NCBI RefSeq assembly: GCF_947498095.1 | Contig: NZ_CANMJE010000002.1 | Span: forward strand, 62,001 to 126,000 | Origin: an uncultured Shimia sp. | GTDB taxonomy: Bacteria > Pseudomonadota > Alphaproteobacteria > Rhodobacterales > Rhodobacteraceae | Length of the DNA: 64,000 nt | Reading direction: 5' to 3' | Shown: positions 1 through 64,000 of the stretch, piece after piece | Numbering within the stretch: the first letter of the stretch is position 1 | How the letters are laid out: each line of letters opens with the position of its first letter | Made by a program: the position numbers and the translations under genes | The notes under the pieces: model-generated | Database searches by the model: none | Told to the model about the DNA's origin: nothing | The model's input: only the letters and a program-made list of their open reading frames with translations

Positions 1-194
1 TCGCGTGCGTCAAACAAGGGCGAAGTTTCATTGACCCAACCGACCAATTCATTGGTCTTGCCGGACATGGCCGAAACGATGACGATCACGTCATAGCCTT
101 TGGCGACCTCAACGCCGATGCGTTTTGCGGCCCGCTTGATGCGGTCCGGATTGGCGACCGAGGTGCCGCCGAATTTCATCACGAGAACGGGCAT
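1..194 (-). CDS. lysC: Aspartate kinase, N-terminal part (runs off the window)
   Basis: Reverse-strand ATG at 194 begins MPVLVMKFGGTSVANPDR, the amino-acid kinase N-terminal signature (KFGGTS) of aspartokinase. A later VSAMSGKTNEL stretch is also typical of the family. The enzyme phosphorylates aspartate at the entry to lysine, threonine and methionine synthesis. Only the first 64 codons are inside the window, so the ACT regulatory domains cannot be seen. The gene lies downstream of the SDR gene on the same strand, separated by a 184-bp gap that holds one copy of the three-hairpin repeat. Family assignment rests on the N-terminal motif only. Confidence 0.9.
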   Translation of the reverse strand, partial: MPVLVMKFGGTSVANPDRIKRAAKRIGVEVAKGYDVIVIVSAMSGKTNELVGWVNETSPLFDAR

Positions 195-304
195 GGAGCT
201 TCCTTGCGCTTGGTTCGGGGGGCGGTTTACGCGCAAGGGGCCTCAGAGGCAAGCGGGGTGGGATGTCGCGGGGAAAACTTTTACGAGTTTTTGGACCATC
301 GGGT

Positions 305-372
305 AAGGGCGCTGCCCCTCTTGGCCGCTGGAGCGCCCAATTCACCCCGGATTACTTCTGGCAATACGAACT
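305..372 (+). repeat. Three-hairpin intergenic repeat, copy A
   Basis: Stem 1 is GGGC-GCT-GCCC (307-317). Stem 2 is TTGGcCGCT/AGCGcCCAA (321-340). The conserved core at 341-370 starts TTCACCCCGG and ends GGCAATACGAA. The third stem (GTATT/AATAC in other copies) is decayed here. It lies between the SDR stop and the lysC start. Confidence 0.7.
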
Positions 373-378
373 CGGGGA

Positions 379-1023
379 TCAGAACGCGTGGGGGCGCCCG
401 TCCCATGTCAGGAAGCAACCGGTGCTCTCCAGATCGAGATCGTCAAAACGGGCCATCAGCCCATCCGCGCTGTCATCCACGGTGATGTCGGCGTTTTGCG
501 TGCCCATATCCGTCTTGACCCAGCCGGGATGATAAATGCCCACGGCAATGCCGATGTGGCGCAGGTCAGTGGCAAGGTTGCGTCCAAGGTTCAGCGCGGC
601 GGCCTTAGAGGCGCGGTAGATATATGAGCCTCCGGGCGCGTGTTCCTGGCTTGCCATCTGCGATGAGATGATCGCGATCTTGGGCTGGCTTGCCAGCTGC
701 AGATTGGGCAACAGGTTTTGCACCGTCAGAAACACGCCTGTGACATTGGCCGCAAAGGTGTCGGCCCACATGTCAGCCGGGTAGCCGTCGGCAAGGTTCT
801 GACCTTTGTCAGGGTAGACACCGGCATTGCAGATCAACAGATCTACTGCGCGGCTGTCGAGCGCCTTGGCCATCTCCGTGTGATCGGCGGGTTTTGTCAC
901 ATCCAGTTGCAGGAATTCGCCGCCGGATCGGGCGGTTCCCGTCACCACATGTCCGGCAGCGCGGTAGCCTGTGTCCAGCGCCTGTCCAATACCTCGATTT
1001 GCGCCGGTGATCACCACATGCAT
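379..1023 (-). CDS. SDR-family oxidoreductase
   Basis: This 214-residue single-domain short-chain dehydrogenase has a Rossmann fold. TGANRGIG (residues 6-13) is the dinucleotide-binding glycine motif, NAG is at 66-68, the catalytic Ser is in ISSQ near 120, and the YxxxK pair is Y136/K140 (YRASK). It starts directly with the first beta strand, so the ATG at 1023 fits. The substrate cannot be read from sequence. It resembles the short SDRs related to C-factor or sniffer proteins. It is followed on the same strand by lysC and preceded 12 bp upstream by the DUF1178 gene, so the two may be co-transcribed. Confidence 0.85.
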   Translation of the reverse strand: MHVVITGANRGIGQALDTGYRAAGHVVTGTARSGGEFLQLDVTKPADHTEMAKALDSRAVDLLICNAGVYPDKGQNLADGYPADMWADTFAANVTGVFLTVQNLLPNLQLASQPKIAIISSQMASQEHAPGGSYIYRASKAAALNLGRNLATDLRHIGIAVGIYHPGWVKTDMGTQNADITVDDSADGLMARFDDLDLESTGCFLTWDGRPHAF

Positions 1024-1035
1024 CTGCGAATTCCT

Positions 1036-1509
1036 CTAGTTGGTTTTGCGGCCCGGTCGGAAGGGCAACGGTGTGACGGGCACGCCGTCCTCGACCAGGG
1101 CCTTGGCGTCTTCCAGCTTCGCCTCGCCGTAAATCGCACGTTCAGGCGCATCGCCATCGTGCATGGCGCGCGCCTCTTTTGCGAAGTTCATGCCAACGTA
1201 GTCCGAGTTTTCCTCGACCTGCTTTTTCATATGCGCCAACGCCTGTTCCAAGTCATTGGACGGCGTGCTGAGCGGGCCGGGAGTTGGGCCGGGGGCTGGA
1301 TCGGTGTTTGCCTGGGGCTCTGTTGGTGCGGTTGCGGCTTTGCGGGCCGGGCGCACGCTGGGGGCCATCATTGCTTTTTCAACGCCAGTATCACCACAGA
1401 TCGCGCAAGAGACCATGCCCGCGGATTTGAGCTTGTCATAGGCTTCAGCCGATTGAAACCAGCTGTCAAACCGGTGGTCCTGACGGCATTTCAGCGTGTA
1501 CTGGATCAT
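1036..1509 (-). CDS. DUF1178 family protein
   Basis: This 157-residue protein opens MIQYTLKCRQDHRFDSWF and carries a CAIC pair near residue 36, as DUF1178 proteins do. A C-terminal helix-rich block includes YVGMNFAKEARAMHDGD, also family-typical. The middle (about 55-80) is a Pro/Ala-rich linker. The Cys pairs suggest a small zinc-ribbon-like N-terminus. This is inference, since no function is established for the family. It is common in alphaproteobacteria. Confidence 0.85.
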   Translation of the reverse strand: MIQYTLKCRQDHRFDSWFQSAEAYDKLKSAGMVSCAICGDTGVEKAMMAPSVRPARKAATAPTEPQANTDPAPGPTPGPLSTPSNDLEQALAHMKKQVEENSDYVGMNFAKEARAMHDGDAPERAIYGEAKLEDAKALVEDGVPVTPLPFRPGRKTN

Positions 1510-1600
1510 GCGAGGTGGCGCCTTGTAAGCTCAAAAAACACGCTTTGATGCGTGGTCTACTAAAGATAAGGCTGCACCCGGGGCGGATCAAGCAGAATGC

Positions 1601-2119
1601 TCAGCTCAGGCTTTCAGCGTCAAAGTTGCGCAAAATCTGGGCCAGCTCCGGTTCGCGTACCCGGTCTGCCGCCTTTTTCGGGCTCATCCATTTGCGGCGA
1701 CGTTCATGCGCTTCTGGGTAGGCCGACGTCACTTTGCGCACCGCAAGCGGGTAGACTGAGACAAAAACCGGGAGTTTTTTCATGCCCCGGCGCGTTTCGA
1801 TCAGTTTGACATAAGTATAGAATCCGGCGGGCTGTTCAAAGACCGTGCCTTTGACGCCGGCTTCTTCCCAGGCTTCCTGTGCGGCAGCAGCAGCGGGTGT
1901 TTTGCCGCTCATAGGCCAGCCCTTGGGGATAGACCAGCTTTTGGTGCGGCGCGTGGTGATCATCAGGACCTGGGTTTTGCCATCACGCACGCGATACACC
2001 AACGCCCCAAACTGCGTCCGCAGGTCGGTCTTGCGCGCTTTGCGCAGCCGGATCGGCTTTTGTTTGGGAAGATGGAGCGTCATACCGCTCTTGCGCCTGC
2101 CTGTTTTTCTGCCCTTCAT
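1601..2119 (-). CDS. Nudix hydrolase, DIPP-like alphaproteobacterial type
   Basis: The 172-residue protein has a Nudix box beginning GWPMSGK and ending QEAWEEAGV. The catalytic REUxEExGU block is present with Q in place of R, and the first Glu of the box is Lys. This looser box is seen in the alphaproteobacterial group related to diphosphoinositol-polyphosphate hydrolases. The metal-binding EE pair is kept, so activity on a nucleoside-diphosphate-linked substrate is plausible. The N-terminus is basic. An internal ATG 12 codons in (MTLHLPKQ) is an alternative start, as neither has a clear ribosome binding site. Confidence 0.85.
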   Translation of the reverse strand: MKGRKTGRRKSGMTLHLPKQKPIRLRKARKTDLRTQFGALVYRVRDGKTQVLMITTRRTKSWSIPKGWPMSGKTPAAAAAQEAWEEAGVKGTVFEQPAGFYTYVKLIETRRGMKKLPVFVSVYPLAVRKVTSAYPEAHERRRKWMSPKKAADRVREPELAQILRNFDAESLS

Positions 2120-2139
2120 TTGATGTCAAAGATAGTTCA

Positions 2140-2159
2140 GCTTGGCCTTTCGGCCAAGC
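2140..2159 (-). terminator. Perfect stem-loop downstream of the aminotransferase gene
   Basis: GCTTGGCC/GGCCAAGC forms an 8-bp perfect stem. Read on the minus strand the loop is GAAA. It is 75 bp past the aminotransferase stop and has no U-tract, so a terminator role is only likely, not shown. Confidence 0.4.
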
Positions 2160-2233
2160 CAGTTTCACAAAAACTTCACAAAATATTGCGTCTGGGCTGC
2201 AGTTTCGCACCACATGCGCGTAGATTGACTGGG

Positions 2234-3598
2234 TTAGCTGTCCGTCTGCCGGTCCGCGATATCAAGGGTCTTGTCCAGAATCTCCAAGCCCATCAGCAAG
2301 TCCTGTTCAGAGATATTCAAAGGCGGGGTCAGGCGGATGATGTTGGAATAGAATGACAGATAAAGCCCTTCGGTCATGGCAAAACTCATCATCTCGGTCA
2401 TCGGTTTGGCAGCATCTCCTTTGGCCGCAAAGGGCACCAAAGGCTCACGGGTCTCGCGGTTCTTGACCAGTTCGATGCCATTGAACATGCCAAGGCCGCG
2501 AATGTCGCCGATCGACGGGTGTTTCTCGGCCAGCTTGTGCAATTCCGTGCGCAGTTTCTGCCCCATCGTTGTGGCATGGGTCAGAGTGTCTTCTTCCTGC
2601 ATGGCGCGGATGGCCGCAACGCCACTGGCACAGGCCAAAGGGTGTCCTGCATAGGTCAGCCCGCCGGGTAGGGGCGTGCCCCGCATCCAGTCGTGCAAGT
2701 CCTTAGACACTGACATGGTGCCCAGCGGCACATAGCCCGAGTTGATGCCCTTGGCACTGGTGATGATGTCGGGCTCAATGCCCCAGTGATCCAGCGCGAA
2801 CCATTTGCCGGTGCGGCCAAACCCGGCCATGACCTCGTCACAGATCAACAGGATGCCGTGTTTGCGGCAGGTGTCAGCGATGGACTGCATGTAGCCGTCC
2901 GGCGGCAGGATGATGCCATTGGTGCCAACCACGGTCTCAAGGATTACCGCCGCCACGGTCTGCGGGTTCTCATACATCAAAAGCTCTTCCAGATGTGGTC
3001 CACCCAGGCAGACCGGGCATTTGGTTGGGTCCTCGTGCCCCATGGGGCAGCGGTAGTGATAGGGGTCCAGCATCCGCACCACGCCCGGCATGTCGGCACG
3101 TGTGAGATGATGACGCGGATCACCTGTGAGGCTCAGCGTGCCCCCGGTAGCGCCATGATAGCTGCGATAGCGGGCAATGATCTTGGTGCGCCCGGTGTAG
3201 TGCCGTGCGAGCCGAATGGCGGTTTCATTGGCAGCGGACCCACCGGTGGTAAAAAAGGTCGAGGTGATATTGGGTGGCGTGATCTCGTTCATGATCGCGG
3301 CCAGCTCACTGCGCACGTCCGACCCCATCGCGGGGCCGATATAGCATAGCTTGTCGGCCTGATCCTTGATCGCCTGCACGATCTTGGGGTGTTGGTGGCC
3401 AAGATTGGCATTGACCAGTTGCGATTGGAAGTCGAGGTACCGTTTGCCATCACTGTCCCAGAACCAGGAGCCGCTGGCGCCGGTGATGACGCGTGGGCGC
3501 CCACCCTGATTCGACCAGCTTTGCAAGTAGTGGTCCGCGTGCATGTCGCGCACCCATTCGGGGTCGTGGGTCGGGTAAGCGTTTGAGAGATCGTCCAT
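2234..3598 (-). CDS. Class III PLP-dependent aminotransferase
   Basis: The 454-residue protein is a fold-type I transaminase. GGSAANE is at 119-125, the pyridine-N Asp is D254 in CDEVMAGFGRTG, and the Schiff-base Lys is K283 in SAKGINSGYVPLG. A small insert with C184, C194 and C197 is a subgroup feature. The start at 3598 is preferred because AAGGA precedes it and longer readings would overlap the upstream enolase-family gene. It is the last gene of the minus arm of the catabolic island, 22 bp after that enzyme. The amino donor is unknown; taurine, omega-amino-acid or beta-amino-acid substrates are all possible for this family. Confidence 0.9.
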   Translation of the reverse strand: MDDLSNAYPTHDPEWVRDMHADHYLQSWSNQGGRPRVITGASGSWFWDSDGKRYLDFQSQLVNANLGHQHPKIVQAIKDQADKLCYIGPAMGSDVRSELAAIMNEITPPNITSTFFTTGGSAANETAIRLARHYTGRTKIIARYRSYHGATGGTLSLTGDPRHHLTRADMPGVVRMLDPYHYRCPMGHEDPTKCPVCLGGPHLEELLMYENPQTVAAVILETVVGTNGIILPPDGYMQSIADTCRKHGILLICDEVMAGFGRTGKWFALDHWGIEPDIITSAKGINSGYVPLGTMSVSKDLHDWMRGTPLPGGLTYAGHPLACASGVAAIRAMQEEDTLTHATTMGQKLRTELHKLAEKHPSIGDIRGLGMFNGIELVKNRETREPLVPFAAKGDAAKPMTEMMSFAMTEGLYLSFYSNIIRLTPPLNISEQDLLMGLEILDKTLDIADRQTDS

Positions 3599-3620
3599 CG
3601 GTTTTAGGTCCTTGGAGGCG

Positions 3621-4724
3621 TTAATCGAATAGGGCAGCGGGCTGGCCGAGCACATGCGGGTCTGGCGTGATGCCAAGGCCGATACCCTCTGGCGGGGGAA
3701 TACGACCATTTTTCCGCGTCGGCAGGTCAGGGGCGAGGCGGGGGCCAACATAGTGGCAGAGATCACAGACGTTCATGATGCCGCGTTCGGGCGTGGCCGC
3801 CCCGAGGTGTAGGACAGTGGCGGTGGTGATGTCGCTGCCCCACGTATCCTCGATACACATCTGCGTGCCGAGCGTCAGGCAAAGATCACGGATGCGGCGC
3901 ATGTTGGAAAGCCCGCCCATCTTTGAGAGTTTCAGCGCGGCGGCATCCATGATACCCGCCTGATGCCCGGCAATGACCGAAGCCATGTCATGGGCGCTCT
4001 CATCCAGCTTCATCGGCAGGCCCGTTGCGGAGCGCACCTGGGCGCATTCTTCGAGCGTTGCACAGGGTTGTTCCAACATCACGTCGAGATACGCTACCGC
4101 GCGGCCTACACGGGTGGCCGTCAGCGCATCCGCACCGCAATTCCAATCGCCATAGACCAGCGGGCCGGGGCCCACCGCCTCGCGCACCTTGGTCAGGCGC
4201 TCAACGTCAGCCTGCCAGTCGCCATCGGCGCCGAGCTTGACTTGAAACTGTCGCATGCCTTGGTCAAAGGCGTCGCGGGCCATGCGTGCCATCTCGTCCG
4301 GGGCAATGCAGGTGATCGAGTGGTACAGCGGCATGTCCTTGACTGCCCGTCCGCCGAGCAGCGCAAAGAGCGGCAAGTTGGCGGCCTGGGCGGTCAGGTC
4401 CCAAAGTGCGGTGTCTAGCGCAGATTTTGCATAGTCATGGCCGATCAGGTGTTTGTTGAGGCGTTCCATCAGGGCTTCGGGGCCGACCGGGTCAGCGCCG
4501 ATCAAAACGGGGATCATGTCCTCGATGGCCGGGATCACGCCCTTGGCATAGGCGGGCAGGTAGTGCGGGATCGGGCAGACTTCGCCCCAGCCTGAAAGGC
4601 CGGTGTCGGTGTCGAGCCTTACGACGACCGTTAGCGTGGTGTCACAGGTTTTGCCGTCCGCCATGTAATAGGTTTCATGGCTGGTCAGCGGCAATTCCCA
4701 GGCGGTGATGCGGGTGAGTTTCAT
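3621..4724 (-). CDS. Enolase-superfamily enzyme 1 (MR/MLE subgroup)
   Basis: The 367-residue protein has the capping domain followed by the (beta/alpha)7-beta barrel of mandelate racemase / muconate lactonizing enzymes. Metal ligands are visible in YGDWNCG (Asp), LEQPCA (Glu) and KLDES (Asp). General bases are the Lys of FQVKLG and the Lys of KLSKMGGLS. The first Lys of the usual KxK is replaced by Gln. The chosen start, MKLTRITAWE, matches family N-termini; the longer reading runs through repeat B. Likely reaction: abstraction of an alpha proton (epimerisation or dehydration) of a small acid. Proline-betaine epimerase or hydroxyproline dehydratase activities are known in this superfamily. 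The exact substrate is inference. Confidence 0.85.
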   Translation of the reverse strand: MKLTRITAWELPLTSHETYYMADGKTCDTTLTVVVRLDTDTGLSGWGEVCPIPHYLPAYAKGVIPAIEDMIPVLIGADPVGPEALMERLNKHLIGHDYAKSALDTALWDLTAQAANLPLFALLGGRAVKDMPLYHSITCIAPDEMARMARDAFDQGMRQFQVKLGADGDWQADVERLTKVREAVGPGPLVYGDWNCGADALTATRVGRAVAYLDVMLEQPCATLEECAQVRSATGLPMKLDESAHDMASVIAGHQAGIMDAAALKLSKMGGLSNMRRIRDLCLTLGTQMCIEDTWGSDITTATVLHLGAATPERGIMNVCDLCHYVGPRLAPDLPTRKNGRIPPPEGIGLGITPDPHVLGQPAALFD

Positions 4725-4761
4725 GGCGCGTCTCCATGTGGTTGCGCCGCCTTTGGGGGCA

Positions 4762-4828
4762 GGGGGGCGTTGCCCCCCTCTGGACCTCTGGTCCATTCAC
4801 CCCCCAGGATATTTTTGGCCAAAAGAAG
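4762..4828 (+). repeat. Three-hairpin intergenic repeat, copy B
   Basis: Stem 1 is GGGGGGC-GTT-GCCCCCC (4762-4778). Stem 2 is TGGACC-TCT-GGTCCA (4781-4795). Stem 3 is the palindrome TTTTGGCCAAAA (4813-4824), which replaces the GTATT/AATAC stem of other copies but keeps the pairing. It lies just after the stop of enolase-family gene 2. Confidence 0.75.
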
Positions 4829-4830
4829 CA

Positions 4831-5943
4831 TCAGGGCATCTCGTAGCAAGCAACGGGGGCGCCAAGAGCGTCCTCGTCCGGGGCTACCCCGAGACCGGGC
4901 GTTTCCGGCAGGTGCAGGTGGCCATCGATATTGCGCGGCCCACGTCCGCCCGCGATGTCCACGGTCAGCATGTCCTGACAGGCCCAGACCGCGTGGCAGT
5001 TGGCGTCGGGGATGGTGGCGGCAAGGTGCAGCGCCTCGGTGTCGGCCAGCACAGAACCACCGGTGGCCATCACGAACATATCGATGCCATGGGCTAGCGC
5101 GACGTCGCGCATGCGGGCGGCTTTGGTCAAGCCGCCGACGCGGTTCAGTTTGATGCCAAAGATTTCGGCCAGCCCGTCGCGGGCGATGCGGGCGGCATCC
5201 TGCAGGGTGACAAGGCTCTCATCGACGCTGACCGGTGCGCTATGCAGCGGGCGGATCGCGGCGATGTCGTCGAGCGTTTCGCCGGGTTGTTCGAACATGA
5301 CCTGCAGGTCTTCGGTCGCATGCATAACGCGCAGGGCCTGCTGGCGGGTCCAGCCGCGGTTGACGTCATAGAGTACGATCTCACCGGGCAGGCGGATCGA
5401 TTCCACGTCACGGACGCGGGCGATATCCCGTTCCACGTCGCCGCCAATCTTGACCGAATGAGCGACATAGCCGCGCTGGCGGTAACGATCCATCACGGCG
5501 CGGGTTTCATCGACAGTTTTGGCCCCCACGGACGAGGCGATCGGGCGCGGCGTATGGCTGCCGCCGCCCATCAGATCGGCAATCGGCAGACCTGCGGCTT
5601 GGCCCGAGATGTCCCAGCAGGCCATGTCGATGGGGGACTTGGCGTAGAGATGGCCAGGCAGGGCAAGGTCCATGGCGCGCTCGACGTCCAGCACCCGACG
5701 TGGGTCCAGCCCGAGGATAAAAGGGGCCATGGTCTCGATCCCGGCGCGAATGCCGGGGCCGTGGGCAGGCACATATGTGTGGCCCCAAGGCGTGCCTTCG
5801 CCCCAGCCGGTCAATCCTGCGTCGGTCTCAACCTTGACCAATGTGGCGTCCAGCACCTCGAACTTCAGTCGCCCGCCTGAGAGCCAATAGGGGTGCTCGA
5901 GCGGCAGGTCGACATGGAAAACTGTGATGCGGGTGATTTTCAT
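4831..5943 (-). CDS. Enolase-superfamily enzyme 2 (MR/MLE subgroup)
   Basis: The 370-residue protein starts MKITRITVFHVDLPLEHPY at 5943. The barrel carries HSVKIGG (second-strand Lys, with Ser instead of the first Lys), LYDVNRGW (Asp), FEQPGE (Glu), SVDESL (Asp) and IKLNRVGGLT (sixth-strand Lys). These are the three metal ligands and two Lys acid/base residues of the muconate-lactonizing subgroup. It is clearly paralogous to, but distinct from, the genes on either side. Racemisation or beta-elimination on a cyclic amino or betaine acid is plausible from the cluster. I cannot fix the substrate. Confidence 0.87.
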   Translation of the reverse strand: MKITRITVFHVDLPLEHPYWLSGGRLKFEVLDATLVKVETDAGLTGWGEGTPWGHTYVPAHGPGIRAGIETMAPFILGLDPRRVLDVERAMDLALPGHLYAKSPIDMACWDISGQAAGLPIADLMGGGSHTPRPIASSVGAKTVDETRAVMDRYRQRGYVAHSVKIGGDVERDIARVRDVESIRLPGEIVLYDVNRGWTRQQALRVMHATEDLQVMFEQPGETLDDIAAIRPLHSAPVSVDESLVTLQDAARIARDGLAEIFGIKLNRVGGLTKAARMRDVALAHGIDMFVMATGGSVLADTEALHLAATIPDANCHAVWACQDMLTVDIAGGRGPRNIDGHLHLPETPGLGVAPDEDALGAPVACYEMP

Positions 5944-6166
5944 GTGGACCTCGCTTGGGGGTTGACGGTGGCGCGAGCGATGTGCCAAACAGCGCTCCTC
6001 AGAACGGAGAAGACCAATGGAAAGCAGTAGTCGGACATCATCACTTCTTTAAGGAGGGTGAAGCGGGAAGGTTCCCGCAGGCGACTGCTAATCGTTCTGT
6101 TCCTATTGGAATGTGGATCGAGACCACCGCCCTCCGCCATGTGCGGGAAGGTTTGTGCATCATAAC
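5944..6166. other. 223-bp gap inside the enolase gene array
   Basis: This is the only long gap of the minus arm. It contains the 16-bp perfect palindrome GCGGGAAGGTTCCCGC at 6063-6078, with a purine-rich stretch (AAGGAGGG) beside it on the plus strand. I find no convincing ORF. It may hold a terminator or processing site for the upstream genes, or a promoter for the last three. Confidence 0.4.
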
Positions 6167-7279
6167 TCATGCAGCCTCTCCCCATGTTGCAACAGGTGCG
6201 CCAAGACTGTCGAAATCTGGCGTAACGCCTAGGCCCGGAACATCCGTCGCATAAAGCCTACCGCCCATGGTTGATGGGCCTCCGATCCCGGTATTGCGTG
6301 TGTTGTAATTCATCAGGTCGGTCGAGTTGATCAGCATCTCGGGCGGTGTTGAGGTGGCAAAATGTGCCACGGCAGCGGTGGTGATCTGCCCGCCCCATGT
6401 ATCCTCTGAAACAACTGGAATGCCGTGGTCGATCAGGAAATCACGCACCCGGCGGGCCTTGGACAGGCCACCAAGGTTGGAAATCTTCAGGCAACAGATC
6501 TCGGCACCACGATCATTCACGATGCGCCGAGCCATGTCGATCCCGGTGACACATTCGTCCAGTTTCATCGGCTGCTCGGCCACGCGGCGGACCTGTTGGC
6601 ACTCTTCGTAAGTGTGACAGGGCTGTTCGAGGATAAAGTCCAGATCACGCGTCGCTCGCGCCACACGGATAGCATTGTCTACGCGCCAGCCCTGATTGGC
6701 GTCGGCCATGGCCTTTTCACCGGGTTTCAACAGGGGCACGACCTCACGAATACGGTCGATGTCCGTCACCCAGTCGCCACCCACCTTGATCTGAAACTGC
6801 CGGTAGCCGCTGGCCCGGTGCTGGTCCAGTTCCAGAATGGTCTCGGCAACGGATTTCTGGGGCGCCACCCGATACATCGGTGCGCCATCGGTCAACTTGC
6901 CCCCCATCAGCATCCAGATGGGCTGATCCGTTGCCTGTCCGAGAATGTCCCAGAACGCGGCATCAAATGGCGCCTTGGCATAGCCGTGCCCCTGAACCAC
7001 GTGGTCCATCAGCCGCTCCATTCGGCCCAACTGACGCGGATCCTCGCCCAACAGCTTTGGGGCTGCGAGGCGGGCAAAGGCTTCCACCCCTTCGGAATGC
7101 GCCACCATGTAGTTCTCGCCGCAAGGGGTGAACTCACCACAGCCCTGCACTCCTGCGTCTGTATCTATTACCACAACACTGGCCATGGCCGTGTCGATGG
7201 CATTGCCCGCGCCCCAACCATAGGTGCCCCCCAAATAAGGCAGCGGTGTCTTATAGATGCGGATACGAGTGATCTTCAT
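6167..7279 (-). CDS. Enolase-superfamily enzyme 3, hydroxyproline-dehydratase-like
   Basis: This 370-residue MR/MLE-subgroup enzyme has FQIKVGGD (second-strand Lys), MADANQGW (Asp), LEQPC (Glu), KLDEC (Asp) and LKISNLGGLS (sixth-strand Lys). The segment SEDTWGGQITTAAVAH, together with GYAKAPFDAAFWD, resembles the cis-3-hydroxy-L-proline dehydratase group as I recall it, more than the other two copies do. That is a similarity judgement, not a search result. The start at 7279 gives MKITRIRIYKT and overlaps the stop of the upstream dddQ gene as ATGA, so the two are translationally coupled. Confidence 0.87.
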   Translation of the reverse strand: MKITRIRIYKTPLPYLGGTYGWGAGNAIDTAMASVVVIDTDAGVQGCGEFTPCGENYMVAHSEGVEAFARLAAPKLLGEDPRQLGRMERLMDHVVQGHGYAKAPFDAAFWDILGQATDQPIWMLMGGKLTDGAPMYRVAPQKSVAETILELDQHRASGYRQFQIKVGGDWVTDIDRIREVVPLLKPGEKAMADANQGWRVDNAIRVARATRDLDFILEQPCHTYEECQQVRRVAEQPMKLDECVTGIDMARRIVNDRGAEICCLKISNLGGLSKARRVRDFLIDHGIPVVSEDTWGGQITTAAVAHFATSTPPEMLINSTDLMNYNTRNTGIGGPSTMGGRLYATDVPGLGVTPDFDSLGAPVATWGEAA

Positions 7280-7878
7280 CTGTCGCCCTCTGGGTAGGTC
7301 AGCACCGGCTTTACGCCCATATTGCCGCGCCACAACACCAGCGCCATGAAAGGCGTGTCATGGGTTTGGGTGGCATGGGGGCGGTTGGATGGGTGGAACA
7401 CATGGGTGCCCGCACCCAGTGTCTTGGGCGCGGCGCCGTCCATCAGGAACTCGGCCTCGCCGGCGAGGATGTAATAGATCTCTTCCGCCGGGTGATGGTG
7501 GAAGGGATAATAAAGTCCCGGCGGCATATAGACGACATAGGCGCCCATCTCGGGGGCCGCGAATGGCCCGCCCCCCCCAATCAGGCAGTAACAAGCAAAG
7601 CGTTGCATGAAATCGTCCCCCATGCGGGTGCCCTTGTAGGTCTCGCGCCACTGGGCTTGCGGGCTGGCCGCGATAAAGGCGTCGCGCAGGGCCGCCGTGG
7701 AGGGCAAGGCGGACAGGTTCGGGTCCTCTTCCATCAGCGCGGCAGCGGGGATGCGGTGGGGGATAACCTCTTGCGGGGCCAGTACTTCGGGCAAATCGCA
7801 GAACGCCTGCAACGCGGGCTCGGTGCTGTGCAGCACACGGAATTCGCGCAGCAGGGTTTGAAACGCGGGGTGGGTCAT
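7276..7878 (-). CDS. dddQ: DddQ-type cupin, DMSP-lyase family, copy 1
   Basis: The 200-residue protein has a C-terminal cupin barrel. The metal and active-site set Y124, H129, E133, Y135 and H168 lies in YPFHHHPAEEIY and the later RPHATQTH. It corresponds to the Tyr/His/Glu/Tyr/His set of characterised DddQ enzymes as I recall it. Those cleave dimethylsulfoniopropionate to dimethyl sulfide and acrylate, using Zn or Fe and a Tyr base. The start at 7878 overlaps the stop of copy 2 as ATGA. No acrylate-handling gene or DMSP transporter is seen nearby, so DMSP may not be the physiological substrate. Tandem dddQ genes are known from Roseovarius nubinhibens. Confidence 0.82.
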   Translation of the reverse strand: MTHPAFQTLLREFRVLHSTEPALQAFCDLPEVLAPQEVIPHRIPAAALMEEDPNLSALPSTAALRDAFIAASPQAQWRETYKGTRMGDDFMQRFACYCLIGGGGPFAAPEMGAYVVYMPPGLYYPFHHHPAEEIYYILAGEAEFLMDGAAPKTLGAGTHVFHPSNRPHATQTHDTPFMALVLWRGNMGVKPVLTYPEGDR

Positions 7879-8453
7879 CTGTCCATCCTCGGCAGGTCCG
7901 CCAATCCCGGACCGCGCCACAGCACAAATGTCAGGATGGGCTTAACATGGGTCGTCATGGCATGGCTTTGCCTGCTGTCATGAGCCCGAGTCTGTCCGGG
8001 TTCCAGCGTAAGCGATCCGTCAGAACGGTGAAATTCGGCCCCGCCTGCCAGACAGAGGTACAATTCCTCGGCCTCGTGGCTGTGCCAGTCATAGTTCAAA
8101 CCTTCACCCCAATAGGCGATATACCCCCGCAAGGATGAGCTGTTGAAATGCCCCGTCGGGCCAAACAGTTCGAAGTACCCATAGTGGTTGCGGAAGTGGG
8201 CGCCGACTTCTTCCTCGGTGTAGGTGCGTTTCCAGGCCGCCACACCCGAGGCCGCGCGCACCGCGTTGATCAGCGGCTGGGTCATGTCGATGCCCCTTAG
8301 AGGAGTTTCGGCTATGATTTTCGTGGCAGGGACGGGTCGTGCGGGCAGGTTGGCTGGGGCCAGATCCTCGGGCCAGGGTGCGTAATCTCTGAGATCCGCA
8401 TGATTGGCATGCAATTGCCGCGCGGCCTCCAGCACTGCCCCAAGTCCACTCAT
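7875..8453 (-). CDS. dddQ: DddQ-type cupin, DMSP-lyase family, copy 2
   Basis: The 192-residue protein is the length of characterised DddQ. Y121, H126, E130 and Y132 sit in YDWHSHEAEELY, and H164 in RQSHAM. The spacing (5, 4, 2 and 32 residues) matches the DddQ active-site pattern as I recall it. The N-terminal 110 residues differ strongly from copy 1, so this is not a recent duplication. It overlaps the MDR dehydrogenase stop (ATGA at 8453) and copy 1 start (ATGA at 7878), placing it firmly in the minus-arm operon. The product would be cytoplasmic, as no signal peptide is visible. Confidence 0.85.
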   Translation of the reverse strand: MSGLGAVLEAARQLHANHADLRDYAPWPEDLAPANLPARPVPATKIIAETPLRGIDMTQPLINAVRAASGVAAWKRTYTEEEVGAHFRNHYGYFELFGPTGHFNSSSLRGYIAYWGEGLNYDWHSHEAEELYLCLAGGAEFHRSDGSLTLEPGQTRAHDSRQSHAMTTHVKPILTFVLWRGPGLADLPRMDR

Positions 8454-9532
8454 GGCACCACCACGATATTACCGGTGTGTTTCTTAGCGATAAAAGCCGC
8501 TTGCGCCTCACGCAGCTCTGACAGGCGGTAGGTCGCTGCCAGCGCGGGCTTAACTTCACCCGCCTCGATGTATTTGACGAGGTTTTGCGTGACGATGGGA
8601 TCGATCACGGTTGAACCGGTGAATGTGAGGTCACGCAGGTAAAACGTCCGCAGGTCGAAATTCACCATTGGGCCGGCGATGGCACCGGAACAGGTGTACC
8701 GCCCGCCGCGTTCGAGGATATCGATCAGGGTGGGCCAATAGTCGCCGCCCACGACATCCGCCACAACGGTGATTTTCTCATCCCCCAGTGCCGCGCGCAG
8801 GTCTTTCGGTCCGCGCGGCAGGATGCGATCTGGACCTAGTTCGGCCACATCCGCGTGTTTCGCCTCGGACGCCAAGGCAATCACCCGCGCACCTCTGCGT
8901 TTCGCCAGTTGCACCAATGCACCGCCAACACCACCCGAGGCGCCGGGTACCAGAACCGTATCCTCTGCGCCGACATTGGCGCGGGTCAACATGCCTTCGG
9001 CGGTCGAGTAAGAACAGGAAAACGTCGCCAGTTCCGCGTCGCTGAGATCGGACCTCACGGCGATTACGTTGGTCGACGGGATCACCGTGTACTCGGCATA
9101 GCCCCCATCCAATTCCGAGCCGTAATAGCCTGTCTTGTCCTTGTTGTCTGGATCGTCCGGATCGCGCAGCCAGTTGTCGGTGATCACACGTTCACCAACG
9201 CGGGCAGAGGCGACGCCCTCACCGACAGCAACGATCTCACCGCAGACATCCGCACCCTGAATGCGTGGGAAGGTCAGTGGGCGGCCACCCCATGTGGGGT
9301 CATCTTCGTCGACCTCATCAAAGGCCCCGCCCGTAGTGGCCTCGTCCACAGCCTTAGAGTACCAGCCCGACCGGGTGTTGACGTCAGTATTGTTCATCCC
9401 ACAGGCGCCAACCCGGATCAGCACCTGACCCGGCGCTGGGCTGGGGGTCGGCCAGTCCTCGTGCCAGTGATATTGGTCCAGATCGCCGTGGCCCATCAGA
9501 ACCATGGCTTTCATTGTGGTTGGGATTGTCAT
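8450..9532 (-). CDS. MDR-family (zinc-type) alcohol dehydrogenase / quinone-reductase-like
   Basis: The 360-residue medium-chain dehydrogenase has a GroES-like N-terminal domain (GACGMNNTDVN, GADVCGE) and a Rossmann domain with ASGGVGGALVQLAKRRGA. The four-Cys structural zinc lobe is absent. An acidic insert (DEVDEDDPTWGG) follows the first motif. The start at 9532 is chosen for AAAGGA 8 bp upstream. It is not an obvious AcuI (acryloyl-CoA reductase), although it shares the superfamily, so a link to acrylate detoxification cannot be excluded. It sits between the FAD/GcvT gene and dddQ copy 2, overlapping the latter by ATGA. Confidence 0.85.
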   Translation of the reverse strand: MTIPTTMKAMVLMGHGDLDQYHWHEDWPTPSPAPGQVLIRVGACGMNNTDVNTRSGWYSKAVDEATTGGAFDEVDEDDPTWGGRPLTFPRIQGADVCGEIVAVGEGVASARVGERVITDNWLRDPDDPDNKDKTGYYGSELDGGYAEYTVIPSTNVIAVRSDLSDAELATFSCSYSTAEGMLTRANVGAEDTVLVPGASGGVGGALVQLAKRRGARVIALASEAKHADVAELGPDRILPRGPKDLRAALGDEKITVVADVVGGDYWPTLIDILERGGRYTCSGAIAGPMVNFDLRTFYLRDLTFTGSTVIDPIVTQNLVKYIEAGEVKPALAATYRLSELREAQAAFIAKKHTGNIVVVP

Positions 9533-9551
9533 GCGCGTTGTCCTTTGTTTC

Positions 9552-9619
9552 GGGCTGGGGAGGGGCCAGCCCCCATCGCGCAAAAGCGCGGTTCCCCCGG
9601 AGTATTTCTGGCAATACGA
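9552..9619 (+). repeat. Three-hairpin intergenic repeat, copy C
   Basis: Stem 1 is GGGCTGG/CCAGCCC (9552-9572). Stem 2 is CGCGC-AAAA-GCGCG (9577-9590). Stem 3 is GTATT-TCTGGC-AATAC (9602-9617). It fills the gap between the FAD/GcvT gene and the MDR gene. Confidence 0.75.
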
Positions 9620-9627
9620 TCAGCTGG

Positions 9628-12096
9628 TTACTCTGCGGCCTCCATCACCGTGTCTGCCCTTGGGCGTTCGGATTTGGGGTCATACTTGGCTTCTCCTAGA
9701 ATGCGGCCCGCACGGGGTTCTCCGGCAACGATCACCGTGACCTCGGTGCCGGGGGAAGCGGCATGGGGTTTGAGGTATGCAAAGGCGAGAATCTTGCCGA
9801 CAGAATGTCCATAGGCGACCGAGGCCGTGGAGCCGACGACCTTGCCGTCCAGCATGACGGCTTCGCCACCGTGACCGTCCTCAACCCCATCGGGGTCGAT
9901 TTCCAGATAAGCACAGATCCAGGGTTGCTGCGGGCTTGCAGCGCTTGCGCGGGTGGCCTCAACCCCGAGGTAGTCTTTGTCGAGTTTGACAAAGCGCATG
10001 ACATTGGCTTCGGGCAGGGTAACTTCATTGGTAAGCTCGCTCGCACCGGGGAAGGCCTTTTCCATGCGCAGGCTATTCATCGCGAAAGAGCCGTAGTTCT
10101 CGATGCCATGCGCTTCGCCAGCTGCCCAGAGCGCTTTGTAGACATCGACACAGGCCGCATCCGGCATATGAAGTTCCCAGCCCAGCTCGCCCGCATAAGA
10201 CATGCGGAAGGCCCAGATCTTTTGACCTGCCACGGTGATTTCCTGCGCCGACAGCCAGCGGAAGCCAGCGTTTGAGAGGTCCGCATCGGTGCACTGCGCC
10301 AGTACATCGCGCGCGCGGGGGCCATTCAGCGACAGCGCCGACCAGTCCTCGGAGAGCGTGGTGATGGTGGCATCTGCGCCATTGAGGTTGTGGGTCAGGT
10401 GATCCACCAGACGCTGTTCAAAGAAGGCCGCACAAACGAGGTAGTATTTGTCCGCAGCCATACGCACGATTGTGGTTTCCAACTCGACCCGACCCCGACG
10501 GTTCAGCATGTGGGTGAGGGTGATCGAACCATCCTTTTGCGGCATCTTGTTGGCGGTCAGGCGATCCAGCAGCGCGTAGGCGTCCGGCCCCGACACCTGC
10601 ACCTTGGTAAAGGCGGTCACGTCCATGATGCCCACCCGCTCGCGCACAGCACGGCACTCGGCGGCGACCATGTCAAAGACCTCGTTGCGTTTGAACGAAT
10701 AGTGGTCCTGTTGCGCCACCCCGTCACGGGCAAACCAGCGCGGGCGTTCGTGGCCAAAGACCTCCTCATAGACCGCGCCCTTTTGCTTCAGCATTTCATA
10801 AAGTGGCGAGGGCTTGATTGGTCGCCCCTCCAGCCTGTTGAAATGTGGAAAGGGGATCTCGTGGCGCAGCTTGTAATCCTCATGCGCCTTGATGACCTGC
10901 CAGTCCTTCTTGGCATAAGACCCGAACCGGCGCGGATCATAGTCGCGCATGTTGAAGTCGGCCGCACCGTGGACCATCCATTTTGCCAGCTCGCGGGTCA
11001 GCCCTGGCCCCCAACCAATACCAATCTGCGTGCCGCAGCAGCACCAGTAGTTCTGCACACCGGGCGCCGGGCCGACCATCGGGTTGCCATCGGGCGGGTG
11101 CGAGATTGCGCCATGCACCTCGCGGGTGATCCCTAGATCAGCAAAAATCGGCATCCGCTCCAGCGAGTTTTCCAGCCACGGCATCACCCGGTCATAATCC
11201 GCCTCGAACAGCCAGTTCTCATAGTCCCACGGGCATTCGTCATGCCAGACCGAATTCGAGCTCTCTTTCTCGTAGATCCCGATCAGACCCTTTTTCTGTT
11301 CCATGCGGATATAGCCCGAGACCTGTTTGTCATCGCGGATTACCGGCAGCTCGCAGTCAAGGTTCTGAAACTCCGGCACCTCTTCGGTGACAAAGTAATG
11401 GTGCGTCATCGAGGTCATCGGCAGTTGCAGGCCCGACCATTCGCCCATTTGCCGGGCATAAGTACCACCCGCGTTGACCACATGTTCGCAAGTGATCGTG
11501 CCTTTCTCGGTCTCCACGACCCATTCGCCCGAGGCAGATTGCGTGATGTTGGTGGCGCGACAATGACGGAAGATCTTCACGCCTTTTTGACGTGCACCTG
11601 TGGCCATTGCCATAGTCACGTTGGATGGATCCACATGGCCATCATCCGGCGTGTATAGCGCGCCCAAAACGCCCTCAAGATTATAGAAGGGGTGCTTTTC
11701 GGCAATGAAGTCCGGCCCCACCAACTCAATGTTGAATCCTAGCGCACGACCGACTGACAGCGTGTGGCGCAGCCAGTCCATCTCATCCGTCGTATAGGCC
11801 AGCCGGAACGATCCGCAGCCATGCCATGTCACCGCCTGGCCGGTCTCGGCTTCAAGCGCGCCGGAATAGAGACCGATGTTGTAATCCACCATCTTGCCCA
11901 AGCCGTAAGAGCTGGTCGAATGCGTGATCTGCCCGGCTGCGTGCCATGTTGAGCCGCTGGTTAGCTCGGCCTTTTCCAAGAGCACTGTGTCCTCGCCCCA
12001 GCCTTCGTGGGCCAGATGATAGGCAAGGCCGCAGCCCATCACACCGCCGCCAACAATGACAACGCGCGCGGTTGCGGGCAGGTCTTTTTTCGACAT
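9628..12096 (-). CDS. FAD-dependent dehydrogenase fused to GcvT domain (dimethylglycine/sarcosine dehydrogenase type)
   Basis: The 822-residue protein has an N-terminal DAO-type FAD domain (VVIVGGGVMGCG at 12-23), the TSGSTWHAAG motif with H52 at the site of covalent flavin in dimethylglycine dehydrogenase, an FAO_M-like middle, and GCV_T plus GCV_T_C domains over roughly 440-815. The family oxidises an N-methyl group and passes the one-carbon unit to tetrahydrofolate. It is first in the minus arm, has AGGAA before its ATG, and is divergent from the RpiR regulator. With the Rieske gene opposite, stepwise N-demethylation of a betaine is the likely role. DmdA, the DMSP demethylase, is GcvT-only and shorter, so this is not DmdA. 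Confidence 0.88.
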   Translation of the reverse strand: MSKKDLPATARVVIVGGGVMGCGLAYHLAHEGWGEDTVLLEKAELTSGSTWHAAGQITHSTSSYGLGKMVDYNIGLYSGALEAETGQAVTWHGCGSFRLAYTTDEMDWLRHTLSVGRALGFNIELVGPDFIAEKHPFYNLEGVLGALYTPDDGHVDPSNVTMAMATGARQKGVKIFRHCRATNITQSASGEWVVETEKGTITCEHVVNAGGTYARQMGEWSGLQLPMTSMTHHYFVTEEVPEFQNLDCELPVIRDDKQVSGYIRMEQKKGLIGIYEKESSNSVWHDECPWDYENWLFEADYDRVMPWLENSLERMPIFADLGITREVHGAISHPPDGNPMVGPAPGVQNYWCCCGTQIGIGWGPGLTRELAKWMVHGAADFNMRDYDPRRFGSYAKKDWQVIKAHEDYKLRHEIPFPHFNRLEGRPIKPSPLYEMLKQKGAVYEEVFGHERPRWFARDGVAQQDHYSFKRNEVFDMVAAECRAVRERVGIMDVTAFTKVQVSGPDAYALLDRLTANKMPQKDGSITLTHMLNRRGRVELETTIVRMAADKYYLVCAAFFEQRLVDHLTHNLNGADATITTLSEDWSALSLNGPRARDVLAQCTDADLSNAGFRWLSAQEITVAGQKIWAFRMSYAGELGWELHMPDAACVDVYKALWAAGEAHGIENYGSFAMNSLRMEKAFPGASELTNEVTLPEANVMRFVKLDKDYLGVEATRASAASPQQPWICAYLEIDPDGVEDGHGGEAVMLDGKVVGSTASVAYGHSVGKILAFAYLKPHAASPGTEVTVIVAGEPRAGRILGEAKYDPKSERPRADTVMEAAE

Positions 12097-12167
12097 CTCA
12101 AAGTTCCTGTTAATCGAGTCGCATTTCTTCTCGACAGGCTAAGCAATCATTTGTACCATCGTCAATC
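12097..12167. promoter_or_regulatory. Divergent promoter region of the catabolic island
   Basis: This is a 71-bp gap between the start codons of the FAD/GcvT gene and the regulator. It contains TTTGTACCAT at 12150-12159, sharing the TTGTAC core of the tandem palindromes at 14170-14219. It must contain both promoters unless they lie inside coding sequence. No confident -35/-10 pair was seen. Confidence 0.45.
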
Positions 12168-13055
12168 ATGAATGACACAAATGTATCAAATGCCGTCCTG
12201 ACCCGTCTCTCAAACGAGTACGAAGACCTCACCCCCGAGGCGCAAAAGGCTGCACGCTATGTGCTTGAAAATCCACGCGATGTGGGGGTCAGTACCGTGC
12301 GTGAAATTGCCGAGGCCGCACAGGTCAAACCCAACACCGTGGTGCGTATGGCGCGTCAGGTTGGGTTCGAAGGCTACGACGATTTCCGTGAACCTTTCCG
12401 CGAGGCGATTCGCCGGGGGCAGGCGTCGTTTCCTGATCGTGCACGCTGGTTGCAGGACATTCGCGCTCAGGGTGAACTGGGTGGCCTCTACGCCGATATG
12501 GTCACCAGTGCCTTGCGAAACATCGAAGAAACCTTTGCCGGGATCGCCGAAGAAGACCTACGCATTGCCGCCGAAGCCATTTGGGGTTCGCGGCGGGTGT
12601 TCACGCTCGGGGTGGGGGTCAACAACTCCAATGCCCGCAATTTCACCTATCTCGCTTCGACCGGCATGGTGCAGTTCCACGCCATTCCACGCCCCGGCTC
12701 AACGCCGATTGATGACATCGCCTGGGCGGATGAGCGGGACGTCCTGATTGCCATTACCTGCGCGCCCTACCGACAAGAGGTGGTCTCAGCAGTACAGGTC
12801 GCCAAAGAACAGGGGATGCGGGTGGTCGGCATCTCGGACTCACTGGCGTCGCCCATCATCCGGGCAGCGGATTTCGGATTTGTGGTGACAGCGGACACGC
12901 CACAATTCTTTCCCTCATCCGTCTCGACCATCGCGCTTTTGGAAACGCTTCTCAGCTTCGTTATTGCGTCGGCCAGCCCTGAGATCGTCACCCGTGTCGA
13001 AAAATTCCACCAACGCCGCCATCAGCTCGGCATTTACCATGAGGATCCGTCATGA
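12168..13055 (+). CDS. MurR/RpiR family transcriptional regulator
   Basis: The 295-residue protein has an N-terminal HTH_6 domain (about 1-80, with TVREIAEAAQVKPNTVVRMA as the recognition region) and a SIS sugar/acid-binding domain (about 120-265). It is the only regulator in the island and is divergent from the minus arm. Its stop overlaps the Rieske start as ATGA, so it is co-expressed with the plus arm. It likely controls both arms in response to a pathway intermediate. RpiR members outside sugar metabolism are known near betaine genes, so the effector need not be a sugar phosphate. Confidence 0.9.
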   Translation: MNDTNVSNAVLTRLSNEYEDLTPEAQKAARYVLENPRDVGVSTVREIAEAAQVKPNTVVRMARQVGFEGYDDFREPFREAIRRGQASFPDRARWLQDIRAQGELGGLYADMVTSALRNIEETFAGIAEEDLRIAAEAIWGSRRVFTLGVGVNNSNARNFTYLASTGMVQFHAIPRPGSTPIDDIAWADERDVLIAITCAPYRQEVVSAVQVAKEQGMRVVGISDSLASPIIRAADFGFVVTADTPQFFPSSVSTIALLETLLSFVIASASPEIVTRVEKFHQRRHQLGIYHEDPS

Positions 13056-14143
13056 ATGCACCGTTGACCCATTCACTGGACGCCCGTTATTACACTGACC
13101 CTGCGATCTATGAGAACGAAATGCAGGGCCTTCTTTCGCGCACGTGGCAGTTCGCGCTGCACCTGTCGCAGATCCCGAATGCCGGGGATTATCAGGCGTT
13201 TACCATTGCCGATCAAAGCCTGTTCGCCATCCGGGGCCGGGATGAGGTTGTGCGGGTCTTCTATAATGTCTGCCAGCACCGGGCGCATGAAATGGTGACC
13301 GGCTCGGGCAACACCCGCGTCGTGGTCTGCCCCTATCACGCATGGACCTATGAGCTGACGGGGGACTTGCGCGCCGGGCCGAATATCAAATCGGTTCCGG
13401 GCTTTGACAAATCCGAGATCTGCCTGACCGAGGTCCGTTCTGAGGATTTCCACGGTTTCCTCTTTGTGAATCTCGACGACGACGCCGCGCCAATGGACGA
13501 CTGGTATCCCGGCGTGCGCGAGGAAATCGCCGAATACGTGCCGCATATCCGTGATCTGGCACCGCTGGAATGGGTCGAATGTCCTGAAAAATGCAACTGG
13601 AAAGTCTCGGTCGAAAACTATTCCGAATGCTACCACTGTCCGATGAATCACGCGACCTTTGCCGAGGGAGTCATCAAACCGGAAACCTATGACATTCAGC
13701 CTGATGCAGGTGGTGGCTATGTGCTGCGCCATATTACCGAATGCCAACCACCGGAAAAGATGACCTATCCGATTGACCTCAGCGTGCCGCATGCGGGCGA
13801 CTATCAAAGCTGGTTCCTGTGGCCGATGTTTTCATTCCAGTGCTATCCGGGCAACGTCCTGAACACCTATCACTGGCGCGCTGACACGCATGATACCTGC
13901 ACGGTCTGGCGCGGCTGGTACACGGTGGGCGGCATTGATGACCCGGTGATCCGGGACCTCGCCGTGCAGGACCGCGAAACCACCGTCGAGGAAGACATCC
14001 GTCTGGTCGAAAGCGTGCAGCGCGGTCTCAGGTCAAAGGGCTACAAGCCCGGTCCGCTGGTGGTTGATCCCAACTGCGGCGTCAGCTCCGAACACTCGAT
14101 TTTGCGCTTGCAACAATGGATGCGCGAAGCAGTGGATTCATAA
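13052..14143 (+). CDS. Rieske non-haem iron oxygenase, quaternary-amine demethylase type
   Basis: The 363-residue alpha subunit has Rieske ligands C74, H76, C93 and H96 (CQH, CPYH) and catalytic-iron His H195 and H200 in NYSECYHCPMNH. The bridging position is Glu (E192) where most ring hydroxylases have Asp. Glu here is a feature of the carnitine oxygenase CntA and related quaternary-ammonium enzymes. Expected reaction: N-demethylation or C-N cleavage of a betaine with loss of formaldehyde or an amine. No reductase gene is adjacent, so electrons must come from elsewhere. Stachydrine (proline betaine) demethylase-like function is the best guess, given the enolase-family neighbours. Confidence 0.88.
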   Translation: MNAPLTHSLDARYYTDPAIYENEMQGLLSRTWQFALHLSQIPNAGDYQAFTIADQSLFAIRGRDEVVRVFYNVCQHRAHEMVTGSGNTRVVVCPYHAWTYELTGDLRAGPNIKSVPGFDKSEICLTEVRSEDFHGFLFVNLDDDAAPMDDWYPGVREEIAEYVPHIRDLAPLEWVECPEKCNWKVSVENYSECYHCPMNHATFAEGVIKPETYDIQPDAGGGYVLRHITECQPPEKMTYPIDLSVPHAGDYQSWFLWPMFSFQCYPGNVLNTYHWRADTHDTCTVWRGWYTVGGIDDPVIRDLAVQDRETTVEEDIRLVESVQRGLRSKGYKPGPLVVDPNCGVSSEHSILRLQQWMREAVDS

Positions 14144-14169
14144 AGAAACCCTTAAGAAAGCAGGGGTCT

Positions 14170-14219
14170 CCATGTTGTACAACTTGGAGAACCCTCCGAA
14201 AAAATGTAGTACAACTTGG
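14170..14219. promoter_or_regulatory. Tandem operator-like palindromes
   Basis: The first site is an 18-bp near-perfect palindrome (14170-14187) centred on GTTGTACAAC. A second copy, ATGTAGTACAACTTGG (14204-14219), matches 15 of 16 bases of 14172-14187 at a 32-bp offset, about three helical turns. They lie in the 109-bp gap before the Asp/Glu-racemase-fold gene. Spacing and symmetry suggest cooperative binding of a dimeric regulator. Confidence 0.6.
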
Positions 14220-14252
14220 TCATTTTGGCCTCTAGGGACAGGAAACGCGCAA

Positions 14253-15077
14253 ATGTTAATGCCTTCTGAATGGCGCCCTGAGCACAAGCTGTTCCCGCAT
14301 CAGGTTGGCTTTACTTGTCCGCCATTTGACTATGACGCCGCCCCCTCTGACTTCTTACGCATGGCGCCCGAGAGCGTGGGTGTGCACGGCTGGATGCTGC
14401 ATGCGCCGGACTACAAACATGGGCTTGATCAACGAAAACAAAACTTTGGTATGTTGGATGACTTTGTGCACTGCATGTCCCGCAACGGCGTCGATGTGGC
14501 GGGACAGGTGGGGTCAAACTGGGTGCATGCCAGTGGACTTGGCGTCGAGGGTATCCGTGACCATTGCGAAAAACTCTCCGAAAAACATGGGATTAGATTT
14601 CACATGGCCGGCTATGCCATGGTCGAAGCCCTACGGGAAATGAACGTCGAAAAGGTTGCCCTGAACGCGGCTTACCACTGGCCCGCATGGTGGCAGGGCA
14701 CGGTCGGTTTCCTGAAAGAGGCCGGGTTTGACGTGCTCTGGGCAGGCAACTTTCATGATCAGGGGTGGTTTACAGATCAGGATGAAGTGAATTCTTACCG
14801 TTGGGTGTTCGACGGCGATTTGGCAATGAAATCATTCACTTACGTCGCCGAACAGGCCCCGGATGCCGACGCCTATCTGATAAACGGCATGTGCAATTTC
14901 CGCTCGGGTCCCCATGGTCAACCCCAACGCCCCGTGCACTTGACCCGCCAACTCGAAGCCGCGCTGAGCAAACCTGTTATTGGCCACGACACCGCGCTTT
15001 ACTGGCGTATTTTCAAGAGCCTAGGTCTTGGCCCCGTAACCCCGCAAGGTCAGCTGCTGGAGAGCCTCAATGCATAA
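14253..15077 (+). CDS. Asp/Glu racemase-fold protein (maleate isomerase / arylmalonate decarboxylase-like)
   Basis: The 274-residue protein resembles the maleate isomerase / AMDase branch. A single Cys (C214, NGMCNFR) occupies the second catalytic position. The first position (around VGSNWVHASG, 86-95) has no Cys. Two-Cys members racemise or isomerise, while arylmalonate decarboxylase works with one Cys, so decarboxylation or hydrolysis is plausible. The start at 14253 (MLMPSEWRP) is set by AGGAAA 7-9 bp upstream; the longer in-frame reading would overlap the Rieske gene and run through the operator repeats. Its end overlaps the next gene by 8 bp. Confidence 0.75.
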   Translation: MLMPSEWRPEHKLFPHQVGFTCPPFDYDAAPSDFLRMAPESVGVHGWMLHAPDYKHGLDQRKQNFGMLDDFVHCMSRNGVDVAGQVGSNWVHASGLGVEGIRDHCEKLSEKHGIRFHMAGYAMVEALREMNVEKVALNAAYHWPAWWQGTVGFLKEAGFDVLWAGNFHDQGWFTDQDEVNSYRWVFDGDLAMKSFTYVAEQAPDADAYLINGMCNFRSGPHGQPQRPVHLTRQLEAALSKPVIGHDTALYWRIFKSLGLGPVTPQGQLLESLNA

Positions 15078-15810
15078 AATCGTCGCCCTCTGGGCTGTCC
15101 CCCGCTCGACCTCCACCGCCTTTGAATGGATGATGCGTCAGCGCGGTGACATGGACTGCCTGCACGAACCCTTTGGAGAGGCATGGTATCAGGGTGAGGA
15201 TCCCATGTGGCATCGTTTCGCGCCGGGAGAGGTCACAACCCCTAGCCTGACGTTGGACTCAGTTTGGCAGGACATCCAGCACCGCGCCACAAACGGGCCT
15301 GTCTTCGTCAAGGATTTTCCTCATTATATCAATCACATGTGGACGCCCAACTTTCTGTCGAATTTCACGCATGCCTTCCTGATCCGCGATCCCGCACTGA
15401 CCATCACGTCGATGTTTGCCAAGTGGCCGGACTTTCACGAAGGCGAAGTTGGCTTCCCCGAACAACGCGCATTGTTCGACCTTTTGTGGGCCTTGAACGG
15501 CACCCCGCCTCCGGTCATCGACAGTGGCGATCTGCTGGAGAACCCCCATGACATGACACAGGCGTTTTGCAAAGCAGTGGGAATCCCCTTTATCCCACAG
15601 GCGCTTAGCTGGGAACCGGGCGGAGACCCCTCAGCCCACAGCTGGTGGGACGGTGGATCTTTCCATGGGAACCTTGCGCAGTCTACTGGCCTCAAACCGC
15701 AAAAGCGCAAATACGTGAACCTTGATGAAACGCCTGATCGCGTTCGGCAGGTACACCGCCGCATGAAACCGCACTATGATCACCTCTACGAGCACCGCAT
15801 CGTGTTGTAA
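15070..15810 (+). CDS. P-loop sulfotransferase-like protein
   Basis: The 246-residue protein opens MHKIVALWAVPRSTSTAF. PRSTSTA is a P-loop-type phosphosulfate-binding motif at the position expected for PAPS-dependent sulfotransferases. A conserved FVKDFPHY segment and FLIRDPALTITSM (3'-phosphate-binding Arg/Ser region) follow. Members of this group are often misnamed as aminotransferase-like. It may transfer sulfate to, or hydrolyse it from, a small metabolite, but the substrate is unknown. It overlaps the upstream gene by 8 bp, which points to co-translation. Confidence 0.7.
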   Translation: MHKIVALWAVPRSTSTAFEWMMRQRGDMDCLHEPFGEAWYQGEDPMWHRFAPGEVTTPSLTLDSVWQDIQHRATNGPVFVKDFPHYINHMWTPNFLSNFTHAFLIRDPALTITSMFAKWPDFHEGEVGFPEQRALFDLLWALNGTPPPVIDSGDLLENPHDMTQAFCKAVGIPFIPQALSWEPGGDPSAHSWWDGGSFHGNLAQSTGLKPQKRKYVNLDETPDRVRQVHRRMKPHYDHLYEHRIVL

Positions 15811-15823
15811 CAAGGGGGTCCTG

Positions 15824-16510
15824 ATGGCGGACACATACGAACTGCACTACTGGCCCATCCCGTTCCGCGGCCATTTTATCCGCTACGTTCTGGCCTACGT
15901 TGGCGCGACATGGACAGAGCCGAATTTCCCGGAGATGGCGGCGTTCAAGGATCGCCCTGTTGCCGAGAAACCCTATCCATTTATCGCGCCACCTGTCCTG
16001 CACGATCAGGAAAAGGATATTTGGGTCAGTCAGTTGCCGGCGATCATGATGTATCTTGGCCGCAAACATGATCTCCTGTCAGACCCCGATCAAACCCTGC
16101 GCCTGATCTGTGACGGTTCAGACATCCTGTTCGAGATCACCCGTGGTCACGGGGCGCAAATGTGGGATCGTGAAGCCTGGGAGGCGTTTTTGCCACGGCT
16201 TGAGACATGGATGCAGTTGCACGAACGCTTGGCGGTCGAATTTGGCACGACGGCCGGGCAGGGGTACATGTTCGGCGCAGATCGTCCCATGCTTGCCGAT
16301 CTGTCGCTCGCAGCCCTCTGGCACACCATGATTGACCGTCTGCCGACCCTGCGCGACCTCCTGCACGTTCAGGCGCCAACTGTCGAAGGCCTCGTGGATC
16401 GTATCGCCTTAGTCCCCGAGGTCGCGGCCTTACGTGCGCAATGGGCGGATAGTGACCCACGCTATTGCGCTGGCCAGATTGAACGCTCTCTTTTTGAAAT
16501 ACTGGAATAA
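15824..16510 (+). CDS. Glutathione S-transferase family protein
   Basis: The 228-residue protein has a thioredoxin-fold N-domain (starts MADTYELHYWPIPFRGHFIR; cis-Pro region APPVLHD; SQLPAIMMYL contacting glutathione) and an all-helical C-domain (roughly 90-220). AGGGGG lies before the ATG at 15824. A GST in a demethylation cluster could handle formaldehyde or a glutathione adduct, but this is inference from position. The catalytic Tyr/Ser/Cys cannot be assigned with certainty. Confidence 0.8.
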   Translation: MADTYELHYWPIPFRGHFIRYVLAYVGATWTEPNFPEMAAFKDRPVAEKPYPFIAPPVLHDQEKDIWVSQLPAIMMYLGRKHDLLSDPDQTLRLICDGSDILFEITRGHGAQMWDREAWEAFLPRLETWMQLHERLAVEFGTTAGQGYMFGADRPMLADLSLAALWHTMIDRLPTLRDLLHVQAPTVEGLVDRIALVPEVAALRAQWADSDPRYCAGQIERSLFEILE

Positions 16511-16519
16511 GGAAATCCT

Positions 16520-16909
16520 ATGAGCCTGTTTGACGAAGACCTGTTTCTACAGGGGCTTGAGCAACGTAAATCCACCCTCGGCGCGGAATACGTGGAAAAG
16601 AACCTTGCTGCCGCAGATGATTTTACCCGCCCGTTTCAAGAGGCGATGACTGCTTGGTGCTGGGGGTTTGGCTGGGGGGATGACGTCATCGATGCCAAAA
16701 CGCGATCGATGATGAACCTCTCCATGATTGGCGCCCTCGGCAAAATGCATGAATGGGAAATCCATTGTAACGGTGCACTGAACAACGGCGTTACCAAAGA
16801 AGAGATACGCGCCATCATTCATGTGGTCGGGATCTACTGTGGTGTGCCGCAGTCTCTGGAATGCTTCCGCGTGGCGCGAAAGGTGCTGGATGAGCGCGGC
16901 ATGCTCTAG
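16520..16909 (+). CDS. Carboxymuconolactone decarboxylase family protein
   Basis: The 129-residue all-alpha protein is the usual length for the PcaC/CMD family. The family core is visible in TRSMMNLSMIGALGKMHEWEIH, followed by NGVTKEEIRAIIHVVGIYCGVP. There is no CxxC pair, so it is not an AhpD-type peroxidase. It probably decarboxylates or hydrolyses a lactone or acid intermediate. It is the last gene of the plus arm, with AAGGAAA before its ATG and a terminator downstream. Confidence 0.85.
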   Translation: MSLFDEDLFLQGLEQRKSTLGAEYVEKNLAAADDFTRPFQEAMTAWCWGFGWGDDVIDAKTRSMMNLSMIGALGKMHEWEIHCNGALNNGVTKEEIRAIIHVVGIYCGVPQSLECFRVARKVLDERGML

Positions 16910-16935
16910 GTCCACCACGACAATCTCAAGAATTT

Positions 16936-16963
16936 GGGCGCGGGCGACTGCGCCCTTTCTTTT
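16936..16963 (+). terminator. Rho-independent terminator of the plus arm
   Basis: Stem GGGCGC (16936-16941) pairs with GCGCCC (16950-16955), followed by TTTCTTTT. It begins 27 bp after the CMD-family stop codon. Confidence 0.8.
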
Positions 16964-17256
16964 GCCTGAAAGAACTGTGTGGGAATTTATGGTCCTGAAA
17001 TGGGAGTTGGTTCCTCAATAGGCGAATCAAAAGCGTTTTCTTGCAGGTGTTATTGGTTGAGAGCCCGCCCGGGTATGAGAGTTTTCCAGAAATTTGTAAA
17101 AATGATGGGAAATTACGGGCACATAAGTAAGTGCCTCAAATACCCTCTATTTGGTTGGGTTGTTTCGTGGAGCCACAATATCTAGTAGTCAGATTTGTGA
17201 TTTTAACCCCAATACCTTGTTTTTCAGGGGGTCAGAGAACAAGATATTGTGTGATT

Positions 17257-17291
17257 TCCCAAAAAAAGTTGTTGTTTCCCATCTATTCCCA
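17257..17291 (-). promoter_or_regulatory. MraZ-type operator repeats
   Basis: On the minus strand TGGGA occurs with starts at 17291, 17281 and 17261, a 10-bp period with one unit skipped. MraZ of E. coli and others binds TGGGN repeats spaced by 5 nt upstream of its own gene. The position, about 280 bp before mraZ and at the base of the leader, fits autorepression of the dcw promoter. Confidence 0.6.
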
Positions 17292-17299
17292 TGCAATAC

Positions 17300-17520
17300 C
17301 TAATTCACACGATGAGGACGGGAATAAAGAGGGGCGACAAAGACCCCGAAAAACTCCCAAGTCAGGTTTCATACAGGCACCCGCTTTCATCGAACCAAGA
17401 GATCCGGCGCGCGGGCGAGCAGACATCCCCCCAGGTGGCGCGCGCAGCTGGACACCCCGCTAAGACGGGACGAGGGCGGCGGTTGATCAGTGGCAGCAGA
17501 TCAACCGCCGTTTCCCGTCT
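17300..17520 (+). ncRNA. upsM: Structured mraZ 5' leader, candidate UpsM-type sRNA
   Basis: In Rhodobacter sphaeroides the dcw cluster has a long leader from which the sRNA UpsM arises by early termination; it is reported as conserved in Rhodobacteraceae. Here the region between the presumed promoter (about 17300) and mraZ is about 270 nt. It ends in a strong stem-loop: outer stem AGACGGGA/TCCCGTCT (17463-17470, 17513-17520) and inner 12-bp stem CGGCGGTTGATC/GATCAACCGCCG. The boundaries are estimates and no homology search was made. Confidence 0.5.
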
Positions 17521-17568
17521 AGGGGGTCTGAAACAACAAGCACGGGGACAGGAAGGGACCGGCTCGCA

Positions 17569-18060
17569 GTGGCACGCAGGTTCAGAGGCGAAAGCGACCA
17601 CAAGGTCGATGCGAAGGGCAGGGTGTCTATCCCCGCCTCGTTTCGGCGTGTGATCGAGGCATGTGACCCGGACTGGACCGATGGTCTCGCGCCGCGCCTA
17701 ATCCTTGTCTATGGCGGCGCCACCCGTGACTATCTCGAAGGCTTCACCGTTGAGGCGATGGATGAGGTCGACGACAAGATTTCCAAATTTCCCCGCGGCT
17801 CGGCCAAGCGTAAAGCGATGGAACGGCTCTATTCTGCGCAATCTGTTGAGATTGTAGTGGATGAGACCGGACGCATTGTTCTTCCGGCCAAGCTGCGCGA
17901 AAAGATCGGCCTTGATGGCATGGCCCGCTTTGTGTCTTCGGGCGATACGTTCGAGATTTGGCAGCCCGATGCCTATGACGCCTCGATTGAGGCTCTGGAC
18001 GAAGAGGGGTTTGACCCAGAGCTTGACCCATCGGCCTATCTGGATGGGGATCAGGGCTGA
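17569..18060 (+). CDS. mraZ: Transcriptional regulator MraZ
   Basis: The 163-residue protein has two AbrB-like swapped-hairpin domains: [14 protein letters not shown] near 14-27 and [18 protein letters not shown] near 97-114. MraZ is the first gene of most dcw clusters and binds TGGGN repeats in its own promoter. The start is GTG at 17569, with GGAAGGGA upstream. No in-frame ATG lies near that would keep the first domain. The C-terminal tail is acidic. It is 1 bp before rsmH. Confidence 0.95.
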
Positions 18061-18061
18061 T

Positions 18062-19036
18062 ATGGCCCAGGACAAAGCACATATCCCGGTGCTTATCGAC
18101 GCAATCCTGAAACACTGTGCGCCCATCGATGGTGTTTGGCTGGACGGCACGTTTGGTGCAGGCGGCTACACACGCGCCTTGCTGGATGCAGGCGCGGACA
18201 AGGTGATCGGCGTTGACCGGGATCCTTTGGCGTTTGAGATGGCAGCAAGCTGGGTCGAAGGCTATGGCCGCCGCATCGAGATGGTGCAGGGTGTCTTTTC
18301 ACGGATGGATGAATACGCCAGTGACCTCGATGGTGTCGTGCTGGATCTCGGCGTGAGTTCCATGCAATTGGACCTGGCAGAGCGTGGGTTTTCGTTTCTG
18401 CGCGATGGTCCCTTGGACATGCGCATGTCTCAGGACGGCCTGAGCGCCGAAGACATTGTCAATCAGGCCACCGCCGAAGAGCTGGCGGACATTCTGTTCC
18501 ACTATGGTGAAGAGCGTGCAAGTCGCCGCATCGCACGAGCGATTGTACGAGAACGCGAGATCGACCGCATCACATCAACCTTGCGCCTTGCCGAGATCGT
18601 TGAGGGATGCCTGCCGCGTTCCAAGCCCGGACAATCGCACCCGGCGACCCGCAGCTTTCAGGGGCTGCGGATCGCGGTGAACGATGAATATGGCGAGTTG
18701 TTTCGTGGGATGATGGCTGCCGAGCGGGCATTGAAGCCCGGAGGCTTGCTGGCTGTTGTGACCTTCCATTCGATCGAAGACCGCATGGTCAAACGCTTTA
18801 TGCAGGCCCGCGCGGGACGCACGGGCAACGTCAACCGCTATGCGCCGGAAACCGAGCGCGAGGCACCGGCGTTTGAGCTGATTACACGCAAGGCTGTTGG
18901 CCCGGAAGATGATGAGCTGGAGATCAATCCACGGTCACGCTCCGCTAAATTGCGCGTCGCGCGTCGCACTGATGCAGAACCGGGCCGCGTCGATGAAAAA
19001 CAGATTGGAATGCCAACACTTGGAGGGCGCCGCTGA
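18062..19036 (+). CDS. rsmH: 16S rRNA (cytosine1402-N4)-methyltransferase RsmH
   Basis: The 324-residue AdoMet enzyme (MraW) has motif [18 protein letters not shown] near 26-43, the acidic strand end [17 protein letters not shown] near 95-103, and the family signature [15 protein letters not shown]. It methylates C1402 in the ribosomal P site. The start at 18062 lies right after the mraZ stop. It is a normal member of the dcw operon. Confidence 0.96.
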
Positions 19037-19389
19037 TGCGGAGCATGATCTTCTTTTTGACCACTTTGGCTGTGATTGGGTTGGCTGTTTGGGCTTACCG
19101 CGAAAACTATCGCACGCAGGATGTCATCGCCCAAACCGAACGGTTGCAACGTGAGATTGGCGAAGCGCGGTCAAGGTTGGCCGTGTTGCGCGCGGAATGG
19201 GCCTATTTGAACCGTCCGGACCGTCTGCGAGATCTGGCAGAACTGAACTTTGACCGGTTGCAACTTTTGCAATTGCGCCCTGACCAGTTCGGCAAGATTG
19301 ATCAGGTCAGCTATCCGCCCGCGGAAAAGATCGACTTTACCGGTGTTGTGGACGTGTCCTCGCAAACCGACGCGGAGGATTGGCCATGA
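19036..19389 (+). CDS. ftsL: Cell division protein FtsL
   Basis: The 117-residue bitopic protein has a short cytoplasmic start, one transmembrane helix (about 4-20), then a periplasmic coiled coil (about 25-60) with a LAELNFD segment. FtsL forms the FtsQLB complex that activates FtsWI. Start and stop overlap neighbours (TGATG at 19034; ATGA at 19386). Identification is by position and topology, since FtsL sequence is poorly conserved. Confidence 0.88.
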   Translation: MRSMIFFLTTLAVIGLAVWAYRENYRTQDVIAQTERLQREIGEARSRLAVLRAEWAYLNRPDRLRDLAELNFDRLQLLQLRPDQFGKIDQVSYPPAEKIDFTGVVDVSSQTDAEDWP

Positions 19390-21170
19390 TCCGAACACCT
19401 CTTCGTCCATTGGCCCGAATTCTTTGGGCGCGTGATACCGGTGAGAACCCGGACGCAATTGAGCGTGAAAACATCCGTCTGCGTCATGAAGAAATGCGTG
19501 ACAAGGCCCGCAACCGTGCCGAGGGGCGTTTGCTGGTTCTGTCTATCGCGTTTTTGGCTGGGTTTTTGACCGTTGGTGCGCGTATGGGCGCGCTTGCGTT
19601 CTCCGAAGCTCAAGAGCCCCGTGCCAGTGCTGCTGGGTCGCAGATCGCTGCGCAACGCGCCGATATCGTTGACCGCAAGGGCCGCATCCTCGCCACCAAT
19701 CTTGAAACGCATTCGCTTTACGCGCAGCCGCACCAGATGATCGACAAGGAAAGAGTGGCCCAAGAACTGGTGTCGATCTTTCCCGACCTGAAAGAAGAAC
19801 GCCTGATAAAGGATTTTACTGGGAAGCGTAAGTTCCTGTGGATCAAGAAGAAAATCAGCCCTGAGCAGAAACAGGCCGTGCATGACATCGGTGATCCGGG
19901 GTTGTTGTTTGGTCCGCGTGAAATGCGGCTTTATCCCAATGGCAAACTTGCGGCACATGTGCTGGGTGGCGCCAGCTTTGGCAAAGAGGACGTGCGCGCG
20001 GCTGAGTTGATTGGTGTGGCCGGCGTTGAGAAGTATTTTGATGAGGCGCTGCGCGATCCTGCCAACGGTGGCAGGGCATTGACGCTGTCCCTGGACCTCA
20101 CGGTTCAGGCCGCGTCAGAGCGTGTGCTGTACGGCGGCATGAAACTGTTGAATGCCAAAGGGGCCACGTCGGTTCTGATGGACGTCCACACGGGTGAGAT
20201 TATCTCGCTGGTCAGCCTGCCGGACTTTGACCCCAATGCGCGCCCGCGCCCACCGACCGAAGGCAACCCCAGTGATAGCCCGTTGTTCAACCGCGCTGTT
20301 CAGGGACTTTATGAGCTTGGGTCGACGTTCAAGATTTTTACCGCCGCGCAAGCGATGGATATTGGCATTGCCAACCCCTCAACAATGGTGAAAACCGCAG
20401 GGCCGCTGAAATGGGGCAAGTTCAAAATCCGCGATTTCCGCAACTACGGCTCTGAGTTGTCGCTGACCAAGGTCATTGTAAAGTCGTCCAATATTGGCAC
20501 GGCACGCATGGCACAGGTCATTGGTGGAGAGCGCCAACAGGATTTCCTGCGCGACCTGGGTTTCTTTGATCCCACGCCTTTGGAAGTGGTTGAGGCCAAG
20601 GGCGCACAACCCTTGCTTCCTAAGAAGTGGTCAGAATTGTCTGCAATGACAATCTCTTATGGCCACGGGTTGTCTTCCAGCCCGTTGCATTTGGCCGCCG
20701 GATACGCGGCGATTGCCAATGGTGGCAAACGTGTGGTTCCAACCATCCTGCGCCGTGACGCGCCTCAGGATGGCGCGCGCATCATGTCCGAGGCCTCGGC
20801 TCAGGCGGCGCGTGTCATGTTGCGAAAGGTTGTGACCGAAGGCACAGCATCCTTTGGTGAGGTTCCGGGCTACGCAGTGGGTGGCAAGACCGGCACCGCG
20901 GATAAACCCAAAGAACGCGGGGGCGGGTACTACGAAGACAAGGTAATCGCCACTTTTGCCTCAATGTTTCCGGCGCATGATCCCAAGTACGTGCTGATCG
21001 TGACATTGGATGAGCCCGTTGAGACGTCTGGCCCGGAACCACGCCGCACCGCTGGTTGGACCGCCGTTCCCGTTGCCGCCGAAATGATCGGCCGTATCGC
21101 ACCGCTTTTGGGAATGCGTCCCGAAGTTGAACCCGGGCAACTGGCTGGTATAACCCTGACATCAAACTAA
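19386..21170 (+). CDS. ftsI: Penicillin-binding protein 3 / FtsI, septal transpeptidase
   Basis: The 594-residue class B PBP has one transmembrane anchor (about 48-68), a PBP dimer domain and a transpeptidase domain. Catalytic motifs are S313-T-F-K316 (SxxK), S367-S-N369 (SxN) and K501-T-G503. With FtsW it makes septal peptidoglycan. GGAGG precedes the ATG, which overlaps the ftsL stop. Confidence 0.97.
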   Translation: MIRTPLRPLARILWARDTGENPDAIERENIRLRHEEMRDKARNRAEGRLLVLSIAFLAGFLTVGARMGALAFSEAQEPRASAAGSQIAAQRADIVDRKGRILATNLETHSLYAQPHQMIDKERVAQELVSIFPDLKEERLIKDFTGKRKFLWIKKKISPEQKQAVHDIGDPGLLFGPREMRLYPNGKLAAHVLGGASFGKEDVRAAELIGVAGVEKYFDEALRDPANGGRALTLSLDLTVQAASERVLYGGMKLLNAKGATSVLMDVHTGEIISLVSLPDFDPNARPRPPTEGNPSDSPLFNRAVQGLYELGSTFKIFTAAQAMDIGIANPSTMVKTAGPLKWGKFKIRDFRNYGSELSLTKVIVKSSNIGTARMAQVIGGERQQDFLRDLGFFDPTPLEVVEAKGAQPLLPKKWSELSAMTISYGHGLSSSPLHLAAGYAAIANGGKRVVPTILRRDAPQDGARIMSEASAQAARVMLRKVVTEGTASFGEVPGYAVGGKTGTADKPKERGGGYYEDKVIATFASMFPAHDPKYVLIVTLDEPVETSGPEPRRTAGWTAVPVAAEMIGRIAPLLGMRPEVEPGQLAGITLTSN

Positions 21171-21203
21171 CGCCGAAGAACGGCACGCACAGGGGCAGGG
21201 CTG

Positions 21204-22685
21204 ATGGCAGAGACGGCAAAACCTTTATCCGATCTGGGGCTGACTGCCAGCGCCGCACGCAATCCGACAATCACCGGCTTGGCCGTGGACAGCCGCGAGG
21301 TGAAAGACGGGTTTCTCTTTGCAGCTCTTCCTGGGACCCGTGTTCATGGCGGAGAGTTCATTCAATATGCTCTGCGCATGGGCGCAACTGCGATCCTGAC
21401 CGATGCCGAAGGCGCACGACTCGCAGCGACTGAACTTTCTGCGTCGGATGCAGCGCTTGTTGTGGCCGAGGATCCACGTCAGGCACTGGCCTATACCGCT
21501 GCCTTGTGGTTCGCAGAACAGCCCGGCGTGATGGCCGCCGTCACCGGCACCAACGGCAAAACCTCGGTTGCGACGTTCCTGCGCATGATCTGGCAAGAAT
21601 TGGGCCTTGAGGCCGTCAATCTTGGCACTACCGGGGTTGAAGGCGACTTTCAGGCGCCGCTCAATCATACCACGCCCGAGCCCGTCACCTTGCACCGTAC
21701 ATTAGCTGCGGTTTGTGAGGCAGGGGTCGAGTTTGCGGCAATGGAGGCCAGCTCGCACGGGCTGGAACAACGTCGTTTGGACGGGGTGCAATTGCGGGCG
21801 GGCGGGTTCACCAATTTCACACAAGACCACCTGGATTACCACGACAGCTTTGACGATTACTTTGCCGCCAAGGCCGGGCTTTTTGCCCGTGTGTTGCCCG
21901 AAGACGGCATGGCGGTGATCAACATCGATGACGCACGCGGCGTGGACATGGCCGCCATCGCCAGCGCCCGTGGGCAAGAAGTAATGACCGTTGGCCGCGA
22001 TGGCGCCGATCTGGTGTTAGACGCCCAACGCTTTGACGCCACAGGCCAGGACATTCGCTTTACGTTCCGGGGCAGATCCTACATGGTTCGGTTGAACCTG
22101 ATTGGCGGGTTTCAGGCGGAAAATGTGTTGCTAGCCAGCGGCTTAGCGATAGCTTGCGGAGCTGAGCCTGAACGCGTTTTTGAGGTTCTGGGCGAGCTTA
22201 AAACCGTACGTGGACGCATGCAGCTGGCGGCGACGCGCGAGAATGGTGCGGCGGTCTTTGTTGACTACGCTCACACACCCGACGCCGTCAAAACCGCGCT
22301 TCAGGCCATGCGCCCCCACGTCATGGGCCGCCTTGTCGCCATTGTCGGCGCGGGCGGGGACCGGGATGCCGGAAAGCGTCCCCTGATGGGGCAAGCTGCG
22401 ACCGAAAACGCCGACGTGGTGTTCGTCACCGACGATAATCCGCGTAGTGAAGACCCGGCCAGCATCCGTGCGATGGTGATGGAGGGCGCGCCTGACGCGA
22501 CCGAAGTGGGTGATCGTGCCGAGGCCATCCTGCGCGCCGTGGACGCTTTGCAACCGGGTGACGCCCTGTTGATCGCGGGCAAGGGCCATGAAAGCGGGCA
22601 GATCATCGGTGACGACGTCTTGCCCTTTGACGATGCTGAACAGGCAAGCGTGGCTGTGGCCGCATTGGATGGAGGGTTCGCATGA
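21204..22685 (+). CDS. murE: UDP-MurNAc-tripeptide synthetase (meso-DAP adding)
   Basis: The 493-residue Mur ligase has ATP site GTNGKT at 115-120, a central domain with the conserved EASSHGLEQ, and the DNPR motif in VTDDNPRSEDP, which marks meso-diaminopimelate rather than lysine specificity. It adds meso-DAP to UDP-MurNAc-L-Ala-D-Glu in the cytoplasm. It overlaps murF by ATGA at 22682. Confidence 0.97.
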   Translation: MAETAKPLSDLGLTASAARNPTITGLAVDSREVKDGFLFAALPGTRVHGGEFIQYALRMGATAILTDAEGARLAATELSASDAALVVAEDPRQALAYTAALWFAEQPGVMAAVTGTNGKTSVATFLRMIWQELGLEAVNLGTTGVEGDFQAPLNHTTPEPVTLHRTLAAVCEAGVEFAAMEASSHGLEQRRLDGVQLRAGGFTNFTQDHLDYHDSFDDYFAAKAGLFARVLPEDGMAVINIDDARGVDMAAIASARGQEVMTVGRDGADLVLDAQRFDATGQDIRFTFRGRSYMVRLNLIGGFQAENVLLASGLAIACGAEPERVFEVLGELKTVRGRMQLAATRENGAAVFVDYAHTPDAVKTALQAMRPHVMGRLVAIVGAGGDRDAGKRPLMGQAATENADVVFVTDDNPRSEDPASIRAMVMEGAPDATEVGDRAEAILRAVDALQPGDALLIAGKGHESGQIIGDDVLPFDDAEQASVAVAALDGGFA

Positions 22686-24124
22686 GCCTCTGGAGCGCAA
22701 CCGAGGCCGCCGCCGCGACTGGAGGTCAGGCAGTCGAAAATTGGAGCGTTGAAGGCGTGTCGATTGACACGCGTACGATTGAACCCGGCGATCTGTTTGT
22801 CGCGCTGAAAGCCGCGAGAGATGGGCATGACTTTGTGGCTCAGGCTTTGGCCAAGGGCGCAGGGGCGGCGCTCGTCTCTCACATTCCCGAGGGTGTTTCT
22901 CAAAATGCGCCTTTGCTGATTGTAGATGACGTCTTGGAAGGCCTTGAGAAGTTGGGTCAAGCCGGACGTGAAAGGACAAAGGCGCGCGTGGTCGCAGTAA
23001 CCGGATCGGTGGGCAAAACATCCACCAAGGAAATGCTGCGCGCAATCTTGTCGGGACAGGGCCAAACCCACGCCAGTGTCGCCAGCTACAACAATCATTG
23101 GGGAGTTCCGCTGACGCTGGCGCGCATGCCTGCCGACACCGAGTTTGCCGTGATTGAAATTGGCATGAACCACCCCGGTGAGATTTCACCGCTGGCGAAA
23201 ATGGCACGACCACATGTGGCGCTGATCACGACGGTGGCCGCCGTACACCTTGAGGCCTTTGCGAACGTGGACGGGATTGCCATCGAAAAGGCCGCACTCA
23301 TGGATGGGGTGGAGCCGGGCGGCCTCGCTGTATTGCCTGCCGATATTGCGACCGCATCAATCCTGATGGAAAAAGCGCAAAGTCTTGGTGTCGCCGTTGA
23401 AACGTTCGGGGAAACTGCCCCGGACTGGGTTCTTGAACAGGTCACGCTGAGCGGAGACAAGACGATTGCGCAGGCAAGGGCGCATGGCGATGTCCTGATT
23501 TACAAGATCAACTCTGCGGGCCGCCATTTTGCAATGAATGGCCTTGGAGCACTGGCGGCAGCGCAAGGCTTGGGTGCGGATCTCGCGATTGCGACGGCAG
23601 ATCTCGGCCGTTGGGTGCCGTTCACGGGGCGAGGCGCGCGCGAAACGATTTGGCTCGATCCGGTCGAAACCGATCAGACGCTGGACCTGATTGACGATGC
23701 CTATAACGCCAATCCGACCTCACTGGGGGCCGCAATGGACGTTCTGGCGGCAGCTGAAACTAAGAACGGATTGGGGCGCATTGGCCGGGGGCGGCGCATC
23801 GCCTTTGTCGGGGACATGAAAGAACTTGGCCCTCTGGAGACCCAGATGCATGCCGAGATGGCGCGCCATCCAGCAATGGACGAGATCGACATCGTGCATT
23901 GCGTTGGCCCGTTGATGCAGCACTTACACGACGCGCTGCCATTGGATAAACGCGGATCATGGACAAACACCAGCGACGAGATGGCCCAAAACATTCGGAA
24001 CCTCGTGGATGCCGGCGATTGTGTGCTGGCCAAGGGCTCTTTGTCGATGGGATTGGCCAAGGTGGTTGACGCGATCCGCAAACTGGGCCATCCCGCCCCG
24101 CAATCAAGTGATGAGGACGCATAA
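22682..24124 (+). CDS. murF: UDP-MurNAc-tripeptide-D-Ala-D-Ala ligase
   Basis: The 480-residue Mur ligase has its P-loop GSVGKT at 108-113. The sequence around [15 protein letters not shown] and [10 protein letters not shown] is typical of MurF. It adds D-Ala-D-Ala to complete the UDP-MurNAc pentapeptide. It is joined to murE by ATGA and to mraY by TAATG at 24122. Confidence 0.97.
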
Positions 24125-25206
24125 TGCTCTATTGGCTGACGGCTCTGTCGGATGGCGGCGATTTTTTTAATCTGTTCCGCTACATTACCTTTCGCGCCGG
24201 TGGGGCGTTTCTGACGGCACTGCTGTTTGGGTTCATGTTCGGGCGGCCGCTGATCAACGTATTGCGCCGTAAACAGGGCAAGGGTCAGCCGATCCGCGAA
24301 GACGGGCCTGAGGGGCATTTCGTCAAAGCCGGAACCCCGACGATGGGCGGCTTGCTGATTGTGGGTGCCTTGCTCACGTCAACGCTGCTCTGGGCGCGGC
24401 TGGATAATGGCTTTGTGTGGCTGGTTCTTTTTGTGACGCTGGCCTACGGGCTAATCGGATTTGCCGATGACTATGCCAAAGTGTCCAAGCAGAATACGGC
24501 GGGTGTTTCAGGTAAGGTGCGGTTGTTGCTGGGCTTTATCATCGCGGCACTTGCCGCGTGGTGGGCCTCGTATCTGCAGCCCGAAGAGATGCAAATGCGA
24601 CTGGCCTTGCCTTTCTTCAAAGACGTGCTGATCAACCTCGGTTTTTTCTTCGTTCCCTTTGCAATGATTGTCATTGTTGGCGCGGCCAATGCGGTGAACC
24701 TGACCGACGGTCTTGACGGATTGGCCATCATGCCGGTGATGATCGCAGCGGGCACTTTGGGCATCATCGCCTATGCGGTGGGGCGGGTCGATTTCACGGA
24801 ATACCTTGATCTGCACTACGTGCCGGGAACTGGCGAAATCCTTATCTTCACAGCGGGAATCGCAGGCGGAGGCCTAGGGTTCCTGTGGTACAACGCCCCC
24901 CCAGCAGCTGTGTTCATGGGAGATACCGGCTCGCTGGCACTCGGGGGGGCCTTGGGTGCGATCGCCGTGGCCACGAAACACGAACTGGTTCTGGGAATCG
25001 TTGGAGGATTGTTCGTCCTCGAAGCGCTTTCGGTGATCATTCAGGTGCTCTATTTCAAACGCACGGGCAAACGAGTATTCCTCATGGCCCCGATCCATCA
25101 CCACTATGAGAAAAAAGGTTGGTCCGAGCCTCAGATTGTGATCCGGTTCTGGATCATTTCCCTGATCCTCGCCATGATCGGCCTCGCCACACTGAAGGTG
25201 CGCTAA
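24124..25206 (+). CDS. mraY: Phospho-MurNAc-pentapeptide transferase
   Basis: The 360-residue polytopic protein has about ten predicted membrane helices. The conserved aspartates sit in GFADDYAKV and [10 protein letters not shown], and the MraY His motif in [11 protein letters not shown]. It transfers phospho-MurNAc-pentapeptide to undecaprenyl phosphate, giving lipid I. It is followed by the first sizeable gap (204 bp) of the cluster. Confidence 0.97.
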
Positions 25207-25213
25207 GAGCAAT

Positions 25214-25231
25214 TTGTACCGTTGTGTACAA
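25214..25231. promoter_or_regulatory. TTGTAC inverted repeat in the mraY-murD gap
   Basis: TTGTAC and GTACAA flank a 6-bp spacer, forming an 18-bp palindromic site just after the mraY stop. The rest of the 204-bp gap (to 25410) shows no ORF or clear promoter. It could be an operator or an mRNA hairpin. Confidence 0.35.
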
Positions 25232-25410
25232 GTTCTTGTCTCCACCCTTTGGCGAGGTTCTGGTGAATCGCACGCGGTTTTTGATGCCGTGTTCTGCACC
25301 CTCTCGGGCTGGGCGCGACGAAAGTGGACAGTGGGTCATTCCGTCCACCCACCTTCCCAACGGCATTCCAATCAGTTACCCATATCCCAGCATGAAATGA
25401 GGGCGTTGGC

Positions 25411-26811
25411 ATGATCCCGGTCAGAGGGTTTGACAATCAGAAGGTGGCGGTTCTGGGGCTTGGACGCTCGGGGTTGGCGACGGCGCGGGCTTTACGCGAG
25501 GGCGGGGCGGTGCCGCTGTGCTGGGACGACAATCCAGAGGCGCGGGCACGGGCCGTGGCCGAAGAGTTCACCTGCAGTGACTTGATGAAACAGGGCGCGT
25601 TTGACGATGTGGCGACGTTGATCGTGTCCCCCGGCATTCCGCATTTGTATCCTGAACCGAACCCGGTTGTGGCAGCCGCTCAGGCGGCGGGTGTGCCGGT
25701 CGACAATGACATCGGATTGTTCTTTCGCTCTTTTGCTACATCCGAGTGGAACCATTTTGAAGTTATGCCCAAAGTGGTGGCTGTGACGGGATCGAACGGT
25801 AAATCCACCACCTCGGCGCTGATCCACCATGTTCTGGATCAGGCCGGGCGACGGACGCAGCTGGCGGGCAATATTGGCCGGGGCGTGTTGGATGTTGAGC
25901 CAGCAGAGGACGGAGATGTGGTTGTGCTGGAGCTGTCCAGCTATCAGACCGAACTGGCGCGCAGCCTGACACCGGATGTGGCTGTTTTCACCAACCTCTC
26001 GCCCGACCATCTGGACCGGCACGGTGGCATGGGTGGCTATTTTGCCGCCAAGCGAAGATTGTTTTCCGAGGGTGGACCGGATCGGGCCGTCGTGGGCGTA
26101 GACGACGCCGAAGGCGCCTATCTTGCCGGGCAGCTTTCAATGGGACGTGCAGATGATCGAGTGATCCGGGTCTCCGTAGACAGGAAACTCACAGGACCTG
26201 GCTGGAACGTGTTCTCAAAGAAAGGTTTCCTGAGCGAGTACCGCAAGGGGCGTCAGGCTGGATCTATTGATCTGCGCGCGATCAAAGGGCTGCCGGGAAC
26301 CCACAATCATCAGAACGCCTGCGCGGCCTACGCCGTATGCCGTACGTTGGGTCTGGCGCCGCGCGTGATTGAAGAGGGCTTTGCCTCGTACCCCGGATTG
26401 CCGCACCGCTCGCAGATTGTCGCCGAGGCAGGGGGCGTGACTTATGTGAATGACAGCAAGGCCACCAATGTGGATGCCGCGTCAAAGGCGCTGAGCGCGT
26501 TCAAACGTATTCGCTGGATCTGTGGTGGTCTAGAGAAAGAAGGCGGTCTGGGCGATCTGGTGGAGGCTGCGGGCGAGGTGATCAAGGCCTATGTGATCGG
26601 CCGGGAAGCTGCAGCATTTGCCATGCAGCTCAAGGGGATCGACGCCGAAGTCTGCACAACCATGGAGGCCGCGGTGGCCAAGGCTGTGGCCGATGCGGAA
26701 GATGGTGACACCGTGTTGCTGGCTCCTGCGGCGGCGAGTTTCGACCAGTATGACAGCTTTGAAAAACGCGGCGATGACTTTACAGCGCAAGTGTTGGCCC
26801 GGACCGAATAA
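25411..26811 (+). CDS. murD: UDP-MurNAc-L-alanine:D-glutamate ligase
   Basis: The 466-residue Mur ligase has an N-terminal Rossmann domain ([15 protein letters not shown]), P-loop GSNGKS at 127-132, and the [14 protein letters not shown] segment in the C-domain. It adds D-Glu to UDP-MurNAc-L-Ala. It is the last peptidoglycan gene before a 3.8-kb interruption of the cluster. Confidence 0.97.
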
Positions 26812-26892
26812 TCGTACGCATTGTGACGCGCGAGGTCAGACGAGCGCAACACAGCTCTAAGTAATTGTCTAGAATCGTGATACACTCATAGA

Positions 26893-26941
26893 GGCAGGGA
26901 AGACTCTGCGTCTCCCCTGCGTTTTGACGCTTTGCTTTTTT
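26893..26941 (+). terminator. Imperfect hairpin with trailing T-run after murD
   Basis: GCAGGG-A-AGAC pairs with GTCT-C-CCCTGC around a 5-nt loop (26893-26919), with one mismatch. A T-run follows at 26935-26941, but 15 bp downstream. This is a weak terminator candidate directly before the endonuclease ribosome binding site. Confidence 0.35.
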
Positions 26942-26955
26942 AGGGGAGATTTTTG

Positions 26956-27684
26956 ATGAACGATCCTTTTCAGATGCAACCCGAGTTGCGCTATGGCGCA
27001 CCGGTGTGTGACCAGATCCTGACCGGGCGATATTTTACCATTGGGTATTCCTGGTATTTCCGGCAGTCCAAGTGGACACTCGAGATCATCAATCGCAACG
27101 ATTACTTGCTGACCGATGTGGACCGCCGGGACCACTTTCGCGCCGATACCCGCATTCCGCACCGGTTCCGGGCCAGTCTGGATGCTTACCGAGGCAGTGG
27201 ATTTGACCGGGGGCACCTGGTGGCCAGTGCCAATCAGGATACGCAGGAAATCCAGAACAGCGAGACGTTCCTGCTGTCCAACATGGCGCCGCAGGTGCCG
27301 AACTTTAACCGACGCATCTGGCGCGAGCTGGAAAGCAAGATCCGCGAACTGAATGCGCGCGAAGAAACACTAGAAACCTATGTGCTGAATTGCCCGGTGT
27401 TCTATTTCGGCGAGGCGGTCGAGACCATCGGCGATGCGGATGACGAGTATGGGATCTACATCCCGGTCCCGCATGCCTTTGTCAAAAGCGTTTTGACCGA
27501 GGATATTCGCGGGCGGTTGAAGCTTTGGACGTTCGAGATGAAGAACCAGCAGTTGGATGGCGAGCTGGAGGACTATCTGGTCAAGACCTATGATGCCGAG
27601 CAGCTGGTTGGTGGACGGTTCTGGGACCGCATCAGCGGCGGTGATCTGCACGAGCAGAAGAAGACCCCGATTGATATGTGGTGA
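26956..27684 (+). CDS. DNA/RNA non-specific endonuclease (NUC1 family)
   Basis: The 242-residue beta-beta-alpha-metal nuclease has D84-R-G-H87 (DRGHLVASAN; the family motif is DRGH) and the downstream Mg-site region SNMAPQVPNFN (N109, N117, N119). The family cuts DNA and RNA without sequence preference. Unlike secreted Serratia-type enzymes it shows no signal peptide: it begins MNDPFQMQPELRYG after AGGGGAG. A cytoplasmic product is therefore predicted, unless an unrecognised route exports it. It is convergent with the outer-membrane protein gene, 20 bp away. Confidence 0.88.
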   Translation: MNDPFQMQPELRYGAPVCDQILTGRYFTIGYSWYFRQSKWTLEIINRNDYLLTDVDRRDHFRADTRIPHRFRASLDAYRGSGFDRGHLVASANQDTQEIQNSETFLLSNMAPQVPNFNRRIWRELESKIRELNAREETLETYVLNCPVFYFGEAVETIGDADDEYGIYIPVPHAFVKSVLTEDIRGRLKLWTFEMKNQQLDGELEDYLVKTYDAEQLVGGRFWDRISGGDLHEQKKTPIDMW

Positions 27685-27704
27685 TCCGGCGCGTCGGAGC
27701 GGGT

Positions 27705-28340
27705 TCAGAACTTGAGAAGGTAGGTCACCTTCACGCTGTTGGCCTCCCAGTTGGGATCGTATGTCACGGTCCCATTCGATGGCTTGTCCAGCGTATTTTT
27801 GAAATTGTCGTGAATAAACTCAACCCGCAGCACCCCGCTGCCCAAAGGCTTTTGCGCGCCGAACCCGGCGGTTAAGCCGCCGACAATGGCGCTGTCGGTG
27901 GCACCTGGCACGGTCACGGCGCTGTCGCCCATGACAAATCCAAGCCCAAGGCTGCCAAACAGACTCCAGTCGTTTGCGACCTCGGTGCCGTAGGTGCCAC
28001 GCAAACGGACAGTGGCGTCATGCGAACAGAAATAGGGGGCAGACGTGCCGGAGGAACACTTGACGCCCGTGCCATTTTGCTTGAGGTCGCTGCCAAACGA
28101 GATGTCGGTGTCGATCTCGAGCGCTGCAAAACTTCCGTCGAGGTCCCAGCTATACCCACCCGTCAAGCCAAGCGCCCCGGTATCAAGCTCGGAATAGCGG
28201 GTGCCGGTGCCGCCGCCATCTGACTCTGCATCCGTGTAGCCTAGGCCCGCGCCAAAATAGAACCCCTCGGCCAAGGCCTGAGAGCCGCACATCGTCGATA
28301 AGGCCAGCAACCCGGCCGCCAACTTGGTGGTTTGTGGCAT
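27705..28340 (-). CDS. Outer membrane beta-barrel protein
   Basis: The 211-residue protein has a Sec signal (about 1-24, cut after QALA). Alternating hydrophobic strands follow, beginning FYFGAGLGYTDAES, and the last residues VKVTYLLKF end in Phe, the signal for BAM-dependent insertion. The size suggests an 8-strand barrel of the OmpX/opacity type. A Cys pair (CSSGTSAPYFC) may form a loop disulfide. It lies inside the dcw interruption on the opposite strand. Confidence 0.82.
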   Translation of the reverse strand: MPQTTKLAAGLLALSTMCGSQALAEGFYFGAGLGYTDAESDGGGTGTRYSELDTGALGLTGGYSWDLDGSFAALEIDTDISFGSDLKQNGTGVKCSSGTSAPYFCSHDATVRLRGTYGTEVANDWSLFGSLGLGFVMGDSAVTVPGATDSAIVGGLTAGFGAQKPLGSGVLRVEFIHDNFKNTLDKPSNGTVTYDPNWEANSVKVTYLLKF

Positions 28341-28398
28341 TGCACAAATCTCCCGCTACACCAAAAGACTAGCACAACCTGAGGCTTACAGCCAATCA

Positions 28399-29601
28399 CT
28401 AACCTGTGGGCGGTGTTTTGGCGACGCGTTCCGCAATGGCCTTGCCTGCGGCCCAGCCCGAAGACCACGCCCATTGAAAGTTGTAGCCCCCAAGCCAACC
28501 GGTGACGTCCACCGCCTCGCCGATGACATAGAGACCGGGCTGAGTCTTTGCTTCCATTGTGCGCGACGACAACCCGTCGGTATCGATGCCGCCAAGGGTC
28601 ACTTCGGCGGTGCGATAACCTTCGGTGGCAGTGGGGCGCAGCGACCAGTTTTGCAGCCGTTCTGAAAGTTCCCGTAAGGCTGCATCGCTTTGATCGGCAA
28701 GATTTCCGGTCAGCGCCCAGTCGTGGCTGAGGTAATCCGCCACTTTGGCGGGCAAGAGGTATCCCAGGACCGTTGAAAGATTGCGGCGCCCGTCGGTTTG
28801 GCGTCGGGCTTTCAGGCTTTCAAACGGGTCCGTGTCTGGCAACAGGTTGATCTGGATGTCCTCGCCCTCGTGCCAAAAAGAGCTGATTTGCAACATGGCC
28901 GGGCCGGACAGGCCCCGGTGGGTGAACAGCATGGCCTCGTCAAACGACGTATTTGCGGCACTTGCGCGCACGGGCAGGGCCGTGCCGGACAGGGGCTTGA
29001 AAGGTGTCTCTGAAAAAGTGAATGGCACCAATGCGGGACGGGTATCGGTCAGGGACAGGGCAAACTGTCGGGCGATGTCATAGGCCAGCCCGGTCGCGCC
29101 CATCTTGGGGATCGACTTGCCGCCCGTGGCCAAGACCAGATTGCTGCAGGTCAGTGTTACAAGTGCGCCTTGGGACTTGGTTACAACTTTGAACCTCTGA
29201 CCATCTTGCGTGACGGACAGGATCGATGTGTTGAGCCGCAGCTCTGCCCCAACCTTGTCCATCTCTGCGCGCAGCATGGCGATGATGTCCTTGGCGCTGG
29301 TATCGCAGAACAACTGGCCAAGCGTTTTCTCGTGATAGGGAATGTCGTGGCGCGTGACGAGATCGATGAAATCCCATTGCGTATAGCGGCTGAGTGCGGA
29401 TTTGCAGAAATGCGGGTTTGCGCTCAGAAAGTTCTCTGGCCCGGCATAAATGTTGGTGAAGTTGCAACGCCCGCCACCGGAAATCCGGATCTTCTCGCCC
29501 GGCGCTTTGGCATGGTCAATGACAAGGGTGCGCCCGCCCGTGTGGCCGGCGCACATCATACCGGCGGCGCCGGCGCCAAGAATGATCGTGTCATAGTGCA
29601 T
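28399..29601 (-). CDS. NAD(P)/FAD-dependent oxidoreductase, HI0933/YhiN family
   Basis: The 400-residue flavoprotein has its FAD motif at 6-18 (IILGAGAAGMMCA), GGGRCNFTN, LVLATGGKSIPKMGATG, and the C-terminal GEAVDVTGWLGGYNFQWAWSSG. Together these define the HI0933-like (BaiN/YhiN) group. The start at 29601 is preferred; the longer reading would enter the palindromic repeat at 29646. Cellular role is unknown. BaiN in gut bacteria reduces bile-acid intermediates, but that function should not be transferred. Confidence 0.88.
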   Translation of the reverse strand: MHYDTIILGAGAAGMMCAGHTGGRTLVIDHAKAPGEKIRISGGGRCNFTNIYAGPENFLSANPHFCKSALSRYTQWDFIDLVTRHDIPYHEKTLGQLFCDTSAKDIIAMLRAEMDKVGAELRLNTSILSVTQDGQRFKVVTKSQGALVTLTCSNLVLATGGKSIPKMGATGLAYDIARQFALSLTDTRPALVPFTFSETPFKPLSGTALPVRASAANTSFDEAMLFTHRGLSGPAMLQISSFWHEGEDIQINLLPDTDPFESLKARRQTDGRRNLSTVLGYLLPAKVADYLSHDWALTGNLADQSDAALRELSERLQNWSLRPTATEGYRTAEVTLGGIDTDGLSSRTMEAKTQPGLYVIGEAVDVTGWLGGYNFQWAWSSGWAAGKAIAERVAKTPPTG

Positions 29602-29645
29602 GGGGGCGGGGTGCCTGATGTTGCGGTGGGGGTCAAGAGGCAGAG

Positions 29646-29673
29646 GTAGGTCGGACAAGATTGTCCGACCTAC
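29646..29673. repeat. 28-bp perfect palindrome, copy 1
   Basis: Two 13-bp arms, GTAGGTCGGACAA and its exact complement, flank GA. A near-identical copy lies at 60125-60152. It sits between two minus-strand genes (29601 start, 29707 stop). Short palindromes repeated in intergenic gaps are typical of REP-like elements. Confidence 0.85.
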
Positions 29674-29706
29674 GAGCCGTAGGTGTGCGGTGACCCCTGC
29701 GTGAGC

Positions 29707-30408
29707 TTAGTTGATCGCGCAATCGTCGCTGAACTTGGTCGCGACTCCGCTGATAGAGGCCGGGCGGTTTTCAAACTTCACAACGACTTGTGTCAGGGGG
29801 GCTTCGTCCACAGCGGTGCGGGCCTCGTTGGCCAGCGGCAGGATCAGGTCTGCCAAAGCAGCTTCGGACCGGCTCCAGAGGGTGCCGTCGATCTTGAGGC
29901 GCTCATCACCAACCAGATCCGTGCGATCCCGCGCAATCGGCAGGACATCAGCATACATGCGCTGGAAACGTTTTGAGCCGGCAAAGTCCAACTCGTCAAA
30001 CTTGCTGAATTCGATCTTGGTGGGGCGCAGTTGTTTCAGCGGTGGCACGGTGATCGTGCCGACACCGGGTGATGCCGGATCTTCAACCAGGTTCCAGACG
30101 TAATTGTCCGGCACCTCGATGCCATAGGCGTGCTCAAAGTCCCAGAAGTAACGAATGACGCCTTTGAAGGTGGGGAAGCCGCCGTCCTGATACTTGCAGT
30201 TGAACGGGGTTTTCGCGGTGTAGAGCGCGATATGGTTGACCTTGTTCAACACGCCATAAGCGGCGGTGCGTTTCTTTTTCTCGTCAGCGAGCTCTTGCTT
30301 GACCGCGTCAAGGTCTGTCCTGAGCTCACCAATTTGGCTGTTCATAGCAAAATAAACACCACCAGCACCGATCGCGAGTGCTGCGGCCATTCCAATAGCA
30401 TAGTTCAT
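29707..30408 (-). CDS. Membrane-anchored protein of unknown function
   Basis: The 233-residue protein has one N-terminal transmembrane helix (about 3-22), a short coiled coil (about 25-50, rich in E/K/D), then a soluble domain. It contains YGIEVPDNYVWNL and a basic IPxLKQLRPTKIE-like strand region. The layout resembles DUF4230 proteins, but I am not certain. The start at 30408 places the helix at the very N-terminus. It is divergent from ftsW. Confidence 0.75.
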   Translation of the reverse strand: MNYAIGMAAALAIGAGGVYFAMNSQIGELRTDLDAVKQELADEKKKRTAAYGVLNKVNHIALYTAKTPFNCKYQDGGFPTFKGVIRYFWDFEHAYGIEVPDNYVWNLVEDPASPGVGTITVPPLKQLRPTKIEFSKFDELDFAGSKRFQRMYADVLPIARDRTDLVGDERLKIDGTLWSRSEAALADLILPLANEARTAVDEAPLTQVVVKFENRPASISGVATKFSDDCAIN

Positions 30409-30610
30409 AATAATGTCCGTCCTGTTGTGCCCTGACACCAAAACTCGGCGAGGCGGATAACGCTGTATCAAACATAAATGCCCACGATTTCTGGGATCGG
30501 CAAATTTCCACTGGGTTTCAGCCGACTCTATGCAAGAGTCTCACCCCGTGCTAAAGTTTCGATCAGACCCGGAAAACGGGCGTTTCGAGAGGCAGATCGG
30601 CGGGTATCCG

Positions 30611-31777
30611 ATGACAGAGATGGTTTATGGCACGCTTCCTGTTCAGGGGGGTGAGCCGGTCCTACCTAAATGGTGGCGCACACTGGATAAGTGGTCGATG
30701 GTGGCCATTCTGGCGCTGTTTGGCGTTGGTCTTTTGCTGGGTATGGCAGCATCGCCTCCCTTGGCTGAAAAGAACGGCTTTGACGCCTTTCACTATGTTG
30801 AGAAACAGGTGATTTTCGGCAGCGCGGCACTGGTGGCCATGCTGCTCACGTCGATGATGAGCCCGACCATGGTGCGACGTCTGGCGACAATCGGCTTTAT
30901 CGTGTCGTTCATTGCGTTGCTGGGCCTGCCGTTTTTCGGCACCGATTTCGGCAAGGGTGCGACGCGTTGGTATTCTCTTGGGTTTGCCAGTGTTCAGCCT
31001 TCCGAGTTCCTGAAGCCCGCCTTCGTGATTGTTGCCGCCTGGCTGATGGCTGCGAACGAAGAGATCAACGGTCCTCCGGGGCGGATGTGGTCCTTTTTGT
31101 TGATGATCACGATCGTTTTGATCCTGGCGTTGCAGCCCGATTTCGGTCAGGCCAGCTTGATCCTATTCGGCTGGGCCGTGATGTATTTCGTCTCAGGCGC
31201 GCCAATGACGCTGATCGGGGCCATTATCATTTCGATCTATCCCGCCGCCCGGTTTGCCTATTTGAATTCAGAGCACTTTGCCCGCCGGATTGACGGGTTT
31301 CTGGATCGCAGTGTCGATCCGACCACCCAGATTGGCTATGCCACCAATGCCATTCGCGAAGGCGGCCTTTATGGTGTTGGTGTTGGCGAAGGGCAGGTGA
31401 AGTGGTCCCTGCCGGATGCGCATACCGATTTTATTATTGCTGTGGCTGCAGAAGAGTACGGGTTGATCCTCGTTCTCGTAGTGATCGCTCTCTATTCAAT
31501 CGTTGTGGTCCGCAGCTTTTTCCGCCTAATGCGCGAACGTAATCCGTTTACGCGGCTGGCTGGCACCGGGCTTGCGGCAATGTTTGGCGTTCAGGCCATG
31601 ATCAATATGGGCGTCGCCGTACGTCTTTTGCCGTCCAAAGGCATGACCCTGCCGTTTGTTAGCTATGGCGGATCGTCATTGATTGCCGGGGGGATTGCAG
31701 TCGGAATGCTTTTGGCGTTTACCCGCACCCGCCCACAGGGCGAAATCGGTGAGATTCTTCGGGGACACACAAGATGA
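30611..31777 (+). CDS. ftsW: Septal peptidoglycan polymerase FtsW
   Basis: The 388-residue SEDS protein has about ten membrane helices. [21 protein letters not shown], with the conserved R and the PSE motif, is diagnostic, as is [15 protein letters not shown] with the catalytic Asp region and PFVSYGGSS near the end. It polymerises glycan from lipid II with FtsI. The start at 30611 (MTEMVYG) is chosen because upstream codons lack a hydrophobic or family-like pattern. It overlaps murG by ATGA. Confidence 0.96.
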
Positions 31778-32871
31778 GACCAAAGCCATTGCTGGTGATT
31801 GCGGCAGGCGGCACAGGCGGACACATGTTCCCTGCACAGGCGCTGGCCGAGGTGATGCTGCGCAAGGGCTGGCGGGTCAAGCTGACCACCGATGCCCGCG
31901 GCGCGCGCTATACCAGCGGTTTCCCCCACACGGTCGAGATCGAAGAAGTGTCCAGCGCGACTTTTGCGCGTGGCGGTCTTTTGGCCAAGCTGGCGGTGCC
32001 GTTCCGCATTCTGGGCGGTGTCGTGAAGACCGCGATGACCTTTCGCAAAGACCGCCCCGAAGTCGTCGTGGGCTTTGGCGGCTATCCCAGCATTCCGGCG
32101 ATGGGTGCGGCGTGGCTGTTAAAGCTGCCGCGCATGATCCATGAACAGAACGGTATCCTAGGGCGTGTGAACGAGAAATTTGCCAGCCGCGTTAACGTGA
32201 TAGCCTGTGGCACGTGGCCAACCAAACTGCCCGAAGGGATCGAAGGCACGCACACGGGCAACCCGGTGCGTGGTGCTGTTCTGGAGCGCGCAGGTGCCGC
32301 TTATATCGCACCCGGCGATTACCCCATGTCGATCCTGGTGATTGGTGGCTCGCAAGGCGCGCGCATTCTCAGCGACACTGTCCCCGGCGCCATTGCCGCG
32401 CTGCCCGAAGGCCTGCTGCGCAACGTTCGCGTCAGCCATCAGGCGCGCGATGAAGATTTTGATCGGGTGACGGCATTTTATGCCGAAGCTGGTATCAACG
32501 CTGACGTGCAACCGTTTTTTCATGACGTGCCCAAGCGGATGAGTGAGGCGCAACTGGTGATTTCACGCTCGGGTGCCTCCTCAGTGGCAGATATCAGCGT
32601 GGTGGGGCGACCCTCGATCCTGATCCCCTTTGCAGCGGCGACCGGAGACCACCAGACCGCCAATGCGCGCGGTTTGGTTGAGGCCGGGGGTGCCATTCTG
32701 ATCCCAGAGAGCAAACTGAGCGTCGACAGTCTAAAAGACCAGATTACTACCATTCTCGCCAACCCGGACGGAGCCAGCCAGATGTCGCGAGCAGCTTTGT
32801 CAGTGGGCAAGCCCGAGGCAACTGAAACCCTCGTGGCGATGGTTGAGATGTTGGCAAGCAAGGAAGAATAA
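31774..32871 (+). CDS. murG: UDP-GlcNAc:lipid I GlcNAc transferase
   Basis: The 365-residue GT28 enzyme has the N-terminal lipid I site [14 protein letters not shown], then [12 protein letters not shown] and GGSQGARI. The C-domain acceptor region [16 protein letters not shown] segment and [14 protein letters not shown] follow. It makes lipid II at the inner membrane face. It is tightly coupled to ftsW. Confidence 0.97.
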
Positions 32872-32874
32872 AAG

Positions 32875-34272
32875 ATGAGTGCTGCAACCAAACTGCCCGG
32901 CGACGTTGGCCCGATCCATTTTGTGGGCATCGGGGGTATTGGTATGTCGGGTATCGCCGAGGTGCTACTGAACCACGGCTATGTGGTGCAGGGCTCGGAT
33001 CTGAAAGAGTCCAAGATCACCCAGCGGCTCGTCGAGCATGGCGCCACATTGTTCGTCGGGCAAAAGGCTGAGAATCTGGAGAACGCCGAGGTTGTGGTGA
33101 TCTCAAGCGCGATCAAGCCGGGCAACCCGGAACTGGACGAAGCGCGTCGCCGCGGTTTACCCGTGGTGCGCCGGGCCGAAATGCTGGCCGAGTTGATGCG
33201 GCTCAAATCCAACGTCGCCGTGGCAGGTACCCACGGTAAAACAACGACCACGACAATGGTTGCGGCCTTGCTGGATCATGGTCGTTATGACCCGACTGTT
33301 ATCAATGGCGGCATCATTCACGCCTATGGCTCGAACGCCCGCGTAGGCGATGGAGAGTGGATGGTGGTTGAGGCAGATGAGAGCGATGGCACGTTCAACC
33401 GTCTGCCTGCTACGATTGCAATCGTGACCAATATCGACCCCGAGCATATGGAGCATTGGGGAACCGAAGAGGCGCTGCACAAAGGGTTTGAAGACTTTGT
33501 GTCTAACATCCCGTTTTACGGATTGGCCGTGTGCTGCACCGACGACCCGGACGTCCAGACGCTGGTCGGCAAGATCACGGATCGACGTGTGGTGACCTTT
33601 GGCTTCAATGCGCAGGCCGATGTGCGCGCGGTGAACCTGACCTACAAAGCGGGCGTTGCACATTTCGACATCGCCTTGCAAAGCGAAGACAGCATGATCG
33701 AAGATTGCAGCCTGCCGATGCCCGGAGATCACAACGTCTCTAACGCGCTGAGTGCCGTGGCCGTGGCGCGACATCTCGGCATGAAACGCGAAGAAATCCG
33801 CGAGGCGCTTGCGGCTTTTGGTGGGGTCAATCGTCGCTTTACCAAGGTTGGCGAATGGCAAGGCATTCCGATCATCGACGATTACGGCCACCATCCGGTT
33901 GAGATCGCAGCCGTTTTGAAGGCTGCGCGTCAAGCCTGTGACGGACGAGTGATCGCCGTGCATCAACCGCACCGCTATACGCGGCTGCATTCGCTATTCG
34001 AAGATTTCTGTGCCTGTTTCAATGAGGCCGATGTTGTCGGCATCGCCGAAGTGTTTGCCGCGGGCGAAGATCCAATCCCCGGAGCCAGCCGCGATGATCT
34101 GGTGGCCGGGCTGGTCGCACACGGGCATCGCCACGCCATAGCGGTTGATACCGAAGAAGACCTTGAGGCGCTGGTGCGCGCCGAGGCCAAACCGGGTGAC
34201 ATGGTCGTCTGTCTTGGGGCCGGGACCATCAGCGCCTGGGCCAACAATCTGGCGCAACGGCTGGCTGGCTGA
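32875..34272 (+). CDS. murC: UDP-MurNAc:L-alanine ligase
   Basis: The 465-residue Mur ligase has an N-terminal Rossmann motif ([17 protein letters not shown]), P-loop GTHGKT at 118-123, and the C-domain segment [10 protein letters not shown]. It adds the first amino acid to UDP-MurNAc. It is 3 bp after murG. Confidence 0.97.
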
Positions 34273-34349
34273 GCCTCGGACGCGGCGTTACGCCTTGATG
34301 TCGGACGCCTCCGGCGGGAGTATTTTGGGCAATACGAAGCCTGAGGCTC
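34271..34349 (+). repeat. Three-hairpin intergenic repeat, copy D
   Basis: Stem 1 is GGCG-TTA-CGCC (34284-34294). Stem 2 is CGGA-CGCC-TCCG (34302-34313). Stem 3 is GTATT-TTGGGC-AATAC (34320-34335). An outer GAGCCTC/GAGGCTC pair (34271-34277, 34343-34349) encloses the element. Here the core points toward the start of the downstream permease gene. Confidence 0.72.
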
Positions 34350-34371
34350 GTGCAAAGGAGAGGTGGCGCGC

Positions 34372-35580
34372 ATGGCGGAACATCTGAAACGGAATGTCGG
34401 CTTTGGCTTGCTGACCTCTTACGGTGTCGGGGTGATGATCGGCGCCGGGATTTACGTCTTGGTGGGTGCTGTTGCGGGACAGGCGGGGTCCTGGGCTTGG
34501 CTGGCGTTTGTGCTGGCTGGCCTGATCGCGCTGCCGTCTGCCTTGAGTTTCGCAGAGTTGTCCTCGCGGGTGCCCGAAGCCGGGGGCGCGGCTGCCTATA
34601 TGCGCGCGGCCTTTGAGGCGCCTTGGTTGGCGGCACTTGTCGGACTGGCAATGGTTCTGGCAGGCACAATATCGGCGGCGGCGGTCTTGCGCGGCGGAGT
34701 GGGGTATCTGACGGGGATTGTGCAGATCGACACCCCGGTTGCGATCATCGCACTCGGGCTGATCCTGACAGGGATTGCCATTTGGGGCGTTGTCGAAAGC
34801 CTGAGTTTTGCCGCCCTTCTGACCGTGATCGAAGTTGTCGGCCTGATCCTCGTGATCGGCGCAGGGTTCCTTGCGGCACCGGCGGCGCCAACAACCGAAG
34901 CGATTGCTGCAGCGGGGGATATCAATGCGGTTCTATATGGGGTACTGGCTGCCTCGGCGTTGGCGTTCTTTGCTTTTGTTGGCTTTGAAGACATCGTTAA
35001 TCTGGCCGAAGAAACACGCGACCCGGAACGCACGATGCCACGCGCCATCATTGCGGCACTGGTACTGGTCAGTCTGATCTATGCCCTTGTGGCCTTTGCC
35101 GCGACCCGCGCGGTGCCGCCTGCAATTCTGGCGCAAAGTGACCGGCCCCTTGTGTTGGTCTGGCAAGCCTATTCTACAACGCCGGCGGTGTTCCTGTCGG
35201 CAATTGCGGTTGCGGCGGCGCTGAACGGGGTGCTCGCGCAGATCGTGATGGCGGCGCGGGTGTTGTTTGGTCTGGGGCGGCAGGGTGGTCTGTTCGCGGT
35301 GTTTCACCATGTGCATCCACGCCTAGGCACGCCTGTGCTGGGCAGCCTTGGGGTTGGGGTGGCGGTGATCCTCTGTGCGCTGTGGTTGCCCGTGGCGACA
35401 TTGGCCGAAGTCAGCGCCACCGTTCTTTTGATGGTGTTTGTCTTGGTCAACGCTGCACTATTGCGTATGAAGTTGAAATCCGACGTCAGCCCGGCCTTTC
35501 AGGTGCCACGCGCGGTGCCAGTGTTGGGAATGCTGGCAAGTTTGACGGCGCTTGCCGTCGCATTGGGAGATTTTGCATGA
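34372..35580 (+). CDS. APC-family amino acid permease
   Basis: The 402-residue transporter has about 11-12 membrane helices. GVGVMIGAGIYVLVG is the substrate-binding break of helix 1, and FFAFVGFEDIVNLAEETRDPER is typical of helix 6 in APC carriers. The substrate is unknown. The ATG at 34372 is chosen (AAAGGAG 11 bp upstream); the GTG at 34363 is too close to the Shine-Dalgarno. It interrupts the murC-murB order and overlaps the next gene by ATGA. Confidence 0.88.
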   Translation: MAEHLKRNVGFGLLTSYGVGVMIGAGIYVLVGAVAGQAGSWAWLAFVLAGLIALPSALSFAELSSRVPEAGGAAAYMRAAFEAPWLAALVGLAMVLAGTISAAAVLRGGVGYLTGIVQIDTPVAIIALGLILTGIAIWGVVESLSFAALLTVIEVVGLILVIGAGFLAAPAAPTTEAIAAAGDINAVLYGVLAASALAFFAFVGFEDIVNLAEETRDPERTMPRAIIAALVLVSLIYALVAFAATRAVPPAILAQSDRPLVLVWQAYSTTPAVFLSAIAVAAALNGVLAQIVMAARVLFGLGRQGGLFAVFHHVHPRLGTPVLGSLGVGVAVILCALWLPVATLAEVSATVLLMVFVLVNAALLRMKLKSDVSPAFQVPRAVPVLGMLASLTALAVALGDFA

Positions 35581-35834
35581 GCCTGTCCCTGATCCTCGCG
35601 TGCCTCTGGGTACTAATGGCGACCGTCGTGGCGATGCTGCCCATGCGGCGGCAGTTTGTTCCTGGTGGCACATTGCTGTTTCTGGCGCCGGTTCTCATCG
35701 CCGTGATCTGGTGGGAACATGGCATGTGGTTTGGCATCGCGGCCCTTCTTGGGTTCCTGTCGATGATGCGCAACCCACTGCGATACTTGTGGCGCCGTGC
35801 CAAAGGTGAAAAACCGGAGATCCCCAGCGAATGA
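35577..35834 (+). CDS. DUF2484 family membrane protein, copy 1
   Basis: The 85-residue protein has two to three hydrophobic helices, starting MSLSLILACLWVLMA, with VIWWEHGMWFG and MMRNPLRYLWRRAKG near the end. DUF2484 genes are found between murC and murB in Rhodobacteraceae. Function is unknown; position suggests a division or envelope role. It overlaps both neighbours by ATGA. Confidence 0.85.
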   Translation: MSLSLILACLWVLMATVVAMLPMRRQFVPGGTLLFLAPVLIAVIWWEHGMWFGIAALLGFLSMMRNPLRYLWRRAKGEKPEIPSE

Positions 35835-36079
35835 GCCTGTCGATTACACTTGCCCTATTGTGGATGCTTGCCGCCAATATCCGCGCCATGTTTCCCAGTA
35901 AAGATTACTTGTGGCGCTTTGCCTATGGCATGATTGCGATTGGCGTGCCGATCCTGATCTATCTCTGGTGGGAGCACGGGATTTGGCTGGCGCTGGTGTT
36001 TTTCTTTGCCGGAGCGTGGATGATGCGCTGGCCTGTGCTTTATACATGGCGTTGGATCAAGGCGCGAATTGGGCGCTGA
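35831..36079 (+). CDS. DUF2484 family membrane protein, copy 2
   Basis: The 82-residue tandem paralogue of the preceding gene starts MSLSITLALLWMLAANI, with YLWWEHGIWLAL and a basic C-terminal tail. The shared WWEHG(I/M)W motif and equal length show duplication. The tail ends WRWIKARIGR, so the C-terminus is probably cytoplasmic. Confidence 0.85.
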   Translation: MSLSITLALLWMLAANIRAMFPSKDYLWRFAYGMIAIGVPILIYLWWEHGIWLALVFFFAGAWMMRWPVLYTWRWIKARIGR

Positions 36080-36136
36080 TCCCTTGCGTTTCGCCCAGCG
36101 GTGCCGCAAAACCGCCCGCAATCAAGGAGCGCAATC

Positions 36137-37060
36137 ATGACCCAGATGCCCCAAGTGCGCGGGAAACTGACAGAAAACCGGGAATTGGCCGATCTGACGT
36201 GGTTGCGTGTCGGCGGCCCTGCGGATTGGTTTTTTCAACCGGCGGATTTGGACGACCTTTGCACCTTTCTGAAAGCGCTTGATCCTTCTGTGCCGACCTT
36301 TCCGATGGGTGTCGGGTCAAACCTGATTGTGCGGGATGGCGGATTGCGCGCCGTGGTGATCCGCATGGGACGTGGTTTCAATAGCATCGAGGTCGAAGGC
36401 AATCGTGTGACGGTTGGCGTTGCCGCGCTGGATGCGCATGTGGCGCGCAAGGCGGCCCAGGCCGGTGTGGACCTGACCTTTTTGCGCACCATCCCCGGGG
36501 CGATTGGTGGCGCGGTACGTATGAACGCAGGGTGCTATGGCGCTTATGTGGCCGATGTCTTTGTCGAGGCACGTGCCGTAACCCGCGCGGGTGAGGTCGT
36601 GACGCTGACCGCAGACGATCTGAATTTCCAATATCGCCAGACCGACTTGCCCGAAGGTTGGGTGATTTTTGAAGCGACCTTCGAGGCCCCCAGCGGTGAC
36701 CCGCAAGAGCTGGCGGACCTCATGGAGGCGCAACTGGCCAAGCGCGATGCGACCCAACCCACCAAGGACCGCACTGCGGGCAGCACGTTCAGAAATCCGG
36801 CCGGATTTTCGTCAACAGGGCAGGCGGATGATGTGCACGATCTGAAAGCGTGGAAGCTGATTGATGACGCTGGCATGCGCGGCGCGCGCGTTGGTGGCGC
36901 CCAAATGAGCGAGAAGCATTCAAACTTTATGATCAACACCGGTGGCGCAACCGCCGCAGACCTCGAAAATCTTGGGGAAGACGTCAGAAAAAAGGTTTTC
37001 CAAAACAGCGGAATAGAGCTAGTATGGGAAATCAAGCGCATCGGTGAACCGAGCGCATAA
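36137..37060 (+). CDS. murB: UDP-N-acetylenolpyruvoylglucosamine reductase
   Basis: The 307-residue flavoprotein has a PCMH-type FAD domain ([41 protein letters not shown]) and the catalytic Ser in AGSTFRNP. It reduces UDP-GlcNAc-enolpyruvate to UDP-MurNAc. AAGGAG precedes the ATG at 36137. The compact C-domain matches type II MurB of alphaproteobacteria. Confidence 0.96.
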
Positions 37061-37104
37061 AATGTCACGGCCACAGGCAAAAGCGGCCGGACACCAATAA
37101 AACA

Positions 37105-37119
37105 GGACCAAAAAGGTCC
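37105..37119 (+). other. Small hairpin ahead of ddl
   Basis: GGACC-AAAAA-GGTCC lies in the 80-bp murB-ddl gap, about 7 bp before the GAGG that serves ddl. It could modulate ddl translation. Confidence 0.35.
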
Positions 37120-37140
37120 GGGACTTGAGGCACAGTGGGT

Positions 37141-38055
37141 ATGTCGAGCAGGACAAGCCCCAAAGTGGCGGTATTGATGGGCGGACCCTCGGCTGAGCGC
37201 GAGGTGTCGCTGGCGTCTGGGCGTGAATGCGCAACCGCGCTGCGGGAAGCAGGATATGACGTGATTGAGGTCGATGCCGGCCTTGATCTGGTTGCGCGCC
37301 TTTCTGATATCCAGCCTGACGTTTGTTTCAACGCCCTTCATGGTCGTTGGGGCGAAGATGGCTGTGTTCAGGGGCTGTTAGAGTGGCTGGGTATTCCCTA
37401 CACCCATTCCGGCGTGCTGGCTTCGGCGCTGGCCATGGACAAGCAGCGTTCAAAAGACGTGTATCGCGCCGCCGGATTGCCAGTGGTTGAAAGCGTTCTA
37501 GCGGGCCGTGAAGATGTTAAGGCGCGCCACGTAATGCCGCCACCCTATGTTGCAAAGCCAAACAACGAAGGCTCGTCCGTCGGGATTTACATCGTGCATG
37601 AAGCGGCCAATGGCCCACCGCAACTGTCGGATGACATGCCAGAGCAGGTGATGGTCGAGACCTATGCACCGGGGCGTGAGATGACGACCACCGTGATGGG
37701 CGACAGGGCCTTGGGTGTAACAGACATCATCACCGACGGTTGGTACGACTATGATGCCAAGTATAAAGAGGGCGGGTCGCGCCATGTGATCCCCGCGAAT
37801 GTTCCGCAAGAGATTACAGATGCCTGTTTGGACTATGCCCTGCGCGCGCATCAGACCTTGGGATGTCGCGGTGTCAGCCGGACTGATTTTCGTTGGGACG
37901 ACACGCGTGGGTTAGACGGGTTGATCCTTCTTGAGACCAATACGCAGCCGGGCATGACGCCCACCTCACTGGCGCCTGAGCAGGCCGCGCATCTGGGTAT
38001 TTCTTTCTCAGAGTTCTGCGCATGGATGGTGGAGGATGCCTCGTGCAACAGGTAA
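37141..38055 (+). CDS. ddl: D-alanine-D-alanine ligase
   Basis: The 304-residue ATP-grasp enzyme begins [16 protein letters not shown] (first D-Ala site), with [34 protein letters not shown] and [15 protein letters not shown]. It makes D-Ala-D-Ala for MurF. ATG 37141 or GTG 37135 (two codons earlier) could be the start; GAGG at 37126 suits either. It overlaps ftsQ by 13 bp. Confidence 0.96.
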
Positions 38056-38921
38056 GCGCCGCCAAATGCGATCCTGCCCCTTCAAAGTGGGCGTGGCGGT
38101 ATCAGCGGTTGATGCTGACACCGCTGTTTCGATTGTTCCTGCGTGTGTTCTTGCCGTTTTTCATTGCCTTTGCCGCAGCAGGGGTCTGGCTGGCGGATCA
38201 GGACCGTCGCGATCACCTCGCGATGATGGTCAATGATCTGCGTACCAGCATCGAGACGCGCCCCGAGTTCATGGTCAATGTGATGGCAATCGATGGCGCC
38301 AGCATCGGGATTGCCGAAGACATTCGTGAGATTGTCCCGATCGACTTTCCCATCAGCTCGTTTGATCTGAGCCTTGGCCAGATTCAGGACCGGATCGCGG
38401 AATTGCCAGCAATTGCCGGCGTCACAGTGCGTATTCGCCCTGGTGGGATCATGCAGGTCACCGTGACCGAGCGTGATCCGGTCATTCTATGGCGCACCCG
38501 AGAGGGTCTGGAGTTGGTTGACGATCAGGGTTTCGTAGTGGCGCGGGCACGGACCCGGCAGTTGCACAAGGACATGCCGCTGATGGCCGGCGAAGGCGCA
38601 GAGGATCACGTGACCGAAGCGCTGGCGCTTTATACGGCGGCTGGTCCTTTGGCGCACCGCATGCGCGGCCTTGTCCGCATGGGCGAGCGGCGCTGGGACG
38701 TCGTACTGGATCGCGGGCAGCGCATCCTCTTGCCTGAAGCTGGGGCAGTACAGGCCTTAGAGCACGTCATCGCCCTTAGCCAAGCTCAGGACATGTTGGA
38801 TCGGGACATCGTCACCGTAGACATGCGGCTGGGCAACCGTCCGACCATCCGTATTTCGGACCGGGCCGTCGAAGAATGGTGGCGTATTCGCCAGATTGAA
38901 GTTGGAAAGACAGAAGAATGA
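38043..38921 (+). CDS. ftsQ: Cell division protein FtsQ
   Basis: The 292-residue bitopic protein has a short basic cytoplasmic tail, a transmembrane helix (about 35-55), a periplasmic POTRA domain ([20 protein letters not shown] region) and the beta domain. I chose the GTG at 38043 because GGAGG sits 8 bp upstream. The ATG at 38022 would add seven residues and lies further into ddl. FtsQ recruits FtsL/FtsB. ATGA links it to ftsA. Confidence 0.93.
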
Positions 38922-40252
38922 TCGAGCTATACGAATCCCAACGCGCCATGCGGAATATGCGCAAAGCAGCCATGCAACGCGGTGTTGTGGCGGTTTTGGA
39001 CGTTGGCAGTTCCAAGATTGCCTGCCTGGTACTGCGCTTTGATGGGTCAGAACGATTGGCCGAGGTTGAGGGCATCGGATCCATGGCGGGTCAGAGCGGC
39101 TTTCGCGTCATTGGCGCGGCGACCACACGGTCACGCGGGGTGAAGTTTGGCGAGATTGATGCCATGCAGGAAACCGAGCGTGCCATTCGTACGGCTCTGC
39201 AAGCGGCACAGAAAATGGCCAACATCCGCGTTGACCATGTGATTGCCTGTTTCTCAGGTGCCGAGCCGCGCTCGTATGGATTGGCGGGGCAGATCGACCT
39301 TGAAGGCCATATCGTTACCGAGCAAGAGGTTGCGCGCGCGCTGTCAGCTTGTGATGTGCCGGACTACGGCACAGGACGCGAAGTGCTTCATGCGCAGCCG
39401 GTGAACTTTGCGCTCGACAATCGTTCGGGTCTTGCGGATCCACGCGGGCAGATGGGTCAGCAATTGGCGACGGATATGCATATGCTGACGGTCGACGCGA
39501 CTGCGGTTCAGAACCTGGCGCAATGTGTAAAGCGATGTGATCTGGAATTGGCAGGCATTGCGTCTTCGGCTTATGTCTCGGGTCTCTCGGCAATGGTCGA
39601 GGATGAGCAGGAACTGGGTGCAGCCTGTATCGATATGGGAGGTGGATCAACCAGCCTGTCGATCTTTATGAAGAAACACATGATCTATGCAGACTCGGTG
39701 CGTATGGGGGGCGATCACGTCACCAGCGACATTTCAATGGGGCTGCAGGTGCCTGCGGCTACGGCCGAGCGGATCAAGACCTTTTACGGTGGCGTCCACG
39801 CGACCGGCATGGATGACCGCGAGATGATCCAGTTGTCTGGTGAAACCGGTGATTGGGAGCATGACAGCCGTAAGGTTAGCCGTGCAGAGTTGATTGGAAT
39901 CATGCGGCCGCGGGTCGAAGAAATCCTTGAAGAGGTGCGGGCGCGTCTGGATGCTGCCGGATTTGAGTGCCTGCCAAGTCAGCAGATCGTGCTGACCGGT
40001 GGTGGCAGCCAGATTCCGGGCCTTGATGGTCTTGCCTCAAAAATTCTTGGGCAACAAGTGCGCCTTGGTCGCCCGATGCGGGTACATGGCCTGCCGCAAG
40101 CCGCGGCTGGACCCAGCTTTGCCGGCGCCGTTGGGATGTGTCTGTTTGCAACCCACCCACAGGATGAATGGTGGGATTTCGATTTGCCAGTCGAGCGCTA
40201 CCCCTCAAGGTCGCTGCGCAAGGCGGTGAAGTGGTTCAAGGACAATTGGTAA
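38918..40252 (+). CDS. ftsA: Cell division protein FtsA
   Basis: The 444-residue actin-fold ATPase has the phosphate-1 motif VLDVGSSKIACLVLR, CIDMGGGSTSLSIF (phosphate 2), and VLTGGGSQIPGLDGLA (adenosine). The C-terminal amphipathic helix SLRKAVKWFKDNW anchors it to the membrane. FtsA tethers FtsZ polymers. A 354-bp gap separates it from ftsZ. Confidence 0.97.
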   Translation: MIELYESQRAMRNMRKAAMQRGVVAVLDVGSSKIACLVLRFDGSERLAEVEGIGSMAGQSGFRVIGAATTRSRGVKFGEIDAMQETERAIRTALQAAQKMANIRVDHVIACFSGAEPRSYGLAGQIDLEGHIVTEQEVARALSACDVPDYGTGREVLHAQPVNFALDNRSGLADPRGQMGQQLATDMHMLTVDATAVQNLAQCVKRCDLELAGIASSAYVSGLSAMVEDEQELGAACIDMGGGSTSLSIFMKKHMIYADSVRMGGDHVTSDISMGLQVPAATAERIKTFYGGVHATGMDDREMIQLSGETGDWEHDSRKVSRAELIGIMRPRVEEILEEVRARLDAAGFECLPSQQIVLTGGGSQIPGLDGLASKILGQQVRLGRPMRVHGLPQAAAGPSFAGAVGMCLFATHPQDEWWDFDLPVERYPSRSLRKAVKWFKDNW

Positions 40253-40606
40253 GCAAGGTTTCGGCGGATTTGGGGGTGACGTCTTAGGGGATTTATCCTA
40301 AAGTTATCCACAGCCGCCGTGAACAGGCGGACCAGTCAGGCCGAGCAGTGGTCTCTGGAAAGACAAATCGATTCCTCACGGGCTTTGCGCGTGGGGCTTT
40401 TGGTGTTGTTGTGGCCGCCCCTATAACGACCCACTTTATCTGCACTCTTCGGCGAAATGCTGCGAATTGTGACCGAAATTTGTCTATATATCGTTGTCAT
40501 ATGTGCTTTTTTTCGTGACGATTCAAAGAGCCTCGGTTAATAATGGGGGTAATTGGCAGTAAATGCGCTCGCACAAGTGGGCCGAAAAAATAGACAGGCG
40601 GATATT
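40253..40606 (+). promoter_or_regulatory. ftsA-ftsZ intergenic control region
   Basis: The 354-bp gap has no gene. It contains a consensus DnaA box at 40304-40312, two GANTC (CcrM methylation) sites at 40370-40374 and 40520-40524, and an AT-rich stretch with TATATATC near 40485. These features are consistent with a cell-cycle-regulated ftsZ promoter. I could not define one -35/-10 pair. Confidence 0.55.
40304..40312 (+). promoter_or_regulatory. DnaA box (TTATCCACA)
   Basis: Exact match to the high-affinity E. coli DnaA box. It is 295 bp upstream of the ftsZ ATG. In Caulobacter ftsZ belongs to the DnaA regulon, so a regulatory role is plausible. Confidence 0.55.
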
Positions 40607-42229
40607 ATGACTCTGAATCTGACGATGCCCGAGCAGGCTGATCTGAAGCCCCGTATCTCGGTTTTTGGTGTAGGTGGTGCGGGTGGCAACGCCGTGAACA
40701 ACATGATCGACAAATCGCTGGAAGGCGTTGATTTTGTCGTCGCGAACACGGATGCGCAGGCGCTTCAGCAAAGCAAATCAAAGAGCCGCATTCAGCTGGG
40801 TGTGAAAGTCACCGAAGGTCTGGGTGCAGGCGCGCGGGCAACCGTTGGTGCAGCAGCAGCCGAAGAAAGCATCGAGCAGATCGTTGACCAACTGGCGGGC
40901 GCGCACATGTGCTTTATTACCGCTGGTATGGGCGGTGGCACCGGAACGGGTGCTGCGCCGATCATCGCGCAGGCCGCCCGCGAACTGGGTGTTCTGACAG
41001 TTGGTGTTGTGACCAAGCCCTTCCAGTTCGAAGGCGCCAAGCGTATGCGGCAGGCCGAAGACGGGGTTGAGGCCCTGCAAAAGGTAGTCGACACGCTGAT
41101 CATTATTCCGAACCAGAACCTGTTCCGTCTGGCGACCGAGAAGACCACGTTCACCGAAGCGTTCTCGATGGCAGACGATGTTCTGTACCAGGGTGTTAAA
41201 GGTGTAACCGACCTGATGGTGCGTCCGGGCTTGATCAACCTCGACTTTGCCGATGTTCGCGCCGTGATGGACGAAATGGGCAAGGCGATGATGGGCACCG
41301 GCGAAGCGACCGGCGAAGATCGCGCGATCCAAGCCGCCGAGAAAGCAATTGCCAACCCGCTTCTGGACGAAATCAGCCTGCGTGGCGCCAAGGGTGTGCT
41401 AATCAACATCACCGGTGGCCACGATCTGACGCTGTTCGAACTGGACGAAGCCGCGAACCGCATCCGCGAAGAGGTGGATCCGGACGCCAATATCATTGTC
41501 GGCTCGACGCTGGACGAGGGCATCGAGGGCGGCATGCGTGTTTCGGTTGTTGCCACGGGTATCGACGCGGCAGAAGTTCAGGCCGATATTCCGGTTCGTC
41601 GCCCGATGCGCGCACCGCTTGAGCCTCATGTTCTGAAGGACCCTGAAGTCGAAGCTCCGGCAGAGGCTGTTGTGGCCGAGGTCGAAGAAACTCCGGCAGT
41701 CGCGCAGAGCAATGGAACCGAACCCAGCTTGTTTGGTGAGTTGGACGCAGAACGTGTCGCGGCCGAAGAGCAAATGGAAGACATCTTTGAAGCGCCACAA
41801 GTGGCCGCCGAAGACGAGCTTCCCGCGCCGATTTATGAGGCCCAGCCAAAAGTGGCCCCCTTTGCGCCTCAACCCGAAGCTTACTATGAAGAAGATGAGC
41901 TCGAGGGATATGTCGCGCCCAAAGCAGCGCCACTTGGTACACCGTCACCAGACGTTCTGCAGCGCCTGAAGGCTGCCGCAGACAAGGCCCCGTCGGCACA
42001 GCCACGTATGGCGGATCCTGCGCCGCAAGCCGCGGATGATGGCAAACGTGGTGGTTTTGGTCTGAACTCGCTGATTGGTCGCATGACCGGTCACGGTGAA
42101 GCGCCACGTCCCGCTCAGCCACAAATGCGCCAGCAGCCGACTGTTCAAGCCGCCCAACCAGAGGCAGAAATGGACGAAGAACAGGATCGGATCGAGATTC
42201 CGGCCTTCTTGCGGCGCCAAGCAAACTAA
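40607..42229 (+). CDS. ftsZ: Cell division GTPase FtsZ
   Basis: The 540-residue tubulin homologue has [14 protein letters not shown] near 20-33, the tubulin signature GGGTGTG at 109-115, [22 protein letters not shown], and the T7-loop region. A long acidic, Pro/Glu-rich linker (about 330-510) follows, with the C-terminal peptide [14 protein letters not shown] that binds FtsA. The long linker is usual in alphaproteobacteria. The start at 40607 ([10 protein letters not shown]) has AGGCGG upstream. Confidence 0.98.
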
Positions 42230-42232
42230 AAA

Positions 42233-42250
42233 TTGTAACATATGTTACAA
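42233..42250. promoter_or_regulatory. 18-bp perfect palindrome after ftsZ
   Basis: TTGTAACATATGTTACAA begins 3 bp after the ftsZ stop, upstream of the terminator hairpin. It may be an operator or extra mRNA 3' structure. Confidence 0.4.
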
Positions 42251-42256
42251 AAACGA

Positions 42257-42286
42257 GGCCGCCCGCGAGGCGGCCTTTTTCTTTTT
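42257..42286 (+). terminator. Rho-independent terminator of ftsZ
   Basis: GGCCGCC-CGCGA-GGCGGCC forms a 7-bp GC stem, followed by TTTTTCTTTTT. This is a strong classical terminator, so lpxC needs its own promoter in 42287-42442. Confidence 0.93.
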
Positions 42287-42442
42287 ATATCATGTAGTTA
42301 AGTGAATTTTGGCGAGGTTTTGCCTATGCGTGTCACAGAGGTTTCACACGGTAGCATTGTTTGAGTTGAGATAGCTCGGACACTCCATTACCTCCAAGGT
42401 GCGGCAAGGCATGGGGACCTACCGCGCTACTTGAGGTGCAAC

Positions 42443-43363
42443 GTGCAGAACACAGTAAGACAACCTGTTCAATTCACCGGCGTCGGCCTGCATTCAGGCG
42501 AGACGGTGCGCATGACCATTCAGCCAGCGTCGGCTGACTACGGGATCTGGTTCCGTCGTACTGACGTATTGCTGGGGGATGCGATCATTCCGGCGCGCTG
42601 GGATGTTGTTGAGCAAACTGCACTGTGCACACGTATTGTGAACCGTTCTGGTGTCTCGGTCTCGACGATCGAACACATCATGGCCGCTTTGGCCGGAACC
42701 GGTGTCAACAATGCCCTGATTGAGATTGACGGCCCCGAAGTGCCGATCCTGGATGGCAGCTCGGCAGAGTTTGTCCGCGCCATTCTGGAGGCTGGCCTTG
42801 TGGCACAGCACGAACGTGTTCGCGCGATTCAGATTTTGAAGCCGGTAACCGTGCGCCGAGACGAAGCAACAGCCACGTTGGCCCCAGCTGATGGCTTACG
42901 GATCGATTTCCACATCAACTTTGATGATGAGGCGATCGGAGTACAGGACAAGTCGTTGACTATGTCGAATGGCACATTTGTTCGCGAACTCTGTGACAGC
43001 CGCACATTCTGCCGCAAGGCCGATGTTGATGACATGCTCGCCAATGGTTTGGCGTTGGGTGGCACGCTGGACAATGCCGTTGTTGTCGATGGCGAAGAGG
43101 TATTGAGCCCCGGTGGACTACGTCACGAAGACGAAGCTGTTCGTCACAAGATGTTGGATGCTCTTGGTGATCTCTATCTTGCCGGGTCGCCGATCCTGGG
43201 CCGTTACACAGGGGTTCGTGCGGGCCACGCACTGACCAACGAATTGTTGCGCAAACTGTTCATGACACCCGGTGCCTTTCGCATCGTGGAGTGTGATGCC
43301 TCGACCGCGGCGCGCTTGCCCGGTGTCGGCGTGCATTTGGCGGAAATCCCAGCGGTCGCCTAA
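42443..43363 (+). CDS. lpxC: UDP-3-O-acyl-GlcNAc deacetylase
   Basis: The 306-residue zinc deacetylase of lipid A synthesis has FTGVGLHSGE at the start, STIEHIMAAL (zinc His), and the second zinc site in the HKMLDALGDL region with catalytic His later (VRAGHALTN). The start is GTG at 42443, with GAGG 6 bp upstream, giving the standard LpxC N-terminus. A TTG four codons earlier is less likely. Confidence 0.96.
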   Translation: MQNTVRQPVQFTGVGLHSGETVRMTIQPASADYGIWFRRTDVLLGDAIIPARWDVVEQTALCTRIVNRSGVSVSTIEHIMAALAGTGVNNALIEIDGPEVPILDGSSAEFVRAILEAGLVAQHERVRAIQILKPVTVRRDEATATLAPADGLRIDFHINFDDEAIGVQDKSLTMSNGTFVRELCDSRTFCRKADVDDMLANGLALGGTLDNAVVVDGEEVLSPGGLRHEDEAVRHKMLDALGDLYLAGSPILGRYTGVRAGHALTNELLRKLFMTPGAFRIVECDASTAARLPGVGVHLAEIPAVA

Positions 43364-43411
43364 CAGCCAAACCGCTGGATTGCACACCAAATACAATGCA
43401 AAGTCCAATCT

Positions 43412-43449
43412 AACGCAGCCACGGCAACGTAGGCCGCGTTATTTATTTC
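43412..43449 (+). terminator. Probable terminator after lpxC
   Basis: AACGCAGCC (43412-43420) pairs with GGCCGCGTT (43432-43440) with one mismatch, then ATTTATTTCT. The U-tract is interrupted, so strength is uncertain. Confidence 0.5.
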
Positions 43450-43583
43450 TATGTCATGGCCAGCATCCGGCACATTAGATGGTGGAAAACCAACCAAAGA
43501 CGTTTTGCACCGCAATTTTCTGTGCTAACAGCTTGGGGAAGGGCAGGGATCGCCTGCCGTTTCGGAATATGAGGTTGTGCAGC

Positions 43584-44444
43584 ATGTCAGCAGGCATCGG
43601 CTCGCGTGTGAAAATGCTAACGGCGGTTTTGGCTGTCGCTCTTGTGGCGGCCTGCGGGGACAAGAGCTCGGCGGACAAGGTGCGCCGCGGTGAAATCCCA
43701 ATGGAAGGGTTCACGGCGGAACAGATCTTTGAGCGCGGTGAATATGAACTCACGCGCAACAGAGGCGAAGATGCTGCGTTTTTCTTTTCCGAAGTTGAAC
43801 GGCTGTACCCCTATGCAGAGATCACTAAGCGTGCGCTCATCATGCAGGCCTATTCCTTCCACAGCGACAAGCTCTATGAGGAAAGCCGGAGTGCGGCACA
43901 GCGCTATATCGACTTCTACCCGGCGGACGACGATGCCGCCTATGCGCAGTATCTTTTGGCACTCAGCTATTATGACCAGATCGATGATGTGGGGCGGGAT
44001 CAGGGTCTGACTTTCAAGGCGCTGCAGGAACTGCGCACCGTGATCGAAACCTATCCTGACAGCGAATATGCCAACTCGTCCAAACTGAAGTTTGACCTCG
44101 CGTTTGACCATCTGGCCTCGAAAGAGATGGAAGTTGGACGTTACTATCTGCGGCGCGAGCACTTTACCGCAGCGATCCGTCGTTTCCGCGTTGTTGTTGA
44201 GGACTTCCAGACCACCACGCAAACACCGGAAGCCTTGCACCGCTTGGTCGAAGCCTACTTGTCGCTTGGCCTATATGCCGAGGCGCAAACGGCGGGCGCG
44301 ATTTTGGGGCATAACTTCCAGTCGTCGGAGTGGTATGAAGACAGCTATGGTCTCTTGACCAGCAAGGGTCTCTTTCCGAAAGAAGAAGGTGAAAGCTGGC
44401 TGAGCGATGTTTATCGCCAGACGCTTAAAGGGGCATGGCTCTGA
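43584..44444 (+). CDS. bamD: Outer membrane assembly lipoprotein BamD
   Basis: The 286-residue protein has a lipoprotein signal with lipobox VAAC (C24), then five TPR-like repeats (YELTRNRGEDAAFFFSEVERLYPYAEI and following). BamD with BamA inserts outer-membrane barrels. The start at 43584 has GAGG 9 bp upstream and gives a correctly sized signal peptide. It lies between lpxC and recN, the usual alphaproteobacterial order. Confidence 0.93.
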   Translation: MSAGIGSRVKMLTAVLAVALVAACGDKSSADKVRRGEIPMEGFTAEQIFERGEYELTRNRGEDAAFFFSEVERLYPYAEITKRALIMQAYSFHSDKLYEESRSAAQRYIDFYPADDDAAYAQYLLALSYYDQIDDVGRDQGLTFKALQELRTVIETYPDSEYANSSKLKFDLAFDHLASKEMEVGRYYLRREHFTAAIRRFRVVVEDFQTTTQTPEALHRLVEAYLSLGLYAEAQTAGAILGHNFQSSEWYEDSYGLLTSKGLFPKEEGESWLSDVYRQTLKGAWL

Positions 44445-44471
44445 TCCGAATGCATCCGTCAAGGAGCAGAC

Positions 44472-46118
44472 ATGCTGCGGTCACTTGATATTCGGGATAT
44501 GTTGATCATCGACCGGCTGGAGCTTGGGTTTCAGCCGGGGCTGAACGTACTGACCGGCGAGACCGGAGCCGGGAAATCTATTCTATTGGACTCGCTTGGA
44601 TTTGTGCTTGGGTGGCGCGGTCGGGCAGAGCTGGTGCGGCAAGGGGCCGATCAGGGCGAAGTCACGGCCGTTTTCGATCTGCCAGGCGAGCACGCGGCAC
44701 ATGCGATACTAGACGAAGCAGGATTGCCCGGTGGTGAAGAGCTGATCCTGCGGCGCGTGAATGCGCGCGATGGGCGCAAGACGGCTTGGGTCAATGATCG
44801 CCGGTGTTCGGGCGAAGTATTGCGGGCCTTGTCCGAGACTTTGGTGGAATTGCATGGGCAGCACGATGATCGCGGTCTTCTGAACCCGCGTGGGCACCGC
44901 CATTTGTTGGACGAATTTGGTGGGTTGGAACCACAGCGCGCCATAACGCGGGCCTGCTGGTCAGCGCTGAATGCTGCCCAAAAGGCATTGGACACAGCGC
45001 GCGCCGAGGTCGAGGCCGTGCGCGCCGAAGAGGATTTCCTGCGTCACGCCGTTCAGGAATTGAATGATCTTGATCCACAACCCGGTGAAGAAGCAGACCT
45101 CGACACGCGCCGTCGTATGATGCAGGGCGCTGAGAGGGTGCGCGAAAGCGTGGGGCGAGCGCATGGTGCCTTGGGCTCGGACGGGGCGGAAGGGGCGATC
45201 GGGGACGCGTTACGCTGGCTTGAAGAGTCGGTTGAGGGCACCGCTGGACACCTTGAGGCGCCTCTGGCCGCTCTGGAACGAGCCTTGTCAGAGTTGGGCG
45301 AGGCCGTGGATGGCGTTGAGCGTTGTCTTGAGGTTCTGGATTTCAATCCGCTGGATCTTGAACAGGTGGAAGAGCGGCTGTTCGCCATTCGCGCGCTGGC
45401 CCGCAAACACGGGGTCATACCGGACGAACTGGCTGTTTTTGCAGGGGAATTGCGCAGCAAACTTTCTGCGCTGGATGCTGGGTCCGAGGCATTGTCTGGT
45501 CTTGAAACCGATGTTACGCAGGCGACAGCCGCCTATGAAAAGTCTGCAGAGGCGTTGACAAAAGCCCGTCGCGCTTCGGCCAAGAAACTGGACGCCGCCG
45601 TGACCAAGGAACTTGCTCCGCTTAAGATGGAGCGGGCTGTGTTCAGCACGGACATCACAGAGGCCGATCCGGGTCCGGATGGCTGTGATCTTGTCGCCTT
45701 TACCGTGGCGACCAACCCCGGTGCGCCGTCAGGTCCATTGGCCAAGATTGCATCTGGCGGCGAACTCAGCCGATTTCTCTTGGCGCTCAAAGTGTGTCTG
45801 GCCGGAGATGCCAGCGGCGTGACCATGATTTTTGATGAAATTGACCGCGGCGTCGGGGGCGCGACGGCGGATGCGGTGGGTCGCAGATTGGCAGCCTTGG
45901 CAGGTGATGGACAGGTGTTGGTGGTCACGCATTCGCCTCAGGTTGCGGCATTGGGCGGATACCATTGGCGTGTCGAGAAACGGGTTGTCGCAAACCAGAC
46001 GTTGTCCAGCGTTGTGCCGCTGGACACCTCGGACCGTGTCGATGAAATCGCCCGGATGTTGTCTGGCGATACGATTACCGACGAAGCCCGCGCCGCCGCG
46101 CGCTCACTTTTGGGTTAA
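44472..46118 (+). CDS. recN: DNA repair protein RecN
   Basis: The 548-residue SMC-like ATPase has Walker A GETGAGKS (about 31-38), a central coiled coil (about 155-390), the ABC signature ASGGELSRFLLALK and Walker B MIFDEIDRGVGG. It acts in double-strand-break repair. AAGGAG precedes the ATG. Confidence 0.97.
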   Translation: MLRSLDIRDMLIIDRLELGFQPGLNVLTGETGAGKSILLDSLGFVLGWRGRAELVRQGADQGEVTAVFDLPGEHAAHAILDEAGLPGGEELILRRVNARDGRKTAWVNDRRCSGEVLRALSETLVELHGQHDDRGLLNPRGHRHLLDEFGGLEPQRAITRACWSALNAAQKALDTARAEVEAVRAEEDFLRHAVQELNDLDPQPGEEADLDTRRRMMQGAERVRESVGRAHGALGSDGAEGAIGDALRWLEESVEGTAGHLEAPLAALERALSELGEAVDGVERCLEVLDFNPLDLEQVEERLFAIRALARKHGVIPDELAVFAGELRSKLSALDAGSEALSGLETDVTQATAAYEKSAEALTKARRASAKKLDAAVTKELAPLKMERAVFSTDITEADPGPDGCDLVAFTVATNPGAPSGPLAKIASGGELSRFLLALKVCLAGDASGVTMIFDEIDRGVGGATADAVGRRLAALAGDGQVLVVTHSPQVAALGGYHWRVEKRVVANQTLSSVVPLDTSDRVDEIARMLSGDTITDEARAAARSLLG

Positions 46119-46191
46119 ACTCCGGCTAAGCCTTTGCCTTGACGAGAAAAACGGCGTAGAGCTTATCTAAGCAACCATTTCTGGCGACGTC

Positions 46192-47880
46192 ATGGCGAAC
46201 TCCATTCGCTCCTTTCTGAAGGACAGCGCAAAAGATGCGGCAGAGACCTGCCGTGGCGGTTGGCATGTGCTTGTCGAAAAGGGACCAAGCCAGTTTCAAT
46301 TCTGGCTGATCAGCCTAGTTATTGGCGTCTGTGCAGGGTTTGCCGCCTTGGGGTTTCGCAAAGCGATCGACTGGCTGCAATCGACCCTCTATGGCACCGA
46401 TGACCTGACACATCTGCACAGTTTTGCGGGCGGTTTGCCTTGGTACTGGCTGGTCATCATTCCAACCATAGGCGGTTTGATCGTCGGCCTAATCCTGCAC
46501 CGGTTTACGCCAGACGGGCGTGTGCGTTCCGTTGCGGATGTAATCGAAGGTTCTGCCCTGCGCGAGGGGAGGGTCGAGCGCACAGCTGGCGTCGCCTCTG
46601 CCTTTGCCTCACTCATCACGCTCAGCTCCGGCGGCTCAACGGGCCGAGAAGGGCCCGTGGTGCACATGGCTGGTGTGATCTCGACCTGGGTCAGCAACTG
46701 GATCCGCGCCGACGGCATCACCGGGCGCGATCTTTTGGGATGTGCCGTGGCCGCAGGGGTGTCTGCGTCGTTCAACGCGCCGATTGCCGGGGCCTTGTTC
46801 GCGCTTGAAGTGGTGTTACGCCACTTTGCGGTCCACGCCTTTGCACCGATCACCATCGCAGCCGTGTCCGGAACCGTGATTTCCCGGCTGGAATTTGGTA
46901 ATGTCACTGAATTTCACCTGCCAGACACCACGCAATTGCAGTTCTACCAGGAGCTGCCCGCCTTTCTGCTTCTCGGAGGGCTTTGCGGGTTTGTGGCCGT
47001 GGCTTTGATGTGGACCATTTTCTGGTCCGAGGACATGGCAAACCATATTCAGGACCGCACGGGTCTGCCGAGGTGGCTGCGCCCTGCAATATCGGGCGCC
47101 ATGCTGGGCGGGCTGGCGATCTGGTTCCCGCATATCATCGGCGTTGGATACGAGACGACTTCGGCGGCGCTGACCGGCGAGCTTTTGATGCACGAGGCAA
47201 TCGTGTTCTGCGTGCTCAAGGTTGTTGCTGTTTCTATTACGATGGCTGGGCGCATGGGTGGTGGGGTATTCTCACCTGCGTTGATGGTCGGGGCTTTGAC
47301 CGGGCTGTCTTTTGGTTTGGTGGCCACCAGTATTTTCCCCGAAGTCTCCGGGACTGTAACGCTTTATGCCCTAGCAGGGACAGGCGCCGTCGCCGCCGCC
47401 GTGCTGGGCGCACCGATCTCAACAACGCTGATTGTGTTCGAGTTGACGGGCGACTGGCAAACCGGCCTTGCGGTTCTGGTCAGCGTATCGATCTCTACGG
47501 CGCTCGGCTCGCGCCTCGTGGACAGGTCGTTCTTCCTCACACAGCTGGAACGACGCAATGTGCACGTGGCGGCCGGGCCTCAGGCCTATCTTTTGTGCAT
47601 GTTCCGTGTTGCTGCGATCATGCGGGGCAAAGAGGACCCCACATGCGCCCCGGAAGGGGCATGCTGGGAGATGGTCGAGGATGGGGTGTATGTTGACGGC
47701 AACGCCACACTGGAAGCTGCGATGCCGATCTTTGACAAAGCGGGTGTGGCCTTTATCCCGGTTGTGACTTTGGCGGGCGAAGGCCAACCGCCCGAGTTGT
47801 GGGGGGCGTTACACCACGTGGATGCACTCAAGGCCTATAACCGTGCTTTGGCAGCGACGGCTGCCGAAGAGCACAGTTAG
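46192..47880 (+). CDS. ClC-family chloride channel/transporter
   Basis: The 562-residue protein has the ClC membrane fold (about 30-440) and a C-terminal CBS-like remnant (about 470-555). The gating Glu is E153 in STGREGPVVH. The pore Phe motif is GGVFSPAL. At the position of the internal proton Glu of E. coli ClC (E203) there is Val (ALEVV, E206-V207), as in eukaryotic ClC channels. The GSGIP selectivity motif is not recognisable in its usual form. Chloride or another anion could be carried; whether it is a channel or an exchanger is open. Confidence 0.9.
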   Translation: MANSIRSFLKDSAKDAAETCRGGWHVLVEKGPSQFQFWLISLVIGVCAGFAALGFRKAIDWLQSTLYGTDDLTHLHSFAGGLPWYWLVIIPTIGGLIVGLILHRFTPDGRVRSVADVIEGSALREGRVERTAGVASAFASLITLSSGGSTGREGPVVHMAGVISTWVSNWIRADGITGRDLLGCAVAAGVSASFNAPIAGALFALEVVLRHFAVHAFAPITIAAVSGTVISRLEFGNVTEFHLPDTTQLQFYQELPAFLLLGGLCGFVAVALMWTIFWSEDMANHIQDRTGLPRWLRPAISGAMLGGLAIWFPHIIGVGYETTSAALTGELLMHEAIVFCVLKVVAVSITMAGRMGGGVFSPALMVGALTGLSFGLVATSIFPEVSGTVTLYALAGTGAVAAAVLGAPISTTLIVFELTGDWQTGLAVLVSVSISTALGSRLVDRSFFLTQLERRNVHVAAGPQAYLLCMFRVAAIMRGKEDPTCAPEGACWEMVEDGVYVDGNATLEAAMPIFDKAGVAFIPVVTLAGEGQPPELWGALHHVDALKAYNRALAATAAEEHS

Positions 47881-47891
47881 AAGCATAGACC

Positions 47892-48236
47892 TCAGATTCG
47901 TTCTACGGCCACGGTGTCGTCGGTGTAAAAGGCCAGATGGTCCTTGATCCGTGCCACGTCTTCTTTTGGGGTTTCATAACTCCAGACCTAGTTGGTTAGG
48001 GTCTGGCTTTTTGTGACAATCGAGAAATAGCTGGCGTCACCCTTCCACGGGCAGTGGCTGCTGTGATCCGTGCGGTCTAGAAAGGCCGTGGCGATGTCCT
48101 CGCGGGGGAAATAGATCACGGGTGCATAGTCCCCCTCGGTGAGTTCCAGCGCGTTCTGGCTTTCGCCCAAGACCGCGCCACCTGCGCGGACAGACCAGGT
48201 GCCTTCGGCTTTGCGGATGGTAATCTTTGGTGCCAT
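47892..48236 (-). pseudogene. DUF427 protein gene interrupted by an in-frame TAG
   Basis: From the ATG at 48236 the frame encodes a DUF427 protein (MAPKITIRKAEGTWSV, YFPREDI, CPWKGDASYFSI) until TAG at 47988-47990. Without any frame change it then resumes VWSYETPKEDVARIKDHLAF and runs to TGA at 47892, giving the normal family length of about 114 residues. The WSYETP motif is part of DUF427. So the gene has a nonsense mutation at codon 83, or a base error in the assembly. One base change from GAG, CAG or AAG would explain it. Confidence 0.85.
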
Positions 48237-48278
48237 GAGATGCGCCCCTCTTTGATGGTTGGACTGGGCTCAATCCGG

Positions 48279-50084
48279 TCAGAGTGGCGCAGTGGCGCGA
48301 TCCAACCATAATTGCGTGTCTTTTGCCAGTCGCGGCGCCAGAATCTGACGGCACGTCGCGTGGTAGGCGTTGATCCACGCAATTTCATCTTTGCTCAAGA
48401 GTGTCTGCTCAATCAGGCGGCGATCAATCGGGCACCACGTGAGATTGCGAAACTGCAGCATCTGGCGATGTGCGTCACCGCCGGCCAATTGCGGCGCATC
48501 TTCTACGACAATGAGGTTCTCTATGCGGATGCCAAAGGCGCCAGGACGATAGTACCCGGGCTCGTTCGACAGGATCATCCCCGGTTGAAGCGGCACATCA
48601 GAGACACGGCTAAGGCGTTGCGGGCCTTCGTGGACACAAAGGAACACGCCAACACCGTGGCCCAAACCATGGTCAAAATCCTGCCCGGCCTGCCACAAGG
48701 GCGCACGGCCGATGGCTTCAATGTGTTGACCGGCAAGACCCTTGGGCCAGCGCAGCTCAGACACAGCGATCATCCCTTGCAGTACGCGGGTAAAGGCGGC
48801 TTTTTCCTCCGCACCCACGTCGCCGACGGGCAGGGTGCGCGTGATGTCGGTCGTGCCGTCCAGATATTGCCCGCCACTGTCCAGCACAACCAGATCACCA
48901 TTCGCCAAAGTGCGGTTGGTTTCATGGGTCACGCGGTAGTGGATCACCGCCCCATGTGGGCCAGAGCCGGCGATGGTGTCAAAGCTGATGTCCAGCAGAG
49001 CGTTGGTGTCTCGGCGACACTGTTCTAACCGGGTCACCAGGTCGATCTCGGTGATGCCTGTGGTCGCGTTGTCATCGTACCAGTGCAGGAACGTGCACAT
49101 GGCGGCACCGTCACGCAGATGGGCCTCAGTCGTGGCGGCAATCTCGGCCTCGGATTTCCGGGCTTTGTGTAGAACACAAGGATCTTTGCCAAAAGCCACG
49201 GAAACCTTGTTCAGCGTCGCAAGCTCCCGGATCCACTCGGGCGCGCTGGCCTTGTCGAGACGCAAGGTTCCATTGCTCTTGGCGATCTGAGCCTCGAACT
49301 GATCAATTGGCTTGATGGTTACTTGGGATCCCAGGTGCGCGTGCAGCTCATCGTTCAGCTTTCGATCATTGATGAACAGTGTGACGAGGCCGCTGTCATA
49401 GAGAAAGGCAAAGCAATGTGGCACCGGGTTGCGAGGAATATCTGAGCCGCGGATGTTCAAGAGCCAGGCAATCGAGTCCGGCAGGGTCAGGACCACAGCG
49501 GTATGGCCAGCTTTGCGCAGTTCCGCACCAAGGCGCTTGCGCTTGCTCGCATGATCTTCTCCGGAAAGCTCGTCAGGATAGACGCTAACCCTGCCGACCG
49601 GTGGTTCAGGCTGGTCCGGCCATTTGTTGCCAATCGGGTCCTCGTAAGAGGCAAGTGTGATGCCGCTGCCATCCAGCGCATTGCGCAGGTCCTCGATCTC
49701 TTTAATGGTATGGAACCACGGATCAATACCAATTTCCCCACCCTCGGGCAGGTGCTCTTTCAGCCAGTCGGCCAGCTTGACCTCTGGCCAGTTGACCGGG
49801 GTGAAATGATCCAGATCGACCTGTTCGCGCACCTGTTCGCGGTAACGCCCATCGACAAACACACCGGCAACGTCTGGCAGAACGGCACAAAATCCGGCTG
49901 AGCCTGTGAACCCGGTGAGCCAGGCCAGCCGCTCGTCACGGGGCGCCACGTACTCGCCCTGATAAGCATCGGTACGCGGCACCAACAGCCCCTTGGTACC
50001 ACCCGAAAGCATGTATTCGCGCACCGTGGCCAGTCGCTCATGCCCTTTGGACGGATCGGATGTGGTCTCGAAACTCTGAAACAT
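48279..50084 (-). CDS. M24 aminopeptidase P family protein
   Basis: The 601-residue protein has two creatinase-like N-domains and a C-terminal pita-bread metallopeptidase domain. Metal ligands are visible in VVLDSGGQYLDGTTDITRT (two Asp), GLGHGVGVF (His), SNEPGYY (Glu) and IRIENLIVV (Glu). It removes N-terminal residues before proline. The start at 50084 (MFQSFETTSD) is chosen; a longer frame translates the intergenic repeat (PEYFWQYE) and is spurious. Confidence 0.93.
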   Translation of the reverse strand: MFQSFETTSDPSKGHERLATVREYMLSGGTKGLLVPRTDAYQGEYVAPRDERLAWLTGFTGSAGFCAVLPDVAGVFVDGRYREQVREQVDLDHFTPVNWPEVKLADWLKEHLPEGGEIGIDPWFHTIKEIEDLRNALDGSGITLASYEDPIGNKWPDQPEPPVGRVSVYPDELSGEDHASKRKRLGAELRKAGHTAVVLTLPDSIAWLLNIRGSDIPRNPVPHCFAFLYDSGLVTLFINDRKLNDELHAHLGSQVTIKPIDQFEAQIAKSNGTLRLDKASAPEWIRELATLNKVSVAFGKDPCVLHKARKSEAEIAATTEAHLRDGAAMCTFLHWYDDNATTGITEIDLVTRLEQCRRDTNALLDISFDTIAGSGPHGAVIHYRVTHETNRTLANGDLVVLDSGGQYLDGTTDITRTLPVGDVGAEEKAAFTRVLQGMIAVSELRWPKGLAGQHIEAIGRAPLWQAGQDFDHGLGHGVGVFLCVHEGPQRLSRVSDVPLQPGMILSNEPGYYRPGAFGIRIENLIVVEDAPQLAGGDAHRQMLQFRNLTWCPIDRRLIEQTLLSKDEIAWINAYHATCRQILAPRLAKDTQLWLDRATAPL

Positions 50085-50107
50085 GGGGCCCCTCAAGCTC
50101 AAATCAT

Positions 50108-50181
50108 CTTCGTATTGCCAAAAATACTCCGGGGTGAATTGGCACCGGACCTGCTCCGGGGCCAAGAGGGGCGGCGCCCCT
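50108..50181 (-). repeat. Three-hairpin intergenic repeat, copy E
   Basis: Read on the minus strand: stem 1 GGGGC-GCC-GCCCC (50080-50068 side of the pair, positions 50068-50080 +100: 50168-50180), stem 2 CCGGA/TCCGG (50145-50159), stem 3 GTATT/AATAC (50112-50127). It fills the gap between cobT and the M24 gene, with the core pointing at the M24 start. Confidence 0.75.
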
Positions 50182-52055
50182 TAGCCGACGCGTTTCATGC
50201 CCAGAACACGCGCGCGCTTTCGGGGATCACTGTCAAACAGGCTGGCCAATTGTTCGGTCATGGCGCCCGCAAGTTGCTCAACATCCGTGATCGTCACAGC
50301 GCGTTCGTAATAGCGGGTGACGTCGTGACCGATCCCAATCGCCAGCAACTCAACTTGCTTGCGTTTCTCGACCATTGCGATGACGTCGCGCAGGTGTTTT
50401 TCCAAGTAATTTGCAGGGTTTACCGAAAGCGTCGAGTCATCCACCGGGGCACCATCCGAGATCACCATCAGAATCTTGCGCACTTCGGGGCGGCCGATCA
50501 TACGGCGATGCGCCCATTCCAGCGCCTCGCCGTCGATGTTCTCTTTCAGCAAGCCTTCTTTCATCATCAGCCCCAGGTTGGGACGGGTCCGGCGCCAGGG
50601 CGCATCGGCGGATTTATAGATGATGTGACGCAGATCGTTCAGGCGCCCGGGCTGTTGTGGACGCCCTTCATTCAGCCAGTTTTCACGGCTTTGGCCGCCT
50701 TTCCACGCGCGGGTGGTAAAGCCGAGGATCTCGACCTTGACGTTGCAGCGTTCCAGCGTGCGCGCCAGAACGTCGGCACAGATCGCCGCGATGGAAATCG
50801 GGCGACCGCGCATTGAGCCTGAGTTGTCCAGTAAGAGCGTCACAACGGTATCGCGGAACTCGGTGTCTTTTTCCTGTTTGAACGACAGGGGCGTCGTGGG
50901 GTTGGCGACAACGCGCGCCAGACGACCGGCGTCCAGAATGCCCTCTTCAAGGTCAAATTCCCAAGACCGGTTCTGTTGCGCTTGCAAGCGGCGTTGCAGT
51001 TTGTTGGCCAGCCGCGACACCGCACCCTTCAGGGGTTCCAGTTGTTGGTCCAGATAAGCCCGCAGACGTTCCAGTTCGACAGGTTCTGCCAGATCTTCAG
51101 CAGCGATTTCCTCGTCAAATTCGGTCTCGAACACCACATAGTCGGGATCAGCTTCCGAGATGGGCTGAGGGGCAGGGGGCTCAAGCGGCGCCTCGCCCTC
51201 GGGCATCTCCATCTCGTCGCCCATTTCCTCGTCGGCCATTTCGTCCATCGAGACCTGCGCCTCGGACATATCTTGCTGCTCTTCCTGCGATTGCTCTGGG
51301 TTGGCTTCGGATTCGTCATCCTGGCTGTCGTCATTTCCGGAGGAATCCGGATCGTCCTGATCTTGAGAGTCCTCGGCGTCGTCTTCCTGATCCTCGTCTT
51401 CGGCGTCCGGGTCATCGCCCAGTTGGTCGCCATAGCCGAGATCATCAATGACCTGACGGGCAAAGCGCGCAAAGGCCTGTTGATCCGACAGCATCTCATT
51501 GAGATCGCCCAGCGTGTCGCCGGCGTTCTGTTCGATATAGCCCTGCCAGAGGTTCATCACGTTAGAGGCGGCGGGCGGCATATCGCGGCCTGTGGCGAGG
51601 TGGCGGATCAGGTAGCCAGCGGCCACCGACAAGGGCGCGTCCGACGCATCCTTGATCTGGTCATAGCCCCGCCCGCGTGCCTCGTGTTCGATCTTGGCGT
51701 CGATATTGCCCGCGGTGCCCGGCATGTCGCGTGCCCCCATGGCTTCGCAGCGGGCAGTTTCCATCGATTCATACAACTCACGCGCCATGCCATCACCCGG
51801 CGCGTATTTCGCATGCATGGCCCCGTCGTGGTATTTTACCTTAAGGGCCAGAGCATCCGCTGTGCCGCGCGCCAGCAAAACCTCGTCGCGCGTCATCCGG
51901 CGCGACACCTGTGGCAGACGCATCTGCTCACCCGACACGCCCGAGGGATCAACCGTGTAGGTGACGCTCAGCTCAGCGTCATTGGCCATGACTTTGGTGG
52001 CTTCGGCCAGCGCCTTTTTGAACGGATCGGCGGGGTTGTCGGTCGGTTTTTTCAT
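50181..52055 (-). CDS. cobT: Cobaltochelatase subunit CobT
   Basis: The 624-residue protein has an N-terminal CobT domain, a very acidic Asp/Glu/Gln-rich linker (about 205-300), and a C-terminal vWA domain with the MIDAS motif DNSGSMRG near 410. With CobS (AAA+) and CobN it inserts cobalt into hydrogenobyrinate a,c-diamide in the aerobic B12 pathway. Its start overlaps the upstream racemase-like gene by ATGA. Confidence 0.96.
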
Positions 52056-52768
52056 CGCGATACTGCCACGTCTTCTAGGTTTGTCCGTCCGGTTGCAAGA
52101 TCGGCGAGGACCGCCACATGCACATCCAGCGCGTCGATTACTGTATAGTCGGTTTCTCGCCCGTCAAAGGCCAAGTTGAGGTCGGTGCCTGCAAGCACAA
52201 CGGCATCCGCCCCTTCATTGTGCACAAGCCGGGCGCCTGCGTCGAGGAACGTGGTGCGCTGTGCATCGGTGCAGTGGCCGGAAACGGCCATGTCCTGATA
52301 GGTCTGGCCGAGGGTTTCAATATCGTCCTCAAGAGCCACGGCGCGGGTTTGCTCCAGTTGGCCATAAAGACCGCTGCGCATAACCACGCGGGTGCCAAGC
52401 AGGCCAACGGTGCCGAGACCCTGCGCCGCGAAATACGCATCCAGCGGCGTGACCGCCGAGACAAGCGGCAAAGACGAGAGGGGCACGGTCTGATCGAAAC
52501 AAAAATGTCCACCAAGCGAGGTGATCGCGGCACAGTCACAGCCTGCAGCCTTTAACCGGTCTATCAGCTTTGCATAGGTGCGTGCTTGGGTCTCACAGTC
52601 GTCAGCCAAGTTTGTGCGGATCAATTCCTCGACATCGGCATGAACAATGGTCAGCTCCAGCTTGCCGCCCTGTGCCTCCACCGCCGCCGTCAGGCGTTGG
52701 TAATAGACCACCGTGGCCGCAACACCGATGCCGCCGATCAGGCCGATATGGAGGGAAGGCTTTGTCAC
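52052..52768 (-). CDS. Asp/Glu racemase family protein lacking both catalytic cysteines
   Basis: The 238-residue protein has the family fold: [16 protein letters not shown] at the N-terminus and two pseudo-symmetric halves. At the first catalytic site (usually PCNTAH) it has ITSLGGHF with S84. At the second (usually GCTE) it has LAGTDLNL with G194. A two-Cys racemase mechanism is therefore not possible. It sits between cobS and cobT and is coupled to cobT by ATGA. A role in cobalamin synthesis is not known for the family. Confidence 0.8.
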
Positions 52769-52877
52769 GTGCAGATCCGGTGTCAGTTGTCATTCCGATT
52801 GGTCGGGACCTGCAAGGCTGTCAGCGTCCGGCCCGACGGGGTGGGCGTAGTGCGCCCGCCCTGTGAGGGGGCGGGTC

Positions 52878-52925
52878 GGGCGCTGCCCGGCGCCGCCGCA
52901 GGGCTTTTTGGGCGCCGAAAGGCGC
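52878..52925. other. GC-rich hairpin region after cobS
   Basis: GGGC-GCT-GCCC (52878-52888), identical to stem 1 of repeat copy A, is followed by GGCGCC-rich pairing and GCGCC-GAAA-GGCGC near the cobS stop. The conserved core of the three-hairpin repeat is missing, so it may be a decayed relative or just a cobS 3' structure. Confidence 0.35.
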
Positions 52926-52926
52926 G

Positions 52927-53913
52927 TCAGCCGAGGCTCACGCTCGCGGCACTTTCCGGCAGTTCCTCGTCAAAGAGGCGCTGGTAGAATTCGGCCACGG
53001 TCTGGCGTTCCAACTCGTCACATTTGTTGAGGAAGGTCAGGCGGAAGGCATAGCCGATGTCGCGGAAGATCTCGGCGTTTTCGGCCCAGGTGATGACGGT
53101 CCGCGGCGACATCACGGTCGACAGATCACCCGACATGAACGCGGTCCGCGTCAGGTCGGCGACAGTGACCATCTGATGCACTGTCTTACGGCCAGCCTCG
53201 GTGTTGTAATGTGGGTTCTTGGACAGAACGATATTGGTTTCGGCGTCGATCGACAGATAGTTCAGCGTCGCGACCAGCGACCACCGGTCCATCTGGGCTT
53301 GGTTGATCTGTTGGGTGCCGTGATAGAGGCCGGTCGTATCGCCAAGACCAACAGTGTTGGCGGTGGCGAACAGGCGAAAGTTCGGATGCGGCTTAATGAT
53401 TTCGTTCTGATCCAGAAGCGTCAGCTTGCCGTCGGTTTCCAGAACCCGCTGGATCACGAACATCACGTCGGCGCGACCGGCGTCATACTCATCAAAGACG
53501 ATGGCAACCGGGTTGCGCAGCGCCCATGGCAGGATGCCTTCGTGGAACTCGGTGACTTGCTTGCCGTCGCGCAGTTTGATCGCGTCTTTCCCGATCAGAT
53601 CGATCCGGCTGATGTGGCTGTCGAGGTTCACACGCACGGCGGGCCAGTTGAGGCGCGCAGCGACCTGTTCGATGTGGGTTGATTTCCCGGTGCCGTGATA
53701 GCCTTGGATCATCACGCGGCGATTGCGGGCAAAGCCGGCAAGGATGGCCATCGTGGTGTCCGGGTCAAACTTGTAGGTAGGGTCAACGTCCGGCACGCGG
53801 TCAGCCCGTTGGTCAAAGCCCTTTACCGTCATATCCGTGTCGATGCCGAACACGTCGCGCACCGAGATGTTTTCGGTGGGTTTTGCGTTGATATCGATCG
53901 TGCCGTCGGCCAT
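52927..53913 (-). CDS. cobS: Cobaltochelatase subunit CobS (AAA+ ATPase)
   Basis: The 328-residue MoxR-like AAA+ protein has Walker [10 protein letters not shown] at 71-79, Walker B VFDEYD near 139, and sensor-type ANTVGLGD. It forms the hexameric motor with CobT that drives cobalt insertion by CobN. cobN is not in this window. The start at 53913 gives the family N-terminus ([16 protein letters not shown]). It is divergent from the MBL gene over a 290-bp gap where I see no gene. Confidence 0.96.
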
Positions 53914-54203
53914 CTGTGTCGTCCTTCTATCTCGGGTATTAGCCCGGTCATGTTTTCATACCGGGATGTGGTGCCTCATTTCAGCGTCGACCACAAGGGG
54001 AATGCGGCGCGACGTCAGGTCGATATATGGCGCAATTCCGACCGACCTGTTCCGTCCAAAACACTTAGATCTTGCAGGCCAGTTGCAAAGGGCGGGCGAC
54101 GAAATTGCGTCGATTTTGAAGTGAGAGTGGAAGATAAAACGATGAAATTTGCCAAACGAAAGAAAAATCGATAATTTGAGAGTGCGAAACAGGGAAATGA
54201 ATT

Positions 54204-55268
54204 ATGAAAAGATCAAAACAACGTGTTTTGGGGGCGGCACTAATCGCACTCATGGGGGCAGTTTCGGGAGGGGCGCAGGCCGCGCCGTGCCTTGAGGTCG
54301 TGCTGACGGGGGTCCAAGGCGGGCCGCCAGTGTTTATGGGACAGGCAGGCGCGGGAACGCTTGTGCGCTACGGCTCAGAAGAGAACAATTGCTCTGACGT
54401 CTTGCTGCAATTTGATGCCGGTCGCGGCACGACTCAGCAGTTGTCAAAGATTGGTGTGCCTGCCGGCAAGATCACCGCGGTTTTCTTCTCGCATATCCAT
54501 TCGGATCACAGCGAAGGTTTGCCAGCGTTGATGCAACTGCGGTGGCACTTTAATTCTGCCGGACCCAAAGTTGACATGGTGTGTAGTGACGACGTGACAA
54601 CGCCCAAGGGCTACACGATGAGCTGCCGCGGGTTCGGGGAAAACATCGGTGCAGCCCTGATTGCGTCGGGAGAAATGGCGCAACGGCTTGCGGAAAATCC
54701 GAAACGGTTGCCCGGCGGGCCGTCAGAACTGTTAAATATCATGACCTTTGAAGCATCACCTGAGGCTCAGGTGGTTTGGTCGAAGGGCGATGTGACAGTG
54801 ACAGCGGTTCAATCGCGCCATGTTGCAGGGCATGCATCTTACCGGGTCGATAGTCCGGCAGGCAGCGTTGTGATTGGCGGAGACGCGGGTAATGACAAAC
54901 CTGCACCACCCCGTGACAGTTCAACCTCGGCCCAGGTTGAGGCTTTGGCACAGGGGGCCGACATTGTGGTGCATTCCGTGATTCATCCTGTGATGGGGCC
55001 GGATGGCACATCAGGGTTCCCGCCGCCGATTTATCACCGGCAGTCCACCGCCACCGATCTTGGCGCTATGTCTATGCGGGCAGGTGTCGCCAACCTGATG
55101 CTGACCCACCATATCCCCCCCTTGGGCGCTGCCCGACAGGGGCCGTACCCGATTGAAGGTGGCGGGCTGACGGCCGATGATTACGTCTCAGCGGTTCGGG
55201 ACAGTGGTTACGAAGGCAATGTCGTCATTGGCCCGGATCTGAGCAAACTGCGACTGGTGGCCGAGTAA
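54204..55268 (+). CDS. Periplasmic MBL-fold metallohydrolase
   Basis: The 354-residue protein has a Sec signal (about 1-26, AQA|AP), then a metallo-beta-lactamase fold with H97-x-H99-x-D101-H102 (SHIHSDHSEG), a later zinc His in SRHVAGHASY, GGDAGND and a C-terminal LTHHIPP. The layout is of the RNase Z / arylsulfatase-like group, but the signal peptide places it in the periplasm, so tRNA processing is excluded. Its substrate is unknown. A long stem-loop follows. Confidence 0.87.
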   Translation: MKRSKQRVLGAALIALMGAVSGGAQAAPCLEVVLTGVQGGPPVFMGQAGAGTLVRYGSEENNCSDVLLQFDAGRGTTQQLSKIGVPAGKITAVFFSHIHSDHSEGLPALMQLRWHFNSAGPKVDMVCSDDVTTPKGYTMSCRGFGENIGAALIASGEMAQRLAENPKRLPGGPSELLNIMTFEASPEAQVVWSKGDVTVTAVQSRHVAGHASYRVDSPAGSVVIGGDAGNDKPAPPRDSSTSAQVEALAQGADIVVHSVIHPVMGPDGTSGFPPPIYHRQSTATDLGAMSMRAGVANLMLTHHIPPLGAARQGPYPIEGGGLTADDYVSAVRDSGYEGNVVIGPDLSKLRLVAE

Positions 55269-55279
55269 CTTGCTGCTGT

Positions 55280-55313
55280 GGCCACGTGAGATTGTTGCAA
55301 TTCTCACGTGGCC
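55280..55313 (+). terminator. Long stem-loop after the MBL gene
   Basis: GGCCACGTGAGA pairs perfectly with TCTCACGTGGCC around a 10-nt loop. It is 11 bp after the stop. There is no immediate U-tract, though T-rich sequence follows at about 55322. Confidence 0.6.
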
Positions 55314-55382
55314 GTGCGCAGGGTTTAATTGTTTTCGGCGATCTCTGTCCGCATGTTGTGTGCAAGAAAAAGGAGAATGCCG

Positions 55383-55859
55383 ATGAACCGACGTGTGATG
55401 CTGACCGGACTGCTGGCGGGCGCAAGTTTGACACCGTTGCTGATGCGAGACGCCAAAGCAGCAAGCGAGGCGTTTGAGATTACGCGCACCGACGCAGAGT
55501 GGCGCGCGATGTTGTCGTCACTGGAATACAAAGTGATGCGCAAAGAGGGCACAGAGCGTGCCGGGTCTTCTCCGCTCGACAAAAACACGACCAAGGGTAA
55601 ATACACCTGCCGCGGCTGTGATCTGCCGCTTTACTCCAGCAAACACAAATACGACAGCGGCACCGGCTGGCCGAGTTTCTGGAAAGCGCTTCCCGATGCT
55701 ATCGCGACCAAGCCTGACCGGACGATTTGGGGCGTGCACACCGAATGTCATTGCCGCCGGTGCGGCAGCCATCTGGGGCACATCTTTGATGATGGCCCCA
55801 AACCGACGGGCAAACGTCACTGCATCAACGGGGTGAGTCTGGTCTTCGTTCCCACATAG
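55383..55859 (+). CDS. msrB: Exported methionine-R-sulfoxide reductase B
   Basis: The 158-residue protein has a twin-Arg start (MNRRVMLTGLLAGAS) and a signal to about residue 27. The MsrB domain has zinc ligands C76/C79 and C124/C127, the GTGWPSFW motif, and the catalytic Cys C147 in RHCINGVSLVF. It reduces methionine-R-sulfoxide in periplasmic proteins. The start at 55383 has AAGGAG 8 bp upstream. A Tat signal is inferred from the RR pair and the chain length. Confidence 0.92.
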   Translation: MNRRVMLTGLLAGASLTPLLMRDAKAASEAFEITRTDAEWRAMLSSLEYKVMRKEGTERAGSSPLDKNTTKGKYTCRGCDLPLYSSKHKYDSGTGWPSFWKALPDAIATKPDRTIWGVHTECHCRRCGSHLGHIFDDGPKPTGKRHCINGVSLVFVPT

Positions 55860-55948
55860 GAGTGAAATAAACTGCCCGCGGGTCTGCCTTTTTCCGGTTA
55901 ATTGGCTAGAGTGTCTGGAACGAGGATGACAGATCAACAGGGTTCAGG

Positions 55949-58024
55949 ATGCGCGTGCGGATCAAGTTTCACATTGGCTTGGCAGTAGCCTATTCGATCA
56001 CAACGCTTTTGTTGATCGCAGGTGTTATCGGGTATCTGTTCTACAGCGCCTCAAATCTTGCCGTTGAAACGGCACAGCGATCAATGACGCAAGCGACTGA
56101 GGATATCGAAGTCAGCGTCAACGCCCTGTTCCGCCCAGTGAGTCGCGCGGTGCGCGGGACGGCATTCCTTGTGGAAAAGGACTCGTTGGGCCAGACAGAG
56201 CAGGGGGCCGTGCAACTCCTGATGCGGCAGATGGGCGCCATGCCCGATGTCGCCAGCCTGTTCATAGCTTATGGAAAAACGGGACGCTTTCTGCAGGTGA
56301 TGCGGACCACGTCGGATCACGCGGACATTGATCCCGTGTTGGATGAGTTTGTCATTCGTGAAACCCGTTTTGGCAACGGGGCCATGCTGGAATGGTCCTA
56401 TGATGACTGGGTGGCCAAGGCCAAGCCGCGAGTGCTGGACATCTTTGAGCCGCGTGAACGTCCGTGGTTTCTAAGTGCTGCCGAGACGGGTGTGCTGTCT
56501 TTGTCCGAGCCTTATGTCTTTGCGAGTACAGGAAAAAAAGGCATCACGATCTCACAAATGGCGATGGCGTCAGACGGCTCATTGCAAGCGGTGGTCGGTG
56601 CAGACATCACGCTCGAGGGGCTTTCCCAGTATCTTGGCCTGAAGCGCGTGGGGGACAACGGCCGGACCTTTATCATCAATGCAAAAGACGAGCTGATCGT
56701 CGTGTCGCATGAAGACACGATCGATCATGACGGGCAAAGCGTAATCGGGCGCCAGCGGATAGATGCGGCCATCCGCCTGCACCGCGACACCAATACAATG
56801 CGGTTTAGCATGGAGGGTCCGCGACCAGTGATGGCTGCGTTTCGTCCATTCCCGCCCGAGTTTGGAAAGCCTTGGATCATTGGGGTGTTGGCTGACCGGC
56901 GCGAGATGGTTGAGGGCATTCGACAAACGACTGGGCAGACCATTGTCGTGGCACTCGTCTATACTCTTTTGGCGATTGGGGTGATGACCTTACTCTCGCG
57001 TCGTATCACGCAACCCTTGCGCTCGGTCATCGCGGAAACTGAAAAAATTCGCCAATTCCGGCTGGATGCACCGTTTTCACTGCGCTCGCCTATTGTTGAG
57101 ATCGACAACCTGTCGCAATCCGTGGCCAACATGAAAAACGGGTTACGCGGCTTTAAGGCTTTTGTGCCGGTTGAACTGGTGCAATCCATTTTGTCATCAG
57201 GCAAAGGTGTTGAGGTCGGCGGGGATATTCGCGAAGTGACGATGATGTTCACCGACATCGAAGCCTTTTCTTCGCAATCAGAACGCCTGCCCTCGTCAGT
57301 CGTGTTCAGGGATCTTTCGACCTATTTCGGAGCCGTTTCTGACGTGATCCAGAAACACAAAGGAACGGTCGACAAGTTTATCGGAGACGCGGTGATGGCG
57401 CTGTGGAACGCACCGCAATCTGATCCCGACCATGTGGCCAATGCCTGTCGTGCGGTTTTGGCGTGCCGTGAGCGGCTGAACGCGTTGAATGCGCAAGCCG
57501 ACATGGACGATACCCTGTTCCCGGTCAAAACCCGATTTGGCCTGCATGTAGGTGAAGTCATCGTGGGCAATGTCGGTTCAGACAAGCGCATGCAATACAC
57601 CGCCCTTGGGCGAGATGTAAACCTGGCGGCGCGGCTTGAGGGTCTTAACAAGCAATACGGCACTTACGTCTTAGTCTCTGAAAATGTCGCCGATCGGGTC
57701 AAGGGACAGTTTTTCTTGCGTCAGGTGGACTTGGCAACGCCTGCGGGCACATCGGTTCCTGTGCGGATATTTGAATTGATAGCCGCAACCTCGGTCCAAC
57801 CCGAACGCAAGGACTCCACGGCGCAGTTTTGTGCGGACTGGCAGGGTTGTATGGATCTTTATGAGGCTCGCAGTTGGGGCAGGGCCTGCGCAGCGTTTCA
57901 AGAATTCGCGGCACGTCACCCTGACGACCCATTGGCAAAAGTGTATATCGAGCGGTGCCAAGCTTTTGTCGATCTGCCTCCGGCAGTCGACTGGAACGGC
58001 GTGTTTGTGCACGACAGCAAGTAA
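55949..58024 (+). CDS. Membrane class III adenylate cyclase with extracytoplasmic sensor
   Basis: The 691-residue protein has TM1 (about 10-33), a periplasmic dCache-like sensor (about 40-325), TM2 (about 331-351), HAMP (about 352-402) and a class III cyclase domain (about 425-600). Metal Asp residues lie in MMFTDIEAFS and KFIGDAVMALW. The purine-selecting Lys (VDKFIGD) and Asp (GRDVNLAARLEG) pair indicates ATP rather than GTP. The Arg and Asn of NLAARLEG are kept, so it should be active. The periplasmic ligand is unknown. Confidence 0.9.
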   Translation: MRVRIKFHIGLAVAYSITTLLLIAGVIGYLFYSASNLAVETAQRSMTQATEDIEVSVNALFRPVSRAVRGTAFLVEKDSLGQTEQGAVQLLMRQMGAMPDVASLFIAYGKTGRFLQVMRTTSDHADIDPVLDEFVIRETRFGNGAMLEWSYDDWVAKAKPRVLDIFEPRERPWFLSAAETGVLSLSEPYVFASTGKKGITISQMAMASDGSLQAVVGADITLEGLSQYLGLKRVGDNGRTFIINAKDELIVVSHEDTIDHDGQSVIGRQRIDAAIRLHRDTNTMRFSMEGPRPVMAAFRPFPPEFGKPWIIGVLADRREMVEGIRQTTGQTIVVALVYTLLAIGVMTLLSRRITQPLRSVIAETEKIRQFRLDAPFSLRSPIVEIDNLSQSVANMKNGLRGFKAFVPVELVQSILSSGKGVEVGGDIREVTMMFTDIEAFSSQSERLPSSVVFRDLSTYFGAVSDVIQKHKGTVDKFIGDAVMALWNAPQSDPDHVANACRAVLACRERLNALNAQADMDDTLFPVKTRFGLHVGEVIVGNVGSDKRMQYTALGRDVNLAARLEGLNKQYGTYVLVSENVADRVKGQFFLRQVDLATPAGTSVPVRIFELIAATSVQPERKDSTAQFCADWQGCMDLYEARSWGRACAAFQEFAARHPDDPLAKVYIERCQAFVDLPPAVDWNGVFVHDSK

Positions 58025-58039
58025 CCTGCTGTCATGCAC
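58007..58039. terminator. Bidirectional stem-loop between convergent cyclase and DnaJ genes
   Basis: GTGCA-C-GACAGCA pairs with TGCTGTC-A-TGCAC with one mismatch around a 7-nt loop. It overlaps the cyclase stop codon and fills the 19-bp convergent gap. Confidence 0.6.
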
Positions 58040-58043
58040 GCCC

Positions 58044-58667
58044 TTACTTGAAGTTGCGGCTTTCCTTGATCTGATCCCAAGCCCAGACCACCTCTTGCAG
58101 CTGCTCTTCCTGGCTGCGGTCCCCGCCGTTCATGTCGGGGTGCAATACTTTGATGAGCTTTTTGTAGGCCTTGCGAACTTCGGCCTTGGACCAGTGATCC
58201 TTGGCTTCCAGAATGTCGATGGCGCGGCGTTCCGTGGGCGGGAGACGCTTTGACGAGCCCGACCCTTTGCCCGGGTTCTGCGTGGCGTTGGCGCCCAGAA
58301 CCTGATGCGGATCCTCAATGCCCAAACGCGCCCAAGCCCGGGTTTCGGGGTCCACAAATGCCTTGGTTTCCCGCTCCCAAACCTTGTCTTTGGAATTCTG
58401 CGCGTTCATCTCGGCTTCGGTCTTGCCGTCGAAAAAGTTCCACTTGAGATTATACTCGCGCACGTGGTCCTTGCAGAACCACTTGAATTCATCCAGCACG
58501 TCCGGTGCCCGAGGTGCGCGATACTTGCCAGCCTCTTCGCACCCGTCATGTTCACACACGCGGGTTGAGGTTTCCTGTGCACCCGACATAGTGCGGCGTC
58601 CGCGCGGATTGTTCTTTTTCGCGGACTTCACGGACATATCAAATCCGAAGGGATCTTGTTTGGGCAT
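58044..58667 (-). CDS. DnaJ-domain protein
   Basis: The 207-residue protein has an N-terminal region with a Cys/His cluster (CEHDGCEEAGKYRAP, CKDH) and a C-terminal J domain (about 145-205) with the HPD motif in VLHPDMNGGDRS. C-terminal J domains of this form are common in alphaproteobacteria. The HPD loop should stimulate DnaK. Later ATGs (codons 11 and 27) are alternative starts. It is divergent from bolA. Confidence 0.9.
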   Translation of the reverse strand: MPKQDPFGFDMSVKSAKKNNPRGRRTMSGAQETSTRVCEHDGCEEAGKYRAPRAPDVLDEFKWFCKDHVREYNLKWNFFDGKTEAEMNAQNSKDKVWERETKAFVDPETRAWARLGIEDPHQVLGANATQNPGKGSGSSKRLPPTERRAIDILEAKDHWSKAEVRKAYKKLIKVLHPDMNGGDRSQEEQLQEVVWAWDQIKESRNFK

Positions 58668-58731
58668 GATCTCACCTTTTCGACTCGGAGCGCAGAGTTT
58701 AGTCTATGCGTCGCGAGATAGAAGAGGGCAG

Positions 58732-58998
58732 ATGCAAAAAATGTTAGTGCAGCAGGAAATCCACGACAAATTGACCACTGCCTTCGCTCCGAGTGCGCTT
58801 GAAGTTGTCGATGACAGTGAAAGCCACAGGGGCCACGCGGGCTATCAAGAGGGGGGGCAAAGCCATTTCAACGTCATGATCCGTGCTGACGTTTTTGCCG
58901 AGATGAGCCGCGTGGCGCGTCACCGGGCGGTGCATAAGGCGCTTGGCGCCGATCTGGTCGGTCGTATTCACGCGCTGGCGCTGGATATTGGAGCCTGA
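58732..58998 (+). CDS. bolA: BolA family protein
   Basis: The 88-residue protein has a class II KH-like BolA fold: IHDKLTTAFAPSALEVVDDS, then SHFNVMIRADVFAEMSRVARHRAVH and VGRIHALALDI at the end. The conserved H in HFNV and the RHR(A/M)VH helix are present. BolA proteins partner monothiol glutaredoxins in Fe-S trafficking and affect cell shape. The start is uncertain: ATG 58732 or 58741, as GAGGG at 58724 suits neither ideally. Confidence 0.93.
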   Translation: MQKMLVQQEIHDKLTTAFAPSALEVVDDSESHRGHAGYQEGGQSHFNVMIRADVFAEMSRVARHRAVHKALGADLVGRIHALALDIGA

Positions 58999-59048
58999 CA
59001 CCCGTTTGTGATGGGGGTGCGCAAACGCCTAAGCGTGCATGCTCTGGT

Positions 59049-59534
59049 TCACTGGGCGGCGTGTTCGCTCTCGTCCGTATCCTGATCTTTGTCAGGCTCA
59101 ACAGTGCGCGCACGCGTCTTTAGAGCTGTCGGAAAGCCGCTGGGCTCTTCTTCTCCGGCTTCAGGATGAAACACGGGCTCGTCTGAGGGGGCAGGTGTGG
59201 TGTCGTCCGGCTCGGCGTCAGCTGAGGCAAGCTCTGGCGCCGGCAGCTCTTCATAGGCTGGGCGCTCGAGTAATTTCGGGCGAAAGGCGCTGATATCGTC
59301 TTTGCGCGGACGTCGGAACACCATCACATTGCGATAGGTCGTGGTTGAAGAGGTCAGCCCAGAGCGTTCTTCAGACGGTAGGGTTTCAGTGCGTTGAAAC
59401 TCCCAACCTTCAGAAGCCATTTGGTTCATCACGCTTTCCAACGCATAAGCAAACCGGGCCTCTGGCCCTTTAACGCCGCGCGCCTTCTGGCCTTTGGCCG
59501 GGGCCGCAACAACTTTATATTCCCAAGCAGTCAT
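59049..59534 (-). CDS. DUF4177 domain protein
   Basis: The 161-residue protein starts MTAWEYKVVAAPAKG. The N-terminal 70 residues are the DUF4177 fold (EYKVV, MNQMASEGWEFQRTETLP). The C-terminal half (about 85-160) is a low-complexity Pro/Glu/Asp-rich tail, likely disordered. Function is unknown. It is convergent with bolA. Confidence 0.85.
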   Translation of the reverse strand: MTAWEYKVVAAPAKGQKARGVKGPEARFAYALESVMNQMASEGWEFQRTETLPSEERSGLTSSTTTYRNVMVFRRPRKDDISAFRPKLLERPAYEELPAPELASADAEPDDTTPAPSDEPVFHPEAGEEEPSGFPTALKTRARTVEPDKDQDTDESEHAAQ

Positions 59535-59621
59535 ATTGAAATCACACAGAAAAACATCAATGAGCACCACTATAGCAGCGCTGCATTCCTGCGTCTTGGT
59601 CTGATTTACCGGGAAACCGCG

Positions 59622-60104
59622 CTATTTGCGGCGGATACCCATTGGTTGGCCGACCCAGTCGGGTTTTGGCAATGGGCTGTGCGCCTTGGCAAGCGCGTCG
59701 AACTTTGCCAGCACCTCAGGCGGCATGGGGGCAACCCTTGGGCCTGACATGTCGATATGCAGCCCCAAGCCTTCTCCTCGGGCCGCGACCCAGCCTTCGT
59801 CCGCGTGCAGCAGTTCCTGGCAGAAGTGAAAGCGTTTCTCGTCGTGGTCGAGCAGTTGGAATGTCGTGACGACGGGTGTCTCGAGATGAACCTCACGCAC
59901 GTAACGCATGTGGTATTCCGCTGAGAACGTCGTGTGGCCATTGGCCTGAATGTAGTCCTCGCCGAACCCCAACTGCTCCCACAATTGGTCTACACCCTGA
60001 TCCATAAGCGCATTGTAATAAGCCATGTTGAGATGGCCGTTGTAGTCAATCCACTCGGGACGGATGGACATGGGAGAAGAACGGAAAGGAGCGTCAAACA
60101 TCAT
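59622..60104 (-). CDS. Hot-dog thioesterase, betainyl-CoA-thioesterase-like
   Basis: The 160-residue protein has a 4HBT-type hot-dog fold. RPEWIDYNGHLNMAYYNALMDQ carries the catalytic Asp-Asn-His helix start, and SAEYHMRYVREVHLETPV is the second strand pair. The pattern is close to the thioesterase domain found with carnitine dehydrogenase that cleaves betainyl-CoA, as I recall it. Start ATG at 60104 or 60101. Any link with the betaine-type island 45 kb away is speculative. Confidence 0.85.
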   Translation of the reverse strand: MMFDAPFRSSPMSIRPEWIDYNGHLNMAYYNALMDQGVDQLWEQLGFGEDYIQANGHTTFSAEYHMRYVREVHLETPVVTTFQLLDHDEKRFHFCQELLHADEGWVAARGEGLGLHIDMSGPRVAPMPPEVLAKFDALAKAHSPLPKPDWVGQPMGIRRK

Positions 60105-60124
60105 CAGGCCTCGGCAACGTTGGG

Positions 60125-60152
60125 GCAGGTCGGACAAGATTGTCCGACCTAC
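60125..60152. repeat. 28-bp palindrome, copy 2
   Basis: Same as the element at 29646-29673 except one base in the left arm (GCAGG for GTAGG), leaving a 13-bp stem with one mismatch. It sits between gatB and the thioesterase gene, 16 bp past the gatB stop side. Confidence 0.85.
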
Positions 60153-60167
60153 AAGATCGTGTCGTTA

Positions 60168-61679
60168 TCAGCCGAGTTTCTCTTGAATCAACTGGTTCAC
60201 GGCCTTTGGATTGGCCTTGCCGCCTGTGGCTTTCATGACCTGACCCACAAACCACCCCGCAAGTTTCGGGTTTTCTTTGGCTTTTTCAACCTGCGCCGGA
60301 TTGGCGGCAATGATCTCGTCCAGAGCGGCTTCAATCGCGCCGGTGTCCGTTACCTGTTTCATACCACGGTCTTCGACAATGGCTTCGGGGTCGCCGCCTT
60401 CGGTATAGACGATCTCAAAAAGGTCTTTGGCGATCTTGCCGGAAATGGCGTCGGATTTAATGAGCTTGATGATGCCCGCAAGCTGTTGCGGGGTCACGGG
60501 GCTTTCGGTGATGTCGTGGTCTTCTTTCTTCAGACGACCAAACAGCTCGTTTATAACCCAGTTCGCAGCCAGCTTTCCGTCGCCTGCTTCCGCCGCGACG
60601 GCTTCGAAATAGGCAGCACTTTCGGCTTCGGCGGTCAGCACCGAGGCGTCATAGTCCGACAGGCCGAAATCGCCGATAAAGCGGGATTTCTTGGCGTCAG
60701 GCAGTTCCGGCAGACCCTTGGCGATGTTATCGACCCAGTCTTGTTCGATCTCGAGCGGCAGAAGGTCGGGATCAGGGAAATAGCGGTAATCATGCGCCTC
60801 TTCCTTTGAGCGCATGGAGCGTGTTTCGTCCTTGTCCGGGTCGTAGAGCCGAGTTTCCTGATCAACCGAACCGCCACCTTCGACGATGGCAATCTGGCGA
60901 CGGGCTTCGTGTTCGATCGCAGCCTGAATAAACCGCATCGAGTTCATGTTCTTGATCTCACAACGGGTACCGAGGTGCGAGAAGTCCTGGGTCTCCATGT
61001 ATTTCTCATACTGGCCAGGACGGCAGATCGACACGTTGACGTCAGCCCGCAGGTTGCCGTTTTGCATGTTGCCGTCACAGGTGCCGAGATAGCGCAGGAT
61101 CTGGCGCAGTTTGACGATATAGGCCGCGGCCTCTTCGGGGCCACGGATGTCCGGGCGCGAGACGATCTCCATCAGCGCCACGCCTGTACGGTTCAGGTCA
61201 ACAAAGGACATGTTCGGATCCATGTCGTGGATCGACTTACCGGCGTCCTGTTCAAGGTGGATGCGTTCAATGCGTACGGTGCGCGCGCTGCCGTCACCCA
61301 TTTCCACGAGCACTTCACCTTCGCCGACGATCGGGTGGTAGAGCTGGGAAATCTGGTAGCCCTGCGGAAGGTCAGGGTAGAAATAGTTCTTGCGGTCAAA
61401 GGCCGAGAACAGGTTGATCTCAGCCTTGAGGCCCAGTCCGGTGCGTACCGCCTGTGCCACGCATTCTTCGTTGATGACGGGCAGCATGCCGGGCATGCCG
61501 GCGTCCACGAACGCAACATTGCTGTTGGGTTCAGCCCCAAATTTGGTCGAGGCGCCCGAGAACAGCTTGGCATTGGTCGAAACCTGGGCGTGCACCTCCA
61601 TACCAATGACCAGTTCCCAGTCATGTTTGGCGCCCGAAATGACTTTGGGCTTGGGGGTTTCATATGTCAGGTCGAGCAT
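60168..61679 (-). CDS. gatB: Asp-tRNA(Asn)/Glu-tRNA(Gln) amidotransferase subunit B
   Basis: The 503-residue protein has the GatB kinase-like cradle domain ([55 protein letters not shown]) and a C-terminal GatB/YqeY helical domain ending in a typical [10 protein letters not shown]. It transamidates misacylated tRNA with GatA and GatC, which are not in the window. Confidence 0.97.
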
Positions 61680-61755
61680 GGGCCGGACTCCTTACAACGC
61701 TTTCGGTTCGCGTTCTAAGTGAGCCATAGCCAAGGGGCAAGGGGGCGCAGACGCC

Positions 61756-63063
61756 TCAGTTCTGTATTTGGCTGATCCCGTCGGCGTCAAACCGCACCGT
61801 GTGACCCTCTTGCAGGGCCTTGAGAAAGGGCATGGCTACTGCGGTCAGAGCGGTTTCCTGACCCTTTTCGGCCAGCCGCTCGGGCGAGATGATGCGCGCG
61901 GTGTTTTCAAAGCCAATTTCGGCATGTCCCCAAACCAATGGATGCAACTCACGCAGGTGATTTTGAACTACGTGATCAAATCCGTGACGCAGGGCCGAAG
62001 GCAATTCTGGGCGCATACCAGATTCGTGATATCGCGCGCGGGTGATTTGCCAGCTTTGGAAAAGGTGGGCCGCCACAAGGTTGGCAATGTGCTGATCCGG
62101 GCGACGGTTCAATATGTCCTTCACCCCATCCAGGAAATACTCGACCTCCAAAGTATCAAACCCTTCCGGGTCCACCAGAAGCGCGTCAAACCAGACCCAG
62201 GCATAGGCTCCGGCACCCCATTCCTGATAGGTGCGGGCTGCTGTGCGCCGAGCTTCCAGATCCAGGGCCTGATAGGTGCCATACCACCGCGGCAAAAGGT
62301 AGTTGCCGAGCGCACGCATGTGACGCGGGTTTTGCGGATCAAGATCAACCAGCGCTTCAAATTCGCGGATCAGGTGCGCGCCGGGATCAACTTTGCCGGG
62401 CAACAAGGCGCAGCGGGCCGCCGAAAGGGCGGCAGATTGATAGGTTGTTGGCGAAAACTCGGCAAGGATGTCGCGGGCACGATCAAAATGTGCCTCAAAG
62501 GCTTCACGATTAATGTCGCCGATTGAATCGTCCGAGCGAGCCCCACGCCAAGCCCAGCCAATATCAATGTGCATGTGGGCCACAATCAGCGCGAGGGCAT
62601 AGCAATCGGGGGTGTCCATCAGCACGGCTTCTAGGGCTTCAACGCCTGCAAAGAAGTCGGAGTCTTCTGCCGGACGACCATGCAGCAGAGAATGCTCGGC
62701 GGCACGCACGACGTCGGAGCGCGCGCCAAAGGCCATCAGATCGGCGAGCGGAATGCCCGAAGGTGTGGTCAAGCGGGATTTGTCATGTTGCTTTATCTGT
62801 TCTGCCAGTTCTTCCCAGCGGTCCTGTCGCGCCATGCGCAATCCGAACTCACGGGCTTTGTCGCCCTCGATCTGGTCGGGCGTGTTGACATGCACCGGAA
62901 TTTGCAACCGTGCCGTCAGATCACGATAAGTCTTATTTGGTTGGTCACTATCGGGAAGCTCGGTGTCTTCCTTGCGCGGCAGATTCAACTTCCGCGCAAG
63001 ACCCTTGGAGCCAGGTTTCATCAACCCGGCCAACTGGGCCTTTTTGTCCGAGAAAAAAGTCAT
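61756..63063 (-). CDS. Conserved-looking protein of unknown function
   Basis: I do not recognise this 435-residue protein. It has no signal peptide or membrane helix. The N-terminal 50 residues are basic and linker-like. The rest is helical with TPR-like spacing (for example MRALGNYLLPRWYGTYQALD and AARTYQEWGAGAYAWVW). Trp and Tyr content is high. Its codon use looks like its neighbours. It stands alone, with a 124-bp gap to the upstream gene. Confidence 0.8.
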   Translation of the reverse strand: MTFFSDKKAQLAGLMKPGSKGLARKLNLPRKEDTELPDSDQPNKTYRDLTARLQIPVHVNTPDQIEGDKAREFGLRMARQDRWEELAEQIKQHDKSRLTTPSGIPLADLMAFGARSDVVRAAEHSLLHGRPAEDSDFFAGVEALEAVLMDTPDCYALALIVAHMHIDIGWAWRGARSDDSIGDINREAFEAHFDRARDILAEFSPTTYQSAALSAARCALLPGKVDPGAHLIREFEALVDLDPQNPRHMRALGNYLLPRWYGTYQALDLEARRTAARTYQEWGAGAYAWVWFDALLVDPEGFDTLEVEYFLDGVKDILNRRPDQHIANLVAAHLFQSWQITRARYHESGMRPELPSALRHGFDHVVQNHLRELHPLVWGHAEIGFENTARIISPERLAEKGQETALTAVAMPFLKALQEGHTVRFDADGISQIQN

Positions 63064-63187
63064 TTGTACATGTACTCCGCTAAACTAAGCGTAGATTGAC
63101 GGGTCTTTCAGGCTGAAAAATGGCGGGGCTTGGGTATCATGCGGACATGTTTGGTTGGAATTGACAACAAGCCGCCACAATGGCCTT

Positions 63188-63619
63188 TCAAATGACGCGG
63201 AAATGGTGCCGTTCTGTCTTAATTCCACGGTCCTTGAAGCCCTTCTCAAGCGCTTCATGAGGGGGCGCGACATCTTGCGGAATGCGCAGTTTGGACTGAT
63301 CTATCAAGATCAAGGTCACGCGCACCGAGAAATCCCATCGTGTGTCGAACCGGGCGTGTTGAATGCGGCTGAGGGGCAGGTCCGCTTCTTGGCCGCCGTT
63401 TTTCCAGTGTACCTGCGTATCCGTCAGCTCAAAATCGGTGATCGGGTTGCGTAAGAGGTCAATCGCAGCCGGCACCGCGAACAGGGCTAGCCCAAGGATG
63501 ATCCATTCCAACGTTCCAACGGAATAAAGAAAAGCCAGAAGGCCAAGATAGACAGCCAACCCAACCAATGTCTTGGGATTGCGACCTCGGTTCTTGTGTG
63601 TCAGCGCGTCGGGCATCAT
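63188..63619 (-). CDS. Small membrane protein of unknown function
   Basis: The 143-residue protein has a basic N-terminus, two transmembrane helices (about 17-33 and 38-56), then a PH-like soluble domain (ITDFELTDTQVHWKNGG, LPLSRIQHARFDTRWDF) resembling YdbT/bPH2-type domains. Function is unknown. Its start overlaps the stop of the SDR gene upstream (ATGATG at 63619), so the pair is co-transcribed. Confidence 0.78.
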   Translation of the reverse strand: MMPDALTHKNRGRNPKTLVGLAVYLGLLAFLYSVGTLEWIILGLALFAVPAAIDLLRNPITDFELTDTQVHWKNGGQEADLPLSRIQHARFDTRWDFSVRVTLILIDQSKLRIPQDVAPPHEALEKGFKDRGIKTERHHFRVI

Positions 63620-64000
63620 CTGCCTCCGGTCACATCAAGCGTTGTACCGGTAACGTAGGAAGCGGCGTCTGACAGAAGATAAAGAACGGCGCGCGCCACT
63701 TCTGTGGCGGACCCAGTGCGCTGCATGGGAACCATGGGCGCCAGCCGTTGCGCGCGCCCCGGCTCGCCGCCTTTGGCGTGAATGTCGGTTTCTATCAGCC
63801 CCGGCCGCACTGCGTTGACGCGGATATTGTCCAGCGCGACCTCATCCGCCAGCCCCTTGGTAAAGATGTCGATGGCGGCCTTTGAGGCAGCATAGTCCAC
63901 ATATTGGTTGGCTGACCCGAGGCGTGCGGCCGCTGATGAGATATTGACGAGACTGCCGCCGGTGCCCTGCCTCTGCATCCTGATCACGGCCTCTTTGGCG
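63616..64000 (-). CDS. SDR-family oxidoreductase, C-terminal part (runs off the window)
   Basis: The visible 127 residues contain SLVNISSAAARLGS (catalytic Ser), YVDYAASKAAID (YxxxK), VNAVRPGLIETDIHA and the C-terminal YVTGTTLDVTGG of classical SDRs such as FabG. The N-terminal NAD(P)-binding motif lies outside. The substrate is unknown. Confidence 0.88.
   Translation of the reverse strand, partial: AKEAVIRMQRQGTGGSLVNISSAAARLGSANQYVDYAASKAAIDIFTKGLADEVALDNIRVNAVRPGLIETDIHAKGGEPGRAQRLAPMVPMQRTGSATEVARAVLYLLSDAASYVTGTTLDVTGGR

Follow-up and report, generated by a model that had tools for sequence, protein, structure and literature searches.

What is the function of a compact cluster of 14 genes (2234-16909) in the 64,000-nucleotide stretch of DNA from a roseobacter-type bacterium analysed here (the window), and on which compound does it act? 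Two arms are read off a single short control region: the minus arm encodes a class III aminotransferase, three MR/MLE enzymes, two cupins of the DMSP lyase family PF16867, an MDR dehydrogenase and a FAD/GcvT dehydrogenase, and the plus arm an RpiR regulator (PF01418 plus SIS), a Rieske oxygenase, a racemase-fold protein, a Sulfotransfer_5 protein, a glutathione transferase (GST) and a carboxymuconolactone-decarboxylase-family protein (CMD). The island looks like a single, jointly controlled pathway that removes methyl groups from a quaternary ammonium compound, and in many cases it includes DddQ, familiar as a lyase of DMSP, a sulfur compound made by algae. Families, active-site residues, synteny, a predicted operator and modules were computed here, and every family named in the original prediction is present (Rieske, FAD/GcvT, three MR/MLE enzymes, aminotransferase, racemase-fold, sulfotransferase-like, GST, CMD and DddQ cupins). 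Locus counts below are out of the 47 loci compared in the next section.

2234..3598, minus: class III aminotransferase, type A (PF00202, 320 bits)
3621..4724, minus: MR1, MR/MLE enolase-superfamily enzyme, core (PF13378/PF02746; 42/47 loci)
4831..5943, minus: MR2, MR/MLE enzyme, accessory (3eez, 772.8 bits; 29/47 loci)
6167..7279, minus: MR3, MR/MLE enzyme, accessory (2rdx, 711.4 bits; 20/47 loci)
7276..7878, minus: CupA, predicted DddQ-type cupin (PF16867, 76.6 bits, cut-off 27; 5cu1, 301 bits)
7875..8453, minus: CupB, predicted DddQ-type cupin (PF16867, 58.5 bits, cut-off 27; 5jso, 229 bits)
8450..9532, minus: MDR-family dehydrogenase/reductase (PF08240/PF00107), adjoining dddQ as in Ruegeria pomeroyi and Roseovarius nubinhibens
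9628..12096, minus: FAD/GcvT amine demethylating dehydrogenase, dimethylglycine dehydrogenase family (DAO + GCV_T + GCV_T_C; 46/47 loci)
12150..12181, no strand: palindromic predicted operator TTTGTACCAT-N12-ATGACACAAA, over the RpiR start, between the arms
12168..13055, plus: RpiR-family regulator (HTH_6 + SIS; 45/47 loci)
13052..14143, plus: Rieske oxygenase alpha subunit, group Va-like (Tyr190, bridging Glu192)
14253..15077, plus: Asp/Glu-racemase-fold protein, nearest characterised fold arylmalonate decarboxylase
15070..15810, plus: sulfotransferase-like protein (PF19798, 68.4 bits)
15824..16510, plus: glutathione transferase, Atu5508 family (NF052468, 292.7 bits, cut-off 245; 3/47 loci)
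16520..16909, plus: CMD-family protein (PF02627; 37/47 loci)

Several listed open reading frames begin too far upstream; their starts were reset by homologues and the shorter frames checked. The aminotransferase frame, listed to 3766, starts by homology at 3598; for the racemase-fold gene, homologue starts make 14253 the most probable beginning instead of 14064; and the GST frame, listed from 15776, was given a later start by alignment, NF052468 matching from residue 21 of the longer frame.

A conserved unit under one regulator

An orthologue of the island Rieske gene occurs in 63 of 394 family genomes sampled, and many of the named relatives that carry it are marine roseobacters, Ruegeria, Leisingera and Roseovarius among them. 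From 59 loci, a set that left out those whose Rieske identity does not exceed 60% (L068, L070, L163) and those without the Rieske gene (L142, L177, L179, L190, L194, L195, L196), we removed 2 redundant loci and 10 with short flanks. The remaining 47 non-redundant loci with full flanks contain FAD/GcvT in 46 cases, RpiR in 45, an MR/MLE enzyme in 46 and a class III aminotransferase in 44; as related genomes are not independent samples, Fisher P values on such counts overstate the case. Core gene order is maintained among the loci compared, and since an identical order recurs in many genomes the arrangement is not due to chance: the island is confirmed as a conserved unit. The original prediction had staked itself beforehand on neighbourhoods that hold together across genomes, and these do (core genes in 44-46 of 47 loci). 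The one locus that lacks FAD/GcvT, L061, has the gene farther out on a longer stretch of the same contig (L164); FAD/GcvT was not found in two divergent loci, L067 and L068, where an OYE-type flavoenzyme and additional Rieske proteins lie beside the Rieske gene.

A single regulator had been proposed to separate the two arms; the arms are indeed divergent, but the RpiR gene is the first of the plus arm, overlapping the Rieske start (13052-13055). The predicted operator at 12150..12181 is a perfect match to its pattern, with a chance expectation of 0.01 in the window. In 41 of 45 loci the same element, with at most 4 mismatches, marks the start of the RpiR gene, and it recurs nowhere else within those loci; it is missing from 4 of the 45, and its right half overlaps coding sequence in most. 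With up to 3 mismatches allowed, a scan of 2.97 Mb of fetched, partly overlapping loci gave 45 matches, and a reversed control gave 0. The host genome has a single match at that threshold and its reversed control also has 1, so that only the perfect site counts; no transporter sharing the operator was found in that scan.

A demethylating core

The Rieske oxygenase carries Glu192 at the bridging position before an Fe-binding His, the mark of group V, and two residues earlier the aromatic Tyr190, the mark of group Va (CntA-type). Both are invariant in the 18 aligned orthologues (the original prediction had already noted the glutamate in the island enzyme) and align with CntA E205 and Tyr203, respectively (alignment A1, without L002 and L031, which have an in-frame TGA). 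We take the Fe ligands to be His195, His200 and Asp315. Carnitine monooxygenase is by far the closest solved relative (241 bits), identity to an annotated cntA being about 33%. The Asn that marks the pocket of group Vb is replaced by Tyr in alignments with 3vca and 4qup, the GbcA profile NF058607 scores 154 bits, below its cut-off of 670, and alignment with Stc2 covers only residues 1-220 and a short segment of the tail. According to the accessible part of PMC7948474, the pocket residue is Tyr in group Va, whose characterised members oxidise carnitine, choline or benzalkonium, and Asn in stachydrine and glycine-betaine demethylases, oxidative demethylation being described for group Vb.

The FAD/GcvT enzyme matches 5l46 with 519 bits across residues 10-799, and its full-length set of DAO, FAO_M, GCV_T and GCV_T_C domains places it in the dimethylglycine dehydrogenase family, which is characterised by covalent FAD, an ETF acceptor and folate-coupled methyl transfer. 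Catalytic residues are conserved in all three MR/MLE enzymes, MR1 keeping its Lys/Lys pair and metal ligands in 42 of 42 sequences, MR2, which travels with the MDR dehydrogenase, its catalytic residues in 24 of 24, and MR3 in 22 of 22. For all three the closest curated model is NF043002 (318, 316 and 393 bits; cut-off 500).

The aminotransferase comes in two types, A in 7 and B in 37 of 47 loci and never both; because they interchange without co-occurring, transamination looks integral. The best solved relative of type A is taurine:2-oxoglutarate aminotransferase (6jix, 383.8 bits), making taurine activity a candidate only. Type B, of which no orthologue was found in the host genome (highest identity 34%), ranks glutamate-1-semialdehyde aminomutase first by fold and beta-transaminases lower, which is weak evidence because the model is of low confidence (pLDDT 66.9).

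An aldehyde dehydrogenase accompanies 20 of 47 loci, in many directly after the Rieske gene, with betaine aldehyde dehydrogenase as its best, below-cut-off model. No orthologue was found among 17 matches in the host genome (highest identity 38%), and the island in the window contains neither a Rieske reductase nor a transporter gene; the absence of a transporter had been noted in the original prediction, whose claim of a complete route is not supported. The redox partners that the Rieske and FAD/GcvT enzymes would call for do turn up in a Mesorhizobium plasmid copy, where the aminotransferase gene is directly followed by genes for both annotated ETF subunits and a ferredoxin-reductase-like protein, the latter scoring below cut-off. 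Transporters adjacent to the island vary from amino-acid-type ABC (L031, L034) to other ABC types (L133, L134) and so indicate no single substrate.

Cupins and other accessory genes

Judged by profile and residues, both island cupins are DddQ-type: each exceeds the PF16867 cut-off and keeps the conserved metal and Tyr residues, CupA at all compared positions and with Cys at the variable Tyr/Cys/Trp site, as in 5cu1. Each of the references 5cu1 (support 0.588), 5jso (0.043) and 4b29 (0.891) pairs with one of the island cupins. Cupins occur in 19 of 47 loci, and 22 of 49 DddQ-type places in the 394 genomes lie within 20 kb of an island Rieske gene (49 includes the window's own two and leaves out matches under 150 bits; at 90 bits or more there are 61). 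The linkage of dddQ to an MDR gene is already in print (PMC3338564, accessible part).

The racemase-fold protein is modelled with pLDDT 88.8 and matches 3dtv (E 4.5e-13); its over-long frame scores 22.8 bits against PF17645 (cut-off 25.9), a domain carried by most of the 120 close homologues listed. The lone C-terminal Cys on which a one-Cys assignment had been based is kept in 12 of 13 orthologues, and the Pro at that place in L163 weakens a one-Cys mechanism. In all 13 loci that have the racemase-fold gene, the sulfotransferase-like gene pairs with it.

A proposed pathway and its alternatives

The island is probably a single catabolic regulon under RpiR control that breaks down a quaternary ammonium carboxylate, for which a linear trimethylammonium compound is the likeliest candidate; its reactions, their order and the substrate are what we infer. 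The Rieske enzyme would oxidise one N-methyl, lost as formaldehyde, and the FAD/GcvT dehydrogenase would hand further methyl groups to tetrahydrofolate. MR1 may set or use an alpha-carbon stereocentre; the class III aminotransferase would convert the freed primary amine to an aldehyde, to be oxidised by an aldehyde dehydrogenase that is missing from the window's island. The MDR-MR2-MR3-DddQ module and the decarboxylase-like/sulfotransferase-like pair would be add-ons acting on the carbon skeleton or on related substrates by alpha-proton abstraction, beta-elimination, reduction and possibly decarboxylation. Counting against this reading, the FAD/GcvT enzyme could act on amines other than the Rieske products, oxidative demethylation is described for group Vb and not for the characterised group Va enzymes, and the operator is incomplete in its coverage of the loci and partly coding. 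With the Rieske gene recurring in 63 of 394 genomes and marine roseobacters so frequent among its named carriers, the substrate may be a metabolite widespread in algae.

The alternative that survives best, though we think it unlikely, is an N-methylated cyclic amino acid (proline betaine or hydroxyproline betaine), from which the Rieske and FAD/GcvT enzymes would take two methyls and whose ring the MR/MLE enzymes would epimerise or dehydrate. The enolase superfamily includes hydroxyproline betaine 2-epimerase and proline betaine racemase (PMC5144071, accessible part), and beside the island L034 has a 4-hydroxyproline epimerase (over cut-off), DapA-like and D-amino-acid-dehydrogenase-like genes and an amino-acid-type ABC transporter. 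Yet of the 47 loci only 1 has homologues (at least 38% identity) of these three hydroxyproline genes beside it, MR1, MR2 and MR3 all fall below the NF043002 cut-off, and the Rieske enzyme, which matches Stc2 only in part, has Tyr where Stc2 has Asn. The class III aminotransferase, moreover, is core, and we know of no role for this class on proline-type secondary amines. The original substrate proposal, a cyclic amino acid or similar osmolyte, thus stands as to betaine-type demethylation and loses ground as to the ring.

More doubtful is a carnitine-type C-N cleavage, in which the Rieske enzyme would yield a methylated amine and an aldehyde for the neighbouring aldehyde dehydrogenase, and FAD/GcvT would demethylate a side product. 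The proximity to carnitine monooxygenase, the Tyr190-Tyr203 correspondence and the aldehyde dehydrogenase so often placed after the Rieske gene suit it; that FAD/GcvT is in 46 loci and the aldehyde dehydrogenase in 20 is the reverse of what it predicts, and it leaves the aminotransferase without explanation. In substrate type, this reading overlaps with the linear trimethylammonium one.

DMSP is a possible native substrate of the island cupins, but that the whole island is devoted mainly to DMSP or a different sulfonium compound, DddQ catalysing the key step, seems less likely again. The DddQ residues are kept in both cupins; in the accessible part of a review (PMC5395565), growth with DMSP raises dddQ expression in both R. 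pomeroyi and R. nubinhibens, and dddQ mutants of the two lose 97% and 20% of DMS, respectively. Against this, the same source gives DddQ a poor DMSP affinity (Km 22 mM in R. lacuscaerulensis), and an E. coli yhdH mutant did not regain tolerance of acrylate with the linked R. nubinhibens MDR gene (PMC3338564, accessible part); cupins occur in 19 of 47 loci and the demethylating core in nearly all, and the host genome encodes DmdA elsewhere (609 bits, cut-off 410).

Ranking lower still is a beta-ammonio carboxylate in the form of a trimethyl-beta-alanine substituted at the alpha carbon, of which the head group of DGTA, an algal betaine lipid, is an example (name and occurrence from the accessible part of a review); DddQ would then originally have served for beta-elimination on this nitrogen or ether analogue of DMSP, and would cleave DMSP secondarily, as a later use or a sideline. 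The idea fits chemically, because beta-amino(sulfon)ate enzymes are among the relatives of both aminotransferase types (for type B, from the low-confidence model), the racemase-fold protein resembles a decarboxylase of substituted malonates, and MR/MLE and cupin enzymes act beside a carboxylate. The literature searched, accessible in part, yielded no pathway for betaine-lipid (DGTA) breakdown. Homarine was also considered as a substrate and set aside, no operon of the island's make-up having been found in the literature searched.

Least probable is that separately useful modules merely share a favourable place: accessory genes vary and G264, G001 and G008 keep island parts elsewhere in the genome, but one operator and regulator serve a unit of maintained core order, and even the cupin module split off in G001 has its own RpiR copy and operator.

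Comparison with known systems

The gene set had been thought undescribed, and we found no description of it in the accessible parts of the literature drawn on (PMC3338564, PMC4334477, PMC9038784, PMC5395565, PMC5144071, PMC4437653, PMC7948474, PMC9892843), a coverage outside which the primary DddQ, HpbD and proline betaine papers lie. The FAD/GcvT enzyme aligns almost end to end with dimethylglycine dehydrogenase and has the same domain set but different gene neighbours; the racemase-fold protein shares the fold of arylmalonate decarboxylase at 16-19% identity in fold alignments; and MR1-MR3 keep both catalytic Lys residues of the NF043002 enzymes, yet do not reach the curated cut-off. Like the island, the pathways for hydroxyproline betaine (HpbD) and proline betaine (proline betaine racemase) combine an enolase-superfamily enzyme, a Rieske enzyme and a demethylase; the island differs in its Rieske subgroup, its core class III aminotransferase and the lack of homologues of the three hydroxyproline genes at 46 of 47 loci. 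With CntA and group V oxygenases the island Rieske enzyme has the bridging Glu and pocket Tyr in common, whereas its roughly 33% identity to an annotated cntA, the lack of a reductase in the island and its FAD/GcvT, MR/MLE and aminotransferase neighbours set it apart.

The dddQ loci of R. pomeroyi (SPO1593, SPO1596) and R. nubinhibens (ISM_14095, dddQ1/dddQ2) resemble the island in tandem cupins of the same family beside an MDR gene; the accessible text on them (PMC3338564) describes linkage of dddQ and MDR only and does not mention a Rieske, FAD/GcvT, MR/MLE or aminotransferase context. Among bacterial DMSP lyase genes, dddP and dddQ were the two most abundant in a metagenome survey of the ocean (PMC5395565, accessible part), yet DddQ has a poor affinity for DMSP. 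The placing of dddQ under one predicted RpiR operator with a quaternary-amine demethylation core offers a testable lead, in that the inducer of the regulon should point to the native substrate.

Conservation of the island

The genes under study are arranged in two arms around one control region:
2234-16909, minus and plus strands, divergent island of 14 tightly packed genes
12150-12181, palindromic operator over the start of the gene for the RpiR regulator

With gene starts placed by homologue comparison, each of the fourteen frames begins with ATG and contains a single stop. From the middle outward, the minus arm encodes a FAD/GcvT dehydrogenase, an MDR dehydrogenase, two DddQ-type cupins (CupA and CupB), three MR/MLE enzymes of the enolase superfamily (MR1, MR2 and MR3) and a class III aminotransferase; the plus arm holds the RpiR regulator, a Rieske oxygenase, a racemase-fold protein, a sulfotransferase-like protein, GST and CMD. 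A Nudix gene flanks the island on one side and mraZ and mraW on the other. The same starts produce 4-base overlaps at MR3/CupA, CupA/CupB, CupB/MDR and RpiR/Rieske, which suggest that translation is coupled at these junctions. The island contains neither a reductase nor a transporter gene, and its own genome (GCF_947498095.1) has no orthologue of the aldehyde dehydrogenase known from other island loci or of the second (type B) aminotransferase, the window island carrying type A.

Rieske orthologues (E up to 1e-100) occur in 63 of 394 family genomes, that of the window counted. We compared the surroundings of these genes up to 20 kb, together with those of named relatives and of plasmid copies; 59 island loci with Rieske identity above 60% reduced to 57 non-redundant ones, 47 of them with enough flank. 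The island is one conserved unit, and its neighbourhood holds together across genomes, as the original prediction had required: in these 47 loci FAD/GcvT is found 46 times, RpiR 45 times, any MR/MLE gene 46 times (MR1 42, MR2 29, MR3 20) and a class III aminotransferase of any type 44 times. The single locus counted as lacking FAD/GcvT (L061) has the gene farther out on the same contig, as a longer stretch (L164) reveals. Other members are more variable, with CMD in 37/47, MDR in 28/47, aldehyde dehydrogenase in 20/47, any cupin in 19/47, sulfotransferase-like in 14/47, racemase-fold in 13/47, GFA in 11/47 and GST in 3/47. Genes are most often arranged as aminotransferase-MR1-MR2-MR3-cupin(s)-MDR-FAD/GcvT on one arm and RpiR-Rieske-GFA-racemase-fold-sulfotransferase-aldehyde dehydrogenase-CMD on the divergent arm, from which single genes are absent in varying combinations.

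Some genes travel together, by P values that ignore kinship among genomes. The racemase-fold gene is always accompanied by the sulfotransferase-like gene (13/13, with one further locus having the latter only; Fisher P 1e-10) and by MR2 (13/13), while MDR and MR2 are both present in 26 loci, both absent in 16 and found singly in 5 (P 8e-8). No locus has both aminotransferase types; type A is found in 7 and type B in 37.

Several loci depart from this pattern in other ways. In two divergent ones from TMED61 and REDSEA MAGs (L067, L068), the Rieske gene adjoins genes for an OYE-type flavoenzyme and for further Rieske proteins, and no FAD/GcvT match was found. In one genome (G012; L002 / L031) codon 289 of the Rieske gene is an in-frame TGA, reflecting either decay or a sequencing error. 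In L037 and L052 the CMD gene is followed by genes that, named by eye, resemble those of phenylacetate degradation (paa).

A conserved operator and a possible site of repeated insertion

When 42 intergenic regions are aligned, an inverted repeat with the sequence TTTGTRYCAT-N12-ATGRYACAAA stands out as conserved over the RpiR start. It is present there in 41 of 45 RpiR-carrying loci at up to 4 mismatches, with no second match anywhere in those loci; at this threshold it is absent from L039, L059, L134 and L160. The window copy is a perfect match (0.01 expected) and the only one in its genome at up to 3 mismatches, where a reversed control also gives one match; across the fetched loci, 2.97 Mb in all with some overlap between them, the same threshold yields 45 matches versus 0 for the reversed control. 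The right half of the repeat is coding in most loci, while in L034 the whole repeat lies upstream of the RpiR start. One short contig (L177) carries the operator (1 mismatch), MDR and CupA beside weak fragments resembling a decayed rpiR.

We searched 25 same-genus genomes for Nudix and mraW, finding both on one contig in 16; in 13 of these 1.0-1.5 kb separates them, with wider gaps in the window (15.7 kb), G001 (6.0 kb) and G008 (5.4 kb). At this place G001 has MR3, a further MR/MLE gene, CupB and MDR, opposite an RpiR gene that carries the operator (2 mismatches), and its core genes lie on another contig (L034) with their own RpiR and operator (3 mismatches). The separated cupin module, having its own regulator and operator, thus appears to have remained under RpiR control. 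G008 lacks the operator at this place and has there an MR/MLE gene, CupB, GFA and CMD. Three genomes (G000, G001 and G008) each have different contents at the Nudix/mraZ place (L198, L199), which is short in the 13 others and so may be a site of repeated insertion. In four same-genus genomes (L032, L033, L035, L036) the island adjoins not mraZ but a gene whose start, judged by eye, is like that of a SelD-type fusion.

DddQ-type cupins

CupA and CupB both score above the PF16867 cut-off, and their metal ligands and conserved tyrosines are intact; on these grounds we assign them to the DddQ type. These positions are nearly invariant over 33 island cupins, the exceptions being Arg for the second His (1), Trp for a Tyr (1) and an absent Trp (2). 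Each of three solved DddQ proteins pairs with an island cupin in our tree (support 0.588 and 0.043, both low, and 0.891). Cupins of at least 150 bits to CupA or CupB occur at 49 places in the 394 genomes, 22 of them within 20 kb of an island Rieske gene, which is present in 25 of 42 cupin genomes versus 38 of the 352 without such a cupin (odds ratio 12, P 4e-12) and missing from the remaining 17. Among 35 cupin places away from the Rieske gene (at least 90 bits), 20 were fetched; 10 have at least one island gene at 60% identity or more and 10 have none at that threshold. In a separate set of 20 regions centred on PF16867 matches, many of them distant relatives, island genes were present in one (L142). 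That dddQ is linked to an MDR gene has been reported (PMC3338564); the literature searches turned up no description of the wider island.

Predicted chemistry and substrate

The closest solved relative of the Rieske enzyme is carnitine monooxygenase (CntA; 241 bits, full length), and the match to the solved stachydrine demethylase (Stc2) is confined to the first half and a short piece of the tail. FAD/GcvT matches dimethylglycine dehydrogenase. All three MR/MLE groups (42, 24 and 22 sequences) retain the metal ligands and the two catalytic lysines at what we take to be their positions. For the racemase-fold protein, a model (pLDDT 88.8) has an uncharacterised Rhodococcus protein as its nearest match and arylmalonate decarboxylase as the next. 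Where other loci have an aldehyde dehydrogenase, its likeness is to betaine aldehyde dehydrogenase, below the cut-off. From these likenesses we infer that the pathway would proceed by demethylation, then transamination, then oxidation. The R. pomeroyi megaplasmid (L136) possibly has a further N-methyl catabolic operon, where genes for an MttB-family methyltransferase and a class III aminotransferase are in a row with those for two FAD-dependent oxidoreductases, one or both of them FAD/GcvT enzymes.

The probabilities we attach to the competing explanations are not mutually exclusive, and no total of one is intended. That the substrate is an N-methylated cyclic amino acid, as originally predicted, now seems unlikely: the Rieske subgroup does not fit, the aminotransferase belongs to the core, and hydroxyproline genes adjoin 1 of 47 loci in a search directed at these genes alone. 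The relationship of the MR/MLE enzymes nevertheless favours it, as does the G001 core locus (L034), where 165-6313, directly beside the island, encodes a 4-hydroxyproline epimerase (over the cut-off), DapA-like and D-amino-acid dehydrogenase-like proteins and an amino-acid-type ABC transporter, a neighbourhood seen in one same-genus genome. DMSP, likewise an unlikely candidate, has in its favour statements on induction and mutants in a review. Our boldest reading, and a long shot, would make the substrate a beta-ammonio carboxylate, for example the head group of DGTA, a compound whose name and occurrence in algae we take from PMC9892843; its link to the island is our own proposal.

Tyr203 of CntA, which binds the quaternary ammonium, aligns with Tyr190 of the island Rieske enzyme, whereas its counterpart in Stc2 is Asn.
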